The translations under genes were made by a program, and so were the position numbers. Below are positions 1 through 64,000 of a DNA stretch of 64,000 nucleotides, in pieces. Under the pieces are notes generated by a model. It searched no databases and was not told the DNA's origin. It was given only the letters and a program-made list of their open reading frames with translations. The stretch is from Opitutia bacterium (GTDB lineage: Bacteria > Verrucomicrobiota > Verrucomicrobiia > Opitutales > UBA953). The DNA lies in contig BGOI01000007.1 in NCBI GenBank assembly GCA_003569165.1, forward strand, positions 1-64,000. The letters run 5' to 3'. How positions within the stretch are numbered: position 1 is the first letter of the stretch; the number at the start of each line of letters is the position of its first letter.

Positions 1-1365
1 CACCTCGGACCGTCGTCACTCGCTTGCGCCCGAATCGGCTGAGACCGTCCGAGCCGCCGGGCGCCGTAGCCCATTCGGATCGGTCGCAACCAAGGCTGGT
101 GAAGGCGGTATTGGTCACCAACGACTCGTCCGAGCCTGCGCAGGTCGTGCGCTCTCGACTGCTGAAGCTCCTCGACTCCTACGTCGTTGAATCGAGCCGC
201 AGCGGTCCCGCTTGGTTCGCCATTGAACTCGCGGGCGCTGGGCGTAACGCCCCGCTTCTCTCCGAGCTCGCGGCGCGCCATGGCGCCCCTGATGCTTCCA
301 TTGCGCTCATCCTGAGCTGCGGCCCGCGCGCCAAATATATTAGCTACCGCGAACTCGTGACCAAGGAAGGTGGCTTTCGGGGCGAAGAGGCCGTGACCGC
401 CGGGCTCATCGAGGTGACCGAAGATAAGGCCGCCATCTGCTACGTCACCATGGGGCACGGCGAGCTCGGCATCGAGGACGCGCTCCCAGAACGCGGAATG
501 TCCCTGCTCTCCCGCCAACTGCGCAACCGTAACTTCGAGGTCCGCCAGCTGAACCTCGCCACGGTCGCCGAAGTGCCGCGGGACGCGGCGATGGTGCTCA
601 TCGCCGGACCGACCACGCCCTTCTCCGCCTCCGAGAACGCCCGCCTGAAGAACTATCTTTACGAACGCAACGGCCGCGTCCTCGCGATGCTCGACCCGGT
701 CGGGAGCATGGCCTTGAGCCGACGCTGGCGGACTGGGCGATCTTCTCGCCCGACGCTGAACTTCAAGAGCCTGACCCGGCGCGCCGCACGACCGACGGCG
801 ACATCGCCCTGATCCGCCTCGAGGAGAAGGAGCATCCACTCACCAAGGTCCTCAAGGAACAAAACCTTCCGCTCATCGCCTCGCGGATTCGGCCAGCGCG
901 CTTCGACGAAGGGAGCGCCCCGGATAGTACGCTCGGAGTCTGGCAACTCGTCTTCTCCTCCGACGCCGCCTGGGGCGAAACCGACCTCGTCCGACGACCG
1001 GTGAAATTCGACTCAGACCGCGACCAGGCTGGCCCCGTCTGCCTCGCCGCCGCCGCCGAGCGCGCCACCGGTATCCGTAAGGGCGTAGGCGGCGTGGGTG
1101 GCCGTCTTGTCGTCATCGGCACCTCCCAAATCGCCGCTAATCAACGCCTGAACCGCGGAGGTAACCGCGCCTTCGTCACGCAGTGTGCTGCCTGGCTCAC
1201 CGACCGCGACCGAGCGATCTCCCTGCCGGCCCGCGCCGAGGGCGAATATCAGCTCAACGCCACCGCGTCCGACTTCTGGGCCTTGGCCCTCCGTTTCTCT
1301 CCCTGATTCCGCTGGCCATCCTCGCAGTGGGGCTTGCGGTTTCCGTGTGGCGACGCAGAAGTTGA
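1..1365 (+). pseudogene. GldG-like ABC exporter auxiliary protein, 5'-partial and frameshifted
   Basis: This looks like the extracellular auxiliary subunit of a gliding-type ABC transporter (GldG family). The start lies outside the window. The conserved entry motif RRHSLAPESAETVRA is read in frame 2 at the very start, then the protein continues in frame 3 to about 709, in frame 2 to about 1300, and ends in frame 1 with a C-terminal membrane helix and the tail VWRRRS. Each junction is explained by one missing or extra base in a short G or T run. The next gene, a DUF4340 protein, is the usual partner of this family. The protein sequence on both sides of each break stays well conserved, so assembly error is more likely than decay. 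Confidence 0.7.
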
Positions 1366-1372
1366 CGTGCCT

Positions 1373-3207
1373 ATGCGGATCTCCCGCACCACCGTCATCT
1401 TGCTGGTCGCCAACCTGATCGCCTTCGGCCTCGTCTGGAGGGCCACGTCCGGCCATCAGCCGACGGCCATCGGGCAGACGCAACTCTTCCCGTCGACGCC
1501 GACGAAGCTCATCCTGAGCGAGGGCCCTGAACGCATCGTGCTTGAAAAGCGCAGCGCCGGCTGGCGTCTGACCGAGCCGTTCGACTGGCCGGCTAATATC
1601 TGGACCGTCCAACGCCTGCTCGACGAACTTCGTTTCGTCAGCGCCGAAGCGGGATTCGACGCGGCCGAAGCCAAAGCCAACGGCTCCAGCCTTAAAGACT
1701 ACGGCCTCGAAGCCCCGCGCTGGACCCTGAAGGTCACCGCTGAAACTGGCGCGACCGTCGAAGCGAAGATCGGCGTGCAGCCCTCGACCCGCCATCACTT
1801 CCTGCTTACCGACGACGGTAAGCGCATCATCCCTCTACCTGAGGCGATGTCCGCGGCCTTGGCCACCAAGCCCGAGAGCTATCGCGTCGACAAGATCTTT
1901 GAGATCGCCGACTTCGAAGCACGCGCGGTCTCAGTCCGCCACCGCACGAAGGATGGCGAAGTCGTGACCGCACTGACCTCCGAAGCCCGCCGCGCATCGG
2001 CCGGCGCGTCCAGCTTCCCGAATGGCGTTTCGAGACCCCGTATGACGCGCTCGCGGACGCGGACGCGACGACCCGCGCCGTGGCCGATCTCACGAACCTG
2101 CGCGCGAGCAAGTTTGTCGCCCTCGCCGACGACGTCACCGGGCTGACCACTCCGACCCTCCGCCTCTCGCTCGAAGGGAATTCCCCCCGCCAGGTGCTAC
2201 TCGTTGGTAACCCAGCACCGGGCCAGCCCACGATGCTCTGCGCGCGGCTCGAAGAAAATAATTCCGTCTTCCTCATCGAGGCCCGCCTGCTCAACGACTG
2301 GTTCGCCGCCCGCGAGACACTCGCCGCCTCCCGGCCAGCCGACTTCGATCCGGCGCTCGTCACCGGCTTCACTATCGCCACCGGAGGCCGCACCATCACG
2401 TTGCATCGCCTAGAAGGCACCGCCGCCGAGGCCCGCTGGGAAATCCCGGTCGCACCCGGCTCCACGGCCACCAAACGACGGGAGGCCGACGCTAAGATCG
2501 TCGGACGTTTCCTTGATGCGGTCGCCCAACTCCGCGCGACCCGCCGCAAATCCGCGGGCGGCACGAGCGTACCTGCCGTGATGGCGCAGGCGAATCCAGG
2601 CACCGCGTCCATCCAGACCTTGGAACTTGAATTCGGCACCGAACGCATGCTGCTCAGCTTTACGGACGATCCGGACCGAGGCGCGGGCACACGCGTCGTG
2701 CACGCCAAGGGCTCGCCGCTCGCGGCGATCTGCGACGTCTCCTTACTCAACGGCGGCCACCAAAACGTCGAGCCACAGGCTTGGCGAAAGCGCTCTCTGG
2801 CGGAGCTTCCCCAGGGAGCCCGCGTAAGCGGCCTCCGCCTCACCGCCCGCGGCGACGGCAAGGTCCTCGGCGAAGCGCGCCTCGGCCCCGACGGCAACTG
2901 GGCCGGCTCCGGTCGACTCGACCCCGCTAACTCGCGTCGGCTTGCGGTCGGCCTCGCCGACGTCCGCGCGGCGGAATTCCCTGGACGCGACGTCGGTTCG
3001 GGCGGCTGGAAATTTGAAATCCGGGTGACCGACCAAGCGGCCACCGGCGGCGGCGCGGCCAGCGAAACATTCCGGACCTACCTCTGCTCGGCACCTTTCA
3101 GCACGCGCGCGCTGCTCATGCGGGACGAAGCTGACGACGACGATTTTATCCTCGAAGCTGGCCTCGCCGAGATCCTGATTCCGCTCCTGGCCGAACCCGG
3201 CAGATGA
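1373..3207 (+). pseudogene. DUF4340-family protein, interrupted by one frameshift
   Basis: DUF4340 proteins accompany GldG-type ABC transporters and are membrane-anchored periplasmic proteins of unknown mechanism. An N-terminal helix (about residues 5-22) follows the ATG at 1373, then the repeated pattern of a tether plus alpha/beta domain such as LTEPFDWPANIWTVQRLLDE. Reading frame 2 is lost near 1985 and frame 1 takes over with LPEWRFETPYDALADADA, which then runs to the TGA at 3207. One missing G or C at about 1984-1987 explains this. Repaired length is about 611 residues. The stop overlaps the ATG of the next gene (ATGA), which implies one operon. Confidence 0.7.
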
Positions 3208-5927
3208 AACCAAAGCCGGCAAGTTCCCCTTTCCGCAGGTTCCTGCGCGGACTGACGAACACCTGCCTGCTCCTGTTACTCCCAGTCCAGCTGACGCTCT
3301 GCTGGGTCGCCAACCTCGATCACCCGACGAAGTTGCCGGACTTCCTCACGGAGCGCATCTCGACGCAGCTCGCCGAACATGGCCTGCGCCTGCAGGCCCG
3401 CAATTACTGGATGATGCCGGACCTGACGTTGGCGGCCGACGACCTGTCGCTCGGCGTCGACGGCATGTCGGGCGATGTCTTCACCGCCGCGCGCGTGGAA
3501 ATCGCGCTCAATCCTGCGCTCCTCATCGCCGGCCAGATCGAGCCGACGCAAGTACGCGTGTCGGATGCCCGTCTTTGGTGCCCGGCCTCCGTCGCCCACG
3601 GCGGCGTCCGCCGGCCGTTGATCGACACCCTGACCCTCGATATCACCAAGGAAGGACGATGGCTCAACCTTCGGTCGATCCAGGCGCGGGGCGGCAAGAT
3701 CACCTGCCATCTCTCGGGTGAAGTACCGACCGGGCTCCTGCGCGCGGAGAAAGATAACAAAGGTCCGATTCCCCTTTCCCGACGGTTGGCCGACGCCTTC
3801 GCCTCCATCGAGACAGCCATCGACGTCGCGGAGCGATCCGGCGGAGCCTCCGTCTCGCTGCGTTGCCAAGGCAGCAGCGACGGCAGCGCGGAAGTCTCCG
3901 TCCTAGCCGTGCTGGGCAACGACTGGTCCGACAGCGGACTCGGCCTCATCCAAGTGCGCGGGCTCAATCTCCGCGGCACTGTGAAGGTAGCCTCCGACGG
4001 CCGAATCGCCGACTGGCGTCTGGACGGCGGCGCGCAAGAAATGGCTTGGCGTAACATCACCGCGGAGCGACTTGACCTGCGTGCTCGGGGTAAAGGCCGC
4101 CGCGAAGATACGGTCGCCGAACTGACACTCGCCCAAGCCAAGGGCGCCGGACTCGAACTTCGGCGCGTAAAGCTGGACGTACGCCCCGCCTTGGGCGACG
4201 GCCACCGGATCGCCTTCGACATCCTTTCCGACGGCTCGACCGTCAGCGGTTCGGCCATCCTCGCCCCGCATGGAGCCGTGACGGCCATGATCGACCAGGC
4301 CCACCTGTCGGGTGCAGAGATCAGCGCACAGCCCGAACTCGGCCGCCTCCTTCACGCCGCCGGCGTCGATTTGCGGGGCGATGTTCTCTTGCGCGAGGTC
4401 GCGGCGGAAGTCTCGGCGAAAGGCGAATTTAGCCGGGCCTCCGGTGAGATCGCGCTCTCTGGCTTCCGGGGCATCGGACTTTCGGCGGAGGCGATCTCGC
4501 CGGACAAGGCCCTGCCTTTACGCACGCACTTTGACTTCGACCCTGCCCGCGCTGACGCCCCGCTCCGCCTGCGTGACCTGCGGCTGGCTTCGATTACCGG
4601 ATCAGCCGACTGCGAACTCAAGGCCGGCGGCGCCTTCATGCTCCACCTAAACGGCGAGCTGGACCCGGCGTGCCTCGATCGCTTACTCGGCGAATGGTGG
4701 GTCTCGCTCTGGAAGACGTTCTTACTCCGTGAGCGACCCTACGCCTTCATCGACGTCGAAAGCCATTGGGGGTCGCTGAGTAGCGTGACCAAAGGCCGTG
4801 CCGTCTTGAAACGTTTCGATTTCATGGGAGCGCCTTTCCGCTACGTCGAGGTCTCCGTCGACGCCGACCCGAAGCAGACCACCATCGGCCTGCATCGGCT
4901 GAGTGGCGGCGATACTGAAGCGGACGGTAGCCTCGATGGATCCGCGACGTGGGATTGGACCAAGCCGCTCGCGCTCGCCGGGCCGGTCGTGCGCGCGCAA
5001 GGCAACCTCCAACCTTGGATCGCCGCACGTTGCGCAGGTAAAGATTTCGGCGAAGCCCTCCGCGGACTCTCCCTGCCCGTCGACCGTCGCTTCACCTTAC
5101 TGCTCACGCCCGGCGCAAAAGGCCCGGACGTGAAGACCTCCATCGAGTGTGCCGGCGCTTTCTCGGCTTGGGGCGTCGCCGGAAGTTCACTGCAAGCGAG
5201 CACGGAGAATATCGACGGCGGTATGCGCGTGCGCGCAAAGCTCGGACTCGCCGAGGGCGAAGCTAGCCTCTCGCTGGATGGCGACCCACTGCGCCAGACC
5301 AAGCTCACGCTCGACCTCAAAGGCTGCGACCCCGCGCAGATCGGCCAGTTACTGAGCGACCTGAGTACCCCGCCGCCAAAGGACGCTGCGCCGACTCCCG
5401 CCACCAAGGTGGCCTCGGCCGGTAAACTGGACCTCCATTTCAGTGGGCATCTCGACCTTGAAAAGCCCCGCCTGCTCAAGGGGCTTGGCAAATATTTGCT
5501 TACCGACCCCGAGCTCAAAAAGGTGCGGCTACTCGGGGATATCTCCAAGTTCTTGGAAGCACTCGGCGTGGACGCCACAACCTACGAACTCAGCCAGGCG
5601 AAGGGCACTTTCGGCTGCGTGGGCGGGCAGGCGTACTTCCCCGACCTGGCCATCACCGGCCCCCAGGCCCGCCTGGACTTAGCCGGCGAAATCGACCTCC
5701 AGGCCTCCACCCTGAACTTCGAAGGGGGCTTCAAACTACCCCGCAAAGGCGGACTCAATCCGCTGGACCTTATCAACCTCAATCGTGTGCTGAGCGGCTT
5801 AACGAAAATTAAGCTAAAAGGGCCCATTTCTAAGCCAGAAACCAGTGCGCTTCCGACCCTGAAAGATATCATTAACTCACAGAAGGACAGCAAGTTAGGG
5901 AAGATTCCCGACGGAATTCAGGAATGA
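3204..5927 (+). CDS. AsmA-like C-terminal region protein (907 aa)
   Basis: A large envelope protein with one N-terminal membrane anchor (about residues 10-33) and a long periplasmic part rich in beta structure. The C-terminal 180 residues carry the AsmA-like pattern (LTDPELKKVRLLGDISKFLE, then a LAGEIDLQASTLNFEG-type strand and NPLDLINLNRVLSGLTKIKL). In other bacteria AsmA-type proteins are linked to outer-membrane assembly and lipid transfer between membranes; that role here is inference. It overlaps the DUF4340 gene by 4 bases and so is probably translated from the same message. A GC-poorer tail and a fresh promoter follow it. Confidence 0.72.
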   Translation: MKPKPASSPFRRFLRGLTNTCLLLLLPVQLTLCWVANLDHPTKLPDFLTERISTQLAEHGLRLQARNYWMMPDLTLAADDLSLGVDGMSGDVFTAARVEIALNPALLIAGQIEPTQVRVSDARLWCPASVAHGGVRRPLIDTLTLDITKEGRWLNLRSIQARGGKITCHLSGEVPTGLLRAEKDNKGPIPLSRRLADAFASIETAIDVAERSGGASVSLRCQGSSDGSAEVSVLAVLGNDWSDSGLGLIQVRGLNLRGTVKVASDGRIADWRLDGGAQEMAWRNITAERLDLRARGKGRREDTVAELTLAQAKGAGLELRRVKLDVRPALGDGHRIAFDILSDGSTVSGSAILAPHGAVTAMIDQAHLSGAEISAQPELGRLLHAAGVDLRGDVLLREVAAEVSAKGEFSRASGEIALSGFRGIGLSAEAISPDKALPLRTHFDFDPARADAPLRLRDLRLASITGSADCELKAGGAFMLHLNGELDPACLDRLLGEWWVSLWKTFLLRERPYAFIDVESHWGSLSSVTKGRAVLKRFDFMGAPFRYVEVSVDADPKQTTIGLHRLSGGDTEADGSLDGSATWDWTKPLALAGPVVRAQGNLQPWIAARCAGKDFGEALRGLSLPVDRRFTLLLTPGAKGPDVKTSIECAGAFSAWGVAGSSLQASTENIDGGMRVRAKLGLAEGEASLSLDGDPLRQTKLTLDLKGCDPAQIGQLLSDLSTPPPKDAAPTPATKVASAGKLDLHFSGHLDLEKPRLLKGLGKYLLTDPELKKVRLLGDISKFLEALGVDATTYELSQAKGTFGCVGGQAYFPDLAITGPQARLDLAGEIDLQASTLNFEGGFKLPRKGGLNPLDLINLNRVLSGLTKIKLKGPISKPETSALPTLKDIINSQKDSKLGKIPDGIQE

Positions 5928-5931
5928 GGGG

Positions 5932-5961
5932 TTGATTTACCCCCCTCACACCCTGTATCAG
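5932..5961 (+). promoter_or_regulatory. Candidate sigma-70 promoter for accBC
   Basis: TTGATT (5932-5937) and TATCAG (5956-5961) are separated by 18 bases, about 30 bases upstream of the accB start. It lies in a short AT-richer gap after the AsmA-like gene. Confidence 0.4.
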
Positions 5962-5992
5962 AGAGGGACACCCCCTCACGGAGGACATTACC

Positions 5993-6463
5993 TTGGACCT
6001 AATTAAGATTAAACAAGTCGTGGATTTAATGAAGAAGTCGGACCTTTCCGAGTTCGAGATCCAAGACCAAGACTTCAAGCTGCGCATCAAGCGCGACCTC
6101 CCCGGTCGTGCCCCCCTCGCAGCCCAAGCCGCCCCTGTAGCGGCCGCCCCCGCCCCCGTGGCAGCGGCGCCTGCCCCTCAGGCTGCCCCCGCCCCTGCCG
6201 CCCCTGCCGCCGCGGACCCCAGCATCAAATTGGTGACCTCCCCGATGGTCGGCACCTACTACTGCACCCCTTCCCCTGAGAACCCGCCCTTCGTCACCGT
6301 AGGCTCCCCGATTAAGGCCGACTCCGTCGTCTGTATCATCGAGGCCATGAAGGTGATGAACGAGATTCAGGCGGAAATCTCCGGTACGGTGGTCGAGTGC
6401 CTGGTCGCCAACGGCACCTCGGTCGAATTCGGCCAGCCTCTCTTCCGCGTGAAGGTCAGCTGA
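5993..6463 (+). CDS. accB: Acetyl-CoA carboxylase biotin carboxyl carrier protein
   Basis: Carries biotin between the carboxylase and carboxyltransferase halves of acetyl-CoA carboxylase, the first step of fatty-acid synthesis. It is 156 residues: a short N-terminal domain (1-36), an Ala/Pro-rich flexible linker (about 40-75) and a biotinyl domain with the motif EAMKVMNE, where Lys120 is the expected biotinylation site. The start is TTG at 5993, chosen because a clear GGAGGA lies about 8 bases upstream at 5980-5985, one of the very few good Shine-Dalgarno sites in this window. accC follows after 16 bases. Confidence 0.95.
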
Positions 6464-6479
6464 GCGCGAACACCCGAGC

Positions 6480-7856
<1,377 letters not shown>

Positions 7857-7874
7857 GCGGCCTTGCCGCCGACG

Positions 7875-8825
7875 ATGAGCGCCCCGCAGCGCCCGACCCC
7901 CGCCGCCACCGCCCGCCTCAAAACGGGCGGTGACTGTTTACGCTTTGCCAATCGTCTGTTCAAGTCGGCCGGCATCGCCCACGGCCAAGGCTTCGTGAAC
8001 GCCGAGGAAGAATCCCTGACGCTCATGGGCCATGCCACAGGCTTAGCCTGGGAGAAGCTCCCTTCGTGCTTCAAACGTACCCTGACAGCCAAGGAGAAGG
8101 CCTCCTTCCTCGCACTGGTCGAACGCCGCGTCTTTGAACGCGTGCCTACCGGCTACCTCGTCGGCGAAGCCTGGCTGGGCGGCCTCCGCTTCCACATCGA
8201 CGAACGGGTCATCATCCCGCGCTCCTACTTCGTCGAGCTCATCCCCGAGGCCATCCCGCAGTGGCTCCCGCCGGTCGCCCAGATCACCGACGTAGCCGAT
8301 GTCTGCACGGGCTCAGGCTGCCTCGCCATCCTACTCGCGAAGCGCTTCCCGAAGGCGCACGTCCATGCGACCGACCTCTCGGCGCCAGCGCTCGAAGTCG
8401 CCGCCCTGAATGTCGCCGATCATAAGCTCACCAAGCGCGTGACGTTGCACGAGACGGACACCATGACGTCTCTGGCCAAGGGCCCGAAGTTCGACCTGAT
8501 TCTCAGCAACCCGCCTTACGAACCGGAAGGCATCTACCGTCGCCTGCCGGCTGAATTCAAAAAGGAGCCGAAGGGCTCGCTGGTCTCGGGCAAGGACGGC
8601 CTCGACGTCATCCGTAAGCTACTCACGCAGGCGCGCGAGGCGCTGAAGCCGCACGGCATTCTGGTCATCGAGGTCGGTGGGCTGCAGAAGGCGATGCACC
8701 TCGCGTGGCCGAAGCTACCCATCATGTGGCTGCCGACGGCCGACGGAGCCGATTGCGTCTGCCTAATCCATGCTTCGGATTTGCGACGTGAGCTGCCGTC
8801 ACCAAGCGCGCGGCGCGGGCGCTGA
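7875..8825 (+). CDS. prmB: Protein-glutamine N5-methyltransferase, PrmB-like
   Basis: SAM-dependent methylation of a glutamine, in PrmB on ribosomal protein L3. The segment RVPTGYLVGEAWLGGLRFHI followed by DERVIIPRSYFVELI matches PrmB better than its release-factor-specific relative PrmC. The SAM site is seen as ADVCTGSGCLAILLAK and the catalytic motif as NPPYEP. It is 316 residues from the ATG at 7875; an in-frame TTG at 7863 would add four residues. It begins 19 bases after accC. The last 27 bases overlap the convergent nuclease gene. Confidence 0.85.
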   Translation: MSAPQRPTPAATARLKTGGDCLRFANRLFKSAGIAHGQGFVNAEEESLTLMGHATGLAWEKLPSCFKRTLTAKEKASFLALVERRVFERVPTGYLVGEAWLGGLRFHIDERVIIPRSYFVELIPEAIPQWLPPVAQITDVADVCTGSGCLAILLAKRFPKAHVHATDLSAPALEVAALNVADHKLTKRVTLHETDTMTSLAKGPKFDLILSNPPYEPEGIYRRLPAEFKKEPKGSLVSGKDGLDVIRKLLTQAREALKPHGILVIEVGGLQKAMHLAWPKLPIMWLPTADGADCVCLIHASDLRRELPSPSARRGR

Positions 8826-9746
8826 TTCGAGCCGGTCCTGCGTCTGTCTGGGTAGCTTCGGGAAAAAATCTAGTCCGGTAAGTTCTTCGAGTCGGCGGAT
8901 GCTCACCACGTAACGTGTCAACTCGACGTCGCGCCACTTCTCTTCGTGAGGCACGAGGTAGGCGATGGCGCGGATCCCTCCGACGCTCTCATCGTATTCC
9001 GAGATCAGCATCCAGAAAGACGTCGGCACCGGGATGCGGCCAACCTGCTTCGCGGGCGGCGAGGAAATGACCGGACCGAGTTGGACCCAAACGGTACCGT
9101 AACGCGCGACGTAACGCTTCATGATCCGCTGCTCCATATCCTTCCAGAGGCCGGCGTTGAGCGCGTGGAGCTGAGGCACGATATTGCTGAGGAGGAACGT
9201 CTCCCGCTGCGCCTCCTCACCGTAGCAGACCGAGATCGCGTAGTTGGGCGCGAGGTGGCCGCGGTCGTAGCCCGAGCGGACGTATTCAGAAGTCGTCACC
9301 CGCGCCGTCGTGCGCACGTCGGACTTAAACGAGGAGGGCCGCTCAAGATGGACGTCGCGATACGGAAAGACGCGGTAAGAGGACCAGCGGGGGGCCGGCA
9401 GGGCGTCGTCATAACCGACGGAGTAGCCACGGTTGACCAGGCGCTTCAGGCCGAAGCGGTCGGCGGGTTCGCCGTAGGGAGCGGTGGCCGTCGCGTCCGG
9501 CTGGGGCGCCGGGACGATGTCGCCCTTCACCGCCTCGGTGCCGTCGGCGAAACGGTCCAACGCGTCGACCACCTTACGTGGCGTCGTGCCGTCTTCGCGG
9601 ACCGTGTCGACCGCGTCGAGCACACGCTGCTCGATGGCGACTTTCTGGGGGCGCTCGGAAAGGAAGTAGACCAGCCCCAGCACGCCGACCGAGAGCAGGA
9701 CAAGCAGGCAGACCCAACCGACGAAACGGAGAAGATTCCGAATCAT
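8799..9746 (-). CDS. DNA/RNA non-specific endonuclease (NUC1 family), membrane-anchored
   Basis: A metal-dependent nuclease of the NUC1/EndA type. An N-terminal membrane helix (about residues 8-28) is followed by a 60-residue spacer and then the nuclease domain. The catalytic motif DRGHLAPNYA is intact and is followed by the family pattern RETFLLSNIVPQ, which carries the metal-binding asparagine. The length, 315 residues, fits an anchored member. It is probably an extracytoplasmic enzyme for scavenging nucleic acids. It may form an operon with the DUF2752 gene that ends one base upstream. Confidence 0.88.
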   Translation of the reverse strand: MIRNLLRFVGWVCLLVLLSVGVLGLVYFLSERPQKVAIEQRVLDAVDTVREDGTTPRKVVDALDRFADGTEAVKGDIVPAPQPDATATAPYGEPADRFGLKRLVNRGYSVGYDDALPAPRWSSYRVFPYRDVHLERPSSFKSDVRTTARVTTSEYVRSGYDRGHLAPNYAISVCYGEEAQRETFLLSNIVPQLHALNAGLWKDMEQRIMKRYVARYGTVWVQLGPVISSPPAKQVGRIPVPTSFWMLISEYDESVGGIRAIAYLVPHEEKWRDVELTRYVVSIRRLEELTGLDFFPKLPRQTQDRLESAPAPRAW

Positions 9747-9747
9747 G

Positions 9748-10170
9748 TCAGAGCGTCAGGTAATAACACTGCCAGGCCCAGTGGACGACGAGCGAGGCCA
9801 CGAAGGCGATGCGCAGGCGACGAGAATAGGCGGGGTCGACGACCAGACGTAGCCGAAGCGAATCATGACGGAGCCAGAAGACCGCCGAATAAATCGTCCA
9901 GAGTGTAGCCAATATGACGATGATGAAGAATCCCGGGTGAAAAAGGAACGCCTGCCCCAAATCCAGGTTCACCAGATTACGCGCGCAGCGCGTGCCACCG
10001 CAGCCGAGGCACGGCAGCCCCGTCAAGCGCATGAAGATGCATTGCGGCAACTGCAGGCCGGAAAGGAACCATCCCCACGCGAACACCGCGCCGCCCAGGA
10101 ACGTCACCGGCCAGACGAGCTCGTGGTTGAGCTCGCCCGGATAGGCAGGTCTGCGGATCAGCCAGAGCAC
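9748..10170 (-). CDS. DUF2752 membrane protein
   Basis: A 140-residue protein with three predicted membrane segments. The DUF2752 signature TGLPCLGCGGTRCARNL is present, containing the two conserved cysteines that follow the first helix. Function of the family is unknown. The start is a GTG at 10170, lying three bases after the end of the upstream GYF_2 gene, so the four minus-strand genes from 11935 to 8799 are probably co-transcribed. Confidence 0.8.
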   Translation of the reverse strand: MLWLIRRPAYPGELNHELVWPVTFLGGAVFAWGWFLSGLQLPQCIFMRLTGLPCLGCGGTRCARNLVNLDLGQAFLFHPGFFIIVILATLWTIYSAVFWLRHDSLRLRLVVDPAYSRRLRIAFVASLVVHWAWQCYYLTL

Positions 10171-10173
10171 CGG

Positions 10174-11067
10174 TCAGCGTAGGGCGACGCTGGCCATCGC
10201 ACCCGAAAGCAGCGCGATCGGCAGGACGCAGCAGCAGCAGCAGAGGACGAACCAGACGAGGCAGGAGATGCCGAACTGCTTCCAAGGACTGACGCCGGTG
10301 GCTCCGCCGAAAGCGCGGAAATAGAGGACGCAGGCCGGAACGAGTACGGCGCAGGAGAGAAGCATCTGGGCCAGCAGGCTGAACCCGAGCAACTGGAGCG
10401 GAGCGCCCAGCAGGATCACCATGCCGCAGGCGAGCAACGTGGCCGCGACGGTCCGTTCTACGGGAACCTTGATACGGAAGAGCCGTTGGCCGACCCAGTG
10501 GGCGAGCGCGCAGCCGGCGTAGATGAGCGGCGCGAAAGCCAGCCCCATGATGGCCGAGAATATCGCCAGGCCGGCGGACGTCGGCGGAGCCTTGGCCATC
10601 TGGTCGGCCATGGCCTTGGCCCAAGGAGCATCGATCTTGGAGAGCGCTTCCGCGATGGCCGCGTTCTGATCGCCGACCATGACGACATGCGCCATCTGGA
10701 ACGGCAGGTAGAAAGCCAGGGCGAGATAACAAAAGACCACCCAGTCGCCGAAGGCGAAACGCCCGGTCGAGAGGGCCGAAGGGTTCGCGATGGACAGCTT
10801 GATCGTCGCGAAAAAAGACCCGAGCGACTTACCCTGCTCCCATGGAATCGTCGAAACGGCAGGCGCATCCGCGATGGCGGCCCTCGGCGAAGCCGGCACG
10901 CCGGCAACGCGGAACTCGGCCCAATCGCCGAGCGGCGTCCAGTTCGGCAGGCCGTCGCGCCAGGCGAGGTCGGAGGCATGGAAGCGACCGGAGGAAAGCC
11001 CGGCGACGATTTCTTCGGGAGCGAATACCCCGAGCTGGGTGGAATTGCGAGCGACGTGGATCTGCAT
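10174..11067 (-). CDS. GYF_2-domain membrane protein (paralogue 1)
   Basis: A 297-residue protein with an N-terminal GYF_2 (DUF4339) domain, about residues 1-55, carrying the pattern LAWRDGLPNWTPLGDW, then a linker and four to five membrane segments that resemble Yip1/RDD-type integral domains. GYF_2 domains are thought to bind proline-rich peptides and are common in Verrucomicrobiota and Planctomycetota membrane proteins; the ligand is unknown. It lies directly downstream of a paralogue with almost the same first 60 residues, so the pair arose by tandem duplication. Confidence 0.72.
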   Translation of the reverse strand: MQIHVARNSTQLGVFAPEEIVAGLSSGRFHASDLAWRDGLPNWTPLGDWAEFRVAGVPASPRAAIADAPAVSTIPWEQGKSLGSFFATIKLSIANPSALSTGRFAFGDWVVFCYLALAFYLPFQMAHVVMVGDQNAAIAEALSKIDAPWAKAMADQMAKAPPTSAGLAIFSAIMGLAFAPLIYAGCALAHWVGQRLFRIKVPVERTVAATLLACGMVILLGAPLQLLGFSLLAQMLLSCAVLVPACVLYFRAFGGATGVSPWKQFGISCLVWFVLCCCCCVLPIALLSGAMASVALR

Positions 11068-11074
11068 GGGGAAA

Positions 11075-11935
11075 TTAACCGGCGAATTTATTGGCGAGGG
11101 CGGCGAACAGCAGCGCGTACAGTCCGCACACGCAGAGGCAGGGGATCACGATAAGCGAGATGACAACCTTCCACCACTCGATCCGGTGGACCTGCGAGTG
11201 CGCGATGATGGCTGCGACGAGCTGCCACGGCATGACGACGTAGTTAACGCAAGGGATGAAGGCGAAAGGCATGAAGGCCCCGTAAGCATAGGCGTTAGCA
11301 CGATAGGTTTGCGCAAAACTGCCAGCGGGCTTCCAAGGCAAGAGCAACACATGCGTGAAGGCGGCGCCGATGAAGTTGAATAAAGGCACGAACAAGAAGA
11401 AGACGGCCAGCGCCGCGGAGATCACCAAGGCGGCCGCGAAGAAGCCGACGTCGTTGATCCAGGTCATGAAGGCGTCATTCCGGCCACCTTGCCCCTTGGC
11501 GGCCAAGGCCATGAAGCCGAAGAGCGCGCCATACAGGATGCTGCCGCAGAGCCAGGCCGGCAGCAGCGACCAGTAGGTGAAGGAGATCGGGCGCGCGTAG
11601 CCGCCGTCGCGCAGGTTCGCGAACGTGCGTACCGGATCGAGCGCGACTTCCTTGATCGTCGCGACGTAGTGGGCGAACGAAGAGCCTCGTTCCCAGGAAG
11701 GCATGTCAGGGGTGGCTTCGTTTTTCGCGCCGAAAGCGGCCACAGAAGAGGGGGACGGAGGTGGCACTCCGACGCCGCGGAACTCAGACCAGTCGCCGAG
11801 AGGAGTCCATGCGGCCATGCCGTCGCGCCAGGCGAGGTCGGAGGCGAGGAAGCGACCCGCTTGCAGGCCGGCGATGATTTCTTCGGGGGCGAAAACCCCG
11901 AGCTGGGCGGAATTACGGGCGAGGTGAATCTGCAT
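11075..11935 (-). CDS. GYF_2-domain membrane protein (paralogue 2)
   Basis: A 286-residue protein, N-terminal GYF_2 domain (residues 1-55) nearly identical to that of the downstream gene (MQIHLARNSAQLGVFAPEEI against MQIHVARNSTQLGVFAPEEI), then a linker and about five membrane segments. The membrane half is clearly diverged from its neighbour. The start ATG at 11935 is preceded by a short C/T-containing leader without a Shine-Dalgarno sequence. The two copies are separated by only seven bases. Confidence 0.72.
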   Translation of the reverse strand: MQIHLARNSAQLGVFAPEEIIAGLQAGRFLASDLAWRDGMAAWTPLGDWSEFRGVGVPPPSPSSVAAFGAKNEATPDMPSWERGSSFAHYVATIKEVALDPVRTFANLRDGGYARPISFTYWSLLPAWLCGSILYGALFGFMALAAKGQGGRNDAFMTWINDVGFFAAALVISAALAVFFLFVPLFNFIGAAFTHVLLLPWKPAGSFAQTYRANAYAYGAFMPFAFIPCVNYVVMPWQLVAAIIAHSQVHRIEWWKVVISLIVIPCLCVCGLYALLFAALANKFAG

Positions 11936-12029
11936 GGTGTTGAGTAGTCGCTAGGCCAGCCTGCCGCAAACCCAGAACATCTGGATACGGTTAGCCCGCC
12001 TCCCCGAAAAGGGCGGCGGGCTGGTAAAG

Positions 12030-12108
12030 TGGTGAGGAGGGCGGGACTCGAACCCGCGACCGGCGGCTTAGAAGGCTGCTGCTCTGAATCCAGCTGAGCT
12101 ACCCCCTC
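12030..12108 (-). tRNA. tRNA-Arg (anticodon TCT)
   Basis: Read on the minus strand it starts GAGGGGG and ends CCTCCTC-A, giving a seven-pair acceptor stem with one G-T pair. The T arm holds GGTTCGAGTCC and the anticodon loop is CTTCTAA, giving TCT. The anticodon stem GCAGC/GCCGC has one A-C mismatch. The CCA end is encoded (12030-12032). Confidence 0.9.
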
Positions 12109-12158
12109 ATGAAAGTGACCGTATGACGGCCACCCCAAGCAGGCAAGCCGTCAGCAGA

Positions 12159-13118
12159 CTAGCAGATCAGGTCTCTGAAATTGCTGAAATCCGCCGAAAG
12201 ACCGCTCGGCATGCCCTTGTTGATAACCGAAACGGCATCATGGGAATGGAGGGACTCGAGGTGCGAGCAGGCGATGACGAAGTCGCGCACGCGGGCATCG
12301 CCGTCGAATTGCTCGTAGACGACGCGGGCGGCGTCTTCGACGAACTTGGAATAGGCACCGTTGAGTTCGGCAAAGGCCTGCTCGTCCTCGCGCTTCACCA
12401 TGACCTGGGTCTCGGTCTGGAGGCCTTTGAGGCAGAGGTCCTTCATGTCCTCGATGAAGAGGGAACGGCCGGGAGAGACCTCGGCAATCACGCGGGCCTT
12501 GGAGCGCTGCGAGTGTGGGATGCCGTAGGCGGAGCGTTCTTCGCGGGCGTGCTCAGCGAGCTCAGCGGAACAAGGGCAGGCGGAGGAGTAGACGAAGTCG
12601 AAGTGGACGTAGCGGCGGAGGCGGTCGAGGTCGTCGATGGTACCTTCCAGGACGGCGCGGTAATACTGCCAGCCTTCGAGACCCGAGCGCAGGGACTTCT
12701 GCATAATCGGGTAACGCAGCTCGACCATGATGCGGGCGCGGCTGCAATCGAGGTCCTTCTTGTAGCGGACGAGGATCTCCACGAGGAGCTCGTGCGAGAG
12801 CACGCGGTCCTTGAATTCGTAGAAGGTCCGCATGATGCGGGACATGTTGATGCCCTTGCGGTCGGCCGCCAGGGACACCGAGCCGGTGACGGTGCACTCG
12901 AGCGTGATCGGCTTGCCGTCGCGGGTGGCGACGAGCATCGGCAGGCGGAAGCCGGAGATACCGACGTGCTGGATCGGAACGTTGGCGCCCTGGATCAGCG
13001 AAGCGTCCTTGTTCTGCATGTCCGGCAACGTGGCGCGGTATGCGTCATCGGCCCGGAAACTGCGGTCGTAGCGACGGGAGAGATCCCGACTGCGGGGCGG
13101 ATGGTCGGCGCGACTCAT
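12159..13118 (-). CDS. folE2: GTP cyclohydrolase FolE2
   Basis: Converts GTP to 7,8-dihydroneopterin triphosphate at the head of folate and queuosine-type synthesis; FolE2 replaces the zinc-only FolE in many bacteria and can work with other metals. The 319-residue protein has the family core, including [20 protein letters not shown], the segment [15 protein letters not shown] with the active-site cysteine, and the C-terminal [18 protein letters not shown]. It sits alone between two tRNA genes, all on the minus strand. FolE2 is often controlled by the zinc regulator Zur, but no operator is evident upstream here. Confidence 0.93.
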
Positions 13119-13182
13119 GGCGGGAAGGTTGGAGGAAAAGCCCGGGCGGGCAAACGGGCTGCTAGGAAATTGTCCCCTGCGC

Positions 13183-13258
13183 TGGAGCCACCTGCCGGAT
13201 TTGAACCGGCGACATTCTCATTACGAATGAGATGCTCTACCAGCTGAGCTAAGGTGGC
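13183..13258 (-). tRNA. tRNA-Thr (anticodon CGT)
   Basis: On the minus strand the acceptor stem is GCCACCT/AGGTGGC, the D arm GCTCAGCTGGTAGAGC, the anticodon stem TCTCA/TGAGA with loop TTCGTAA (anticodon CGT), and the T arm GCCGGTTCAAATCCGGC. The CCA end is encoded at 13183-13185. Confidence 0.95.
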
Positions 13259-13368
13259 GTCGCAGAGGAACGTTGAACATGAGCAGCCCGGGGCGGAAAT
13301 CAAGCCTTGGCGACGTGGGAATGCCCTCGCCAGTCCCGAAAGTAACCGCAAATTAGCCCGAAAGCCCC

Positions 13369-14475
13369 ATGCGAGCCGCCCTAATTGCCCGCCAGTTCGA
13401 CGTCCAGGGAAGGCTCGTGACCGTCGAGCCCTACGGCTCAGGCAACGTCAACGACACCTATCTGGCGGTCTTCCGTACCACCTTCTCGGAGCAGCGCTTC
13501 ATTGTGCAGCGCATCCGCAAGTCGGTCTTTCCTAACCCGGAAGTGATCATGCAGAACATGCGCGTGCTCACGGATCATTGTCACGCGAAGCTCGAAGCCG
13601 AGGCCGAAGGCGCGGACCGTATCTGGCAGCTCCCGAAGATCATCCAGACGAAGACCGGCGAAGATTGGGTGACGGACGTCGACGGCGATCTCTGGCGCGC
13701 GATCTCGCAGATCGCCAGCGCGGACGCTTACGAAAAGGTACGTAACCCAGAACACGCCCATGAAGCGGGCATCGTGCTAGGCCACTTCCACCGCATGGTC
13801 AGCGACCTGCCAGCCGAGAAACTTGGCTACGCGCTACCCGGTTTCCACGTCACGCCTGGCTACCTTTCCAAGATGGACGCAGCGCTCGCGACGCCGGCCG
13901 GACAGGAACGCCTGCATGCCTCCCAAGAGGCCAAGCGGGCCGTCCGCTTCGTCGAGACGCGCCGTGCCCGTTGTTCTGTGCTCGAGGATGCGCGCGCCCG
14001 CGGAGACCTCGGCCTACGCACCACGCACGGCGACCCGAAGGTCGGCAACATCATGATCGACGAGGCCACCGGCCGCGGCACGTGCATCGTCGATCTCGAC
14101 ACCGTGCAACCGGGGCTGGTCCATTATGACATCGGCGACGCCATGCGTTCCGTCTGTAACCCCGCGGGCGAAGACGCCTCCGAACTCGGTTCCGTCATTT
14201 TTGATCTCGAGCTTTTTAGCATGATTTACAGGGGTTATCAGGCTCATGCGAAGGACTTCCTCAGCCAGGCTGACCACCGCCATCTCTTCGACTGTATCCA
14301 CCTGATCCCACTCGAGCTCGGCATCCGCTTCCTCGCGGACCATCTCGCGGGCGACGTCTACTTCAAGGTCCGTTATCCTGGCCATAATCTGCGGCGCGCG
14401 CTGGTGCAGTTCAAGTTGGCCGAGAGCATCGAGGCCCGCGAACCTTCCATCCGTAAGGTACTCGGCGAATCCTGA
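13369..14475 (+). CDS. Aminoglycoside-phosphotransferase-fold kinase, N-acetylhexosamine-kinase-like
   Basis: A kinase of the APH/choline-kinase fold, 368 residues. The phosphate-binding N-lobe begins with EPYGSGNVNDTYLA, the catalytic loop is TTHGDPKVGNIMID (HGD then N), and the metal-binding motif is CIVDLDTVQPG. This combination is closest to anomeric sugar kinases of the N-acetylhexosamine 1-kinase type, but the substrate cannot be fixed from sequence alone. Its TGA overlaps the ATG of the CvpA-like gene. It starts 110 bases after a tRNA gene on the opposite strand. Confidence 0.75.
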   Translation: MRAALIARQFDVQGRLVTVEPYGSGNVNDTYLAVFRTTFSEQRFIVQRIRKSVFPNPEVIMQNMRVLTDHCHAKLEAEAEGADRIWQLPKIIQTKTGEDWVTDVDGDLWRAISQIASADAYEKVRNPEHAHEAGIVLGHFHRMVSDLPAEKLGYALPGFHVTPGYLSKMDAALATPAGQERLHASQEAKRAVRFVETRRARCSVLEDARARGDLGLRTTHGDPKVGNIMIDEATGRGTCIVDLDTVQPGLVHYDIGDAMRSVCNPAGEDASELGSVIFDLELFSMIYRGYQAHAKDFLSQADHRHLFDCIHLIPLELGIRFLADHLAGDVYFKVRYPGHNLRRALVQFKLAESIEAREPSIRKVLGES

Positions 14476-15293
14476 TGACCACCGACGTCCCTGCTCTCTC
14501 CGTGACCGTCTGGATCGCCCTCGTCATCCTCGGGATGCTGATGGCCCGCGGTGCCTGGCGCGGCTATCGTCGCGGCCCAATGCGCCAGCTCGCCGGACCC
14601 GTGGCGCTCGCGACCGGTCAGCTTGTCGGCTGGATCTTCGGCTCGGATCTCGGGCATGCCTGCCTTCAAGGCACCTCCTACCCCTGGCTACTGCGGGGCT
14701 TCACGGGCGTGGTCATCCTGACCTGTCTGACCGGCCTAGCCTGCTACGCGCTCTTCTGGCGATTGGGCCGTCAGCCCGAAGGCCAGACGGAAGCCGAGAG
14801 TCCGGTCTTAGGCTCACTGGTGGGATGCTGGACGGGTCTGCTCTACTTTCTCATCGGCGTCGCCGTGCTGGCGACCGTGGCCTCGGTTTACGACTTGTTC
14901 GAAAAACCCGGCGACAACCGACACCACTGGTCGGTCGAGATCCGGAACGAGTTGGCCGGCACCGCGTTCACCGCCGACCTCAAGGACTGGTCGCCCATTC
15001 CTGACAAGCAACGGACCCTCATCCGCCAGACCCGGCGCCTGATGGCCGACCCGGAGGCCCGTCGCCGGCTTATGGCCCAGCCTGAAATCCGGGCCCTAGC
15101 CGCCCACCCGACTCTTTATCAGGCATGGGAAGATAAGAAAGTTCGTGAGTTGTTGAATAACAATGACTTAACAGGATTTATTGATCACCCAAAAGTGCGC
15201 GCCGTCTTGGCCGACGAGCAACTCCAGAAAGACGCCGAAAAGGTAGATTTGACCAAGATTATCGAACAATCGTTACAGAAGCCGAAAAAGTGA
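14475..15293 (+). CDS. CvpA-family membrane protein
   Basis: A 272-residue protein with four N-terminal membrane segments (about residues 8-135) in the CvpA arrangement and an Arg-rich loop ARGAWRGYRRGPMRQLAGP after the first helix. A cytoplasmic or periplasmic helical tail of about 130 residues follows, unlike short classical CvpA. CvpA homologues affect envelope stress resistance and colicin V export in enterics; the role here is unknown. Translation is probably coupled to the upstream kinase (TGATG). Confidence 0.65.
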   Translation: MTTDVPALSVTVWIALVILGMLMARGAWRGYRRGPMRQLAGPVALATGQLVGWIFGSDLGHACLQGTSYPWLLRGFTGVVILTCLTGLACYALFWRLGRQPEGQTEAESPVLGSLVGCWTGLLYFLIGVAVLATVASVYDLFEKPGDNRHHWSVEIRNELAGTAFTADLKDWSPIPDKQRTLIRQTRRLMADPEARRRLMAQPEIRALAAHPTLYQAWEDKKVRELLNNNDLTGFIDHPKVRAVLADEQLQKDAEKVDLTKIIEQSLQKPKK

Positions 15294-15361
15294 AGGGGTG
15301 ACCATTTTTTGGTAGTCCAGAGGGTTGTTTTGCCTATGTTAAATCCTCCCTCCCCACTCCC

Positions 15362-16198
15362 ATGAACAAGTTCTCGTTCCTCCTGGCTGCTCTCTGCGTC
15401 TCCCTGAATGCTCAGGAAGCCAAGCCCGCCGAAACCAAGGCCCCTGCGGCTCCAGCTCCGGAGATCAAACTCGCTGGCGGCGCCAAAGCCGAACAGAAGA
15501 CCTACTTCGCCGAAATCTGGGTCGGTAAGAGCATCCCGGAATGCCTCAACTTCCAGAAGAACATCCAGGTCCTCAGCCAGCAGGTCGAAGAGCTGAAGCG
15601 CCTCCAGATCTTCCTCGATAACGCCCTCACCACCCCCGAGAAGGAAGCCCGCGGCCACGATATCGCCGCCAAGACCGCCAAGCTCAAGGGCGACAACGAG
15701 TCGATGACCAAGCTCTATAACGGCTTCAGCATCGAGCGCCCCTATCAGTTCACCGCCACCAAGGCCGTGATCGCCACCCCGATCTCCAACGAAGAGTTCG
15801 CCAAAATCTCCAGCGCCAAGGATTTCAAGGCCGACTCCATCATCTCGAGCGGCGAGAAAAAGTTCCAGATCCGCGACACCATCTCCGGCCAGGGCGAAGT
15901 CGAGACCTTCGGACTCTCCCTTAAGCGCATCACCGATGCCAAGGCCCAGCTCCAGCAGCTCATCGACGTCCAGCCCAAGCTGACCAATGAAGCCGACAAG
16001 AAGAAGGTCGAGAAGGCCATCAAGGAAATCCAGGACGACCTCTCCCACAACCTCGACGAGTTCAAGAAGGCCCGCGGTTTCGATTTCAACGCCGAAGCCA
16101 TCACCCTCCCCTCCGAAGCCAAGCTCTCCGTCCAGATCACGGAAGAAGAGAAGAAGACCATCGAAGCCAAGGCTCCGACGGCTTCCGACAAGAAGTAA
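15362..16198 (+). CDS. Secreted coiled-coil protein of unknown function (paralogue A)
   Basis: I do not recognise this family. The 278-residue product begins with a short signal peptide (residues 1-17, cleavage near NAQ-EA), then an Ala/Pro/Lys-rich stretch, then two helical segments around a central mixed region. It aligns along most of its length with the next gene: FQKNIQVLSQQ...ALTTPE matches FQQELQTLGQH...ALTTVE, and the spacing of later blocks is conserved. Codon use is strongly biased to C/G-ending codons, which suggests high expression. The leader is pyrimidine-rich, with no Shine-Dalgarno sequence. Confidence 0.7.
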   Translation: MNKFSFLLAALCVSLNAQEAKPAETKAPAAPAPEIKLAGGAKAEQKTYFAEIWVGKSIPECLNFQKNIQVLSQQVEELKRLQIFLDNALTTPEKEARGHDIAAKTAKLKGDNESMTKLYNGFSIERPYQFTATKAVIATPISNEEFAKISSAKDFKADSIISSGEKKFQIRDTISGQGEVETFGLSLKRITDAKAQLQQLIDVQPKLTNEADKKKVEKAIKEIQDDLSHNLDEFKKARGFDFNAEAITLPSEAKLSVQITEEEKKTIEAKAPTASDKK

Positions 16199-16231
16199 GC
16201 CCCTTACCCCACCCCCAACCCCGCCCCTAAC

Positions 16232-17083
16232 ATGTCCGCCACCGAAACCCCCACCGCTCCGGCCGAAGCCCCCAAGGGCCCGGTCATCGAGCTCATCCCG
16301 CTCGGCCAGAACCTCGGCCGCGTCGTCCTCACGATCTCTAACCAGGGCTCCCTCGCCCGCTTCCAGCAGGAACTGCAGACCCTCGGCCAGCACTTCGGTC
16401 GCATCCAGCAGCTCCAGCAGCGCGTCCAGTCCGCCCTCACCACCGTCGAGCGCGACGCCCTGAGCAAAGTCGGCGAAGCCGAAGTGAAGGATTTCGCCGA
16501 GAAGGACGCCGTGTTCGCCAAGGTCTGGGGATTCAACGTCCCGGCCGTCGCCAACCGCCAGGCTACCTTCGTCAACACAGCCCTCCGCCTCTTCGCTGTC
16601 ATCTCCGAGGAAGAAGCCGCCAAGGCTCGTTCCTCCGCTGACTTCAAGGAAGAGCAGCTCGTCATCCGCGGTGACCGTCGCCTCCTGCAGACCGCCGAAA
16701 TCCGCGGCCTCGATTTCGTCATCCAGTTCGATCAGTTCGCCAAGGTCCTCCAGGCCCGCCGCGACGCCGTCATTCAGCTCACCGAGCTGCAGAAGCGTTC
16801 CACCAACGACGAAGAGAAGACCCGTATCCAGACCCAGCTCGACCAGACCTTGGAGCTCCTGAACAAGGGCAACAAGGAGATGGCCGAAAGCGTCGGCTAC
16901 TCGATCACCCACAATTACGAAGTCGAAGTCCTTGAGTCGAAGTTCGTCATCCTGCTCAACCAGGAAGAAGTGAACCAGATCCAGGGCCTCATGGCCAACG
17001 CCCAGCAGCAGCAGGCTGCCGCCGCGGCTCCGGTCGCCATCGAAGCCCCGAAGCTCGAGAAGAAGGCCGATAAGAAGAACTAA
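16232..17083 (+). CDS. Coiled-coil protein of unknown function (paralogue B)
   Basis: A 283-residue paralogue of the preceding gene, 33 bases downstream. It lacks a signal peptide: the N-terminus is MSATETPTAPAEAP. The body has long helices rich in Gln, Glu and Arg (QQLQQRVQSALTTVERDALS) and ends in an Ala/Gln stretch and a Lys-rich tail (KKADKKN). If the pairing is real, one partner is exported and one stays inside, or B uses another export route. Strongly biased codons again suggest abundance. A strong terminator follows. Confidence 0.68.
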   Translation: MSATETPTAPAEAPKGPVIELIPLGQNLGRVVLTISNQGSLARFQQELQTLGQHFGRIQQLQQRVQSALTTVERDALSKVGEAEVKDFAEKDAVFAKVWGFNVPAVANRQATFVNTALRLFAVISEEEAAKARSSADFKEEQLVIRGDRRLLQTAEIRGLDFVIQFDQFAKVLQARRDAVIQLTELQKRSTNDEEKTRIQTQLDQTLELLNKGNKEMAESVGYSITHNYEVEVLESKFVILLNQEEVNQIQGLMANAQQQQAAAAAPVAIEAPKLEKKADKKN

Positions 17084-17106
17084 GCCTCGAGCTTGATCTT
17101 CCCACC

Positions 17107-17136
17107 AAGGCCCGCCCTCACCAGCGGGCCTTTTTG
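17107..17136 (+). terminator. Rho-independent terminator after the paralogue pair
   Basis: AAGGCCCGC (17107-17115) pairs with GCGGGCCTT (17124-17132) across an 8-base loop and runs into TTTTTG. Confidence 0.85.
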
Positions 17137-17140
17137 TTGA

Positions 17141-18109
17141 TTAGAATAACTCGCCCTGCTGCGCGTCGGCAGGCGGCTTGACCTTGGGCTTAGGCGCTTC
17201 GCTCAGTGGCGCGGACGGCTCCGGGGCGGTCGAAGCCCGCCCATGCTTGGCCTGATAGCGGCGCAGCGTCGAATGCATCTCCATCTCGGAGAGGAATGCT
17301 TCCACTCCGACGATGTCTTCCGCGACGGGCTGGCCGGGCGAAAATTCGAAATCGGTCTGGAAAGTGACGAGCTTGAGATTGCCGCGGATGCGCTCGGCTT
17401 CGGCCTTCACCTGCTCGCGGAAGCGCTCGGGCTGCAAGGCATCGCCCGCACCGAGCACGCCCTCGAGACTACCGTATTCGGCGAGCCACTTCACCGCCGT
17501 CTTCGGGCCGACACCCTTAAGCCCAGGGATATTGTCGGAAGCGTCGCCGACGAGCGCGAGGTAATCGGGGATGCGCTCAGGCGGGACGCCGAACTTCTCG
17601 GTGACCGCGGCCGAATCGAGGCGGCGCCAGCCCATGGCCGGGTTCGCTGTCGGCGGCGGCGCCAATTGGATGACCGGCCCGCCCACGCACTGACCAAAAT
17701 CCTTATCGGCGCTTACGATGATACACTGGTCGCCGGACGCGGAGAGAATCCGCACGGCGGTCGCAATCAGGTCATCGGCTTCGACGCCACGTCGTTCGAA
17801 GACCTGGAATCCGAGCAGGGCGGTGAGGCGCTTGATCTCCGGCAGCTGCTGGACGATCTCCTCCGGCGTCTCATCGCGCTGAGCCTTATAGTCCGGCAAC
17901 GCGGCGAGATGGCGGTCAGAGCCGCCAAGGTCAAAGAAGACGGCACAGCGGTCCGGCGTCTCCCCTTCTCGGAGGTCCTGAAGCGACTTCATCCAACCGT
18001 GCAAGGCCCCCGTCGGGAACTGGTCGCTCTGCCGACGGAGATTAGACCGCTCCATCGCGAAGTGGCTTCGGAAGACCAAGTTGAAGCCGTCGATGAGCAG
18101 CCAGCGCAT
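17141..18109 (-). CDS. Stand-alone 5'-3' exonuclease/flap endonuclease
   Basis: A FEN-type nuclease related to the N-terminal domain of DNA polymerase I, 322 residues, without a polymerase domain. The acidic metal sites are visible in LLIDGFNLVFRS, VEADDLIATAV, IVSADKDFGQ and LVGDASDNIPGLKGVGPKTA, the last holding the helix-hairpin-helix. After residue 285 the tail is Pro/Lys/Ala-rich and ends exactly in QQGELF, which fits a beta sliding-clamp binding motif (Q-x-x-L-F). It probably removes RNA primers or flaps in replication and repair. Confidence 0.88.
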   Translation of the reverse strand: MRWLLIDGFNLVFRSHFAMERSNLRRQSDQFPTGALHGWMKSLQDLREGETPDRCAVFFDLGGSDRHLAALPDYKAQRDETPEEIVQQLPEIKRLTALLGFQVFERRGVEADDLIATAVRILSASGDQCIIVSADKDFGQCVGGPVIQLAPPPTANPAMGWRRLDSAAVTEKFGVPPERIPDYLALVGDASDNIPGLKGVGPKTAVKWLAEYGSLEGVLGAGDALQPERFREQVKAEAERIRGNLKLVTFQTDFEFSPGQPVAEDIVGVEAFLSEMEMHSTLRRYQAKHGRASTAPEPSAPLSEAPKPKVKPPADAQQGELF

Positions 18110-18144
18110 GGGAGGAGTGTCGCTCCACCCGGTCAGGCCATCGA

Positions 18145-18177
18145 GAAAAAAGCGGGCCCGCCGAATGGCGGGCCCGT
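18145..18177 (-). terminator. Rho-independent terminator of the secretin/PilM operon
   Basis: On the minus strand CGGGCCCGCC, loop ATTC, GGCGGGCCCG and then a run of six T (18146-18151). It lies 25 bases past the secretin stop. Confidence 0.85.
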
Positions 18178-18201
18178 TATCAGCAAAGCGCGAGGCTTGG
18201 C

Positions 18202-21183
18202 TTACTTGGCTGGCTCGGCGACGACCGGGGTCGGTTCCGTGGGCGCAGCGACTTCGACGGGTTCGCGATAGACCGCACCACCCGGGGACATGAGCGTGGG
18301 GTTCGAGAAGGTCGAGCCAGCGCGCATGCCAGGGTGGCTGCTACGCAGAGTGGCGCCGCCCGGAGAGACGAGGTTGGCCGTCACGAACACCATCAGGCTC
18401 TTCTTCTGGATGCTCTTACCGCTGGAGCGGAAAGCCGCGCCGATGAGCGGAATGGATCCGAGGACCGGGACCTTGTCGTCGATGGTCTTCACTTCTTCGC
18501 GAGTCAGGCCGCCGATGACGACCGTGGCCCCGTCGAAGACCGTGACTTCGGTGGTCACTTCGCGGGTGCTGAAGATCGGCTGGAAGAAGCCAGAGGGCAC
18601 GGAGACGGTCACTCCACCAGAGATAGCGACCGAGGTTCCGCCGTATTCGACAAAGCCTTCGAATTCGGTCACCTTCGGCTTGAGGTTGAGAGCGATCGAA
18701 TCGTCGGCCGCGACGGTCGGGGTGACTTCGAGGGTCACGCCGACTTCCTGGATGGTGAAGTCCTGAGGCGTACCAGCGGTGATTGCCACCGCGGCACCAG
18801 TGGTCGCGCCGCCGTGCCGGCGCCGCCGCCGCTCGTACCGACGTTGGACTGGGTGTCACCATAAGCCTGCGGGTAGCGGAGGAGCTGGGCCACCTTGATG
18901 ACAGCAGTCTTACCGTCGAGGACGGTAAGGCTCGGGGAGGACATCAAGTCGCTGCCGGCGTTCTCTTCGATCGCGCGGATAGCCAGACCTGAGGGTCTCA
19001 GCACCGATGATACCGACGTTAGCGGAATAGCTCTGGTTGGTATTGCCGAGGTTGATGCCTCCCGGGAAGTTCGGAGCAGGCTGCGGAATTGGCGTTAAGC
19101 CCGTCACATTGAGGCTACGCACCGAAGAATTATTGGTGGCGAAGACCGAATTGATCGAGCGGAGATTGGTGGCAGCCCTGGCCGTCGCCGTGGGATCGAC
19201 CTGCGTAGTCACTCCCGCAATCGTCTGTAGGGTCGGGCTCAGGTTCCAGTTCACGCCGAGTTCGTTCAGGATCTTTTGTTCGACTTCCATGAACTTGGCT
19301 TCGATGTGGACCTGCTTGATGTCGGAGTAGCGACGGATGATGTTCTTCACTCGGTCGAGATTCTTGCGGCTCTGGTACACGATGAGGTTGGTACCGTCAT
19401 ACGAGAGGGTGGCCGGGAGTTCGAACGCCACGCCCGAACGGGTGAGGAAGTTCTTGATCGCGACTTCTTCCGGACGCTGGCCATCGCCCGCACCGGCGCC
19501 ACCGGCGGCGGCACCACCAAAGGGGCTGGCGGCACCCGCGCCCGCGGCAGCACCGACGCCACCACCGGCGCCAAGGCCAGTCATCTTCAGCACGGCCGCC
19601 GTGGAGAGCGGGTAGATTTCGGTCTCGAGGAGGCTGTCGCCGGTGTCTTCGCGGACTTCGACGATACCACCGGAGCCGACAGTGAAGCTAAAGCCGACGC
19701 GCTTACAGGTGTAATCAAGAGCCTGGTAGACAGAGACGCCGCGGAGCTGGAGGCTGACCGTAGGATTCTTGTTGGCCGTGTCGATGAGGACGATGTTTAC
19801 GCCCTTCTGGTCCTTGTCGTAGGTAGCGGCCTGAGTCTGCAGCAGGATGAGCGCACGGTCGAGCGGCTGGTCGCGGACGAGGAAGCCCTCGGGGAGCTGG
19901 ATGGACTTCATCTTCTCGATCACCGGGTCGTTACCGTTGGCGGAGTCGACCTTGATGTTTTCGCGATTGAAGACTTCGGGGAGCTTCCAGGTCTCATCGA
20001 GGAGCTCGAGGAGCTTGCCCTTGGTCACGCCACGGTTCCACTGGCCAGAATTTTCCGACAGCATCTGACGGATGCGAATCTGGTAGGCCTTGGATTCGGA
20101 GTTGTTGGGCTGGTACTGGAGGACTTCGCGGTAGGAATCGAGGGCACCCTGATAGTCTCCGTAAAGGTAGCGGGCACGGCCACGGACGAGCAGCTCGTTG
20201 ACCTTGTCGTCCTTGACCCGAAGGCCGGGGGAAGTCTCGTCGACATTGCGGTAGGTCGGATCGTTCCGCTTGGAGGCAAATTCCTTCTGCAGGCGGATGA
20301 CTCGGGCGTCATCGTTGCCCTTGAGTTCGGCGTACTGGGCGATGACCGCGGTGGCCTTGATCATATCGCGGGCTTCGATGGCGACGAGGGCGCGGCGGGC
20401 GAGGGCGGAGCCCTTGGCTTCCTTGATGCGCTCCTTGAGGCCGGCGTTGGAAAGGCTGGCGGTACCGAGAGCGCGATCCGCCGCATCGAGGTCGGCCAGA
20501 GCCTTGTCGATGGACTCAGCCGTTCCCTGACGGATCAGGCTTTCGGCAGAAGAAACCACGTCTCCCTGCTTACCGATCGAGTCGGAGTTGGCGCGGGCGA
20601 GGCGATTAACTTCGGCCTTGGCAGCGGAAGGGCCGCCGGCATCGCGGGCGACACCGACTTCCTGTTTAGCGAGGGAGATGGAGTCGCGAAGAGTCTGGGC
20701 GGCAGGGGTGGTGTTCTCGGCGAGGGCACCAGCGGCGACGTCAAGCTGTTCGAGGGCACCCTTGTGGTCGCCAGCGGCACACTTCTTACGAGCGTCTTCG
20801 ATGACTTTGCTGACCTGGGCGAAGAGCTTCTCATTAGAAGCGGCTTCGTCGGCCGAGACCGCAGGGGCATCGGCCTTAGGCGCGTCGCCCTTGGGGGCGG
20901 AGGCGGCATCGGCGGCCTTCTTGGCGGCTTCGGCTTCGGCGATAGCGGAGTTGACGGAGGCGAGGCCTTCCGTGGCGCCGACATCCTTGGCGTCGATGGC
21001 GAGGATCGCCTCGAACCTGGCCTTGGCGGCCTGCAAGTTGCCTTCATCGCGGGCCTTCAGCGCCTCAGCGAGGAGCTGCGGCTTGCGCGCGGCGCTATCG
21101 CCGTCTTGGGCGATAAGAGAGCCGGCGGCGAGGGCCAGAGCGAGAGCTGCCCAGGCGAGCTGCGAACGGTGGAGATTTTTCAT
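18202..21183 (-). pseudogene. Type IV pilus-type secretin (Amuc_1098-like), with two compensating frameshifts
   Basis: An outer-membrane secretin, about 993 residues if repaired. A signal peptide (1-25) is followed by about 300 residues of TPR-like helices, an STN/AMIN-like domain (LRGVSVYQALDYTCKRVGF), N-domains, a Gly/Ala-rich loop and the secretin core with VTTEVTVFDGATVVIGGLTR and the end signature KVPVLGSIPLIGAAF. The frame is lost at about 18985-18997 (plus coordinates) and restored at about 18804-18812, with the intervening 60 or so residues (SPSLTVLDGKTAVIKVAQLL) open in another frame. The two shifts cancel, so one extra and one missing base are likely errors or a conservatively altered segment. 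Last gene of the five-gene operon. Confidence 0.78.
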
Positions 21184-21202
21184 GGGGTGGTTGCGTTAAA
21201 AA

Positions 21203-22138
21203 TTATTGCTTGGGGGTGGTTGCCTTGGTGGCGGGAGAGGGGGTCTTCGGCTTGACGACGGGAGGCGGAGGAGCCGGGACGGTAAGCGTCTGCGGATCAG
21301 AGGTAAGTTTCTTCGGCTTCTTGGGGTTAAGAGCGAAGGTTTTGTCAAAACTCACGCTCTTGTTAGGCAAGTCAATGTCTTTGACCACGTATTGGGCCCC
21401 ATTGTAGGTAAACTTATCCCCAACGGCGTGCAGCGTGAAGGTCCAAGTCGGGTCGGAAGTGGAACTGATGATAATGTCCGTGCGCGCGGTAAATTCCGTC
21501 GGCTTTTCGTCGTTGATTTCGACGATCTGACCGAATTGGCGGTCATCGACCGTCAAGAGGTTACGGGTGAACGGGATGCCGTCGGCATCCTTACCTTTGA
21601 CGACCTTATAGGACTTGAGGGTGAGGTAAGGGGCGTCGGCGATGGGCAGGTTCAGCTTACAATCGTCGAGGTATTGCTTCGTCTTCACGTTTTTCAGGGA
21701 GAAGAGGCGTTCTTCCTCTTTCTTGCCAGGTCCCAGTGTGGACTGGATGAGCATGAAGGTGTAGGTCGGGTGCCCAGCCGAAACCAGTGCGATACCAAAC
21801 GGAGGCATCTCCTCGGCCTTGCGGCTCCGCGGAACGTACTCCTTGATCGCCGAATCCCAAACGACGTCGATCGTCGTGAAGAGGTCGTAATCCCAATTGT
21901 CGTCATTCTCTTCCGGCGTTGGCCAATCCAGGACGTTGTCCTCCAGAGAGGCACGAGGGGTAGACGGGTAGGCTTCACCACGAGGGGCGGCTTCCTTGAG
22001 CAGCGTGATGGCGGCGGCCTTGCCAGCCTCATCGGGGACGACGGGCGCCACCAGGCCCGGAGTGAGAACCACCACGGCCCCGGCGACGAGCAGGAGCGCA
22101 CCGAGGATGACGAGGATGATGTCCTTGCGAGAATTCAT
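21203..22138 (-). CDS. Amuc_1099-like membrane-anchored pilus-locus protein
   Basis: A 311-residue protein with one N-terminal membrane helix (about 8-30), a mixed globular domain and a Pro/Thr/Lys-rich C-terminal tail. The sequence alone is not familiar to me; the name comes from its position between the PilO-like gene and the secretin, where Akkermansia has Amuc_1099. Two repeats of a strand-rich segment are suggested (FSLKNVKTKQYLDDCKL and FTLHAVGDKFTYNGAQY). It may take the place of PilP as the link from the inner-membrane complex to the secretin. Confidence 0.6.
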   Translation of the reverse strand: MNSRKDIILVILGALLLVAGAVVVLTPGLVAPVVPDEAGKAAAITLLKEAAPRGEAYPSTPRASLEDNVLDWPTPEENDDNWDYDLFTTIDVVWDSAIKEYVPRSRKAEEMPPFGIALVSAGHPTYTFMLIQSTLGPGKKEEERLFSLKNVKTKQYLDDCKLNLPIADAPYLTLKSYKVVKGKDADGIPFTRNLLTVDDRQFGQIVEINDEKPTEFTARTDIIISSTSDPTWTFTLHAVGDKFTYNGAQYVVKDIDLPNKSVSFDKTFALNPKKPKKLTSDPQTLTVPAPPPPVVKPKTPSPATKATTPKQ

Positions 22139-22150
22139 GGCCGGGATGCT

Positions 22151-23260
22151 TTATTTCTTGGGTTCACCCTCGGCGCTAACCGCAGGCTTCTCCTCGGGGA
22201 TGGAAAGATAGTCGATTTGCACGACAAAGGAAGAGAGCTTGCGAGGCACGACGAGGACGCGCTGATCCACCAGAGAAGCGGCTGGCTTGGAGCCGCTGAC
22301 CGCAACAGGTTCTTCGGCTCCGAAAAAGCCGCCGAGCGCGGACGGGGCGGCGGCGACAGAAGCGGCAGACCCTGGCAGCGCGGCCGGGGCGACGCTGCTG
22401 GCAAGCAACTTCTCGAAATCCTTGGGCGCCAAACCGACGTCAATCGTCGTGATGGCGACCGGGCGGCCAGAGTTGCGAATCTTGTTCACGAACGTGCGAA
22501 GGGTCGGCGTGTAAGCGACGAAACGGACGCGAAAGGAAAGCGAGTCGACCAATCCATTACGGTCGAAGGTCCGGGAAGGAAGGAACTCGTCGATTTCGTT
22601 CTTAGAGCCGTCCGCGTCGGGGGCGTAGCTTCCGGCGCCAGGCTTACCTTCGGGAATCAGGACGAATGTCTCAATGGGCTCGCGGTCGACGGACTCGATG
22701 AGCAAGGGAGAGCCGGCCGGGCGGGATTCGGCGAGCTGACGAACGATGAAGTCGATGATCTGGCGCTGCTGGTCGACCTTCTGGAAATCGCGTTTCGGAG
22801 AGGTGCCTTGATTGTGGATGTAGCGATAGAAGCCGAAGGCGGTCGGATCGTTCGGCATCAACTTGATACCCTGGTCGGCAGCAAGCTTACGCCAGCCGTC
22901 GACGGACTCACGCAGGAGCGCGCTGAGTTCGGCGGAATTAGCCGAAGCCTTGCCCTTGATGACGAGATCGGGATTGCCGGCAATCGCGGCGCGGAGCGAG
23001 GAGAGATGCGCCTCGAGCTCCTTGACATCGGCGGCCGCCGCTTCGACGTTCTTATCATTGAGCGAGACGGACGCGGCTCCGGGCACGAAGGAGTGGCCGT
23101 TGAGCAGAGCGAGCTGATCTCTGCGGGCTCGGGCCAAATCAAGGGCGGACTTGGTGCTGCCTTGGTAGGCGAGGAAAGCCAAGGCGCAGCCGACGATGAA
23201 CAGCGTGGCGATCGCGATGAGCGCGAGGTTGAAGCCGAGGTTTTTCTTAAAATTCTGCAT
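22151..23260 (-). CDS. PilO-like inner-membrane alignment protein (Amuc_1100-like)
   Basis: A 369-residue bitopic protein: a short cytoplasmic start, a membrane helix (about residues 10-32), a coiled coil (about 35-95) and a ferredoxin-like periplasmic domain with the pattern RTFVNKIRNSGRPVAITTID near residue 235. This is the architecture of PilO/GspM and of Amuc_1100 of Akkermansia, encoded at the same place. Predicted partner of the PilM-PilN fusion encoded just upstream, with three bases between the genes. Confidence 0.65.
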   Translation of the reverse strand: MQNFKKNLGFNLALIAIATLFIVGCALAFLAYQGSTKSALDLARARRDQLALLNGHSFVPGAASVSLNDKNVEAAAADVKELEAHLSSLRAAIAGNPDLVIKGKASANSAELSALLRESVDGWRKLAADQGIKLMPNDPTAFGFYRYIHNQGTSPKRDFQKVDQQRQIIDFIVRQLAESRPAGSPLLIESVDREPIETFVLIPEGKPGAGSYAPDADGSKNEIDEFLPSRTFDRNGLVDSLSFRVRFVAYTPTLRTFVNKIRNSGRPVAITTIDVGLAPKDFEKLLASSVAPAALPGSAASVAAAPSALGGFFGAEEPVAVSGSKPAASLVDQRVLVVPRKLSSFVVQIDYLSIPEEKPAVSAEGEPKK

Positions 23261-23263
23261 GGC

Positions 23264-24994
23264 TTAGAGGGCCTTGTCCTTGTGGATGACGAGGGTGAGG
23301 GTCGCCTTGGGCGTCATCCGGATTTCCGTCTTATTGTCGGCGGCCTTGATGGTCTGCTCGGTGACGACGATCTCGTTCTCCGGGACGGCGCTGACATAGG
23401 GAGACTTGCGGACGACCTCAAGCAAACGGCCGATGGCCGCTTTTTCCGACTGCGATTTGTACTGCTTAACATCGAAGGGCACTTCGGCGAAAAGGAAGCG
23501 GACGGAGAGCATGACCTTGGTCACCACGACCGGCGCGGGCGCGGGCTGTCCTTCGACGGCCGGAGCGGCGGGAAGGGTCTCGTACTTCACGTGCATCTCT
23601 TCGATCCAAGTGTTCTTGAGTGTGCCGACGCGGGACTGGAGATCACCAAGGAAGGCCGGCCAGTTGGAACGATTGAGGACGACCTGTTCGATCTCCTTGG
23701 TCTTGGCGGCGAGTTCGGCGGCCTTTGTGCGGGACTCTTCAATCGCGTTACGACGGACGGTGAGTTCGGTCTGACGGGCTTTGACGATGCTGGCTTGGGC
23801 TTGATTCCAGCCCTCGGCGGAGGCGAAGGCGAGCCAGACGCAGAAAGGAGCGGCAGCGGCAAGCAGCGCGGCGACGACCAGGCGGGGCTTACGTGCATCG
23901 AAGGCCTGCTGGGAAGCGATGTCGCGCGGGATCAGGTTCACCCCGATAGGCTGCGGCAAGGTGAGGCGCGCTGCTTCGCCGATCACTTCCGTGATCTGAT
24001 ACTTAGCACGCGCGAGCTGCTCTGCGTTGGTACCGGCTCCCAGGGTGATGACCGAGGAGGGGTCGAAAACTTCGACCGGGAGGCGCAACGTCTCGCAGAG
24101 CTGTTCGGAAAGGCCAGGAACCTGAGAACCGCGACCCGTGATCAGGATGCGGGCGGGCTGGCGGCCGTTGGCGCCACGGCGAACATTGATCAGTCGACGA
24201 TTGATGTCCTGCGCGAGACGCCGGATGAAAGTCTGCGAGTTGGCCTGCAGGATGGCGACCTGCGGATCGGACTCGGTCAGCTGGACGATGCCGGTGAAAT
24301 ATCCCACCTTGATGGCTTCGGAGACCGCGAAAGGTTGACCCGTATTATCGGAGACGCCCTGCGTGAGGAGGTTGCCGCCGATGTTGGTGGCCGACTGGAT
24401 GTTCACGCCGCTAGGGCCGACGAAACTGAGCGTGGTCGAACGGGCGCCGACGTTGATGATGAGGACTTCCTCGGCGCCGGAACCGCCAGCGAGACGGAAC
24501 GCCTGGCTGTCGAGCAACGGGGCGGCCTGAATCGACATCGGACGCAGTCCGGTTGAAGTGACCATGTTCGCGATCTTAGTCGCGATCTCGGTGCGCAGGG
24601 CGAAGAGAAGGACTTCCGCTTCGACGCCGTCGGAGGCCATCAGCTGGCTGTCCCAAATGACTTCGTTCAGCGGATAAGGGATAGCGTTCTGAGCCTCGAA
24701 GGCGACAATCTGGGCCTGACGGGCACGTTCGACCTGTGGGACCTTAAGTGGCTTCTGTAAGAGCAGAAAAGCGGGAGCGATGACGGAGACGCGGCCCTTG
24801 AGCTCGTGGGCATTGACCAGACTCGCTAAGGCGGCGATCGCCGCGTTCAACCACTCGTCGTCGCCGGTCAGGCCGGGGGCGATTTCTTCGACAAAGAACT
24901 GCTCAAGTACCAAGCTGCCCGCTTCGACGGAGAACTGGGACACCGAGACATTCGAAGCGGCGAGATTGACGATAGTTGCCTTCTTCTGGCTCAT
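23264..24994 (-). CDS. pilM: PilM-PilN fusion protein (Amuc_1101-like)
   Basis: A 576-residue fusion. Residues 1-345 form an actin-like PilM domain, with the ATPase-fold segments IINVGARSTTLSFV and ILITGRGSQVPGLSEQLC. A PilN-type start then appears (IGVNLIPRDIASQQAFDARK), which in PilN precedes the membrane helix, here at about 363-385; a coiled coil (395-430) and a PilN-like periplasmic domain follow. Separate PilM and PilN proteins normally meet through exactly that IGVNLIP peptide, so the fusion makes the contact permanent. Encoded between the Amuc_1102-like and PilO-like genes. Confidence 0.75.
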   Translation of the reverse strand: MSQKKATIVNLAASNVSVSQFSVEAGSLVLEQFFVEEIAPGLTGDDEWLNAAIAALASLVNAHELKGRVSVIAPAFLLLQKPLKVPQVERARQAQIVAFEAQNAIPYPLNEVIWDSQLMASDGVEAEVLLFALRTEIATKIANMVTSTGLRPMSIQAAPLLDSQAFRLAGGSGAEEVLIINVGARSTTLSFVGPSGVNIQSATNIGGNLLTQGVSDNTGQPFAVSEAIKVGYFTGIVQLTESDPQVAILQANSQTFIRRLAQDINRRLINVRRGANGRQPARILITGRGSQVPGLSEQLCETLRLPVEVFDPSSVITLGAGTNAEQLARAKYQITEVIGEAARLTLPQPIGVNLIPRDIASQQAFDARKPRLVVAALLAAAAPFCVWLAFASAEGWNQAQASIVKARQTELTVRRNAIEESRTKAAELAAKTKEIEQVVLNRSNWPAFLGDLQSRVGTLKNTWIEEMHVKYETLPAAPAVEGQPAPAPVVVTKVMLSVRFLFAEVPFDVKQYKSQSEKAAIGRLLEVVRKSPYVSAVPENEIVVTEQTIKAADNKTEIRMTPKATLTLVIHKDKAL

Positions 24995-25018
24995 ACAAAA
25001 ACAGGGAGGGAGGGGGGA

Positions 25019-25735
25019 TTAGCGGGACCCGTCTTCCCGGATGAACTCGGGGGAAGGCGAACCCTGCGGCAAAGCGTCGAAGATGGCGTAAGGCACCAGG
25101 AACTGCGGGCGAAGCATGCCGGTATTGGCGTTGGCGCCTCGGTCCGCGAGGTCACGGGCACCGTCGAAGTCCTTCTTCGTGACAAACTGCTTGTGCACGG
25201 CGCCCAGCATGTCCGGATTCAGGCGACCGGCTTCATTGAAGAGAGGGACTTCCGTGCCAGCGACGTCGAGCTGCACATAGTAATAGTCAGGCTGCATCTT
25301 GAGGCGGTCACGCTTCACGATATCGCCAGGCAGGTAGAAGTAGACGGAACGGGGAGAACCGATTTCAAGGGTCAGCACGGTCGCCGAGGAGCGGTAGTAG
25401 GAAAACTCGGTCGCATCCTTGGCCGTAAGTGGCTTGAAGATCTGGGTCACGGTCACCTTGACCTTGTCCACCCACATCTTGTTGGCGGCCCGCTTGGTGG
25501 CCTGCTCGGCCGGAGTGACCTTAGTCTCGGGATTGAAATTGGCCTGAAGTTCGACCTGCATCCGAATCCAGTCATTCTTCTGTCCGCCGATCTTGACCGG
25601 GTCGAAGTGAACCGAGCGCACAATAACCGGGCTTTTGCCAGCGTTACCAGCCGCCGTGGGCGCCTGAGCGGAAACGAGGGGTACGGACAGGCAAAAAGCC
25701 ATTAGGCTGGCAAAAACAGCACGTGCTTGGGGCAT
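25019..25735 (-). CDS. Amuc_1102-like secreted pilus-locus protein
   Basis: A 238-residue exported protein. The ATG at 25735 is preferred over longer options because it gives a clean signal peptide (about residues 1-23, cleavage after VSA). The mature part looks like a beta-sandwich (SPVIVRSVHFDPVKIGGQKN and SVYFYLPGDIVKRDRLKM) and ends in a helical tail. No motif gives a function; the name reflects position as first gene of the locus, 25 bases upstream of pilM. It is divergent from the zinc transporter. Confidence 0.6.
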   Translation of the reverse strand: MPQARAVFASLMAFCLSVPLVSAQAPTAAGNAGKSPVIVRSVHFDPVKIGGQKNDWIRMQVELQANFNPETKVTPAEQATKRAANKMWVDKVKVTVTQIFKPLTAKDATEFSYYRSSATVLTLEIGSPRSVYFYLPGDIVKRDRLKMQPDYYYVQLDVAGTEVPLFNEAGRLNPDMLGAVHKQFVTKKDFDGARDLADRGANANTGMLRPQFLVPYAIFDALPQGSPSPEFIREDGSR

Positions 25736-25808
25736 GGGGAGGCAAAATCTGTTGCGTGTGGTGGGCTTAGGCAAACGCAAAAACTGGCAGGCCGGGAACA
25801 TTTGTTAA

Positions 25809-25825
25809 ATGCAAACTTCTTGCAT
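25809..25825. promoter_or_regulatory. Perfect palindrome upstream of the zinc transporter; candidate metal-regulator operator
   Basis: ATGCAA (25809-25814), ACTTC, TTGCAT (25820-25825): a perfect 6-5-6 inverted repeat in the 121-base gap between the divergent pilus locus and znuA, 31 bases before the znuA start. Zur- and MntR-type repressors bind such palindromes at transporter promoters; assignment to a regulator is inference. Confidence 0.45.
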
Positions 25826-25856
25826 CTGGCGCCGAGCCCTGCGAGTCTGGATTTAA

Positions 25857-26738
25857 GTGCTTCGTCTTCTTGCAGCCTTGATCATCTCCGCGACTCCCTG
25901 GTTCGGCGGGCAGGCCCATGCGCAAGAAAAACCGGTCGTCGTGTCCAGCTTCAGCGTCGTTGAAGAATGGGTTCAAGTCATTGGTGGTAAAGGGCTTGAA
26001 TCAATAAGTATCATTCCACGCCGGAGCGAGGCGCACGGGTTCCAGCTCAGCCCCCGCCACGCGAAAGACCTGCGTCGGGCGTCTTTAATCGTCGCGATGA
26101 GCCCGGAGTTTGAGCCCTGGCTCGCCGCCTGGGCCAAAGCCAATGGGCGCTCCGACTCGATTCTCTGGCTGCATGGGGGATCCGGTGCCCACGCGGAGCA
26201 CGATTGCGCCGATATCCCCCACGCCTGGACTGACCCCATCGAAGTCAAAAAGATGGTGAAAGTGCTCGCTGAAAGGCTGAACCAAATCGAAGGGGGTTTA
26301 AATACACAAATTGCTTATGAACAGTATCTTAAAGAGATAAACTCCGTAGATAAAGAGCTGAGCCAGCTGTTCCAGCAAATCGCTCCGGATAAAAGGGTCT
26401 TTATTTCTCATCACGCCAACCTCGGGCAGTTCGCCAAGCACTTCGGGCTAACCGTTGCCGGCACGATCATCGCGAGCGGGTCCGGGGAATCCGCTGATCC
26501 TTCCGCCCGCCATTTTTCCGGGCTGCTCGCCTTGATCCGAAAACAGAAAATTCACGTCATCGTCACCGACAAAGGGCAGAGCGATGCCTTTGCCCGGAGG
26601 TTGACCGAAGACGCCGGCCTCCCTCCCCCACTCTCCCTCTCCTTTGAATACCTCGAGCCGATCGGTCAACCCGGTGACACCTGGACCTCGATGATGCTCA
26701 CCAACGGCAAACGACTTCATGAGGCCCTGCTGAAATGA
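25857..26738 (+). CDS. znuA: Zinc/manganese ABC transporter, substrate-binding protein
   Basis: Periplasmic cluster A-I metal-binding protein, 293 residues. The GTG at 25857 gives a signal peptide (1-22, cleavage after AHA). Candidate metal ligands are His54 in EAHGF, HAW near residue 122, HH in FISHHANLGQFAKHFG and an acidic residue in the C-terminal lobe. The usual long His-rich loop is reduced to HGGSGAHAEHDCADIPHAW. Zinc rather than manganese is suggested by the His-rich tail of the ATPase and the neighbouring palindrome, but the metal is not proven. Overlaps znuC by four bases. Confidence 0.82.
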   Translation: MLRLLAALIISATPWFGGQAHAQEKPVVVSSFSVVEEWVQVIGGKGLESISIIPRRSEAHGFQLSPRHAKDLRRASLIVAMSPEFEPWLAAWAKANGRSDSILWLHGGSGAHAEHDCADIPHAWTDPIEVKKMVKVLAERLNQIEGGLNTQIAYEQYLKEINSVDKELSQLFQQIAPDKRVFISHHANLGQFAKHFGLTVAGTIIASGSGESADPSARHFSGLLALIRKQKIHVIVTDKGQSDAFARRLTEDAGLPPPLSLSFEYLEPIGQPGDTWTSMMLTNGKRLHEALLK

Positions 26739-27520
26739 GCCGCATCATCACCGCGCTCTCCCGCCACCTCGGCGAGGCGGCCTTCTCCATCCTGCCCTCC
26801 ATCCCTTATGCGCAGAAGGAGCTGAACGGCTGCCCGGGCATCGCCGTCTCAGCCAAGCAACTCTCCGCGGCTGCCCGCCTCGACGGACCAGTCGCCTTCC
26901 ATGACGCGACCTTTGAAATTCCCTGCGGCTGCCGGACCGCACTCATCGGCCCCAACGGCTCCGGCAAATCCACCCTCCTCCGCGTGCTCGCTGGACTCAC
27001 GCCGATTCGCTCGGGCGAAGTGCTGGTCGCCGGCGAATCTCCGCGCCTCGGCCGCAGCCGCCTCGCCTACCTCGCCCAGCGGCCCCACCTCACCGAACTC
27101 TTTCCCCTCAAGCTTCGCCGGCTGGTTCAGATGGGCACCTACGCCCACCATGGTTGGTTCGAGGAATGCCGTCATGGCGACGAAGTCATCGATCGCGCGC
27201 TCACGCGTCTCGGCCTGGCCGATCTCGCGGAGCGCCCAGTCCACACATTGTCCGGAGGCCAATTACAACGTGCGCTCATCGCCCGCGCTGTCGTCCAAGG
27301 CGCCGAGATCCTCCTGCTCGACGAGCCGTATGCGGCCCTCGATCAGCCGAGCCGCGAGATCATCGACCGTTTCCTCTTCGAAGAAGGCTCGGCCTTCACC
27401 GTCGTGATGGCCACGCACGACCCCGCCGACCTCGGCCGCTTCGATCGCATCCTTGAGATGCGTGATGGCGCCGTCTCCACTCGGCACGCCTGCTCCGGCC
27501 ACGACCACCGCCATGCTTGA
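26735..27520 (+). CDS. znuC: Zinc/manganese ABC transporter, ATP-binding protein
   Basis: ATPase of the metal importer, 261 residues. Walker A is GPNGSGKST, the Q-loop YLAQRP, the signature LSGGQLQR, Walker B ILLLDEP and the switch His is in MATHDP. There are about 40 extra residues before the nucleotide-binding domain, and the C-terminus is His-rich (HACSGHDHRHA), which could bind metal. The start is the ATG in ATGA overlapping znuA; a later in-frame start is not excluded. Confidence 0.9.
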   Translation: MSRIITALSRHLGEAAFSILPSIPYAQKELNGCPGIAVSAKQLSAAARLDGPVAFHDATFEIPCGCRTALIGPNGSGKSTLLRVLAGLTPIRSGEVLVAGESPRLGRSRLAYLAQRPHLTELFPLKLRRLVQMGTYAHHGWFEECRHGDEVIDRALTRLGLADLAERPVHTLSGGQLQRALIARAVVQGAEILLLDEPYAALDQPSREIIDRFLFEEGSAFTVVMATHDPADLGRFDRILEMRDGAVSTRHACSGHDHRHA

Positions 27521-28325
27521 CCTCCTCTTGCAGCCATTGTCGGAACCGTTCTTCGTGCGGGCCCTGCTCGCCATCGTACTCAGCGGCACGACCTGCGCCT
27601 GCCTCGGCGCGTACGTCGTGCTCCGGCGCATGGCCTTCGTGAGCACCGCGCTCACGCACTCGATCTTGCCCGGCGTCGTCGGCGCGCTCCTCCTCGGCCT
27701 CTCACCTTACCTGGGCGCGCTCGTCGCCGCCCTGCTCACCGCGACCGGCGCCGCTTGGCTGGCCTCGCGCAAAGGTACGAGTGAAGACAGCGCGGTCGGC
27801 GTGATGCTGTCGGTGATGTTCGCCGCGGGTATCGCGCTCATGCAGCAGGCTAACTCTTGGCGCGACTTCGCCGGGCTGCTCTTCGGCAGCGTGGTCTCGG
27901 TCGGCCGCGAAGACCTCATCGTCATCGGCATCACCGCCGCCCTCGTGCTGTTCGGGCTCCGGGTGCTGCACAAGGAGCTCGAGCTCGCCTCCTTCGACGA
28001 AGAATACGCCGCCCTGCTCGGCGCCCGGCCCGCGCTCATGCGCGCCGTGCTCCTCGTACTCGTCGCGCTGGGCTCCGTCGCCTGCGTGCGCCTCGTCGGC
28101 GCGCTGCTCACGACCGCACTCTTCGTCATCCCCGCCGCGACGGGCGTGCTGCTCGGACGGACCGTACCTCAGGTGATGGCCTGGGGCGCCGGCTGCGCCC
28201 TCCTCGGCGGGTTCAGTGGCCTCTATCTTTCTTACTACGCACCGGCGGTACCGTCGGGCGCCGGGATCGTACTCTGCTGCGCACTGCCCTACCTGGCCGC
28301 GCGCCTCTTCGCCCCGCGTCGTTGA
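27513..28325 (+). CDS. znuB: Zinc/manganese ABC transporter, permease
   Basis: ABC-3 family permease, 270 residues, seven to eight membrane helices. Family features are GAYVVLRRMAFVSTALTHS near the N-terminus, the coupling-helix region SFDEEYAALLGARP and VRLVGALLTTALFVIPAATG. The ATG at 27513 overlaps the end of znuC by eight bases, which argues for translational coupling and against the in-frame upstream start. Completes a three-gene importer. Confidence 0.9.
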   Translation: MLDLLLQPLSEPFFVRALLAIVLSGTTCACLGAYVVLRRMAFVSTALTHSILPGVVGALLLGLSPYLGALVAALLTATGAAWLASRKGTSEDSAVGVMLSVMFAAGIALMQQANSWRDFAGLLFGSVVSVGREDLIVIGITAALVLFGLRVLHKELELASFDEEYAALLGARPALMRAVLLVLVALGSVACVRLVGALLTTALFVIPAATGVLLGRTVPQVMAWGAGCALLGGFSGLYLSYYAPAVPSGAGIVLCCALPYLAARLFAPRR

Positions 28326-28679
28326 TTAGAAGCGCGGCGGCCGCAGCGATAGCGGCAGGCCAAGCACTTCGCGGGCGACGATCGCCTGACGGAGGGCGGC
28401 TGTGCCGCAAAACTGCAAGCGCGACTGCGCTCGCGCCGGCCGCGTGACCACGAGCGATGTGTCGTCAAGATGAACAGCGGCGACGGGGGCCGAAGGCTCC
28501 GGCTCCGACTCCGGGGCGAGACGCGGTGGCACGTTGCGGATACGCCGAACGCGCCGCGGTACGGGCGGGGGCACGGCGATCGGCGACGGCTGGCCGGCCT
28601 CGGCCTTAAGCTTGCCGGCGACCCAAGCCGCGAACGCGACCACGCCGATGACGATCTTAATGAAGAGTGCCAGTTCCAT
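28326..28679 (-). CDS. Small anchored protein next to floA, unknown function
   Basis: A 117-residue protein: one N-terminal membrane helix (about 4-22), a basic Pro-rich middle (PPPVPRRVRRIR) and a C-terminal amphipathic motif, ALRQAIVAREVLGLPLSLRPP. The C-terminal motif is the only part that looks conserved-family-like. It starts two bases after the end of floA, so it is probably the third cistron of the nfeD-floA operon and may act in flotillin function. Confidence 0.55.
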   Translation of the reverse strand: MELALFIKIVIGVVAFAAWVAGKLKAEAGQPSPIAVPPPVPRRVRRIRNVPPRLAPESEPEPSAPVAAVHLDDTSLVVTRPARAQSRLQFCGTAALRQAIVAREVLGLPLSLRPPRF

Positions 28680-28681
28680 GC

Positions 28682-29698
28682 TCAGGCCTTGGCGCCAGGT
28701 GCGGGACCGTCACCGGCGATACCCTTGCGCATCTCGGTGTCGGAACGAAGGTTCTCCAGGCGCTGGAAATCCATGTAGCCCATGCGGCCGGAACGCAGCG
28801 CGTCGGCGAGGGCCTGCGGGATCTGGGCCTCAGCTTCGACGACGCGGGCACGCATCTCTTCGACGCGGGCACGCATTTCCTGTTCGAGCGCGACGGCCGC
28901 CGCACGGCGGATTTCGGCCTGAGCCTGCGCCATATTCTTGTTAGCATTGGCCTGGGCCTCTTGGAGCATCGCGCCGATGTTGTCGCCGACGTCGACGTCC
29001 GCGATGTCGATGGACATGATCTCGTAAGCGGTATTGGCGTCGAGTCCGCGCTCGAGGACGGTCTTGGAGATGCGGTCCGGATTCTCGAGGACGATCTTGT
29101 AGCTCTCGGAGGAGCCGATGGTGGTGACGATACCTTCGCCGACGCGCGCGATGATGGTCTCTTCCTGGGCGCCACCAACGAAACGGTCGAGGTTGGTGCG
29201 GACGGTCACGCGGGCCTTCACCTTCACCTGGATACCATCCTTGGCGACGGCGTCGATCGTGGTGCGGCCGCTGGCGGGATTAGGCACGTCGATGACCTTG
29301 GGGCTGACGGAAGTGAGCACGGCCTCGAGGACGGACTTGTTCGTACCGCGGGTGGCGATGTCGATCGCGCAGGCGCGATTCCAGTCGAGATGCAAGCCGG
29401 CCTTCTGGGCGGCAATGAGCGCCTGGACCGTCTGCACGATGTTGCCGCCGGCGAGGTAGTGGGCGTCGATTTTCTCGACGTCGACCGTGAGGCCAGCCTT
29501 GGTGGCGGCGATCTTGGCGTCGACAATCACAGCGTAGGGAACGCTGCGCAGGCGCATACCGACGAGGTCAAACAAGCCAACCTCGGCACCCGCGAGGCGG
29601 GCGCGCACCCAGACAGCGAGGAAGGAGAGTAGGAAGAGGACGAACAGGAGCAGGGCGGCGGCTCCGATCCAGATGATGATATTAGGCATGGTATTCAT
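28682..29698 (-). CDS. floA: Flotillin-like protein FloA
   Basis: A membrane-microdomain scaffold of the FloA type, 338 residues. It has an N-terminal membrane helix (about 8-32), the FloA-specific segment [20 protein letters not shown], the SPFH core with [20 protein letters not shown], and an Ala/Glu-rich coiled coil ([17 protein letters not shown]). The family in Bacillus organises signalling and secretion complexes and usually neighbours an NfeD gene, as it does here (29714-30217). Confidence 0.92.
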
Positions 29699-29713
29699 GA
29701 GAGAAAAATGGGG

Positions 29714-30217
29714 TCAGCGGGAGCGGCGGACGGTCACGCGGCCGGAACCGGCCTCGGTGACGACGACGGCGGCGTGGCGTTCGACGAAACCGTCGAGCGA
29801 GAAGGCCTCGATCAAGGTACCGTCGATCTCAATCGTGCCGGAAGGCGCGAGCACGGTGGCGGCCTTGCCGGTCTTACCGACGTAGACGGCGTACCCGGCG
29901 GCGGCAGGCACAGCGGCACCCTCGTTGCTACTGACGTTGATCATCGAGCGACCGATAGCGGTCTGCGGCAGGAGGCGGCGGAAAGCGAAGAACTCGAGTG
30001 TCAGAACGACCAAGAACACGACGCAGAACACTGCGCAGGTGAGGCCACCCGCCTCCGCCGAAAGATAGATGCCGGCGAAGGAGACGACGGCGCCGAGGAA
30101 ACCTAGCACGACCGTCGGAAGAAAGAATTCCACCCCGATCAAAACCAAACCAGCAACGAGCAGGCCGATGGGCAGGATCAAGGAAACCTCTTCAGGGGAG
30201 GCGGCGAAAAGCATCAT
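29714..30217 (-). CDS. NfeD-family membrane protein
   Basis: A short NfeD-type protein, 167 residues from the ATG at 30217 (a second ATG follows at 30214). Three membrane segments (about 10-85) contain ILPIGLLVAGLVLIGVEFFL, followed by a C-terminal OB-fold (about 100-165) with GKTGKAATVLAPSGTIEID, typical of NfeD1b partners of flotillins. The protease domain of long NfeD is absent. It lies 15 bases upstream of floA. Confidence 0.85.
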   Translation of the reverse strand: MMLFAASPEEVSLILPIGLLVAGLVLIGVEFFLPTVVLGFLGAVVSFAGIYLSAEAGGLTCAVFCVVFLVVLTLEFFAFRRLLPQTAIGRSMINVSSNEGAAVPAAAGYAVYVGKTGKAATVLAPSGTIEIDGTLIEAFSLDGFVERHAAVVVTEAGSGRVTVRRSR

Positions 30218-30347
30218 GCGGCCAACGATGGCGGCCCCCTTTCCTCTTTCCAATCTTTTCTGGCCCGACCGCCTTACAATAAGGTAAAAAACCTGTAATA
30301 TCCGTAGGACGCTTGCGGGCCGAGCACCGCCCGCCCTACGCTCGACC

Positions 30348-30866
30348 ATGGCCAAGAAACCACCCGCCCCCCGTCGCACCCCCATCAAGGAAGCGCACCA
30401 CGTTCTGCAGGACGCCCTCCTCAAGGCCGGCGATAGTGACAGCAAGGACAGCCAGCTCAATAAACACGGGGAGATTGCCAAGTCGCTCGGCGTCTCTCCC
30501 TCGATGCTCTACAAGTGGCGAGAGCCGGCGGAAAAAGGTAGCGGCCAACCCAACCCGCTCCACCGCACGGCCCTGCTGATCGACCTCACCGGTGACACCC
30601 GCATCGTCGACTGGCTCGCCCGACGCGCCGGCGGCCAGTTTACTCCGGTCGAAGGCGAAACCCCGGGCGGCAATCTAGACAAAGCCGCCAACGCGCTCGT
30701 CCGCGAATTTGGCCTACTCATCGCCGACGTCGCCGACGCGATGGAAGATCATCGCATCACCGCCGACGAGACCCAGGAACTCCGTGAGAAATGGGACCGC
30801 ATCCGCAAGCGCACGGAGGCCTTCGTCCGTCGCTGCGAAAAAGGCGACTTCCGTCCGAAAGACTGA
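30348..30866 (+). CDS. Helix-turn-helix protein resembling phage CII-type regulators
   Basis: A 172-residue cytoplasmic protein. Near the N-terminus is the sequence ALLKAGDSDSKDSQLNKHG followed by a helix-turn-helix-like EIAKSLGVSPSMLYKWREP. The second half is helical and acidic, ADVADAMEDHRITADETQEL. The overall layout resembles the P2-type CII/CP76 regulators, but no other phage genes are near, so it is more likely a resident regulator. It precedes def by 44 bases. Confidence 0.6.
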   Translation: MAKKPPAPRRTPIKEAHHVLQDALLKAGDSDSKDSQLNKHGEIAKSLGVSPSMLYKWREPAEKGSGQPNPLHRTALLIDLTGDTRIVDWLARRAGGQFTPVEGETPGGNLDKAANALVREFGLLIADVADAMEDHRITADETQELREKWDRIRKRTEAFVRRCEKGDFRPKD

Positions 30867-30910
30867 GCGATTTCGCTTTCACGCCCGCCGAAGAAAGGTA
30901 ACCAGAAGCC

Positions 30911-31492
30911 ATGGCCGAATTCACCATCCGCCCCTACGGCGACCCGATCCTCCGGGCCAAAGGCGATCCCGTAAAGGAGTTCGGCCCCGCCCTGCGTTCG
31001 CTGGGCGAAGCGATGCTGAGCGCGATGAAGACCGCCAAGGGCATCGGCCTCGCGGCCCCGCAGGTCGGACTTTCCTTGCAGCTCTTCGTCATGAATGTGC
31101 ACGACGAGGACTTCCTTCCTTTGCTCGACGGCAAACCCCGCCAGCCAAAAGAGATTATGCCGATGCTCCTCGCCAACGCGACGGTGAGCGTGCCGGCCGG
31201 CGAGCCTGACACTTACACCGAAGGGTGCCTCTCCTTCCCCGGCATCACCGGCGACGTCGAGCGCGTCGAGCGGGCCATCGTGCGCTACCGCGACGCCGAC
31301 GGCGCGCCGCACGTCCTCGAATGCGCCGGCCTGCTCGCCCGCTGCGTGCAGCACGAGCATGACCATTGCCAGGGCGTCCTGTTCATTGATCGGATGACGC
31401 GGCCGCACCAGCTGCTGACCGCGGCCAAGGTGAAGAAGCTCAAGCGCGCGACGACGATTGAGATGAAGGCCGCGCGCAAGGCGCAAGGCTGA
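30911..31492 (+). CDS. def: Peptide deformylase
   Basis: Removes the formyl group from nascent proteins. All three family motifs are present: GIGLAAPQVG, EGCLSFPG (with the metal cysteine) and QHEHDHCQG, the HExxH metal site. At 193 residues it carries a slightly enlarged loop between motifs 1 and 2 (DEDFLPLLDGKPRQPKEIMP). It ends one base before the convergent gene at 31493. Confidence 0.95.
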   Translation: MAEFTIRPYGDPILRAKGDPVKEFGPALRSLGEAMLSAMKTAKGIGLAAPQVGLSLQLFVMNVHDEDFLPLLDGKPRQPKEIMPMLLANATVSVPAGEPDTYTEGCLSFPGITGDVERVERAIVRYRDADGAPHVLECAGLLARCVQHEHDHCQGVLFIDRMTRPHQLLTAAKVKKLKRATTIEMKAARKAQG

Positions 31493-32674
31493 TTACTTAG
31501 CCGCCGCGGGGAGCGCCAAGGTCAAGGTCAGCTGACCGACGTCGACCCCTTCGCCGACGGTCGGAATGCTTGAGACCTTAAAGGCGATTGATCCGGCTGG
31601 AGCCGTGTCCGTGACGGCGAGCCACTTGGCCCGAACCCCATCGGAGCCGGCGGGGCCACCGCGAGCGACAATCACCACATACGGCGCCGCGTCGATGCCG
31701 AGCCTGCTCTGGGTGACCGAAAGATGGGCCAGTAGGGCGGAGCCGAGCGGGTTGCTCGCGCGATCAAAGCCGAGCACCCAGTCGCCGGCTTCACTGAGAC
31801 GAGGGAGGAAACTGCGGTCGTCACGCAATGCGACCTGACAGGTGCCGGCGGGCGCCGCAGCGACACCATGCTCGGTGAAGGCGACCTCTGAAGCGACGAG
31901 GCGCATGCTATGCGCGTCGGCCAAGCGCAGGAAGAGCAGCCCGCGCGCGCCTTCGGCAGCCGCGGCATAATATTCAGCCCAGACGACGGCGACCTGCTTC
32001 GGAGCGGTGGCTGGCTTGAGGCCCTTGGAGAGAGACGGCGCACCCTTATCGACAGAGGGAATATAGCCGTAGCCTTCGGTCGGAACGGGCGCGAGCGACT
32101 TATCGTCCGCCCTGGCCCACGCGGTGCGGATGTCGGCGGTCATGTCCGCTGGTCGATTGAGCTTACCATCGCCAAGCAGGCTAATCGAACCGATGAAATG
32201 CACCTTGGCGTAACCCAGATCGCGGGCCTGCTTCTGCAGTCGGACGACGGACTGGCTCACGGCGACACTCCAGGCCGTCGGCGCAAAATCGGCGACGAAG
32301 GTGACCGGCTTGGTCTTTTCGGCGGCCCGGACGGCGGCGACGGCCCGCAGTCGAACTAGCGAAGGCAAGGCCTGCTGAATCTGCGCATTCCCTTCGTCGA
32401 TAATCTTCTGGGCGCGGATTTTAACCTGCTCTGGCGTCTCGGAAATGCTGCCGGCCTTCGGGGCGTTAGCCGGCAAGGTGTCGAGGCTTATCTTCATGAT
32501 GCTCTGGCCGGTCTTGACGCGGGTTTCCCCAGCCGAGTTCGCGCGCATGACGCTATTCCACTCGGCGAGCTCGTTGGACTTAAGGTAACGTCCCACCTCC
32601 GCATCCGGGATGGCCGGAGGGGGCGCCACCTCGCCAGCGGCGATGAAAATCAGAGAGGCGAGGAACGCGTACAT
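31493..32674 (-). CDS. Secreted protein of unknown function (393 aa)
   Basis: I do not recognise this protein. It has an N-terminal hydrophobic segment (about 1-14) that could be a signal peptide or anchor, followed by a helical region with EQVKIRAQKIIDEGNAQIQQ and then a mostly beta-rich remainder. A repeated theme is long Ala/Val strands. It lies 11 bases upstream of the HPr stop-side gap, reading in the same direction as ptsH, so it may share its message. No catalytic motif is visible. Confidence 0.6.
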   Translation of the reverse strand: MYAFLASLIFIAAGEVAPPPAIPDAEVGRYLKSNELAEWNSVMRANSAGETRVKTGQSIMKISLDTLPANAPKAGSISETPEQVKIRAQKIIDEGNAQIQQALPSLVRLRAVAAVRAAEKTKPVTFVADFAPTAWSVAVSQSVVRLQKQARDLGYAKVHFIGSISLLGDGKLNRPADMTADIRTAWARADDKSLAPVPTEGYGYIPSVDKGAPSLSKGLKPATAPKQVAVVWAEYYAAAAEGARGLLFLRLADAHSMRLVASEVAFTEHGVAAAPAGTCQVALRDDRSFLPRLSEAGDWVLGFDRASNPLGSALLAHLSVTQSRLGIDAAPYVVIVARGGPAGSDGVRAKWLAVTDTAPAGSIAFKVSSIPTVGEGVDVGQLTLTLALPAAAK

Positions 32675-32685
32675 GGGGCGAAGGA

Positions 32686-32973
32686 TCAGGACTCGTCGAA
32701 CTTCCGGGCGAACAGCGCTTCCATCTCTCCGAGAAGGGCGGCGCCATCCTTGCCGCGGACAGAGAAGCGGAGCTTCGAGTTCTGGCCGGCGGCCAGCATC
32801 ATGAGTCCCATGATGCTCTTGCCGTTCACGGACTCCTCGTCCTTAGAGACGGTGATTTCGACGTCCGGATAGCGGTTAGCCAGACGGACGATTTGGGCAG
32901 CCGGGCGGGTGTGGATGCCCATCCGGTTCTGCACAGTGAATTCTCGGGCCAAAGCCTCGTGGGTTTCTTCCAT
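32686..32973 (-). CDS. ptsH: HPr-family phosphocarrier protein
   Basis: A 95-residue HPr. The phosphorylatable His lies in MGIHTRPAAQIVRLA and the regulatory Ser in NGKSIMGLMML, so both the EI-dependent site and the HPr-kinase site are kept. No enzyme I, EII or HPr kinase gene is in the window. An incomplete, regulatory PTS is common in this phylum, so a signalling role is as likely as sugar uptake. Confidence 0.9.
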   Translation of the reverse strand: MEETHEALAREFTVQNRMGIHTRPAAQIVRLANRYPDVEITVSKDEESVNGKSIMGLMMLAAGQNSKLRFSVRGKDGAALLGEMEALFARKFDES

Positions 32974-33114
32974 ATAAGGGGTCTATCCTGAGACGAACGC
33001 AGGATAGAGGAAAAGGGAGGGTGGCGGCAAGGCGGGTCAAGGCAAATTGAGCCGAAGGGAGGGGACGCTTGACCTTCCCCGCCAGACCCCTCCAATCAAC
33101 CCAAACGAACTACC

Positions 33115-34221
33115 GTGGCCAAGCCCGCTGTCCTTACCCACCCGGAATCCCTGAAGCGCCCTGCCGGCCCTTCGGAATACGCCAAAGATCCGGTCAACGC
33201 ATCCATGTCAAAGGCCGAGAAGATCGCCCTTTACACCAAAATGGCTCGTATCCGCCATTTCGAGCAGCGCTGCATCCGCATCTACCAGCAGGGTAAGATC
33301 GGCGGATTCCTCCACCTTTACGTGGGCCAGGAAGCCGTCGCCGCGGGCACGATCTCCCTTCTCGGCAAAAACGACCATATTATCACGGGTTACCGCGACC
33401 ACGGCCACGGCCTGATGGTCGGCATGGGCATGAACGAGTGCATGGCCGAGTTGACCGGCCGCGTCACCGGTTGCTCCCAAGGTAAGGGCGGCTCGATGCA
33501 CTACTTCGCCCCCGACAAGAACTACTGGGGCGGCCACGGTATCGTCGGCGGCCAAGCCCCCCTCGGCACCGGCCTCGCGTACGCCGTCAAGTACCTGGGC
33601 CTCAAGGGCAGCTGCCTCGCCTACATGGGCGACGGCGCCGTCAACCAAGGCGCGGTCCATGAAGCCTACAACCTGGCTTCCCTCTGGGACCTCCCAGTCA
33701 TCTTCGTCGTCGAGAACAACGGCTACTCGATGGGCACTTCCCAGGAACGCTCGACCGCCCACCCGGGCTGCCTCGCGAAGCGCGCCGAAGGCTACAACAT
33801 GGCTTGGGACGTCATCAACGGCCACGACGTCTACGAAGTCCGCGCCAAGACAGCCATCGCGCTCAAGCGCGCCCACGAGGAATCCAAGCCGACCGTCCTC
33901 GAGATCTTTACCTACCGCTACTTCGGCCACTCGATGGCCGACCCGGACAAGACCTACCGCGATAAAGAAGAAATCAAGGAGTACCGCGAAAAGAAAGACC
34001 CGGTCCTCGCCTTCGAACAGGAACTCCTCAGCGAAAAGGTACTGACCCCCGAACTCTCCCTAAAGATCAACGAAGCGGCGATGGCCGAGGCCGATAAGGC
34101 CGCTATCTTCGCCGATGAGTCGCCGGATCCTACCGTCGCCGACATCACCAAGCACATCTATTGGGAAGAGGACAACCGCGGGCCGAAGACCACGAGCCGC
34201 GGCACCATCATCTTCGAATAA
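33115..34221 (+). CDS. pdhA: Pyruvate dehydrogenase E1 component, alpha subunit
   Basis: Thiamine-diphosphate-dependent decarboxylation of pyruvate in the heterotetrameric E1. The TPP motif runs from GDGAVNQG to VENN, and the sequence IRHFEQRCIRIYQQGKIGGF and the phospho-loop-like YRYFGHSMADPDKTYR are typical of the alpha subunit. It is 368 residues from a GTG at 33115, including about 30 extra N-terminal residues; an internal ATG (33208) would give a shorter, also plausible product. pdhB begins 21 bases downstream. Confidence 0.93.
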   Translation: MAKPAVLTHPESLKRPAGPSEYAKDPVNASMSKAEKIALYTKMARIRHFEQRCIRIYQQGKIGGFLHLYVGQEAVAAGTISLLGKNDHIITGYRDHGHGLMVGMGMNECMAELTGRVTGCSQGKGGSMHYFAPDKNYWGGHGIVGGQAPLGTGLAYAVKYLGLKGSCLAYMGDGAVNQGAVHEAYNLASLWDLPVIFVVENNGYSMGTSQERSTAHPGCLAKRAEGYNMAWDVINGHDVYEVRAKTAIALKRAHEESKPTVLEIFTYRYFGHSMADPDKTYRDKEEIKEYREKKDPVLAFEQELLSEKVLTPELSLKINEAAMAEADKAAIFADESPDPTVADITKHIYWEEDNRGPKTTSRGTIIFE

Positions 34222-34242
34222 TCCTTCTTCGCACACACTGTC

Positions 34243-35220
34243 ATGGCTGTCATTTCCTACCGCGAAGCGCTCCGCGCCGCGATGCGCGAAGAACTCAAGC
34301 GCGACGACAAGGTCGTCATCATGGGCGAAGAAGTCGCCCAGTTCAACGGCGCCTACAAGGTGACCGAGGGCCTCCTCAAGGAGTTCGGCCCGAAGCGCAT
34401 TGTCGACACCCCGATCTCCGAAGCCGGCTTCATCGGCCTCGGTATCGGTGCCTCGATGCTCGGCATCCGCCCGGTGATGGAGCTGATGTTCTGGTCCTTC
34501 TCGTACGTCGCGTTTGACCAAATCGTGAACAACGCCGGCAACATCCGCTACATGTCCGGCGGCCTCATCAACTGCCCGATCGTCATCCGCGGTCCCGCCA
34601 ACGGCGGCACCAACGTCGGCGCGACCCACTCTCACACGCCCGAGGCCATCCTCGCCTCGCACCCGGGCATCAAGGTCGTCTGCCCAGCCACCCCGTACGA
34701 CGCCAAGGGCCTGATGAAGGCCGCCATCCGCGATAACGACCCGGTCTACGTGATGGAGAACACGATTCTTTATAACGACAAGGGCGAGGTCCCCGATGAA
34801 GACTATATCGTCCCGCTCGGCGTCGCCGACGTGAAGCGCTTGGGCACCGACCTTACCATCGTCGCCCACGGTCGCGCCGTGATTACGAGCCTCAAGGCCG
34901 CTGAGATCCTCGAGAAGGAACACGGCGTCAGCGTTGAGGTCGTCGACCTCCGTTCGATTCGTCCGCTCGACGAGGAGACCATCCTCGCCTCCGTCCGCAA
35001 GACGCACCGCGCCCTGCTGGTCGAAGAGAACAAGCCCTTCTGCGGCGTCGATGCCCAGGTCGCCTACCTCATCCAGTCGAAGGCGTTCGACGAACTCGAC
35101 GCCCCGATCCATCGCGTGTCCTCGATCGACGCTCCGCAGATCTACTGCAAGCGCATGGAAGACTTACAGATGCCCAACGTTGAACGCGTCGTCGCCGAAG
35201 CGCTCAAAGTGCTCGCCTAA
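34243..35220 (+). CDS. pdhB: Pyruvate dehydrogenase E1 component, beta subunit
   Basis: The second E1 subunit, 325 residues. It has YREALRAAMREELKRDDKV at the start, the conserved GEEVAQFNGAYKVTEGLL and DTPISEAGFIGLGIGASMLG segments, and the transketolase C-terminal domain with VDLRSIRPLDEETI. Start ATG at 34243 with no Shine-Dalgarno sequence in the leader. Middle gene of pdhABC. Confidence 0.95.
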   Translation: MAVISYREALRAAMREELKRDDKVVIMGEEVAQFNGAYKVTEGLLKEFGPKRIVDTPISEAGFIGLGIGASMLGIRPVMELMFWSFSYVAFDQIVNNAGNIRYMSGGLINCPIVIRGPANGGTNVGATHSHTPEAILASHPGIKVVCPATPYDAKGLMKAAIRDNDPVYVMENTILYNDKGEVPDEDYIVPLGVADVKRLGTDLTIVAHGRAVITSLKAAEILEKEHGVSVEVVDLRSIRPLDEETILASVRKTHRALLVEENKPFCGVDAQVAYLIQSKAFDELDAPIHRVSSIDAPQIYCKRMEDLQMPNVERVVAEALKVLA

Positions 35221-35248
35221 CCCCCTCCCCTCTTACTTTTCAAATCCG

Positions 35249-36529
35249 ATGGCTGAAATTATCGATATGCCGAAGCTCTCCGACACGATGTCGGTGGGGA
35301 CTTTGGTGAAATGGAACATCAAGGAAGGCCAAGTGGTGGCCTTCGGCGACATCCTCGCTGAAGTCGAAACCGACAAGGCGACGATGGAACTTTCCTGCAC
35401 AGTACCGGGCACGATCCTCAAGATCTACGCCCCCGCCGGCCAGCAACTGCCCGTCGGCGCTCCGATTTGCGCCATCGGCAAGAAAGGTGAATCCGCCCCT
35501 GAGCCCACCGCCGCTCCGGCGCCGAAGGCTCCCAAGACCGCCGTCCCAGCCATTCCCGAGAAGGCCGAAGTGAGCTGCGTCCCCGCGGCTCCCGCTTCCT
35601 CCGGCTCCGTGACTCCGCAGTCCGACGCTTCCCGCACCAAGGCCTCGCCTTACGCCAAGCGTATGGCCGAAAAAGCCGCGCTCAATGTCGCCGCTCTCGC
35701 CGGCTCCGGCCCTGGTGGCCGCGTCGTGGCCCGCGATGTCGCCGCCGCCGCTTCGGCTCCGGCCGCTGCCGCTCCTTCTGGCCCGCTCAACGTCGCGGTC
35801 GCTCCGCCCGCCGACGGCAAGGGCATCCAGCCTGACGCCGACGTCCCGGTAGGCGGCATGCGCCAGACGATCGCTCGCCGACTCCTGGAGTCTAAGATCA
35901 CCGTCCCGCACTTCTACCTCGAAGTCGAAGTCGACGCCGCCCCGCTCATGGCAATGCGCGAATCGCTGAACAAGCGCCTCGCCGAAACCGGCGCCGACGC
36001 GATCAAGCTTTCGGTCAACGACTTCATCCTAAAAGCCTCCGCCGAAGCCCTCCGCCGCGTCCCCGCGGTCAACGCTTCCTGGGCGGGCACGAGCATCCGC
36101 ACCCACGGCGCGGTCCACCTCTCCTTCGGCGTCGCCCTCGAAGACGGCCTGGTCACCCCGGTCATCCGCGACGCGCACGCGAAGACGCTCAAGGACATCG
36201 CCATCGAAGCGAAGGCGCTCATCAGCAAGGCTCGCTCGAAGAAGCTCACGCCGAGCGAGATGTCGGGCTCGACCTTCACGGTCACCAACCTCGGCATGTT
36301 TGGCGTCACCGGTTTCTACGGCATCATCAACGTGCCCAACGCCGCGATTCTCTCCGTCGGCGCGACCATCAAGAAGCCTGTCGTCGACGCTCAGGACCGC
36401 ATGGTCATCGGTCACCGTATGGTGATCGGCCTCTCGGGCGACCACCGCGTGGTCGACGGCGCCAACGCCGCTCAGTTCCTCCAGGCGCTCAAGCAGCTCC
36501 TTGAAGAACCGGCGCTGATGCTGATCTAA
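35249..36529 (+). CDS. pdhC: Dihydrolipoamide acetyltransferase (E2) of pyruvate dehydrogenase
   Basis: Transfers the acetyl group from E1 to CoA. One lipoyl domain (1-78) with the lipoylation Lys in VETDKATMEL, an Ala/Pro linker, a peripheral-subunit binding domain (about 130-165; SPYAKRMAEKAALNVAALAG) and the catalytic domain ending in HRMVIGLSGDHRVVDGANAA with the catalytic His and Asp. Length 426 residues. A dihydrolipoamide dehydrogenase gene is not present in the window. A strong terminator follows at once. Confidence 0.95.
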   Translation: MAEIIDMPKLSDTMSVGTLVKWNIKEGQVVAFGDILAEVETDKATMELSCTVPGTILKIYAPAGQQLPVGAPICAIGKKGESAPEPTAAPAPKAPKTAVPAIPEKAEVSCVPAAPASSGSVTPQSDASRTKASPYAKRMAEKAALNVAALAGSGPGGRVVARDVAAAASAPAAAAPSGPLNVAVAPPADGKGIQPDADVPVGGMRQTIARRLLESKITVPHFYLEVEVDAAPLMAMRESLNKRLAETGADAIKLSVNDFILKASAEALRRVPAVNASWAGTSIRTHGAVHLSFGVALEDGLVTPVIRDAHAKTLKDIAIEAKALISKARSKKLTPSEMSGSTFTVTNLGMFGVTGFYGIINVPNAAILSVGATIKKPVVDAQDRMVIGHRMVIGLSGDHRVVDGANAAQFLQALKQLLEEPALMLI

Positions 36530-36550
36530 GCGGAGCGCAGGCTCCTTCAA

Positions 36551-36582
36551 AACCCGGGCCCACCAGGCGCCCGGGTTTTTTG
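36551..36582 (+). terminator. Rho-independent terminator of pdhABC
   Basis: AACCCGGGC (36551-36559) pairs with GCCCGGGTT (36569-36577), followed by TTTTTT. Confidence 0.88.
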
Positions 36583-36590
36583 TGTCCGCG

Positions 36591-37286
36591 TCAGAACGTA
36601 CGCACCGACGACAGGCCGCCGTCCACGTGGAGCACTTGGCCCGTCATGAAGCGTGCATGCCCAGAGAGCAAATGCGCAACGAGCGCAGCCATGTCCTCGG
36701 AGCGGCCGACCTGTTGCAATGGGTGACGCTTCGCCGCGGCTTCTTTCTTCAGGTCCGAATTAAGCAACGCGCCGGCGAGCGGGGTGTCCGTCAGCGACGG
36801 CGCGATCACGTTCACGCGGATAGCCGGCGCCCATTCGGCGGCGAGGCTCTTGGCGAGACCTTCGACGGCGCCCTTCGCCGCCGAGATGCTGGCGTGCATG
36901 GGCATGCCCTGCGCGACGGCGACGGTGGAGAAGAGCACGACGGACGCGTTGCCCGAAGCCTTGAGCGCGGGCAGCGCGGACTGGAGCGCGGCGATGGCGC
37001 CGAAGAGGTTCACCTGGAGGTCGCGCTGGAAATCCTCGGCGGTGAGGCGGTGGAACGGCTTGAGCGAAATCGAGCCGGGGAAATAAACAAACCCGTCAAG
37101 GCGCTCGGGCCACGTGAGCGGGCCAGGCGCAGCGGCGTCGAACGGTTGCGCGACGATGTCGAGGTCGCCCAGTTTCTCGGGCGAGCGGCACGCGGCGTAC
37201 ACCATGTGTCCGTCGGCCTGGAGCTGTGCAACGGTCGCGCGGCCAATGCCAGAGGTGCCGCCGATGATCGCAATGTGCTTGGACAT
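36591..37286 (-). CDS. Short-chain dehydrogenase/reductase lacking the catalytic Tyr
   Basis: A 231-residue Rossmann-fold protein. The NAD(P) loop GGTSGIGRA and the catalytic Ser region (VVLFSTVAVAQG) are present, and the Lys stands in SAAKGAVEG, but the residue four before it, normally Tyr (YxxxK), is Ile in HASISAAKG. Related atypical SDRs with HASIxAAKG exist, so this is probably a real subfamily rather than an error. C-terminal HVDGGLSSV is typical. The ATG at 37286 is chosen because it immediately precedes the nucleotide-binding motif. Confidence 0.8.
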   Translation of the reverse strand: MSKHIAIIGGTSGIGRATVAQLQADGHMVYAACRSPEKLGDLDIVAQPFDAAAPGPLTWPERLDGFVYFPGSISLKPFHRLTAEDFQRDLQVNLFGAIAALQSALPALKASGNASVVLFSTVAVAQGMPMHASISAAKGAVEGLAKSLAAEWAPAIRVNVIAPSLTDTPLAGALLNSDLKKEAAAKRHPLQQVGRSEDMAALVAHLLSGHARFMTGQVLHVDGGLSSVRTF

Positions 37287-37395
37287 CCAGTAAGGTTGCG
37301 GAGCGGTCGCCGAGGTCAAACGAGACGCGTCTTTTCCAGGCACGAAAAAGGCCGTAGGCGAACCTCCGACCTGATGCGGGCGACCTAGCGGTCGC

Positions 37396-38361
37396 TTACT
37401 TCTTCTTGGGGGCCTTGCGCGGGGTCTTCTTGTCGAGGTTCGCCTTGAGTTCTTCTTCGGTGAACTTCGTGGCGACGCCGGCAGCAGGGACTTCAGCCTT
37501 CGCGGTCCAGACGATCGCGTTGAGGACGAGCGTGCGCTGGCTGTCGTTAGCCCAGCCGGCGTGATAATGGCCGCCGGTGAAACCAAAGCCACGACCGCCG
37601 TCCTTGCGCTCGACCGCCCAAGCGACGACCGCGGGCTTCTTCTCCTCGAGGACCAACTTCTTCACATCAGGGTTACCGGAGTGCGGTCCATCGCCGCGGC
37701 TCATGGTCTCGGCGGGAGCGAGCGAGGACAGGAGCGGCGTGATGCCTTCCATACCGTCGCGGAAACGCATATTGAAATACCACTCGTCGTTGGAGCTGAA
37801 CGGCTTCACGCCGCGGCTAGCCGGGTGATCAGGGATGACCTTGAAGTCGGCCATCCAGTGCGGGTTCACTGACCAGTGCTGCTCGAAGTAGCCGCCGAGC
37901 CAATCCTTGAGCTCGAGGGCGCCCTTGCCCGTCGAAGAGCGTCCCGCCGGAGGCGGGCTCACGGGCTTGCCGTCGACGCTCAGCCAGCCGGCGCGCTCGT
38001 AGGCGGGCTCGACGGCGTAGTGGAGGCAGACGAAGCCGGTGCCGGCGGCCATCTTCTTGGCGAGCTGGTCGAGGTGAGGGATGGCCGGATGGCCGCCGCC
38101 GCCATCGGAGTAGATCACGATCGTATCAGCCTTGGCGACGCGCTCGTCGGAAGGCCATTCGCCGTTGAGGGAAACATCGACGTTAACCAAGTCGGCGGCG
38201 GACTGCTTGAGGCCGGACGCGAGGAGCTGGATGCCGGCGTTATGCTCGTGCTCACCAGGAGCGTGGCTCGGCTTGCCGGCGATGAGGAGGACATTCTTCT
38301 TGTCCGCGGCCGAGACGAACGCGGCCGAGAGCAGGAGGAGGCTGAGGATGGATTTCTTCAT
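37396..38361 (-). CDS. ThuA-like domain protein, secreted
   Basis: A ThuA/trehalose-utilisation-fold protein of 321 residues. Signal peptide (1-18, cleavage after VSA), then the class I glutamine-amidotransferase-like fold: KNVLLIAGKPSHAPGEHEHN, TIVIYSDGGGGHP, GFVCLHYAVEP and RGFGFTGGHYHAGWAND. The C-terminus is Lys-rich. The family is common in Planctomycetota and Verrucomicrobiota, usually near DUF1080 proteins and sugar isomerases as here; its biochemical role is not settled. Last gene of a four-gene minus-strand cluster. Confidence 0.85.
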   Translation of the reverse strand: MKKSILSLLLLSAAFVSAADKKNVLLIAGKPSHAPGEHEHNAGIQLLASGLKQSAADLVNVDVSLNGEWPSDERVAKADTIVIYSDGGGGHPAIPHLDQLAKKMAAGTGFVCLHYAVEPAYERAGWLSVDGKPVSPPPAGRSSTGKGALELKDWLGGYFEQHWSVNPHWMADFKVIPDHPASRGVKPFSSNDEWYFNMRFRDGMEGITPLLSSLAPAETMSRGDGPHSGNPDVKKLVLEEKKPAVVAWAVERKDGGRGFGFTGGHYHAGWANDSQRTLVLNAIVWTAKAEVPAAGVATKFTEEELKANLDKKTPRKAPKKK

Positions 38362-38367
38362 AAGGGC

Positions 38368-39051
38368 TTATTTGATCTCCTTGAGGACGATGTCCTTGAA
38401 CTGGACGACCATGGGCGGACCGGCGTGGAGCTGAAGGGCGAGGAGGCCCTTCTTGGCGCCGACGGCGGTCTCGTCAGTGACGTCGACGGTCTGGACGCCG
38501 TTGATGAAGTGCTGCAGGTGGCCGCCCTTGGCGACGACGCGGTATTCATTCCAGGCCTCAGCCTTGATCTTGGCCTGGATCTCCTCGGTCTTGCCGAGCG
38601 AGCCAGTGACTTCGATCTTCGGCTTCTTGGCGTCGGCGCCTTCCTTGACGACGACCTTCTCGCCGCGCTTGGCGAGGATGCCGCGGCCCTTCTCTTCATA
38701 GAGGATGCCGGAGTAGGTCTTACCCGCTTCGAAGTCGCCCTGATAGCCAGCGATCACGAAACCCTTTTCGTCGACGAGCTTGCTGCGGTACTGGACGCCG
38801 GAGTTACCGCCGACGATCTTGTACTGGAACGTGAGCTCAAAGTCGGCGACTTCGCCTTCCCACACGAGGAAGGTGTTGCCCTTGGTGGGCTTCTCCTTGG
38901 TCGTGCGGCCGGTGATGACACCGTCTTCGACGGACCAGAAATCAAGGCCCTTCCAACCGGCGAGATCCTTGCCGTTGAAGAGATTCTTGTCCTCGGCGGA
39001 GACCGACACGCAAAGCGCGGCGAGGGCGAGGAGAGGGGTAAGCAGTTTCAT
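38368..39051 (-). CDS. DUF1080 (3-keto-disaccharide hydrolase-type) secreted protein
   Basis: A concanavalin-like beta-sandwich of the DUF1080 family, 227 residues, with a signal peptide (1-19, cleavage after VSA). Typical features are LFNGKDLAGWKG, the WSVEDGVITGR segment, NSGVQYRSKL and the closing LQLHAGPPMVVQFKDIVLKE. Members of this family have been shown to hydrolyse 3-keto-glycosides; activity on a particular sugar here is inference. Seven bases separate it from the ThuA-like gene. Confidence 0.88.
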   Translation of the reverse strand: MKLLTPLLALAALCVSVSAEDKNLFNGKDLAGWKGLDFWSVEDGVITGRTTKEKPTKGNTFLVWEGEVADFELTFQYKIVGGNSGVQYRSKLVDEKGFVIAGYQGDFEAGKTYSGILYEEKGRGILAKRGEKVVVKEGADAKKPKIEVTGSLGKTEEIQAKIKAEAWNEYRVVAKGGHLQHFINGVQTVDVTDETAVGAKKGLLALQLHAGPPMVVQFKDIVLKEIK

Positions 39052-39070
39052 GAATGGTTGGGCGGAAGGG

Positions 39071-39925
39071 TTACTTCTGCTTGCCGAAGAAACGGTTCAG
39101 GTTCTTCAGGCCCTTGACGGCGATATCGTCGCGGTGCGGCTCCATGGCGCGCCAGATGGCGGCCGCGCGGGCGATCACCTTGACGTCGGTGGTGAAGGAC
39201 TCGATGACGACGTCCTGCTTGTAGCCGATTTTCTTGAGGGCGCCGACAATGGGCTTCCAGTCGAGGGAGTCGCCCCCAGGAGTACCGCGGTCGGTACCGC
39301 AGGCGTGGAAGTGTCCGAGGTGCTTGCCGGCCTTGAGGATGGCGGCGGCCTGGTTCTTCTCCTCGATGTTCATGTGGAACGTGTCGAGGTGGAGCTTCAC
39401 GTTCGGGAGGTTGATCGCCTTGACGAGGCGGAGGCCCTGGTCGCAGGTGTTGAGGAAGTCGGTCTCGAAACGGTTCAGCGGCTCGATGTCGAGCTCGATA
39501 CCCTTCTTCTGCGCGTACTTGCCGATGACCTTGAGGTTCTTGACGACGAGTTTGAAGTGCTTGGCCTTGGTCTTGTCGTCATGGGCGCCGATCAGGCCCA
39601 CGACGGAATAGAGCGGGCCGATGATGCGCGGGCAACCGGCGAGAGCCGCCTGGTCGATGAGCGCCATGATGTACTTACGGCCGGCGGCCTGATCCTTAGC
39701 GGAACCGCGCAGGTCGCGGCCGGGGCCCATGCAGGCGCAGATGGAACCGATGGCGATGCCGGCGCTGGCGGCGGCGGCCTTCAGGAACCTCGGGTCGGTA
39801 TGCGACGGATCCTCGATCGGGATCTCGACAGTGTGGAAGCCCCAGTTCTTGAGCTTCTTGAAGAGGTGGACGCTCTCGTTGGTGAACGGAGAGGCGTAGA
39901 GGAACGTATTGAGGCCGAAACGCAT
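39071..39925 (-). CDS. Sugar phosphate isomerase/epimerase, D-tagatose/D-psicose 3-epimerase-like
   Basis: A TIM-barrel (AP endonuclease 2 fold) enzyme of 284 residues with no signal peptide, so cytoplasmic. The metal-binding strands resemble ketose 3-epimerases: LDIEPLNRFETDFLNT (Glu ligand) and LHLDTFHMNIEEKNQ (Asp and His), then FHACGTDRGTPG and VIESFTT with the last Glu. It probably acts on the keto-sugar released by the secreted neighbours. Confidence 0.82.
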   Translation of the reverse strand: MRFGLNTFLYASPFTNESVHLFKKLKNWGFHTVEIPIEDPSHTDPRFLKAAAASAGIAIGSICACMGPGRDLRGSAKDQAAGRKYIMALIDQAALAGCPRIIGPLYSVVGLIGAHDDKTKAKHFKLVVKNLKVIGKYAQKKGIELDIEPLNRFETDFLNTCDQGLRLVKAINLPNVKLHLDTFHMNIEEKNQAAAILKAGKHLGHFHACGTDRGTPGGDSLDWKPIVGALKKIGYKQDVVIESFTTDVKVIARAAAIWRAMEPHRDDIAVKGLKNLNRFFGKQK

Positions 39926-40004
39926 GGGTGTGTGGTGATGGGGGAGGAGCGGAGTTTTGGAGGGGGTCAGGGGGCGGTCAAGGCTGGGCGTCGTCCGAGG
40001 CCAA

Positions 40005-41294
40005 TTAAGGGACGAGTTCGCCGAGAATCAGCAGCGCACCCGGGAAGAAATGGAGGGGGGCGAAGCGTTCGGGCTTATCGATCTGGTTCTTGTTCTTCGC
40101 GAGGACGGCCGCCTTGTCGATCGGGTCGGCCAAGAGCTCCAGTCGGACGGTGTGGACGCCTTCTGGCAGGCCAGTGCCGACGACGAAATTGCTCAGGCGC
40201 GCGTAAGTGCAATAAGCGTCGATGCGCTGGACGACGAAAGGCTTACCGCCGTCGAGCGTGACGGCGACCTTCCCGCCGGCTGGGCCGACGACGTCATAGA
40301 CGGCGCAATGCGTGCCCTTGAACTTGAATTCGATGCTCTGTCCAGGCTGCGTGAGCCGGACCATCGCGGGCAGGCGATTAGCCCAGGCCTTGGCGTAATC
40401 CGCCGTCTTCATGTCCGCCGGGAGGAGTCCGTCCGACAGCTTGGCGGCGGTGATCGGCACGAGCATCGCGCGCTCGAAGTTCGCCGGGTCGAGTGCGAGG
40501 TTGCTCACGTGCGGCGTCGGCGTGTTGTTCGCGATGGCGAGCGCGGGCAGCGAACGGACGATGGCCTGCGTATAAAGCACTTGGCCGGTGGAATCATGCG
40601 GATGGACGCCGTCCCGCGCGAAGACGAACTTGTCCCCGAGCGCGGCCTTGTCGGCGTCGGTCTGCGGCAATGGCGCCTTCCAAACCAGCTTGCCGGCCTT
40701 GGCTAACCTCGCGACTTCCATGCCGAGGGTGATCGTCGGGATACCGTAGAATTCGGCGACCTTCTCCATCGCGCTCGCGGAGCGCTGCAACTTACCCTCG
40801 AGCATGGGCGGGGAAAGTGCCTCGGTCAGGGTGTAGACGAAACAAATGTCGGTCTTAGGGTTGGCCTTCCAAGTCTGCCGCACGATGCCCTCCATGCAGC
40901 GGATGATGCGCTGAGGGTCGGTGCCGCCGTCATTCACGGCGAACTCGACGAAGAGGAGGTCTGGCCCTTTCGAGAGCACATCCTGCTGCACGCGGAAGAC
41001 GCCGAGGTCCGAACCGGTGCCGCCGATGGCGGCATTAATCTCCGTGAAGGTCGACTGCGGGTAGGCCTTCTTGAAATGGGCGAGGGTCTGTACGCGCCAA
41101 CCGTTCTGCGCGGTGATCGAGCCGCCAAGGTAGCCAATCTTGAGCTCAGCGCCGGTCGTCTGGGCCTTCTGGAAGAAGTTCGGTAGGCCACCGCGGGCGC
41201 GGACCTCCTGCGCGTCGACCAGTGGGTAGTCCTTGTCGGCGGCGTGACCGAGGATAGCGGCGCACAGCGCCAAGGCGGAGAAAAGCAGTCTCAT
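40005..41294 (-). CDS. SGNH/GDSL-family hydrolase, secreted
   Basis: A secreted esterase-type protein of 429 residues. Signal peptide (1-18, cleavage after GHA). SGNH blocks: GYLGGSIT (catalytic Ser), GGTGSDLG, VEFAVND (Asn) and DGVHPHD (Asp and His). A C-terminal beta-rich domain of about 120 residues follows. Such enzymes deacetylate polysaccharides or xenobiotics. It is the first gene of the carbohydrate cluster, 79 bases upstream of the epimerase gene. Confidence 0.85.
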   Translation of the reverse strand: MRLLFSALALCAAILGHAADKDYPLVDAQEVRARGGLPNFFQKAQTTGAELKIGYLGGSITAQNGWRVQTLAHFKKAYPQSTFTEINAAIGGTGSDLGVFRVQQDVLSKGPDLLFVEFAVNDGGTDPQRIIRCMEGIVRQTWKANPKTDICFVYTLTEALSPPMLEGKLQRSASAMEKVAEFYGIPTITLGMEVARLAKAGKLVWKAPLPQTDADKAALGDKFVFARDGVHPHDSTGQVLYTQAIVRSLPALAIANNTPTPHVSNLALDPANFERAMLVPITAAKLSDGLLPADMKTADYAKAWANRLPAMVRLTQPGQSIEFKFKGTHCAVYDVVGPAGGKVAVTLDGGKPFVVQRIDAYCTYARLSNFVVGTGLPEGVHTVRLELLADPIDKAAVLAKNKNQIDKPERFAPLHFFPGALLILGELVP

Positions 41295-41408
41295 GGGGGT
41301 ATCAGATTAGACGGGGAGAACGCCTCGGGGTTCCAGCCTATTGGCGGCTTCCGGCGAAAAAATGAAAGTCCGCCTTCCTTCCGCGACCGAGGCTCGTAAG
41401 TTCGACGC

Positions 41409-42437
41409 ATGGATAATGTCACGCACGCCGCCCTCGGCATCGCCGCAGGCATCGCCGTCCGCCGCGCCGGCGCTTCCCTGCCCGCCGCCGCCCTCGCGGG
41501 CCTGCTCGCCGGTGAAGGCCCCGACCTCGACGTCTTCATCCGCTCCGCCGGCGACCCACTCGTCTCCTTCCGCTGGCATCGCCACTTCACGCACAGCTTC
41601 GCCTTCGCGCCGGTATGGGGTCTCCTTGCGGCCCTGATCTCGGCCTGGTTCTTCCGCCGGCGACCGGACGCGCATTGGCGAGACCTGTTCCTACCCGGCC
41701 TGGCGGGTGCGTTATCACACGTGCTCTGTGATGCGTGCACGAGCTATGGCACGATGCTGCTCTGGCCTTTTGACTTCGGCCGCTACGCTTGGGATTGCAT
41801 GCCAATTATTGACCTCATCGCCACCCTGCCGGTGTTGGTGCTCGCCATCCTCGCCTGGAAGAAAGCCGCTCCCCGGCTAGCGGTCTACGGCCTACTCTGG
41901 TTCACGACGTATGCTTCGCTCGGCGTGTGGCAGCACGCGCGCGCGGAGACTGCACTGCGCCAGTGGTTCGCCTCACAGCAGGTCACCCGCCGCACAGAAC
42001 GCGTCGCGGTGAAACCGACCGCCCTCAACCTCGTCGTCTGGCGCTGCGTGTGGCTCGAAGACGGCAAATGGCATACGGCTGCCGTGCGGGTCATGCCGTT
42101 CATGGCCCCGCAAGTGATCCTCGGCGAGACGCGCGCGGCGCTCACACCGCAGAGCCCCGGCCTGCCCGCGGCCGGCTCGCCCGCGGCCGTCATCATCGCC
42201 GATTTCTCACGCTTCACGCAGGGCTGGAATAGCTTCACGGCCGACGGTTCTACGGTACTCATCGGCGACATCCGCTTCGGCATGCTGCCGACGAGTGCGC
42301 GCCCACTCTGGTCCGTCCGCTGTGAACCGAACGTGCCGAGCACCGTCGTCATTGATCGCTCGCTCAAGCCGGGCGACTGGGGTCGCTTCGGGCAGATGAT
42401 CGTCGGCACCCATCCCGACTACGTCAGCTTGAGATAA
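41409..42437 (+). CDS. YdjM-type membrane-bound metal-dependent hydrolase
   Basis: A 342-residue integral membrane protein of the YdjM/DUF457 family. The family metal motif is seen as NVTHAALG, GLLAGEGPDLDV and WHRHFTHSF, with four membrane helices to about residue 160. The extra C-terminal 170 residues are soluble and beta-rich, with no recognised domain. YdjM is a LexA-regulated gene in E. coli, but no LexA-like site is visible upstream here. Divergent from the SGNH gene. Confidence 0.8.
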   Translation: MDNVTHAALGIAAGIAVRRAGASLPAAALAGLLAGEGPDLDVFIRSAGDPLVSFRWHRHFTHSFAFAPVWGLLAALISAWFFRRRPDAHWRDLFLPGLAGALSHVLCDACTSYGTMLLWPFDFGRYAWDCMPIIDLIATLPVLVLAILAWKKAAPRLAVYGLLWFTTYASLGVWQHARAETALRQWFASQQVTRRTERVAVKPTALNLVVWRCVWLEDGKWHTAAVRVMPFMAPQVILGETRAALTPQSPGLPAAGSPAAVIIADFSRFTQGWNSFTADGSTVLIGDIRFGMLPTSARPLWSVRCEPNVPSTVVIDRSLKPGDWGRFGQMIVGTHPDYVSLR

Positions 42438-42468
42438 GGCGCTTGGCCGCGCTCCCCCTCTGAGTGAT

Positions 42469-43152
42469 TCAGCGCAGCTCGTAGCGGTAGCTCGCGACGG
42501 CTTCAGACTCAACCGGCATCCGATTGCGCGAGGCGGGCGCAAACGTCGACGCGCGCGCGGCCGCCAAGGCGGCTTCGTCGAGCAGACGGCTCCCCGAACT
42601 CTGCGTTAGCTCGACCTGCCGCACAGAACCGTCCGCTGCGAGCGCGATGCGCACACCGACGACGCCTTCGACGCCGGCGCGACGCGCCCGCTCGGGATAG
42701 GCTGGCTCCTGACGAGAAAGGAAAGATGGCGGCACAAAGACTTCGGCGATGGGGGCCGGCGCGGCGGCGAGGACTTCGCCCTTGGTCGCGACGGCTACCG
42801 CCACCGCGGAAGTCGGTACTGATGCAATGGTCGGCGCCGCGACGAGTGGCGCGGCGGAAGGAACCGCGACGGGAACGTTGACCGCGACGGGGACGGGCAG
42901 ACCGGCGCCGAGCGCCACGCCACCCTTGGCTTCGCCCGGCAGGGCGACCGGCTCGGTCACCAGTGTCACCAGAATCATGCCGCCTTCGCGGGAGGCTTCG
43001 CTGACGCCGAGGGCACCGCCCATCCAGACCGCCGCGATGGCCGCAAGGTGCCCGCCGGCCACGGCGCTCCAGATCAGAAGATGTCGGCGGCTTTCAGGCA
43101 CGTTGGCAGGCTCGGGGCGGGCCTGCGTTCCGTCAAGAACGGGCCGTGTCAT
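42469..43152 (-). CDS. TonB-family energy transducer
   Basis: A 227-residue TonB-type protein: a membrane helix (about 22-44), a Val/Ala/Pro-rich linker and a C-terminal TonB domain with EPAYPERARRAGVEGVVGVR and LDEAALAAARASTFAPA. The ATG at 43152 overlaps the stop of sixA (ATGA), which decides against the in-frame ATG further upstream at 43179. ExbB/ExbD are not in the window. Confidence 0.85.
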   Translation of the reverse strand: MTRPVLDGTQARPEPANVPESRRHLLIWSAVAGGHLAAIAAVWMGGALGVSEASREGGMILVTLVTEPVALPGEAKGGVALGAGLPVPVAVNVPVAVPSAAPLVAAPTIASVPTSAVAVAVATKGEVLAAAPAPIAEVFVPPSFLSRQEPAYPERARRAGVEGVVGVRIALAADGSVRQVELTQSSGSRLLDEAALAAARASTFAPASRNRMPVESEAVASYRYELR

Positions 43153-43637
43153 TTCGCGAGGTCCGGCGGGATCATCCACAGCAGGCTCCAGGAACCATAC
43201 GGGCGGAGCCGCGTCGGCTTGGCCGTGCGCTCCAAGGCCAGCAGGCCAGATTTGCGGAAACGGACCGCGGCACCGCCATCGACCAGGCCCAGCAGCAAGG
43301 CGGTCAGTTCAGCCAGATGCGGATTATGCCCGACCAACAGGCGGCTACGGCGCGACTTGGCGAGCAGCACCGCCGTCTTGCGCGGATCGTGCTCTGGCTC
43401 CAGTCCGCCCAGGACCTTGAGCGGCAACGGCGAACCCGTCGCGAGCCGGAGTAGCTGGGCCGTGCGCACCGCACGGACAAGCGGACTATGCTCGATCGCG
43501 TCGATTTCCTCGAGCGGCACCCGACCCGCGCCCTTGGCGAGCAAGGCGACCTGCCGCTGCCCCTGCGCGGTGAGGTCGCGCGAAGCGTCCGGCGTCCCGG
43601 GGACGGCTTCGGCATGTCGGAGCAGGTAGGCGCGCAT
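43149..43637 (-). CDS. sixA: SixA-type phosphohistidine phosphatase
   Basis: A histidine-phosphatase family protein of 162 residues. The catalytic motif is YLLRHAEA, the second His is in LLVGHNPHLAEL, and SPLVRAVRTAQLL provides the binding Arg. SixA in E. coli dephosphorylates the PTS protein NPr/HPr-type phospho-His, which may relate to the HPr encoded here at 32686-32973. The start at 43637 places the RHA motif at residue 7, as usual. Divergent with the carboxypeptidase gene. Confidence 0.85.
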   Translation of the reverse strand: MRAYLLRHAEAVPGTPDASRDLTAQGQRQVALLAKGAGRVPLEEIDAIEHSPLVRAVRTAQLLRLATGSPLPLKVLGGLEPEHDPRKTAVLLAKSRRSRLLVGHNPHLAELTALLLGLVDGGAAVRFRKSGLLALERTAKPTRLRPYGSWSLLWMIPPDLAK

Positions 43638-43713
43638 GTCGGCAAGTTGGACAGGTAATAATATTAACGCAAATCGGTCTTGCTCACGGGCGCGGTCCGT
43701 CAACCAATCGCGC

Positions 43714-44685
43714 GTGCGCTTCGCCGCCATCGCCGCCCTCCTTCTGAGTTTGTCGTTCCCGGCCGAGGCGGTCGCCGCCACCCCCTATTCAAAGGCCGGC
43801 ATGAGGGTCGACGGCACGATCTGCGTCGACGCCGCGACCGGCACGGTACTCTCCGAAGAGAAAGCCGACTTTCCGGGCCATCCGGCGAGCGTGACGAAGC
43901 TCATGACGACGCTCCTCGTGCTCGAGGATATCCGGGCGAACCAGACGACGCTGCGTAGCCGGGTGAAGGTCACCAAGGCCGCCGCCGACATCGGGGGCTC
44001 GCAGATTTGGCTGGCGCCGGGCGAAAGTTTTACGGTCGACGAGATGCTCTACGCACTGCTGCTGAAGTCCGCTAACGACGTGGCCGTGGCCCTCGCCATC
44101 GATCGCGCGGGCAGCGTCCCCGCCTTCGTGGCCCGCATGAACCGCCGCGCCGCCGAACTGGGCATGACCCGCACGACTTTCGTGACGCCCAGCGGCCTCA
44201 CCTACGGCAAAGGCCCCCACGACACGACCACCGCCCGCGACCTGGCCAAGCTCTCGATCACGCTCTGCCGATTCCCCGAAGCGCTTAAGTACACCAGCAC
44301 GAAGCAGTATATCTTACGCCGGCCGGGCAAGCCCCTCGAGCTCCTCAACCATAACCACCTCCTGGACTCTTTCCCCGGCTGCGACGGATTGAAGACCGGG
44401 TGGACCGTGGCCGCGCACGCATCCATCGTGACCACCGCCAAGGATAAGGACCTCCGGGTGATTGCGGTCGTGCTCGGCTGCCAAAGCCCAGCCGGAGCCA
44501 AACCGGAGCAACGCCTCCGCGACAGCCTAGCGGCCGACCTGATGACGCAAGGCCTCGCTAAATTAAAGAAGCTCGAGGCCGAGAAAGCCCTCCAGCTCGC
44601 CCAGACGCCGGCCCGAAAAACTCCCTTAAAAGCCAAGAAAGGCGAGGGTTTCTGGGATTGGCTGGTGGATTTGTTTAGCTTCTAA
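43714..44685 (+). CDS. D-alanyl-D-alanine carboxypeptidase (PBP5/6-like)
   Basis: A penicillin-binding serine carboxypeptidase that trims peptidoglycan pentapeptides. Motifs: SVTK (SxxK), SAN (SxN) and KTG in DGLKTGWTVAAHASI. A GTG at 43714 gives a clean signal peptide (VRFAAIAALLLSLSFPAEAV); an ATG at 43636 would add 26 polar residues and overlap the start of the divergent sixA gene. The C-terminus is Lys-rich and ends in an amphipathic helix (FWDWLVDLFSF) like the membrane anchor of PBP5, although the PBP5 beta domain is missing. Confidence 0.88.
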   Translation: MRFAAIAALLLSLSFPAEAVAATPYSKAGMRVDGTICVDAATGTVLSEEKADFPGHPASVTKLMTTLLVLEDIRANQTTLRSRVKVTKAAADIGGSQIWLAPGESFTVDEMLYALLLKSANDVAVALAIDRAGSVPAFVARMNRRAAELGMTRTTFVTPSGLTYGKGPHDTTTARDLAKLSITLCRFPEALKYTSTKQYILRRPGKPLELLNHNHLLDSFPGCDGLKTGWTVAAHASIVTTAKDKDLRVIAVVLGCQSPAGAKPEQRLRDSLAADLMTQGLAKLKKLEAEKALQLAQTPARKTPLKAKKGEGFWDWLVDLFSF

Positions 44686-44716
44686 CCCCCGCCCAAAGGG
44701 GGGTATAAAGAAGTAG

Positions 44717-44730
44717 TGAACATTTGTTCA
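44717..44730. promoter_or_regulatory. LexA-like palindrome upstream of recA
   Basis: TGAACATTTGTTCA, a perfect TGAACA-TT-TGTTCA inverted repeat in the recA leader, 55 bases before the recA start. It matches the GAAC-N4-GTTC core of the Gram-positive LexA/DinR box. The regulator is inferred, not shown; no lexA gene is in the window. Confidence 0.6.
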
Positions 44731-44785
44731 TTTTGCTTGCAAGGCTCCCCGCCCTCGGCACCTTCCCTTACGCATACCCAACGCT

Positions 44786-45868
44786 ATGTCCGCCAAATCC
44801 GAACCCACCGCTAAGGAAAAATCTGCCAACCAGGCAGCCGAGAAGAAGACCCTCGATCTGGCTCTCTCCGCCATCAACAAGCAGTATGGCGATGGCACCC
44901 TGATGCGCATGGGAGACGCGACCAAGATGCAGGTCTCGTCCGTCTCCACTGGCTCGGTCGCCATCGACCTTGCCTTGGGCGTCGGCGGCCTCCCCCGTGG
45001 CCGTATCGTCGAGATCTTCGGCCCGGAATCCTCCGGTAAGACGACCCTCTGTCTCTCCATCATCGCCGAGATCCAGCGCCAGGGCGGCAACGCCGTCTTC
45101 GTCGACGTCGAACACGCCCTCGACCCCCGCTACTCTAAGGTTGTCGGCGTCGACCTCGATAACCTCCTGGTCTCCCAGCCTGAATCCGGCGAAGACGCCC
45201 TCAATATCGTCGAAACCCTCATCCGCTCCGGCGCCGTCGATGTGGTCGTCATCGACTCCGTCGCCGCCCTCGTCTCGAAGCAGGAACTCGATGGCCAGAT
45301 GGGCGACGCGACCGTCGGCGTCCAGGCCCGTATGATGAGCCAAGCCATGCGCCGCCTTACGGCCGCCATCAGCCGCACCAATTGCATCTGTATCTTCACG
45401 AATCAGATCCGCGAAAAGATTGGCGTGATGTTCGGCAGCCCCGAAACCACCCCCGGCGGCCGCGCCCTGAAGTTCTTCTCCTCCGTCCGCATCGACATCC
45501 GTCGTATCGGCCAGATCAAGGAGCCGTCCGGCAAGGTCATCGGCAACCGCACCAAGGTGAAGGTCGTGAAGAACAAGGTCGCCCCTCCCTTCACGGAGTG
45601 CGAGTTCGACATCATGTACACCGAAGGCATCTCCCGCTCCGGCTCCGTCCTCGACCTCGGCATCGAACACAAGATCCTCGAGAAGAAGGGCGCCTGGATC
45701 GCCTATAACGGCCAGCTCATCGGCCAGGGCCGCGAAGCCGCCAAGGACTACCTCATCAAGAACCCGAAGGTCCTGGAGGAAATCCAAAAGATCATCATGG
45801 AGAAGGTCCAGGTCGTCGGTGGCATGACCCTCGGCGTCGGTGTCGCTGAGAACGTCACGGCCGAATAA
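44786..45868 (+). CDS. recA: Recombinase RecA
   Basis: Strand exchange and SOS activation. Walker A is [10 protein letters not shown], the Walker B region is [15 protein letters not shown], and L2 has [19 protein letters not shown]-type sequence. Length 360, normal. There is no Shine-Dalgarno sequence before the ATG. A palindrome at 44717-44730 suggests LexA control. A terminator follows at 45896. Confidence 0.98.
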
Positions 45869-45895
45869 TCAATCGTTGTTGGCTAGCCATAGCCC

Positions 45896-45923
45896 GGGCC
45901 GCACGAAAGTGCGGCCCGTTTCA
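45896..45923 (+). terminator. Rho-independent terminator of recA
   Basis: GGGCCGCAC (45896-45904), GAAA tetraloop, GTGCGGCCC (45909-45917), then GTTTC. The stem is strong but the T run is short. Confidence 0.75.
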
Positions 45924-45957
45924 TTGGTGGAGTCCGCTCAGTCTAAAACTCCTCTGC

Positions 45958-45986
45958 TTGCTTTTCAGGAAGAATTTCGTCATATT
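45958..45986 (+). promoter_or_regulatory. Promoter-like element upstream of an RNA candidate
   Basis: TTGCTT (45958-45963), 17 bases, CATATT (45981-45986), in an AT-rich patch unlike its surroundings and with no open reading frame after it. Transcription would start near 45993. Confidence 0.4.
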
Positions 45987-45992
45987 GACTAT

Positions 45993-46150
45993 CCCCTGCG
46001 GTGTTCGACACCCGCGGCAGCCTCCCTTCCCTACGAACATAATATACGGGAGGTGCGACCCGACCGGCCTCGTCCGAGCCGTGGCAACGTACCGCCCACC
46101 TAAATCCAGGAATAAGTGGAGCTCCAATCGGAATCGGCACAGGCGGGGAC
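45993..46150 (+). ncRNA. Structured non-coding RNA candidate, possibly 6S RNA
   Basis: No protein-coding pattern is visible. After the promoter-like element comes CCCCTGCGGTGTTCGACACC; a G-N-TGTTCG sequence at the edge of a closing stem is what I remember of the 5' side of 6S RNA. GCGGT (45998-46002) can pair with ACCGC (46091-46095), and an apical hairpin CCTCCC (46021-46026)/GGGAGG (46048-46053) is present. A longer closure CCCC/GGGG would give about 155 bases, slightly short for 6S. The 3' end is uncertain. SRP RNA and tmRNA do not fit. Confidence 0.35.
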
Positions 46151-46209
46151 CCTTTCAAGACAGCAGATGACAGCGGTAAGATGACGGATGACAGATCGGT
46201 GACAGGGTG

Positions 46210-46230
46210 GGATGCGATGACATCGCATCC
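46210..46230. repeat. Perfect 10-1-10 palindrome
   Basis: GGATGCGATG, A, CATCGCATCC, a perfect inverted repeat flanked on the left by several GATGACAG-type direct repeats (46165-46205). It sits immediately before a type A repeat unit. Confidence 0.8.
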
Positions 46231-46249
46231 GCTTGTCCCAGCTGCCTTG

Positions 46250-46305
46250 GGTAGGGTCGAGCATCCGTGCTCGACCGCGGCCGACCAAGGATGGTCAGCC
46301 CTACC
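46250..46305. repeat. Intergenic three-way-junction repeat, type A, copy 1
   Basis: A 56-base unit. Outer stem GGTAGGG (46250-46256)/CCCTACC (46299-46305). Inside are two hairpins: GTCGAGCA/TGCTCGAC with loop TCCG, and a GGC-GACC/GGTC-GCC stem around AAGGAT. A second copy with one mismatch lies at 62894-62949. Confidence 0.85.
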
Positions 46306-46324
46306 TCAAGACCGTCTCACAACC

Positions 46325-46402
46325 CAAGGGGAAACCGGAGACCGGATGATGAGCTAGGGGTTAACCCCCTCCGCATGCATTCCGGTTCCCGGTCTCCCCT
46401 TG
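46325..46402. repeat. Inverted repeat type D, copy 1
   Basis: Left arm 46325-46345 begins CAAGGGGAAACCGGAGACCG; the right arm 46382-46402 is its reverse complement with two or three mismatches. The 36-base centre contains AGGGGTTAACCCCCT, a further short palindrome. Related to 60975-61055. It lies 50 bases downstream of the DUF1552 gene end. Confidence 0.8.
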
Positions 46403-46451
46403 CGTTCAAATCTTTCCCTCACCGCCAACCGCTATCCGCTTAAACCAGGCT

Positions 46452-47768
46452 TCATCCCAAACTCAACTGGCCGCCTTCGCAAAGACTCGGATTACCGAAG
46501 GTCTTCATGGGATGGCCGAAGCCCTTGGCGATGGACATGAGCACACGGTTATGCGGCTCCTTCTTAAACTTGAGCGCGCGACCGGTCTTGAACCCAAGGC
46601 CGCCACCGATGAGCACCCACGGGATGTCTTCATGCGTGTGGCTGTTGCCCTTCCCGAGCTCGTTCGTCCAGACGATGGTGGTGTTGTCCAACATGTTGCC
46701 CTTACCGTTCGGCTCCGGGGTCTCCTGCAAGCGCTTCGCGAGGAAGGCAATCTGCTCGGCGAACCAGATATTGATCTTGGTCAGCTTCTCGACCGAGCCG
46801 GTATTGAGATCGGGGTCGTGCGAGAGCGAGTGATGGCTCTCGTCGACGCCGATCCACTTCATGCGCGCCTGGCCGACGGAATTGGTGAACTGGAACGTCG
46901 AGACACGGGCCATGTCGTTCTGGAAGGCGCTGATGAGGAGCTCGGTCTGGAGGCGCGTGATCTGCGGGATGCTGTCATTGTCCATCGGCACGCCCGGCTC
47001 GGGCGGGTGTGGCACCTTGAGGGCTGAATGCGACTGACTTTCCTTGAGGCCACGCTCGAGTTCGCGCAAGGCGGTAGCATGCTGATCCAGCAGGCCGCGG
47101 TCGCTCTTGTCGACGGCGTTGGCGACCTTGGCGATGTCGTCCTTAAGACCGTCGAGGACAGAACCGAGGGTCTCCCCTTCCTTCATCGATCCGTAGAGCT
47201 TGTCGAAGAGTTCGTAAGGGCTCGAGATCGGGGCGACGGGCTGGTTGGCGCCGGCGTAGCTCCAACGCGTCCAAGGATCCGCACGATTGCCCACGGCGAC
47301 GCCGATTTCCAACGAGCCCAGACGGGTCTTGGTCGCTGGATTGGACTGCAAGTATGTACGCAGGACTTGGTCGACGGACGGACCGCTGGCCCAGCCGGCC
47401 GGCGCACCGCCGCCACCCATGATGTTACCGGGGAAGAGCTCAATGCCGGTGAGCAGGCAGCTCATACCGCGCATGTGTGAGTCGCCGTCACCGCGGACAC
47501 GGTTGTTCACGCCCTTAAGCGTGAGTAGCTTATCCTTGAACGGCTCGAAGGGCTTCATGATCGCCTTAAGCTTGAAGGCCACGCCTTCCTCGTCGGGCCA
47601 GAAGGCCGGCGGGACGATGCCATTGGGCGAGAAGACGAAGATGACCCGCTGCCGGCGGCCGGTGATTGGCTCGGCGGCGCCGAGCGAAGCGAGGCCGCCC
47701 AGGAGTGGTAAGGCAGCGGCGGAGAGGCCGAGGCTGCGGAGGAAATTCCTGCGATGTTGGAGCGACAT
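46452..47768 (-). CDS. DUF1552-family protein, Tat-exported
   Basis: A 438-residue member of DUF1552, a family abundant in Planctomycetota and Verrucomicrobiota and nearly always paired with a DUF1592 cytochrome. The N-terminus has a twin-arginine motif (RRNFLRSLG) and a hydrophobic stretch to about residue 35. Typical segments are PNGIVPPAFWPDEEG, MRGMSCLLTG and TIVWTNELGKGNSHTHEDIP. The ATG at 47768 is chosen because it places the Tat motif at residue 6. The molecular function is unknown. Confidence 0.88.
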   Translation of the reverse strand: MSLQHRRNFLRSLGLSAAALPLLGGLASLGAAEPITGRRQRVIFVFSPNGIVPPAFWPDEEGVAFKLKAIMKPFEPFKDKLLTLKGVNNRVRGDGDSHMRGMSCLLTGIELFPGNIMGGGGAPAGWASGPSVDQVLRTYLQSNPATKTRLGSLEIGVAVGNRADPWTRWSYAGANQPVAPISSPYELFDKLYGSMKEGETLGSVLDGLKDDIAKVANAVDKSDRGLLDQHATALRELERGLKESQSHSALKVPHPPEPGVPMDNDSIPQITRLQTELLISAFQNDMARVSTFQFTNSVGQARMKWIGVDESHHSLSHDPDLNTGSVEKLTKINIWFAEQIAFLAKRLQETPEPNGKGNMLDNTTIVWTNELGKGNSHTHEDIPWVLIGGGLGFKTGRALKFKKEPHNRVLMSIAKGFGHPMKTFGNPSLCEGGQLSLG

Positions 47769-47772
47769 GGTC

Positions 47773-50085
47773 TTAGCGATTGGAAGGGGTGGTGGTAACG
47801 GTCGGGCGGAGCGCCGCGACGACGGCAACCTCGACGGCGAGGTTGCGGACGTGGAACTTGTCGGCGCGGAACTGGGAGGTCATCTGACCAAGCAACTCGG
47901 GCGAATACGCTGCGGGCGGCTGCTTCACCATTTCCTGGAAGAGGTTGCGGACGAATCCGGTCTGGCCGGAAAGGCTTTCGGCGGCGTGGATCGCGACATC
48001 GCGGGCACCGGTGAGCTTGATGACGTTGCCGTCCGCGGTGGTGTAATCGGAGGTTGGATCGACCGGTTTCTTATTGTCGGTGGTGCGCACGCGGCCAACG
48101 GCGTCGAAACGCTCGAAGCTGAAACCGAGCGGATTGATCGTAACGTGGCACGACATGCAGGCGGGCTTGGAGGTGAGCTCCGTCACCTTCTCGCGCATGG
48201 TGAACGAGGGGTCGAACTTATCGTCCATGAACGCGATGGCCATGGGCGGGGGCTTGAGCATGAGGCCGAGGATGTTACGCGTCACGAAGACGCCACGGTG
48301 GATCGGCGAGGAAGACTTGGTGTAGGAGAATGTGGCGAGGACAAACGGGTGCGTGAGCACGCCGCCGCGCTGTTCTGCATCCATCTTGACAGGCTGGAAG
48401 CCCGCACCGGCCTCGACCTTCTGGCCATAGAACTTGGCGAGGCGCTCGTTCATCAGGATGGTGTCGCTCAGTAGGAGCTGGCGGTAGTCGGATGCTTCGG
48501 ACCAGACGACACTCTCGGCGAAGAGATCCAGCGAGGTGCGGAGGTCCATCACGACGCCTTGGTCGAAGCCGGGATATTCCTTCTGGTCCTTGGCGATCTC
48601 GGCCCCTTCTTCGACGTGCAACCAGTGGTGAAGGAAGTCGCGCAGTTTCGACTTAGCACGCGGGTCCTTCATCATGCGCTGCGCCTGCAGCCGGACCTGG
48701 GTGGCATCCTTAAGCTGACCAGCCGCGGCGGCCTTCAAGAGCGCGGCGTCGGGAACGGAATCCCACAGCGTCAACGCGAGGCGCGAGGCGACGGCGTAAT
48801 CATCCTGCGGGCCGATACCGGGGTACAGGAAGGCAGGATTGGAGAGCGTGAAGATGAAGGCGCGCTTAGCGGCGACCTCTGGGGCGACGCCGGCGGCGTA
48901 GATCGCCGTAAGGTCGACCTTCTGCTCGTCGTTCAACGGGCGGCGGTACGCCATCTGGGCGAAGCGCAAGGTGAAGGCCTTGAGCTTTTCGCCGCGGTCA
49001 GGCGCGTCAGCCTTGGTACCCGCGAGAGTGAACAGGTGCGGACCAATCATCCCGGAGACCTGCAGCGCGCCTTTGGCGATGGCCTCCGTCCACTCGCGCG
49101 AGACCGAAGCGCCGCGCTCGTAGCCGATGCTGCCGTCGTCCGGCGGCAGCGGCACGGAAATGACGCTGACCGGAGAAGAAGATTTCGGTGAAAGGTTCGT
49201 GCGGGGAATCACCGTCCAGGCGCCGCCGGGCGGACGCCATTCGAGCCTCAGCGAAGCGGTCTTGTCCTTATACTTGAAGAACTCGAGCTTGAGCGGGTAG
49301 CTGCGACCGCCGAGGAGGAAGATTGGCGAGGAGGCCGTGCGCGTCATCGCCGAGCTCACCCAGATGTCAATGAGGGCGTTCTTTTCGCTGCCGTTCTCGG
49401 GAGCGTTAACGTAGAGACGGACGCCGTTGGGGGACGTGACCCGAAACTCATACTCGCCGGTATCCGGCACGTGGACCGAGCCGCTCCAGTTGATGGAGAA
49501 CTGCGCGGCGAAGCTGCCCTTCTCGGGAGCCTTATCGCCAAAGTCGAAATCAATGACCGGATCGATCTGCTGCTTGTAGGTGACTTCTGGACGATTCTGG
49601 TCCGGCTTCTTGGGATCGCGCTCCGGTCGTTCGCGGTAAGTGCCGGCCAGCCCGCCCGTCTCGGTCGTGGCAGTCGCGTTGCGGAGCGAAGCGAGGAGGT
49701 CCGCGATGCTCTCGCGGTACTGGCGGACGGTGAGGTGCGCGAGTTCGATACGGGGCGGATGATTACGGGCGCGGGCCTCGCCGGAATAGAAAGCCTTGTG
49801 GATGTATTCGGCGGAGGCGGTGGCGTCAGCGAGCGACAGGGTGCCGGGGTCGTTCTCGGGCATCTCGCGGGCGATGTACTTAGCCAGCGAAGCGATGGAT
49901 TTTTCTCCGACGAGGGGTTCATCGGCCTTGCCGGCGACGCCTTGGCCGACCGGTCCGTGACAACTCATACAGTCTTGGCGGTAGACGACTTCGCCGGCGC
50001 GCGGAGCGGCGAGATTCTTCTTATAGTAGCGCTGGCCTTGGCGGCCGGCGAAAACCAGGGAGGCGAGGACGACGAGCGCGGCCAC
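47773..50085 (-). CDS. DUF1592/PA14 planctomycete-type cytochrome c protein
   Basis: A 770-residue exported multi-domain protein. A membrane helix or signal (1-15), a cytochrome c domain with CMSCHG (near residue 39), a DUF1587-like segment, a PA14 sugar-binding-like domain (about 175-280), then the DUF1595/1592/1588/1585 series, with a second haem motif CMSCHV near residue 640 in DUF1588. The start is a GTG at 50085. It ends four bases before the DUF1552 gene starts. Expected to work with that protein in the cell envelope; a role in polysaccharide or aromatic breakdown is guesswork. Confidence 0.88.
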   Translation of the reverse strand: MAALVVLASLVFAGRQGQRYYKKNLAAPRAGEVVYRQDCMSCHGPVGQGVAGKADEPLVGEKSIASLAKYIAREMPENDPGTLSLADATASAEYIHKAFYSGEARARNHPPRIELAHLTVRQYRESIADLLASLRNATATTETGGLAGTYRERPERDPKKPDQNRPEVTYKQQIDPVIDFDFGDKAPEKGSFAAQFSINWSGSVHVPDTGEYEFRVTSPNGVRLYVNAPENGSEKNALIDIWVSSAMTRTASSPIFLLGGRSYPLKLEFFKYKDKTASLRLEWRPPGGAWTVIPRTNLSPKSSSPVSVISVPLPPDDGSIGYERGASVSREWTEAIAKGALQVSGMIGPHLFTLAGTKADAPDRGEKLKAFTLRFAQMAYRRPLNDEQKVDLTAIYAAGVAPEVAAKRAFIFTLSNPAFLYPGIGPQDDYAVASRLALTLWDSVPDAALLKAAAAGQLKDATQVRLQAQRMMKDPRAKSKLRDFLHHWLHVEEGAEIAKDQKEYPGFDQGVVMDLRTSLDLFAESVVWSEASDYRQLLLSDTILMNERLAKFYGQKVEAGAGFQPVKMDAEQRGGVLTHPFVLATFSYTKSSSPIHRGVFVTRNILGLMLKPPPMAIAFMDDKFDPSFTMREKVTELTSKPACMSCHVTINPLGFSFERFDAVGRVRTTDNKKPVDPTSDYTTADGNVIKLTGARDVAIHAAESLSGQTGFVRNLFQEMVKQPPAAYSPELLGQMTSQFRADKFHVRNLAVEVAVVAALRPTVTTTPSNR

Positions 50086-50147
50086 GACCTTACTGGACCG
50101 GGGAAAGTGGCATGAGGTTGTGACCCTAACCTCACGGGGAAGTTCCT

Positions 50148-50828
50148 CTAAATCAAGCCCGCCTCACCAAAACTGAACCACCCTTTACCCGCCGGATCGG
50201 CCTCCGGGCGACCGATGACCACATGATCCAGCAGCTCCACCCCCACGACCCTCCCGGCGTCGGCCAGCTGCCGGGTCACGGCCCGGTCCGCCGGACTCGG
50301 CGTCGGATCTCCGCTGGGGTGGTTGTGCGCCACGATCGCCGCCGACGCGGCATGCTTCAACGCCTGACGGAAGACCTCTCGCGGATGCAGGAGCGAACTC
50401 GTCGCGGTCCCGGAGCTGACCTCATGCAATGCGAGCAGCCGGTTGCGCCGGTTCAGGCAGAGCACCCAGCACTTCTCGACCGCGAGGCCGGCCGCGAATG
50501 GTTCGAGCCGCGCCCAGACCTTGGCGGGGGCGTCAAGCTTCTCGCCGGGATCATGCGCGCGCTCTCGGATTCTTCGCGCGAGTTCCATCGCGGCGGTAAG
50601 CTCGGCCGCCTTCGCGGGACCGAGCCCGTGGACCCGCCCGAAGTCATGCGTGTCCCAGGTCGCCAACGCCGCCAGCGAACCAGACTCCGCCAGCAAGGCC
50701 GTCGCGACGACCGGTGCTGGCGCGCCCTTGGTGCCAGTGCCGATGAGGAGTTCGATGAGCTCGGCGTCGAGCAAGGCCCGCGGACCAAGCCGCACGAGCC
50801 GCTCACGCGGACGATCCTGAGAAATCAT
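50148..50828 (-). CDS. radC: RadC/JAB-domain DNA repair-associated protein
   Basis: A 226-residue RadC: an N-terminal helix-hairpin-helix part (RVHGLGPAKAAELTAAMELA) and a JAB metalloprotease-like domain with the metal motif HNHPSGDPTPSPAD, exactly HxH-x7-S-x2-D. The historical repair role of RadC is doubtful; the fold is that of a DNA-associated hydrolase. It stands alone, with a 62-base gap to the DUF1592 gene. Confidence 0.92.
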   Translation of the reverse strand: MISQDRPRERLVRLGPRALLDAELIELLIGTGTKGAPAPVVATALLAESGSLAALATWDTHDFGRVHGLGPAKAAELTAAMELARRIRERAHDPGEKLDAPAKVWARLEPFAAGLAVEKCWVLCLNRRNRLLALHEVSSGTATSSLLHPREVFRQALKHAASAAIVAHNHPSGDPTPSPADRAVTRQLADAGRVVGVELLDHVVIGRPEADPAGKGWFSFGEAGLI

Positions 50829-50871
50829 CCCGCCACGCTGACGGCGTGACGGCGGCGCTCAAGCGGACCTA

Positions 50872-51544
50872 CTACCCAGCGGTTCCACCCAGGCGGCGGT
50901 AGTGGGCCAACACCTTGCCATAAGCCGGCGTCAGCGCCTCGAGGGATGCGACGTTCAGACCTAGGTCCTTAATCAGGCCGTCGCGCAGACCGTAGATCCA
51001 AGCGTGGACCTCGACCTTCTGCCCGCGGGCCCAGGCATCCTGCATGACCGTGGAATGACAGACGTTGGCCGCCTGTTCAATGACGTTGAGCTCGCAGAGC
51101 GTGTCCAGCTTCGCGGGGCCGAGCACGGACTCGACGACGATAGCGTGCTTGTGGTGCACGTCGCGCACGTGACGCAGCCAATTATCGACGAGGCCTACCT
51201 TGCGGCGCTCGAGCGAGGCCTGCACGCCGCCGCAGCCGTAGTGGCCCGCAGACGATGACGTGCTCAACCTTCAGGACATCGACGGCGTACTGTAGCACGG
51301 AGAGGCAGTTGAGGTCGGTGTGCACGACGACGTTGGCGACGTTGCGATGCACGAAGAGCTCGCCGGGCAGCAGACCGACAATCTCGTTGGCGGGGACGCG
51401 GCTATCCGAGCAGCCGATCCAGAGGTAACGCGGAGTCTGCTGCTTGGACAGCGTCTCGAAGAAAGCAGGGTCGCGGCGACGAACGCTCTCTGACCATTCG
51501 CGGTTTTGTCCGAACAGGTTTTCGATGGAAGACATCGAAGGCAC
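50872..51544 (-). pseudogene. Beta-carbonic anhydrase, interrupted by one frameshift
   Basis: Zinc enzyme for CO2 hydration. The N-terminal half (51544 down to about 51246) carries [12 protein letters not shown] with the zinc Cys and catalytic Asp-Arg pair and runs to HVIVCG. The C-terminal half continues in another frame with [13 protein letters not shown], holding the second zinc ligands His and Cys. One extra G in the GGG run at 51245-51247 (CCC on the plus strand) separates the two. Repaired length is about 223 residues, normal for the family, so an assembly error is likely. Confidence 0.85.
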
Positions 51545-51754
51545 TTACATTGGGAAACGCCTCGGGCGGGCAAGCGAATAGGACAATTTCCCCCTTTAGG
51601 CCTCCACTCGTTGCTATCGGCTGAGCGTCCAAACGTGGTCCGGAGTGAAAACTGGGTGTTTATCGGCCTTTACGACATCCTCGGGCTGCCTTCTTAACCT
51701 TCCGCCCTGTCGGGGGTTGAAACTCCGTCCGGCACGTGGTGTATTATCCATAAC

Positions 51755-52243
51755 ATGAAGACCAGTCTCCTCGCCTTGCTCGCCGGCGCCGCCCTCGCTT
51801 CGGCCGCCACCACGAACGAAAAGCCCCCGACTTCCAGCAAGGGCACCGTCGTGGTCGACAAGCCGAAGGCCACGACCGACAAGAAGAAGCCCAAGAAGGA
51901 AGTCCCCGTCGCGGCCGCGCTCGCCGATCCAGTCTCGCTCGTTGCTGAGTCCGTCGACGCCGCTACCCAGATCGCGATGGAAGCCGCCAAGGTCGCCCAG
52001 GCCGAAGCCGCTAAGCTCGCCGCCATCGGTACCGATAAGGCTGCTTCCCCTGCCAACGCCAAGCTCGCGGAAGCTGCCGTCGTCGCCGGCGCCACCGCCG
52101 CCAAAGAATTAAAGAAGGCCAAGAAGGAATCCGATGCCGAGAAGACCGAGAAACCGGAAGCGAAGAAGCCCGACGCCGAAGCGCCGAAGCCTGCCGCGAA
52201 GCCGACGGCCAAGAAGGCTGCCAAGGAAACGACCTCCCTCTAA
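51755..52243 (+). CDS. Small secreted Lys/Ala-rich protein (162 aa)
   Basis: A low-complexity exported protein with a signal peptide (1-17, cleavage after ASA), a Lys/Pro-rich stretch, a central Ala-rich helix (about 55-120, AAKVAQAEAAKLAAIGTDKA) and a Lys/Glu/Pro tail. I see no known domain. Histone-like and cell-wall-associated proteins can look like this. A bidirectional-looking terminator follows 18 bases after the stop. Confidence 0.6.
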   Translation: MKTSLLALLAGAALASAATTNEKPPTSSKGTVVVDKPKATTDKKKPKKEVPVAAALADPVSLVAESVDAATQIAMEAAKVAQAEAAKLAAIGTDKAASPANAKLAEAAVVAGATAAKELKKAKKESDAEKTEKPEAKKPDAEAPKPAAKPTAKKAAKETTSL

Positions 52244-52261
52244 AAAAGAGCCGTCTCCCTT

Positions 52262-52288
52262 AAAAAGCCCCGGATGACGGGGCTTTTT
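52262..52288. terminator. Rho-independent terminator, possibly bidirectional
   Basis: AAAAAGCCCC (52262-52271), short loop, GGGGCTTTTT (52279-52288). The A run allows use on the minus strand too, but no minus gene ends here. Confidence 0.85.
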
Positions 52289-52349
52289 CATGCCTAGCCG
52301 CGAAGCCCTTGAAACTTCCCCCGGCTTTCGCTGTATCATCCTTATCCCC

Positions 52350-52574
52350 ATGAAGCCCGCCTTCCTCGCCCTCTTGCTCACCGCCAGCCTCGCCGTGGCC
52401 GCCGAGCCCGCCAAGGAATCCCCGGCCGCTCCGGAGCCGAAGCCTTTCTTTGACCCCGCCGCGCCAGCCCCGACGGTCGATCCGACCAAGCCCGTGCCCG
52501 AGCCTTCCATCCCGACGCCAGAAAAGAAGAAGCCGGTCGTGACTGAAAAAAAGAAGAAGAAGGAGAAGAAGTAA
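52350..52574 (+). CDS. Small secreted Pro/Lys-rich protein (74 aa)
   Basis: Begins with a signal peptide (1-18, cleavage after VAA) and continues as Pro/Glu/Lys-rich sequence ending in the basic tail KKKKKEKK. It resembles the preceding gene in composition, signal peptide and pyrimidine-rich leader (CATCCTTATCCCC before the ATG at 52350). No function can be assigned. Coding status rests on the signal peptide and codon pattern. Confidence 0.5.
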   Translation: MKPAFLALLLTASLAVAAEPAKESPAAPEPKPFFDPAAPAPTVDPTKPVPEPSIPTPEKKKPVVTEKKKKKEKK

Positions 52575-52618
52575 GTTGGCACGAGGTAGGGACGTGCGCC
52601 CTCGCTCAAGCGTGTATC

Positions 52619-52702
52619 GAGGTAGGGACAGCACCACGTGCTGTCCTAAGCCGCCGCAAGGAGACACACATTAGGACGCGATAGTGATCACGTCCCTACC
52701 TC
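52619..52702. repeat. Intergenic three-way-junction repeat, type B, copy 1
   Basis: Outer stem GAGGTAGGG (52619-52627)/CCCTACCTC (52694-52702), perfect over nine bases. Inner hairpins are GGACAGCAC-CAC-GTGCTGTCC and one built on GGACG/CGTCC around GTGATCA. A partial copy (GAGGTAGGGACGTGCGCCC) starts at 52583 just to its left. Confidence 0.85.
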
Positions 52703-52720
52703 AAGACAGTCGCAGCACCC

Positions 52721-52754
52721 AGAGGGAAGCTGGAGACCGGATGATTGGCTGGGG
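52721..52754. repeat. Type D inverted-repeat half unit
   Basis: AGAGGGAAGCTGGAGACCGG and then ATGATTGGCTGGGG, matching the left half of the type D unit at 60975. The right arm is not present. The rest of the gap 52755-52912 contains a partial type A end (GGGTAGGGTCGGGACCGCG at 52858) and otherwise nothing I recognise. Confidence 0.7.
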
Positions 52755-52912
52755 ATACATATTGTCGGGTGACAGGTGACAGCTACCGGGGCATCGGCCT
52801 TTCAGGTGTCAGCCGTTCGGCCTTCGGCGGCCGGCTCCAGGTTCCCGCGGCTGTAATGGGTAGGGTCGGGACCGCGTGTCCTCCGGTCCTCGTATCCTCC
52901 TGCCCTCCTGCC

Positions 52913-55522
52913 TCACTCGACCAGAATCTCGCGCGGGCTGGAGCCATTCTCCGGTCCGACGTAACCCTTGTCATGGAGGATATCCATGATGCGCGCGGCG
53001 CGGTTATAGCCGAGCTTGAGGCGGCGCTGGAGCATCGAGACCGAAGCACGTCGAGTTTCCTTGATGATGGCCCAGCTCTGCGCGACGAGCGGATCTTCGC
53101 CCTCTTCGCCCTCTTCGCCCTCGGCGCCACCAGAGGCACCTTCCTCGATAGCCTTGATGACATCTTGGGCGAACTCGGGCTTGCCGTTCTTCTCCGCCAG
53201 GAACTCGACAATTGCGGCGACTTCCTGCTCGCCGACAAAGGCGCCCTGCACGCGGTTGAGCGTGGCGCTGCCTGGAGGCACGAAGAGCATATCACCACGA
53301 CCAACGAGCGTCTCGGCACCGCCACGATCCAGAATCGTGCGCGAGTCGATCTGCGAGGCGACCTTGAAGCCAATACGCGTAGGCAGGTTGGCCTTGATGA
53401 GGCCGGTGATGACATCCGTCGACGGACGCTGCGTGGCGAGGACGAGGTGAATGCCAGCAGCCCGAGCCAACTGGGCGATACGGGCGACGGACGTTTCGAC
53501 GTCCTTCGCCGCGACCATCATGAGGTCCGCCATCTCGTCGATAATACAGACGATGTAAGGCAGCTTCTCATTCTGGACGCGAACGCCGTCATCGATCACT
53601 TCTTCCGCCGCGGCGGCCGCCGCAGCTAACTCGTCGGGGCTGAGCGCCAACTCCTCCTGCTTAGGAAGACCCGCCTCCTTGGCGAATTTGGCGTTGAAGC
53701 CGGTGATATTCTTCACGCCGCACTTGGCGAAGATTTTGTAACGCTGCGACATCTCGGCGATGATCCACTTGAGCGCCGCCGGCACGCGCTTGGCGTCGGT
53801 CTCGACCGGAATCAACAGGTGCGGCAGGTTGTTGTAGATCTGCAGCTCGACCACCTTGGGGTCGACCATGATGAAGCGCAGGTCCTGCGGCGTGCAGCGG
53901 TAGAGGAGCGAGACGATGATGGCGTTGATGCAGACGGATTTGCCCTGGCCGGTGGCGCCGGCGATGAGCGCGTGCGGCATCTTGGCCAGATCCTGAATGA
54001 CGGGCTTGTTGGTGACGCTATCGACGCCGAGCACGACGGGGAGCTCCATGGCGGCCTCCGCCCAGGCTTTGGACTCAATGATCTCGCGCAGGAGCACGTC
54101 CTTGCGGTTCTTGTTCGGGATCTCGATGCCGACGGTGCCCTTGCCAGGGACGGGTGCGAGGATGCGCACGGCCTCGGCCTCGAGGTTCATCGCGATGTTA
54201 TTCGAGAGATTGGCAATTTTCTCCACGCGCACTCCCGGTGCGGGCTTGATCTCATAGCGCGTGATCGACGGACCCTGCTGGATGCCGACGTCGACGCCGT
54301 TGACGGGGTCGACCGGCACGCAGTCAACCTTGAATTGCTTGAGGGTCTCGATGAGATCGGCGGCACGCTTCCGGAAATCCTCTGGCTCGGCCCGTGAGTT
54401 GGCGGACGGCTCATTGAGCATTTCTTTCGTGGGGAAAGTATACTTCTCGTTGGATTTTTTTGCCGGCTTAGCTGCGCTGGCTTTTTCGATTTTCTCCTGC
54501 TGAATCACCAATACCTTTCCGACATTACCTCCGAGCGGCTCGGGCAGCTTCCGCACGGGCTTGGCTTGGACCTCTTCGTCGTCCTCTTCTTCCGAGGCCG
54601 CCTTGGGTTTCTCCGACTTCTTGTCCTTATTCGCAGGGTCAGGGGAAATGGTCACCGTATCGGGCTCGACGAGGTCAGGGCCGACATCATCGCCATCCTT
54701 CGGGCCTTCATGCGGAATATCGACCGTGACTGGAGCGGCCTTGGTGGCGGCCTTCGGGGCCTCCTTGGGCTGGGGCACCGCGATGGCGGTGCCGACGACT
54801 TCCTGTTGCTTGCGGCGGAGTTCGGCGGCGCTGGCGGCGCGGCGGCGCTGCTCTTCCGCGACCGTCGCGGCGGCGGCCTTACGCTCGGCGTTCCAGGCAC
54901 CGAAGCCATCGCGGATCTCCGCAATCCAAGAAGAAAGCGTGGCCTTCGGATCGTCCGCCAGCGCACCGAGGAGACAGAAGCCGTAAGGGAAGACGAGAAT
55001 CCAGGCTCCATAATCACCGAGCACCGGATGGAAGACAGTGGAGAAGAGCATGCTGCCGAGCACGCCACCCGGTCCGCGCGGATCGAAGGCGACGGAGGCA
55101 TCCTTCGCGGCGCCGAGCCATAGGGTGAGGATCGGGGCGAAGAGAACGATGCAGAGCACCATCAGCGTGACCTTGACCGGCCAGAGCGTGTGGGCGCGCT
55201 GGTTGAGCGCGAACCAAGCCGCGGCGAAAAGGAAGAACGGCACGAAGAAGCCGGCGTAACCGAAGAGACTGAACAGGATGACCGCGACGGTCGCACCGAA
55301 GGCGCCGCAGGGATTATGCTCGGCCGTCGCGTTCGATTCGGCCGGCAGGCTGAAGGTCTTCTCCAGCCATTCCGGGATGAGATTCTGGTCCGCGGGAGTG
55401 TGGAACAGCATCGCGACGAGCAGGAACGCGCCGACGAGGGCGAGCACGACGGCGAGGATCGGTTTGCTCTCGCTGGCCGGGCGGGCGAGCGTGGTGGAGC
55501 GTTTGCGGGCGGGGGCTGGCAT
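52913..55522 (-). CDS. ftsK: DNA translocase FtsK
   Basis: Septal DNA pump that clears and aligns chromosomes, 869 residues. Four to five membrane helices occupy about 20-200, then an Ala/Lys/Glu-rich linker, FtsK-alpha, the motor with Walker A GATGQGKSVCINAI and Walker B VCIIDEMADLMMVAAKDVE, and the gamma winged helix at the end (SVSMLQRRLKLGYNRAARIM) that reads polarity sequences. The ATG at 55522 is used since earlier in-frame starts would fuse Arg-rich non-coding-like sequence. It begins right after the HAD gene. Confidence 0.95.
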   Translation of the reverse strand: MPAPARKRSTTLARPASESKPILAVVLALVGAFLLVAMLFHTPADQNLIPEWLEKTFSLPAESNATAEHNPCGAFGATVAVILFSLFGYAGFFVPFFLFAAAWFALNQRAHTLWPVKVTLMVLCIVLFAPILTLWLGAAKDASVAFDPRGPGGVLGSMLFSTVFHPVLGDYGAWILVFPYGFCLLGALADDPKATLSSWIAEIRDGFGAWNAERKAAAATVAEEQRRRAASAAELRRKQQEVVGTAIAVPQPKEAPKAATKAAPVTVDIPHEGPKDGDDVGPDLVEPDTVTISPDPANKDKKSEKPKAASEEEDDEEVQAKPVRKLPEPLGGNVGKVLVIQQEKIEKASAAKPAKKSNEKYTFPTKEMLNEPSANSRAEPEDFRKRAADLIETLKQFKVDCVPVDPVNGVDVGIQQGPSITRYEIKPAPGVRVEKIANLSNNIAMNLEAEAVRILAPVPGKGTVGIEIPNKNRKDVLLREIIESKAWAEAAMELPVVLGVDSVTNKPVIQDLAKMPHALIAGATGQGKSVCINAIIVSLLYRCTPQDLRFIMVDPKVVELQIYNNLPHLLIPVETDAKRVPAALKWIIAEMSQRYKIFAKCGVKNITGFNAKFAKEAGLPKQEELALSPDELAAAAAAAEEVIDDGVRVQNEKLPYIVCIIDEMADLMMVAAKDVETSVARIAQLARAAGIHLVLATQRPSTDVITGLIKANLPTRIGFKVASQIDSRTILDRGGAETLVGRGDMLFVPPGSATLNRVQGAFVGEQEVAAIVEFLAEKNGKPEFAQDVIKAIEEGASGGAEGEEGEEGEDPLVAQSWAIIKETRRASVSMLQRRLKLGYNRAARIMDILHDKGYVGPENGSSPREILVE

Positions 55523-55524
55523 GA

Positions 55525-56553
55525 TTATTCGCCGAAGAGGGTTCCCTGCGAGGCGGCGTCCGCGGCGCCAGGAGGCGCCGGCTCGGCGTGCAGATGGCGA
55601 GGCGGACGCGTGACGCGGGCCGCGAGGGCGCGCGTGCGTTCCTGCGCGAGGCGTTCGACCATGCCCGCGAGGGCGTGGCGAATCCACTTGGGCGTGAAGG
55701 AAGCGGCGGAATAATCGCACGGGCCGTAGCCATGCACGCGGCCGGCCTGAAGCAGCGCGTCGTTCTGGGCGAACTCGGCCTCGCTCTCGGGCACGTAGAC
55801 CGCGAAAGCCTTGCCGCCGTTCTTACGCAGCAACGAAAAGACGGGGACGTCACTGGGTCCGTCCGCGACGTAGATCATGTTCTCGAAGGGCACGCGCCGG
55901 TCCTCGGCGCGCACGACGGCGTTGACGTCGATGTCGGCGTTCTTGTTCGAGCCTTTGTTGATCTCGAAGAGGAAGCGGGTCTTGATGGTGTTATCGACCA
56001 TCGCGGCGACCTGGGTGATTTCGGTCGGCAGGTCCAACGCGAGCTCGTCCTGCTTGGTGAAATGCGGCGGGAGCGGGTGCTCGAGGAATTCGCAGCCGTA
56101 GATGCCGTCGCAATGCGCCGCGAGCGAGGTGCCGCGGATCATCTCGGCGAGGCCGGTGCTGATGACGTAATGCTCGAGGACAACTTCGACGTTATGCTTC
56201 CGGCCGAGTTCGCGGACGTGCTCCTTGAGCGCGGGGAAGAACTGCGGGAGGCCCGGGCAGAGCTCGATCTCAGCCCCGAGCTCCCGGAGGCGGGCGTTGG
56301 TGAGGCCCTTCATGAGGCCAGCCTTCACATAGCTCAGGAGGTGGTTGAGGTAGACGGAGTCCTTGGGCGTGCGGATGCCTTTGCGGGCATAAAGCGCCGG
56401 AAGCTGGTTCGTTTCCTTCCAGAACTGCTCCTCATCGACCCCGAAGGCCTTGAAGAGCGGGGTTTGCATATAGCCCGGGCAAAGGGTCTTATCGAAGTCC
56501 CACACACAGGTGAGGACGTGGGTGCCGCGGAGCGCGGGTTCCTTGGGCTGCAT
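55525..56553 (-). CDS. HAD-superfamily phosphatase-like protein
   Basis: A 342-residue HAD hydrolase. Motif I is VWDFDKTLCPGY, motif II VISTGLAEMI, and the late motif is YVADGPSDVPVFSLL. A cap region of about 150 residues lies between I and II. The C-terminal tail is Pro/Ala-rich and ends QGTLFGE, which resembles a beta-clamp binding peptide. Substrate unknown. The ATG at 56553 was chosen over one 36 codons upstream, because the extra residues are unlike a protein and would fill the gap to the divergent prfA. Confidence 0.8.
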   Translation of the reverse strand: MQPKEPALRGTHVLTCVWDFDKTLCPGYMQTPLFKAFGVDEEQFWKETNQLPALYARKGIRTPKDSVYLNHLLSYVKAGLMKGLTNARLRELGAEIELCPGLPQFFPALKEHVRELGRKHNVEVVLEHYVISTGLAEMIRGTSLAAHCDGIYGCEFLEHPLPPHFTKQDELALDLPTEITQVAAMVDNTIKTRFLFEINKGSNKNADIDVNAVVRAEDRRVPFENMIYVADGPSDVPVFSLLRKNGGKAFAVYVPESEAEFAQNDALLQAGRVHGYGPCDYSAASFTPKWIRHALAGMVERLAQERTRALAARVTRPPRHLHAEPAPPGAADAASQGTLFGE

Positions 56554-56660
56554 GTCGGTCGGAAAAGGGATGAAGGTCGGGCTTGCGGAGGGGAGCCTGC
56601 CGCACTCCATTGAATAACGAACGGACGTCTCCTGTCCAAGCCCGATTAACCCTCTTAACA

Positions 56661-57752
56661 ATGTCCGCCAGCCCCCTCCGCCCCGACCTGACCGGCTTCC
56701 GCCGCCGCCTGGCCGAGCTCGAAGGCCTGCTGGCCGACCCGGCGACCTTCGCCGATAACCGCCGGGCCGCCGCCCTCGGTGCCGAGCTTCGGTTCACGTC
56801 TAAAGCCGTCAAGGCCGACGACGCCCTGGTGGCCCTGGAAAAGGAGCTGGCCGAGTCCCGCGCCCTGGCCGGCGAGGCCGACGTGGAGATTCGCGCGATG
56901 GCCGCCGAGGAGATCGCCCGGCTGGAGCCGGCCGTCGAGGTGGCCCGCGAACAGCTGATCCGGTCCATCATCCCGGTGAATCCGGATGATTCTCGTAATG
57001 CTCTTGTAGAAATCCGGGCCGGCACGGGCGGGGAGGAAGCCTCCCTCTTCGCCGCCGAGCTCCTCCGCGCCTACACCCGCTTCGCCGAGAAGAAGGGCTG
57101 GAAGTGTGAGCTGATGTCCCTCTCCCACTCCGACCTAGGCGGGGTCCGCGACGCGGTCCTGCTCATCGAAGGCGAAGGCGCCACCGCCCTCCTCCGCCAC
57201 GAGGCCGGCGTCCACCGCGTCCAGCGCGTGCCCGCCACCGAAGCCTCCGGCCGCGTCCATACCTCCGCTGCCACGGTCGCGGTCCTCCCCGAAGCCGAAG
57301 AAGCCGAAGTCGTCCTGAAGCCCGAAGACCTCGATATGTCCGTCGCCCGCGCGAGCGGCGCCGGCGGCCAGCACGTCAATAAGACGGAGTCCGCGGTGCA
57401 GATCATCCACAAGCCGACGGGGTTGATGGTCTACTGCGCCGACGAACGCTCCCAGCTGCGCAATCGCGTAAAGGCCCTCCGCGTCCTGCGCTCCCGCCTC
57501 CTCGACCTGACGCGCGCCAAGGAACGCGAGGCCCGCGCCGACGCGCGCAAGACACAGGTGGGTTCCGGCGACCGCTCCGAACGCATCCGCACTTACAACT
57601 TCCCGCAGAACCGGATCACCGATCACCGCATCGACCTCACGGTCCACGGGATCGAACAGGTGCTCGAAGGAAATCTCGACCAGCTCGTGGACGCGCTCTT
57701 CGAGGCTGACCTGCGCGAGCGCGCTGAGGCGATTACTCGGCCGACAGCCTGA
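56661..57752 (+). CDS. prfA: Peptide chain release factor 1
   Basis: Reads UAA and UAG. The tripeptide determinant is PAT in RVPATEASGRVHTS (RF1 type, not the SPF of RF2) and the GGQ motif is SGAGGQHVNKTESAVQI. It is 363 residues, normal. Start at 56661 in a pyrimidine-rich leader; an upstream in-frame ATG would overlap the divergent gene. A 20-base convergent overlap exists with the next gene. Confidence 0.97.
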   Translation: MSASPLRPDLTGFRRRLAELEGLLADPATFADNRRAAALGAELRFTSKAVKADDALVALEKELAESRALAGEADVEIRAMAAEEIARLEPAVEVAREQLIRSIIPVNPDDSRNALVEIRAGTGGEEASLFAAELLRAYTRFAEKKGWKCELMSLSHSDLGGVRDAVLLIEGEGATALLRHEAGVHRVQRVPATEASGRVHTSAATVAVLPEAEEAEVVLKPEDLDMSVARASGAGGQHVNKTESAVQIIHKPTGLMVYCADERSQLRNRVKALRVLRSRLLDLTRAKEREARADARKTQVGSGDRSERIRTYNFPQNRITDHRIDLTVHGIEQVLEGNLDQLVDALFEADLRERAEAITRPTA

Positions 57753-58236
57753 GCAACGCGACGTCTTCGCGGACCAGGAGATCGCCCTTGTCGGCGTGGC
57801 CATCATCGACCCAGCCGTCGGCGACCCCGAAGGCGCGTTCGTAGGAACGACCGGGCACCGCCGGCGTGAAGACGACCGCCGGACCGCCCGAGGGGGACTT
57901 GGCCTGGAAGACCCACTTGCCGGAGACCTGACACTTGGCGACCGCCGTGGTCATCGGCTCGAGATTGAAACCACCGAACTGTCCGCCGGGCGCCGCGAGG
58001 TCGCAATCCATCGGCCACGCGCTCTTCTCAGCCTGATACTGCAGGAAGATGATCCGCGCCTGCATGCAGACCTGCGACACGGAGTTAGCCTTCCGATGAT
58101 CAAGCACGACGAACACCAGGGCGACCACGAGGCCGATGAGCAGGCCCCAGAAACCAAGTCGGGCCGCCGACAGCCAGAGCGGCTCGAGGGGCTTTCGCAG
58201 GATCTCGGCTTTGGGGGCGGGAGGGGCGGCGGACAT
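57733..58236 (-). CDS. Membrane-anchored protein of unknown function, pilin-like layout
   Basis: A 167-residue protein: an N-terminal Pro-rich segment, one membrane helix (about 27-48, GLLIGLVVALVFVVLD) continuing into a charged helix with QARIIFLQYQAEKSAWP, then a globular part with three cysteines. This layout resembles a minor pilin/pseudopilin of the kind seen with secretin systems, but the normal prepilin motif GFTLIE is absent, so the likeness may be chance. It overlaps prfA tail to tail. Confidence 0.55.
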   Translation of the reverse strand: MSAAPPAPKAEILRKPLEPLWLSAARLGFWGLLIGLVVALVFVVLDHRKANSVSQVCMQARIIFLQYQAEKSAWPMDCDLAAPGGQFGGFNLEPMTTAVAKCQVSGKWVFQAKSPSGGPAVVFTPAVPGRSYERAFGVADGWVDDGHADKGDLLVREDVALLRLSAE

Positions 58237-58326
58237 CGGCCATCACGATGCCCGGGGCGACCCGGCCAGCAAGCCCGGAGGAAGTGCGTTTGTTCCTTGG
58301 AGGGGAGCCGCTTACCGCCTTGATTG

Positions 58327-59115
58327 ATGGCCATGGATGCGGACCACCTCCAACGCTTCGCCGGCATCGGCCGTCTCTACGGACGCGCCGGCATGGAACG
58401 CCTCGCCCGCTCATCCTTCCTCGTCGTCGGCCTCGGCGGCGTGGGCTCCTGGACCGTTGAGGCTCTCGCCCGCTCGGGTGTCGGCCACCTCTCGATGGTC
58501 GATGGCGATGCTGTCTGCATCTCCAATACGAACCGCCAACTACACGCCGTCGCAGGCAATGACGGTAAGCCAAAGACGGAGGCGATGGCCGAACGCGCCC
58601 GCTCGATCCACCCCCAGATTCGCACGACGCTCCACCAGCGCTTCCTTTCCCGCTTCAATCCGCACGAGGTCCTCACGGATTTCGACGGCGTGGTGATCGA
58701 CGCGATGGATGCGCTCTCGCCGAAGTGTGGCCTGATCGCCGAAGCGGTGAACCGTAAGTTGCCAGTGGTCACGGTCGGCGGTTGCGCCGGCCGCCTCGAC
58801 GGCACGCGAATTAAGGTCACCGATCTCCGCGATTCGCGCGATGATCCGCTGATGATGCTGGTCCGCAAACGCCTCCGTCAGAACTTCGACTTCCCCCGTG
58901 GCAAGGCGCCGTTCGGCGTCTCGTGCGTGTGGTCCGACGAACCATTCACGCAGCCGACGGATTGCGAAGGCCTCCCAGGCGGTGAAATTCCTGAAGGTGA
59001 AGACCTGCACCCGAACTGCGAATGGGGCTACGGTACGGCGTCGCATGTGGCCGGCGCGTTCGGCCTCGCGGCCGCCGGCGAAGCACTCCGCCTCTCGCTG
59101 CTACGCGCCGAATAA
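58327..59115 (+). CDS. tcdA: tRNA threonylcarbamoyladenosine dehydratase (TcdA)
   Basis: E1-like ThiF-fold enzyme that cyclises t6A on tRNA. The nucleotide-binding loop is VVGLGGVGSWTVEALARSG, the metal/adenylate segment VDGDAVCISNTNRQLHA, and the C-terminal CsdL-like features include FGVSCVWSDEP and ASHVAGAFGLAAAGEAL. At 262 residues it has the usual length. The ATG at 58327 is preferred; a TTG one codon earlier and an ATG two codons later are possible. The last 15 bases overlap the convergent TatD gene. Confidence 0.9.
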   Translation: MAMDADHLQRFAGIGRLYGRAGMERLARSSFLVVGLGGVGSWTVEALARSGVGHLSMVDGDAVCISNTNRQLHAVAGNDGKPKTEAMAERARSIHPQIRTTLHQRFLSRFNPHEVLTDFDGVVIDAMDALSPKCGLIAEAVNRKLPVVTVGGCAGRLDGTRIKVTDLRDSRDDPLMMLVRKRLRQNFDFPRGKAPFGVSCVWSDEPFTQPTDCEGLPGGEIPEGEDLHPNCEWGYGTASHVAGAFGLAAAGEALRLSLLRAE

Positions 59116-59895
59116 GCGCGCGAAGTTCGCACACGTCAGCGCGGCGGACTCCTCGGGCGTCACACCCATGGTCAGCGCGAGCTCGGCGTTATTACGCACG
59201 AGATTCGAGGGATGGTTCTGCTCGGAGCCTTCCGCGTCGGGCGCGAGCTCACGCACGCGAAACTCCGCTGCGGGACAAAGCGCGGGAGCGTCGGTCTCGA
59301 CGAGGATTCGCTCCCGCGGAATCACCGCGGCAAACTGAATGCGGAGGTCAGCCTTGCGCGGAATGAGATGGTGCGCACTGAAAGAGAAATACGCCCCGAG
59401 CCGCGCGAGCTCGGGCACGAGTTCGACAGGGCCATTCCAACTATGCAGGAGAAAGCCGCGCCGCGGGAGCGCGGTCGCACGTAAGATATCCATCAGCGGT
59501 CCGATCGCTTTGACGCAGTGGATGGTGAGCGCGCGGTCGAGCTCGACGGCCAAAGCGAGCTGCGTCCGGAACGCGGCCTCTTGGGCGACGGGGTCGTGAT
59601 CCTTTACCCAACGGTCGAGGCCCATCTCGCCGACGCCAGCGGTCGGATGCGCGAGCAGGACCGCGCGGAGCTCCGCTTCCCAGCCGGCGGGCGCGGTCGG
59701 GACATCCCACGGATGCAGGCCGAACGAGACGCGGTTGCGCGGATCGCGCCGGCCGAGGGCCGCCACGTCCGCCCAGTCGGAGGGCGCGCTGCCGTTGATC
59801 ATCGCCTGGCCCACGCCGTCCACCCGGGCCTGCTCGACCGCGGCGTACGGCACTTCGGCGAACTGGTAATGACAATGGGCGTCGCGGAGTTCCAT
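59101..59895 (-). CDS. TatD-family metal-dependent hydrolase
   Basis: A TIM-barrel nuclease-type hydrolase of 264 residues. Metal ligands appear as DAHCHYQ, GEMGLDRW, IHCVKA, LLHSWNG and VETDAPALC. TatD proteins act as 3'-5' exonucleases or D-amino-acyl-tRNA related enzymes; the exact substrate here is unknown. It runs head-to-head with purC at 91 bases and tail-to-tail with tcdA. Confidence 0.85.
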   Translation of the reverse strand: MELRDAHCHYQFAEVPYAAVEQARVDGVGQAMINGSAPSDWADVAALGRRDPRNRVSFGLHPWDVPTAPAGWEAELRAVLLAHPTAGVGEMGLDRWVKDHDPVAQEAAFRTQLALAVELDRALTIHCVKAIGPLMDILRATALPRRGFLLHSWNGPVELVPELARLGAYFSFSAHHLIPRKADLRIQFAAVIPRERILVETDAPALCPAAEFRVRELAPDAEGSEQNHPSNLVRNNAELALTMGVTPEESAALTCANFARLFGA

Positions 59896-59986
59896 CGGGC
59901 GACTCGCATCCTGCCCGCGCGAGTCGCCGCCTCAACGACGAACCACCTTGCCCTGCCGCCCCGCCCTGCCCTATCTCCGTGGCAGG

Positions 59987-60883
59987 ATGAAGACGCCGCC
60001 CTTGCCCACCGAAGCGCTGATGACCGTCACCGGCCTACCCTACCCGCTCCAAGCGAAGGGTAAGGTCCGTGAAGTCTTCGACCTCGGCACGCATTACCTG
60101 ATCGTGGCGACGGACCGTCTCTCGGCTTTCGACGTCGTGATGCCCAACGGCGTCCCGGGCAAAGGCATCCTCCTCACCCAGATCAGCCTCTGGTGGTTCG
60201 ACCAGGCCCGCCTTGTCTTCCCGACGCACCTGGTGCCCGACCACGCCAACGCACTGGCCAAGGCCCTGCACGGCCACGAACACCTGATCCCGCGCTCGAT
60301 GCTCGTGCGCAAGCTCAAGCCTCTCCCGGTCGAAGCAGTCGTCCGCGGCTACCTCGCGGGCAGCGGCTTCAAGGAATACCAGAAGACCGGCGGCATCCTC
60401 GATCACCCACTGCCCGAAGGCTTGCTCGACGGCTCGAAGCTGCCGCAGCCGATCTTCACGCCGTCCACTAAGGCCGCCGAAGGCCACGACGAGGCCATCA
60501 CCCGCGCCCGCTGCGGCGAGGTCCTTGGCGAAAAAGTTTTCCGCACGGTACAAGAAACCTCCATCGCGCTCTACCGCATGGGCGCCGAACGCGCCGCCAA
60601 AGCCGGCGTCATCCTGGCCGATACGAAGTTCGAATTCGGGAGCGCTCCCGACGGCTCGTTGGTGCTGATCGACGAAGTCCTGACGCCCGACTCTTCCCGC
60701 TACTGGCCAGCCGCCACCTGGCAGCCCGGCCGCGCCCAGCCCTCTTACGATAAGCAGTTCGTCCGCGATTGGCTCGAAACCCAGCCGTGGAATAAGACCG
60801 CGCCGGGCCCAACCCTGCCGGCTGACGTCGTGCAGAAGACGCAGGCCCTCTACGCGGAGTGCCTCGAGCGGCTGACTTCGTAA
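59987..60883 (+). CDS. purC: SAICAR synthetase (purine synthesis)
   Basis: Ligates aspartate to CAIR in de novo purine synthesis. The 298-residue enzyme has GKVREVFDLGTHYLIVATDR, SAFDVVMPNGVPGKG, VVRGYLAGSGFKEYQKTGG and DTKFEFG, matching the longer, eukaryote-like branch of the family. The ATG at 59987 is chosen; an upstream in-frame ATG would start in non-conserved sequence. A repeat island (60901 onward) follows its stop. Confidence 0.93.
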   Translation: MKTPPLPTEALMTVTGLPYPLQAKGKVREVFDLGTHYLIVATDRLSAFDVVMPNGVPGKGILLTQISLWWFDQARLVFPTHLVPDHANALAKALHGHEHLIPRSMLVRKLKPLPVEAVVRGYLAGSGFKEYQKTGGILDHPLPEGLLDGSKLPQPIFTPSTKAAEGHDEAITRARCGEVLGEKVFRTVQETSIALYRMGAERAAKAGVILADTKFEFGSAPDGSLVLIDEVLTPDSSRYWPAATWQPGRAQPSYDKQFVRDWLETQPWNKTAPGPTLPADVVQKTQALYAECLERLTS

Positions 60884-60900
60884 GAAGTTGACCGGCTGCC

Positions 60901-60930
60901 GAGGTAGGGTCGGGACCGCGTGCTGCCCTA
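60901..60930. repeat. Partial intergenic repeat end, type A-like
   Basis: GAGGTAGGGTCGGGACCGCG followed by TGCTGCCCTA. Related to the partial copy at 52858 but without a matching right stem. The rest of the gap to 60974 holds only AGGTAGG (60939) and no gene. Confidence 0.6.
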
Positions 60931-60974
60931 GTTGCCTTAAGGTAGGTGTCCGCGGCTGGCGGTTAAGTTCGCTC

Positions 60975-61055
60975 AAAGGGAAACCGGAGACCGGATGATT
61001 GGCTGGGGTTATTAATCATGCCCGAAGCAAACCTCCCGGTTTCCGGTCTCCCTTT
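60975..61055. repeat. Inverted repeat type D, copy 2
   Basis: Left arm 60975-60994 (AAAGGGAAACCGGAGACCGG) and right arm 61036-61055 are reverse complements with two mismatches. The centre reads ATGATTGGCTGGGG and on through TTATTAATCATG. Same family as 46325-46402. Confidence 0.82.
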
Positions 61056-61072
61056 GGCTCTTCCTCTGCATC

Positions 61073-61249
61073 GAGGTAGGGACGTGATCACTATCGCGTC
61101 CTAAGTTATGACACGTTCGCCGAATGGTGAACGCTAGGTAGGGGCACGATTCATCGTGCACTCCTCACTTCGGAGGGCGCGGCAAAGCCACGCCCCTACT
61201 TGCGGCCGCCCTGCGGCGGCCGAGGACAGCACGTAGTGCTGTCCCTACC
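61073..61249. repeat. Inverted type B repeat with a nested type C unit
   Basis: The ends are the reverse complement of the type B ends: GAGGTAGGGACGTGATCACT and on at 61073, and GGACAGCACGTAGTGCTGTCC at 61224-61244 followed by CCTACC (to 61249). Inside lies a different unit, type C, 61138-61199: outer stem GTAGGGG/CCCCTAC, with hairpins GCACGAT/ATCGTGC and a GGCG...CGCC stem. Thus one repeat appears inside another. Confidence 0.75.
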
Positions 61250-61301
61250 CGTCGCGGAACCGGGGTCGACAGGCAGGGTTGGACAGGTTACCAAACAGAC
61301 C

Positions 61302-62426
61302 ATGAAGCCGACCCCGCTCCTTGCCCTCCTGCTTGCCTCCGTCGCGTTCGCCGCGCCGGAACCGAAGTTCCGCCTGCAGGAGATCGACAAGATCGAGATT
61401 GGCTACGGCCTGGCAATCGCCGACGTCGATGGCGACGGGAAGCCTGATATCATCCTGGCCGACAAGTCTACGGTGCAGTGGTATCAGAACCCCACCTGGA
61501 AGAAGCACGTCATCGCCGAGAACCTCACGAAGGAGGATAATGTCTGCGTGGCCGCGCGTGACATCGACGGTGACGGCAAGGCCGAGATCGCCATCGGCGC
61601 CGGCTGGAATCCGTCCGACACGGTGAAGAGCGGCGCGGTCTTCTATCTCATCCCCCCGGCTGATCGCACCCAGAAGTGGGAAGCGGTGAAGCTGCACCAT
61701 GAACCGACCGTCCACCGCATGCAGTGGGTCGAGGTCTCCACGGGCCGCTGGGACCTCGTCGTCCAACCTCTCCATGGCGTCGGCAACAAAGGCGGCGAAG
61801 GCGCGGGCGCCAAGCTCCTCGCCTATCGCAAGCCGGCCAATCCGAAGGACGAATGGAAGACCGAGCTCGTCAACGACTCTGGCCACATCACCCATAACCT
61901 CGAGCTGGTGCGCTGGCAGAGACATATCGCCCAACAAATCCTCGCCGGCTCCAAGGAAGGCATCTGGTTCAATTCCTACGCCGACGGCGCCTGGCAGAAG
62001 ACGCAGCTCACTACCGAACCCATCGGCGAACTCCGTGGCGGCCGCCTGCCTTCCGGCAACTTCATCGCGACGATCGAACCTTTCCACGGCACGAAGTCGG
62101 CCATCTATACCCGTGACGGCACCGGCGCTTGGCAGCGCAATCAGGTCCTCGATGGCTTCAAGGACGGCCATGCGGTCGCCTGCGCCGACTTCCTCGGCAC
62201 CGGCTCCGACCAGGTCATGGTCGGCTGGCGCGGCGCCGACCCCGGCGTCCGCCTCCTCACCCCGCTCGACGATGCGGGCAAGACCTGGCGCACGAGCGTG
62301 ATCTCGACCAAGGAGATCGCCGTCGAAGACTTCAAGGCCGCCGACCTCGATGGCGACGGCAAGCCCGACCTCATCGTCGCCGGCCGCCAGACCAAGAACC
62401 TCATGATTTTCTGGAACGCCCGCTGA
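61302..62426 (+). CDS. Secreted FG-GAP/VCBS repeat protein
   Basis: A beta-propeller-type exported protein of 374 residues. Signal peptide 1-17 (cleavage after AFA). At least three calcium-binding FG-GAP repeats are clear: IADVDGDGKPDIILAD, ARDIDGDGKAEIAIGAG and AADLDGDGKPDLIVAGR. Such proteins bind carbohydrates or act as adhesins in Verrucomicrobiota and Planctomycetota. The leader follows directly after a repeat island, so its promoter may lie among the repeats. A terminator follows at 62446. Confidence 0.88.
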   Translation: MKPTPLLALLLASVAFAAPEPKFRLQEIDKIEIGYGLAIADVDGDGKPDIILADKSTVQWYQNPTWKKHVIAENLTKEDNVCVAARDIDGDGKAEIAIGAGWNPSDTVKSGAVFYLIPPADRTQKWEAVKLHHEPTVHRMQWVEVSTGRWDLVVQPLHGVGNKGGEGAGAKLLAYRKPANPKDEWKTELVNDSGHITHNLELVRWQRHIAQQILAGSKEGIWFNSYADGAWQKTQLTTEPIGELRGGRLPSGNFIATIEPFHGTKSAIYTRDGTGAWQRNQVLDGFKDGHAVACADFLGTGSDQVMVGWRGADPGVRLLTPLDDAGKTWRTSVISTKEIAVEDFKAADLDGDGKPDLIVAGRQTKNLMIFWNAR

Positions 62427-62445
62427 GGCGTCCCGTCTAGGCATG

Positions 62446-62471
62446 AAAAAGCCCTCGTGAGAGGGCTTTTT
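62446..62471. terminator. Rho-independent terminator, symmetrical
   Basis: AAAAAGCCCTC, GTGA, GAGGGCTTTTT. It can serve both the FG-GAP gene on the plus strand and the tRNA-Gln gene on the minus strand. Confidence 0.9.
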
Positions 62472-62484
62472 GCTTTCAGGAAAT

Positions 62485-62553
62485 AGTCCGACTAGGATTT
62501 GAACCTAGACAAGGAGAATCAGAATCTCCTGTGCTACCATTACACCATCGGAC
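62485..62553 (-). tRNA. tRNA-Gln (anticodon CTG)
   Basis: On the minus strand it begins GTCCGATGGTGTAATGGTAG, with anticodon stem GGAGA/TCTCC and loop TTCTGAT (CTG), a T arm CTAGGTTCAAATCCTAG, and the acceptor GTCGGAC. CCA is not encoded. The pattern is a close match to bacterial tRNA-Gln of the GTCCGATGGTGTAAC type. Confidence 0.9.
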
Positions 62554-62750
62554 TGTCCTGAGTCGTCTGACGATGGGACTCCCCGGCCGTTCGTCAAAAA
62601 GAAAGGAGAGGCATTCGGTGCCGAAATTGCCTTAAAACAGAGGCCCAGAGGCCCGGAGGCTCAGTTGACCAGAGGGACATTCCCGTTTCGGGTGGCGGGT
62701 GGCAGCCTCAGGTGGCGGGTGGCAGGATGAAATTTCCTGGTGCCTGGATC

Positions 62751-62835
62751 GAGGTAGGGACAGCACCACGTGCTGTCCTCGGCCACGGAAAGCACGACGC
62801 AGATTAGGACGCGATAGTGATCACGTCCCTACCTC
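62751..62835. repeat. Intergenic three-way-junction repeat, type B, copy 2
   Basis: Stem GAGGTAGGG (62751-62759)/CCCTACCTC (62827-62835). The end hairpins are identical to copy 1 (GGACAGCACCACGTGCTGTCC; AGGACGCGATAGTGATCACG), while the 25 bases between them differ. Followed by CAAGGCAG, similar to the flank of copy 1 (CAAGACAG). Left of it, 62554-62750 holds GGTGGCGGGTGGCAG-type short direct repeats and nothing coding. Confidence 0.85.
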
Positions 62836-62848
62836 AAGGCAGCCACAG

Positions 62849-62867
62849 CCCAATCATCCGGTTTCCG
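62849..62867. repeat. Type D half unit, inverted
   Basis: CCCAATCATCCGGTTTCCG, the reverse complement of the left-arm region of type D (CGGAAACCGG and ATGATTGGG). Confidence 0.65.
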
Positions 62868-62893
62868 TTTTCGCTCGTTGTTTCTCTGCCTTG

Positions 62894-62949
62894 GGTAGGG
62901 TCGAGCATCCCTGCTCGACCGCGGCCGACCAAGGATGGTCAGCCCTACC
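62894..62949. repeat. Intergenic three-way-junction repeat, type A, copy 2
   Basis: Identical to 46250-46305 at 55 of 56 positions (the loop reads TCCC instead of TCCG). Both copies are preceded by CTGCCTTG. The gene at 62994 ends 45 bases to the right. Confidence 0.85.
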
Positions 62950-62993
62950 TCATGAATCTCCCAGACCCTGCCCTCCGGCCCTCCGGCCCTCGC

Positions 62994-64000
62994 TTACTTC
63001 GCTCTTCCCGGCGCCCTCGCCACGACCGCCTTCATCCGGCGCAAAATCTCACGCAGGCGTTCGCGGGGACAACCGAAATTAAGACGCACATGGCCAGGGC
63101 CGCCGAAGTCGGCGCCGTTGCTGAAACCGATGCCGCCCTTCTCAAACTCGGCATGCGCGTCCTCGAAACCGAGGGCGGTGATGTCGAACCACACGAGGAA
63201 GCTGGCCTGCGGGCGCTGGCGCAGCACGACGCCGGGCATGGACTTGAGTTCCTGTTCAATGAGATCGAGGTTGCCGCGAAGGTAATCCACGCACTCGAGA
63301 CGCCACGGCTCTCCGTGGTCAAACGCGGCCTGGGTGGCGGCGAGGCCAAAAACATTCTGATCGAGCGACATGCCCTGAAGAATGCGACGGAAGCGAGAGC
63401 GCAGGCCAGCATCAGGAATGATCGCGAATCCGCAGGTGAGGCCGGCGATATTGAAGGTCTTGCTCGCGGCCATCAGGGTGACGGTGCGGGCGGCGAGATC
63501 TTCCCCCATCGCGGCGAAGACGATATGCTCCGCGGCGGGGTCGAGCACGAGATCGCAGTGGATCTCGTCGGAGCAGACGGTGAGCTCATGCTTGCGCACG
63601 AGCGCGGCGAGGCGGTCGAGTTCGCCACGGTCGAAGACGCGGGCGAGCGGGTTATAAGGATTACAGAGCAGGAGCACCTTGGCGTGCGGCTGCGCGCAGG
63701 CGGCCTCGAGCTTGGCCCAATCGAACGTCCAGCGGCCGCCCTCGAACACCATCTCGAGTTTCAGCGGATTACGCTCGGACAGCACCGGTGCGGTCATGAA
63801 CGGTGGGTAGACGGGAACGGTCGTGACCACGGATTCGCCGGGCTTGCTGGCGCAGCGGATGGCGGCGTGGATGCCAGGGACGAGCGAGCACATGAACGTG
63901 ATCCACTCGGGCTTAATCTCCCAACCGTGACGACGGCGGACGTGGTTGACGATGGAAGCGAACACGGCGTCGCGCTGAGCGGGGTATCCGTACACGCCAT
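62994..64000 (-). CDS. patB: PatB/MalY-type pyridoxal enzyme (cystathionine beta-lyase), 5'-partial
   Basis: A fold-type I PLP enzyme; PatB and MalY cleave cystathionine or other C-S bonds. The visible 335 residues start inside the conserved GVYGYP and hold NPYNPLARVF, CSDEIHCDLVL and the PLP lysine in AASKTFNIAGL. The C-terminal part has VRLNFGCPRERLREIL. The N-terminal roughly 60 residues lie beyond the window end. It could also be another C-S lyase of the same family. Confidence 0.85.
   Translation of the reverse strand, partial: GVYGYPAQRDAVFASIVNHVRRRHGWEIKPEWITFMCSLVPGIHAAIRCASKPGESVVTTVPVYPPFMTAPVLSERNPLKLEMVFEGGRWTFDWAKLEAACAQPHAKVLLLCNPYNPLARVFDRGELDRLAALVRKHELTVCSDEIHCDLVLDPAAEHIVFAAMGEDLAARTVTLMAASKTFNIAGLTCGFAIIPDAGLRSRFRRILQGMSLDQNVFGLAATQAAFDHGEPWRLECVDYLRGNLDLIEQELKSMPGVVLRQRPQASFLVWFDITALGFEDAHAEFEKGGIGFSNGADFGGPGHVRLNFGCPRERLREILRRMKAVVARAPGRAK

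Follow-up and report, generated by a model that had tools for sequence, protein, structure and literature searches.

GTAG hairpin islands in an Opitutia genome are REPs and REPINs linked to several class-specific RAYT transposases

The DNA analyzed here, referred to as the window, is a stretch of 64,000 nucleotides (C7:1-64000) from the genome of an Opitutia bacterium (G000; 2,026,500 bases in 37 contigs, 86.6% complete). Repeat units are present in four of its intergenic gaps, at about 46.2, 52.6, 60.9, and 62.7 kb, as a preliminary description of this DNA had reported. That description called these gaps the only long noncoding stretches in this part of the window, which was not confirmed: a crude gene finder, which may have missed genes there, also left gaps at about 50.1, 51.3, and 55.7 kb. 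The single repeat family that it proposed was likewise replaced by at least four classes of GTAG hairpins (A, B, C, and D), accompanied by decayed copies, and a separate palindrome of about 80 bases that lacks GTAG. The features of the four gaps are as follows (units without a direction are given no strand).

46249..46306, no strand: class A REPIN, GTAG hairpins 46251-46276 (+) and 46279-46304 (-), 2 bases between; fold z -4.99
46326..46401, no strand: second (non-GTAG) palindrome of about 80 bases, full copy
52621..52700, no strand: hybrid REPIN, class B 52622-52646 (+) and class C 52674-52699 (-); fold z -3.55
52721..52754, + strand: second palindrome family, half copy
52859..52878, + strand: decayed GTAG repeat (GGTAGGGTCGGGACCGCGTG)
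60903..60930, + strand: decayed GTAG repeat, with a similar copy in this gap of relative G015
60975..61055, no strand: second palindrome family, full copy; fold z -3.99
61075..61249, no strand: nested block, class C 61076-61101 (+), class D pair 61138-61161 (+) and 61175-61199 (-), and class B 61224-61248 (-)
62753..62833, no strand: hybrid REPIN, class B 62754-62778 (+) and class C 62807-62832 (-); fold z -3.50, with 1/200 shuffles equally stable
62850..62876, - strand: second palindrome family, half copy
62893..62950, no strand: class A REPIN, hairpins 62895-62920 (+) and 62923-62948 (-); fold z -5.24

The natural unit of the GTAG repeats is a half-unit, in which a hairpin with a stem of about 9 bp and outer pairs GG..CC comes directly after a GTAG head. 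The units had been described as beginning with GGTAGGG and ending with CCCTACC; such spans do exist, but each is made of two half-units in facing orientation. In class A (46.25 and 62.9 kb), GTAG + GGTCGAGCATCC(G/C)TGCTCGACC faces GTAG + GGCTGACCATCCTTGGTCGGCC at a separation of 2 bases. Class B, GTAG + GGACAGCAC(C/T)ACGTGCTGTCC, and class C, GTAG + GGACGTGATCACTATCGCGTCC, occur together at 52.6, 61.1 to 61.2, and 62.75 kb. Class D (61.14 to 61.2 kb) is a pair nested between one C and one B hairpin, and a similar order of hairpins is found in G042 (L164).

The window holds 16 copies of GGTAGGG against 4.07 expected from shuffles, and none of the 100 shuffles reached 16. Before position 46,250, the window yielded no clean GTAGG hairpin between genes, in agreement with the earlier description, which saw no units in the first 45 kb; a single GGTAGGG at 28287 has no such hairpin. 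The recurrent right flank CTACCTCAAG described previously was recovered in part, as a weak CTGCCT upstream of class A and as CGCAGGGCG in class D. Otherwise, the 16 bases upstream of GTAG carry little information in the 107 copies compared, except for (A/G)G directly before the head. The class D flank is a conserved 5' element found in 8/10 copies (e.g., window 61138-61199), unlike the other classes. Five units were folded as DNA, four of them GTAG units and the fifth a copy of the non-GTAG palindrome, with z scores from -3.5 to -5.2; for the unit at 62.75 kb, the best fold differs from two separate hairpins. Between 45900 and 64000, nothing except one tRNA matched Rfam at the gathering score, and the 52.6-kb unit found no match among plasmid records.

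The abundance of these repeats was explored with class-specific patterns, since plain GGTAGGG proved weak as a genome-wide test (565 matches versus 340 in the reversed control). A 29-base pattern of fixed stem length was also rejected, having missed most copies (16 matches versus 8 in the control). The wider B-type pattern GTAGGGNCNGCACNNCGTGC, which takes in class B and the classes of RAYT1 and RAYT2, matched 54 times in the genome and was found in 45/55 genomes of the genus. The A-type pattern matched 93 times and was found in 29/55 genus genomes, and class C, searched with a tolerance of 2 mismatches, occurred 7 times and in 28/55. For all three, none of the 40 genomes from outside the genus and no reversed control gave a match.

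For anatomy and placement we studied 328,106 bases, comprising the window and 14 further stretches, most of them picked as rich in GGTAGGG or as holding a RAYT gene, so the copy density in this set is not the genome-wide density. A hairpin of at least 8 bp directly follows GTAG at 152/1508 sites. By this fraction, GTAG ranks second of the 256 tetranucleotides, after the overlapping TAGG (120/1001), the median being 2.4%; by raw counts rather than fractions, G+C-rich words lead (e.g., CGGC, 249/10226). With genes masked by a simple codon-usage gene finder, 110/142 copies of GTAGG followed by a hairpin fall in gaps versus 83/390 of those without one. Among gaps of at least 30 bases, one or more REPs were found in 20/29 convergent, 13/86 co-directional, and 3/33 divergent gaps (convergent versus divergent, p 1e-6). 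The placement relative to genes, which the preliminary description had proposed as a check, is thus mainly intergenic and most often convergent. Head-to-head pairs take in 68/118 of the GTAGGG hairpins, and neighboring hairpin pairs comprise 34 head-to-head, 25 tandem, and 5 tail-to-tail arrangements.

A transposase acting in trans on dispersed REP-like palindromes had been put forward, with a search for TnpA-REP as a check. The proposal is supported: the genome holds well over 100 copies of the repeats and four RAYT genes flanked by their own GTAG classes. The Pfam Y1 model detected one RAYT, and a search with that protein revealed four in the genome, at C32:11545, C3:71714, C3:76279, and C1:465327. 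None was found within the 64-kb window. NCBIfam names all four as REP-associated tyrosine transposases; their scores with NF047646 (REP_Tyr_transpos) are 69.5, 71.2, 78.4, and 81.5 bits (the last for RAYT4) against a cutoff of 80, which places three below it. RAYT2, RAYT3, and RAYT4 had no Pfam match at E 0.001. For RAYT1, TnpA-REP (4er8) was the sole match in the PDB at E up to 1, with E 6.4e-5.

All four RAYT genes have hairpins on both sides, of a different class for each gene. RAYT1 is flanked by GTAG+GGTC(A/G)GCACTGCGTGC(T/C)GACC and RAYT2 by GTAG+GGGCAGCACCGCGTGCTGCCC. The flanks of RAYT3 reproduce class B of the window letter for letter, the hairpin at 52622-52646 being identical to them; class B is assigned to RAYT3. 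RAYT4 is flanked by GTAG+GGCCGAGCATCCCTGCTCGGCC and GTAG+GGCCAACCATCCTTGGTTGGCC, which are near class A with some stem pairs exchanged; the REPIN at 46249..46306 is correspondingly near, and not identical to, the REPs around RAYT4. Class A most likely goes with RAYT4 or with a closely related RAYT. No RAYT of G000 corresponds to class D, but RAYTs of the relatives G032 and G054 lie between hairpins of this kind; the class is an orphan whose cognate RAYT survives in relatives. No cognate RAYT of class C was found among the RAYT flanks examined. A tandem array of A-type half-units with a 40-base period accompanies RAYT4, with seven on one side (L047 5013-5968 = G000:C1:465013-465968). The gene neighbors were kept in 3/4 relatives for RAYT2, in 1/1 for RAYT4, and in 5/6 for RAYT3, where both flanks were kept in 3 and the upstream flank alone in 2.

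To compare RAYTs and REPs across relatives, 52 RAYT places (50 distinct) were examined, further and mostly more distant protein matches being left aside, and 45/52 were kept after dropping 2 duplicates, 2 at contig ends, 2 with a stop, and 1 unrelated record. GTAGGG hairpins lie within 350 bases on both sides of 40/45 RAYTs and on one side of 2. At the other three (G036_C4, G007_C118, and G067_C76), no GTAGGG hairpin was found within that distance; the RAYTs G036:C4 and G007:C118 (L057 and L087) share 82% identity. When the flanking hairpins were searched by GTAG alone, the outer pairs were GG..CC in 156/161 and the stem measured 9 bp in 149/161. The distance between RAYTs correlates with the distance between their REPs (rho 0.547; 0/1999 permutations as high, the highest being 0.241), both rho and its permutations disregarding shared descent. 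For RAYT pairs less than 30% different, the median REP distance is 0, and in the RAYT tree, RAYT1, RAYT2, RAYT3, and RAYT4 each cluster with relatives that bear a like REP.

The motifs expected of the family are nearly constant among the 45 RAYTs: HUH in 44 (missing in G027_C18), Y-NP in 45, and W-Q-8-R, with the spacing of 4er8, in 44 (missing in the RAYT4 relative G004_C70). Counterparts of W94, Q95, and R104 of the Escherichia coli enzyme are thus present in 44/45. These residues belong to its GTAG-reading region, the role of W94 being left open in the available part of that work (PMC6006769).

Wider B-type REPs are also more abundant where a RAYT1-3-clade transposase was assigned. In the 14 genus genomes with an assigned RAYT1-3-clade gene, a set that includes G007 (gene with a stop) and G033 (gene in two pieces), wider B-type copies number 27 to 78 (median 54.5), versus 0 to 49 (median 14) in the other 41 genus genomes (p 4e-7). 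Such copies are held by 31/41 of the genomes without an assigned gene, in numbers up to 49, and are read as relics, the genomes being incomplete.

The sites themselves differ between genomes. For the gap preceding the gene at 61302, the comparison took in 30 loci, all placed in one orientation and some with a short upstream reach. Among close relatives, compared over 1.5 kb upstream and with a neighbor protein 92-95% identical, G008, G012, and G029 hold a different unit in this gap. In G015 a further pair lies beside the shared decayed copy, and G026 and G037 have no unit. The B/C pair at 62753-62833, by comparison, recurs in G040 and G050, downstream of the same gene and at the same offsets, with one base of B changed there. 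Its retention at 79% protein identity indicates that some insertions are old.

We conclude with high confidence that the islands are accumulated REPs and REPINs, short nonautonomous mobile elements linked to several class-specific RAYTs of the genus. RAYTs are single-strand DNA transposases with HUH and tyrosine motifs, and those of this genus would most likely read GTAG and the hairpin on single-stranded DNA. Such an enzyme may then cut near GTAG and copy or move the REPIN into a new intergenic site; how it would cut and copy is carried over by analogy from the homologous E. coli enzyme. What the present data show directly is the anatomy of the units, their copy numbers and intergenic placement, the pairing and co-divergence of RAYTs with REPs, and the differences in sites between genomes. 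Several RAYTs, each with one hairpin class, have worked in the genus.

A host function could instead keep the units in place, with their position around RAYT genes incidental; at convergent 3' ends they might serve to terminate transcription or to form the hairpins of mRNA ends. The strong enrichment in convergent gaps and the stability of the folds (z -3.5 to -5.2) favor such a role. A terminator, however, needs no GTAG 5' of its hairpin, and in co-directional gaps only 20/39 REPs lie nearer the upstream stop. Moreover, one and the same gap holds other classes or none where the neighbor protein is 92-95% identical, and RAYT distance tracks hairpin distance. Taken with these observations, a host function is very unlikely to account for the units. 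Even less probable, to the point of being hardly credible, is that a double-strand (DDE) transposon gave rise to them as MITEs, which would carry terminal repeats and target duplications. Inverted symmetry, intergenic placement, and variation between genomes would suit such elements, but the GTAG-plus-hairpin anatomy is strand asymmetric, as in RAYT substrates, and GTAG units flank RAYT genes, including identical hairpins on either side of RAYT1. The MITE, structural-protein, and RNA-processing options raised in the preliminary description are not needed for the GTAG units.

The repeats are thereby settled as RAYT-linked REPs, and it is well supported that the system is of a known kind, here in a host that has received little study. 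The GTAG REPs and REPINs of gammaproteobacteria (Nunvar 2010, PMC2817692; Bertels and Rainey 2011, PMC3116915) are described, in the portions of these papers available, as sharing the GT(A/G)G head with a GC-rich palindrome, inverted pairs, RAYTs lying within their cognate REPs, several RAYT-REP pairs per genome, and REP abundance tied to RAYT presence. Earlier work on gammaproteobacteria has already described both the co-divergence of RAYTs and REPs and how REP abundance depends on RAYT presence (PMC2817692; PMC3686654). The present system differs from those in its phylum, in the GG..CC outer pairs (156/161), and in the placement of RAYT1 between two complete direct REPINs. Within the same phylum, the GTAG repeats of Opitutus terrae (Di Nocera 2013, PMC3733652) also form head-to-head, hybrid, and clustered dimers, have repeat-specific REPtrons, and prefer convergent and unidirectional gaps. 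The consulted sections of that paper describe O. terrae as very rich in these repeats and give the names of its families GTAG-17, -19, and -20; the likeness to the classes found here is one of organization. Orphan REP classes arising through RAYT loss and RAYTs at novel sites are known from fluorescent pseudomonads and Stenotrophomonas (PMC3686654), an account that, in the part available, describes no lone REPIN at a RAYT site such as the one found here. A search of the open-access literature returned no paper on a REP-associated tyrosine transposase in Opitut- taxa. The 45 RAYTs, nearly all from one genus, form a natural series with many hairpin classes and a near-constant GTAG + GG..CC clamp, which can help in tracing hairpin recognition to particular RAYT residues.

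In G000, a REPIN, RAYT1, and a second REPIN in direct orientation lie next to a gene that we take, from its sequence, to be of the Gfo/Idh type. A close copy of the Gfo/Idh-type gene was found in 22 other genomes, in none of which a RAYT lies beside it; the next gene of G000 is visible in 12 of them as well, and three contigs end early (L203 at 56 bases, L210 at 366, and L200 at 596). One REPIN of RAYT1's class lies beside this gene in G035. A second locus adjoins a gene that is presumably amino-acid-permease-like, present in 20/55 genomes and not in G000. There, G002, G007, and G026 have the order REPIN, RAYT1, REPIN. The two REPINs are identical, spacer included, within G002 and within G026, the spacer differing between these genomes; they differ from each other in G000 and in G007, where RAYT1 has a stop. 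At the permease locus, the left half-unit is paired with a different partner in G040, and G031 carries an unlike pair; no REP was found there in the remaining genomes, including G001 and G004, four of the contigs ending within 190 bases. The identities speak against a recent move of RAYT1 straight from the permease locus to its site in G000, which had been considered: the G000 copy is 74% identical to those of G002 and G026, which are 94.5% identical to each other.

G037 (L224) has a lone REPIN with the same outer flanks as the REPIN-RAYT1-REPIN of L221, L222, and L225. RAYT1 might, as a tentative and rather doubtful reading, be the cargo of a composite element, a block gained or lost by recombination between REPINs or by RAYT excision that leaves a lone REPIN (G037), at two unrelated loci; the lone REPIN between the outer flanks of the RAYT1 locus is a single case, and gain and loss both fit it. 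RAYTs are usually described as fixed and vertically inherited. One account has them as single-copy, vertically inherited genes that do not copy themselves (PMC8049555, in the part available), and RAYTs at novel chromosomal sites have been reported (PMC3686654). If true, such a cassette would give RAYTs a way to move, and the lone-REPIN site bears on the mobility of RAYT genes in this respect. What is new here is modest: the position of RAYT1 between direct REPINs, seen at two unrelated loci, a lone REPIN in one relative, and the separate palindrome family of about 80 bases.

In this second family, arms of the form AA(A/G)GGGA(A/G)ACCGG(A/G)(A/G)ACCGG (AARGGGARACCGGRRACCGG) enclose the palindrome, and the two full copies of the window have no GTAG head. 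The arms matched 49 times in G000 and were found in 40/55 genus genomes, with 0/40 outside the genus and none in the control; among the listed places in G000, no gene was seen to lie between inverted arms, and no partner enzyme came to notice. In the 328 kb, 22/23 core matches lie in gaps. The family has terminal inverted repeats and varies by site: the gap of the copy at 60975..61055 also holds the palindrome in G015 and lacks it in G008, G012, G026, and G029. A MITE reading fits this family better than it fits the GTAG units. Word-like low-complexity tracts (ggtggcgggtggcag, gatgacag) adjoin the REP islands at window positions 62640-62730 and 46170-46230.
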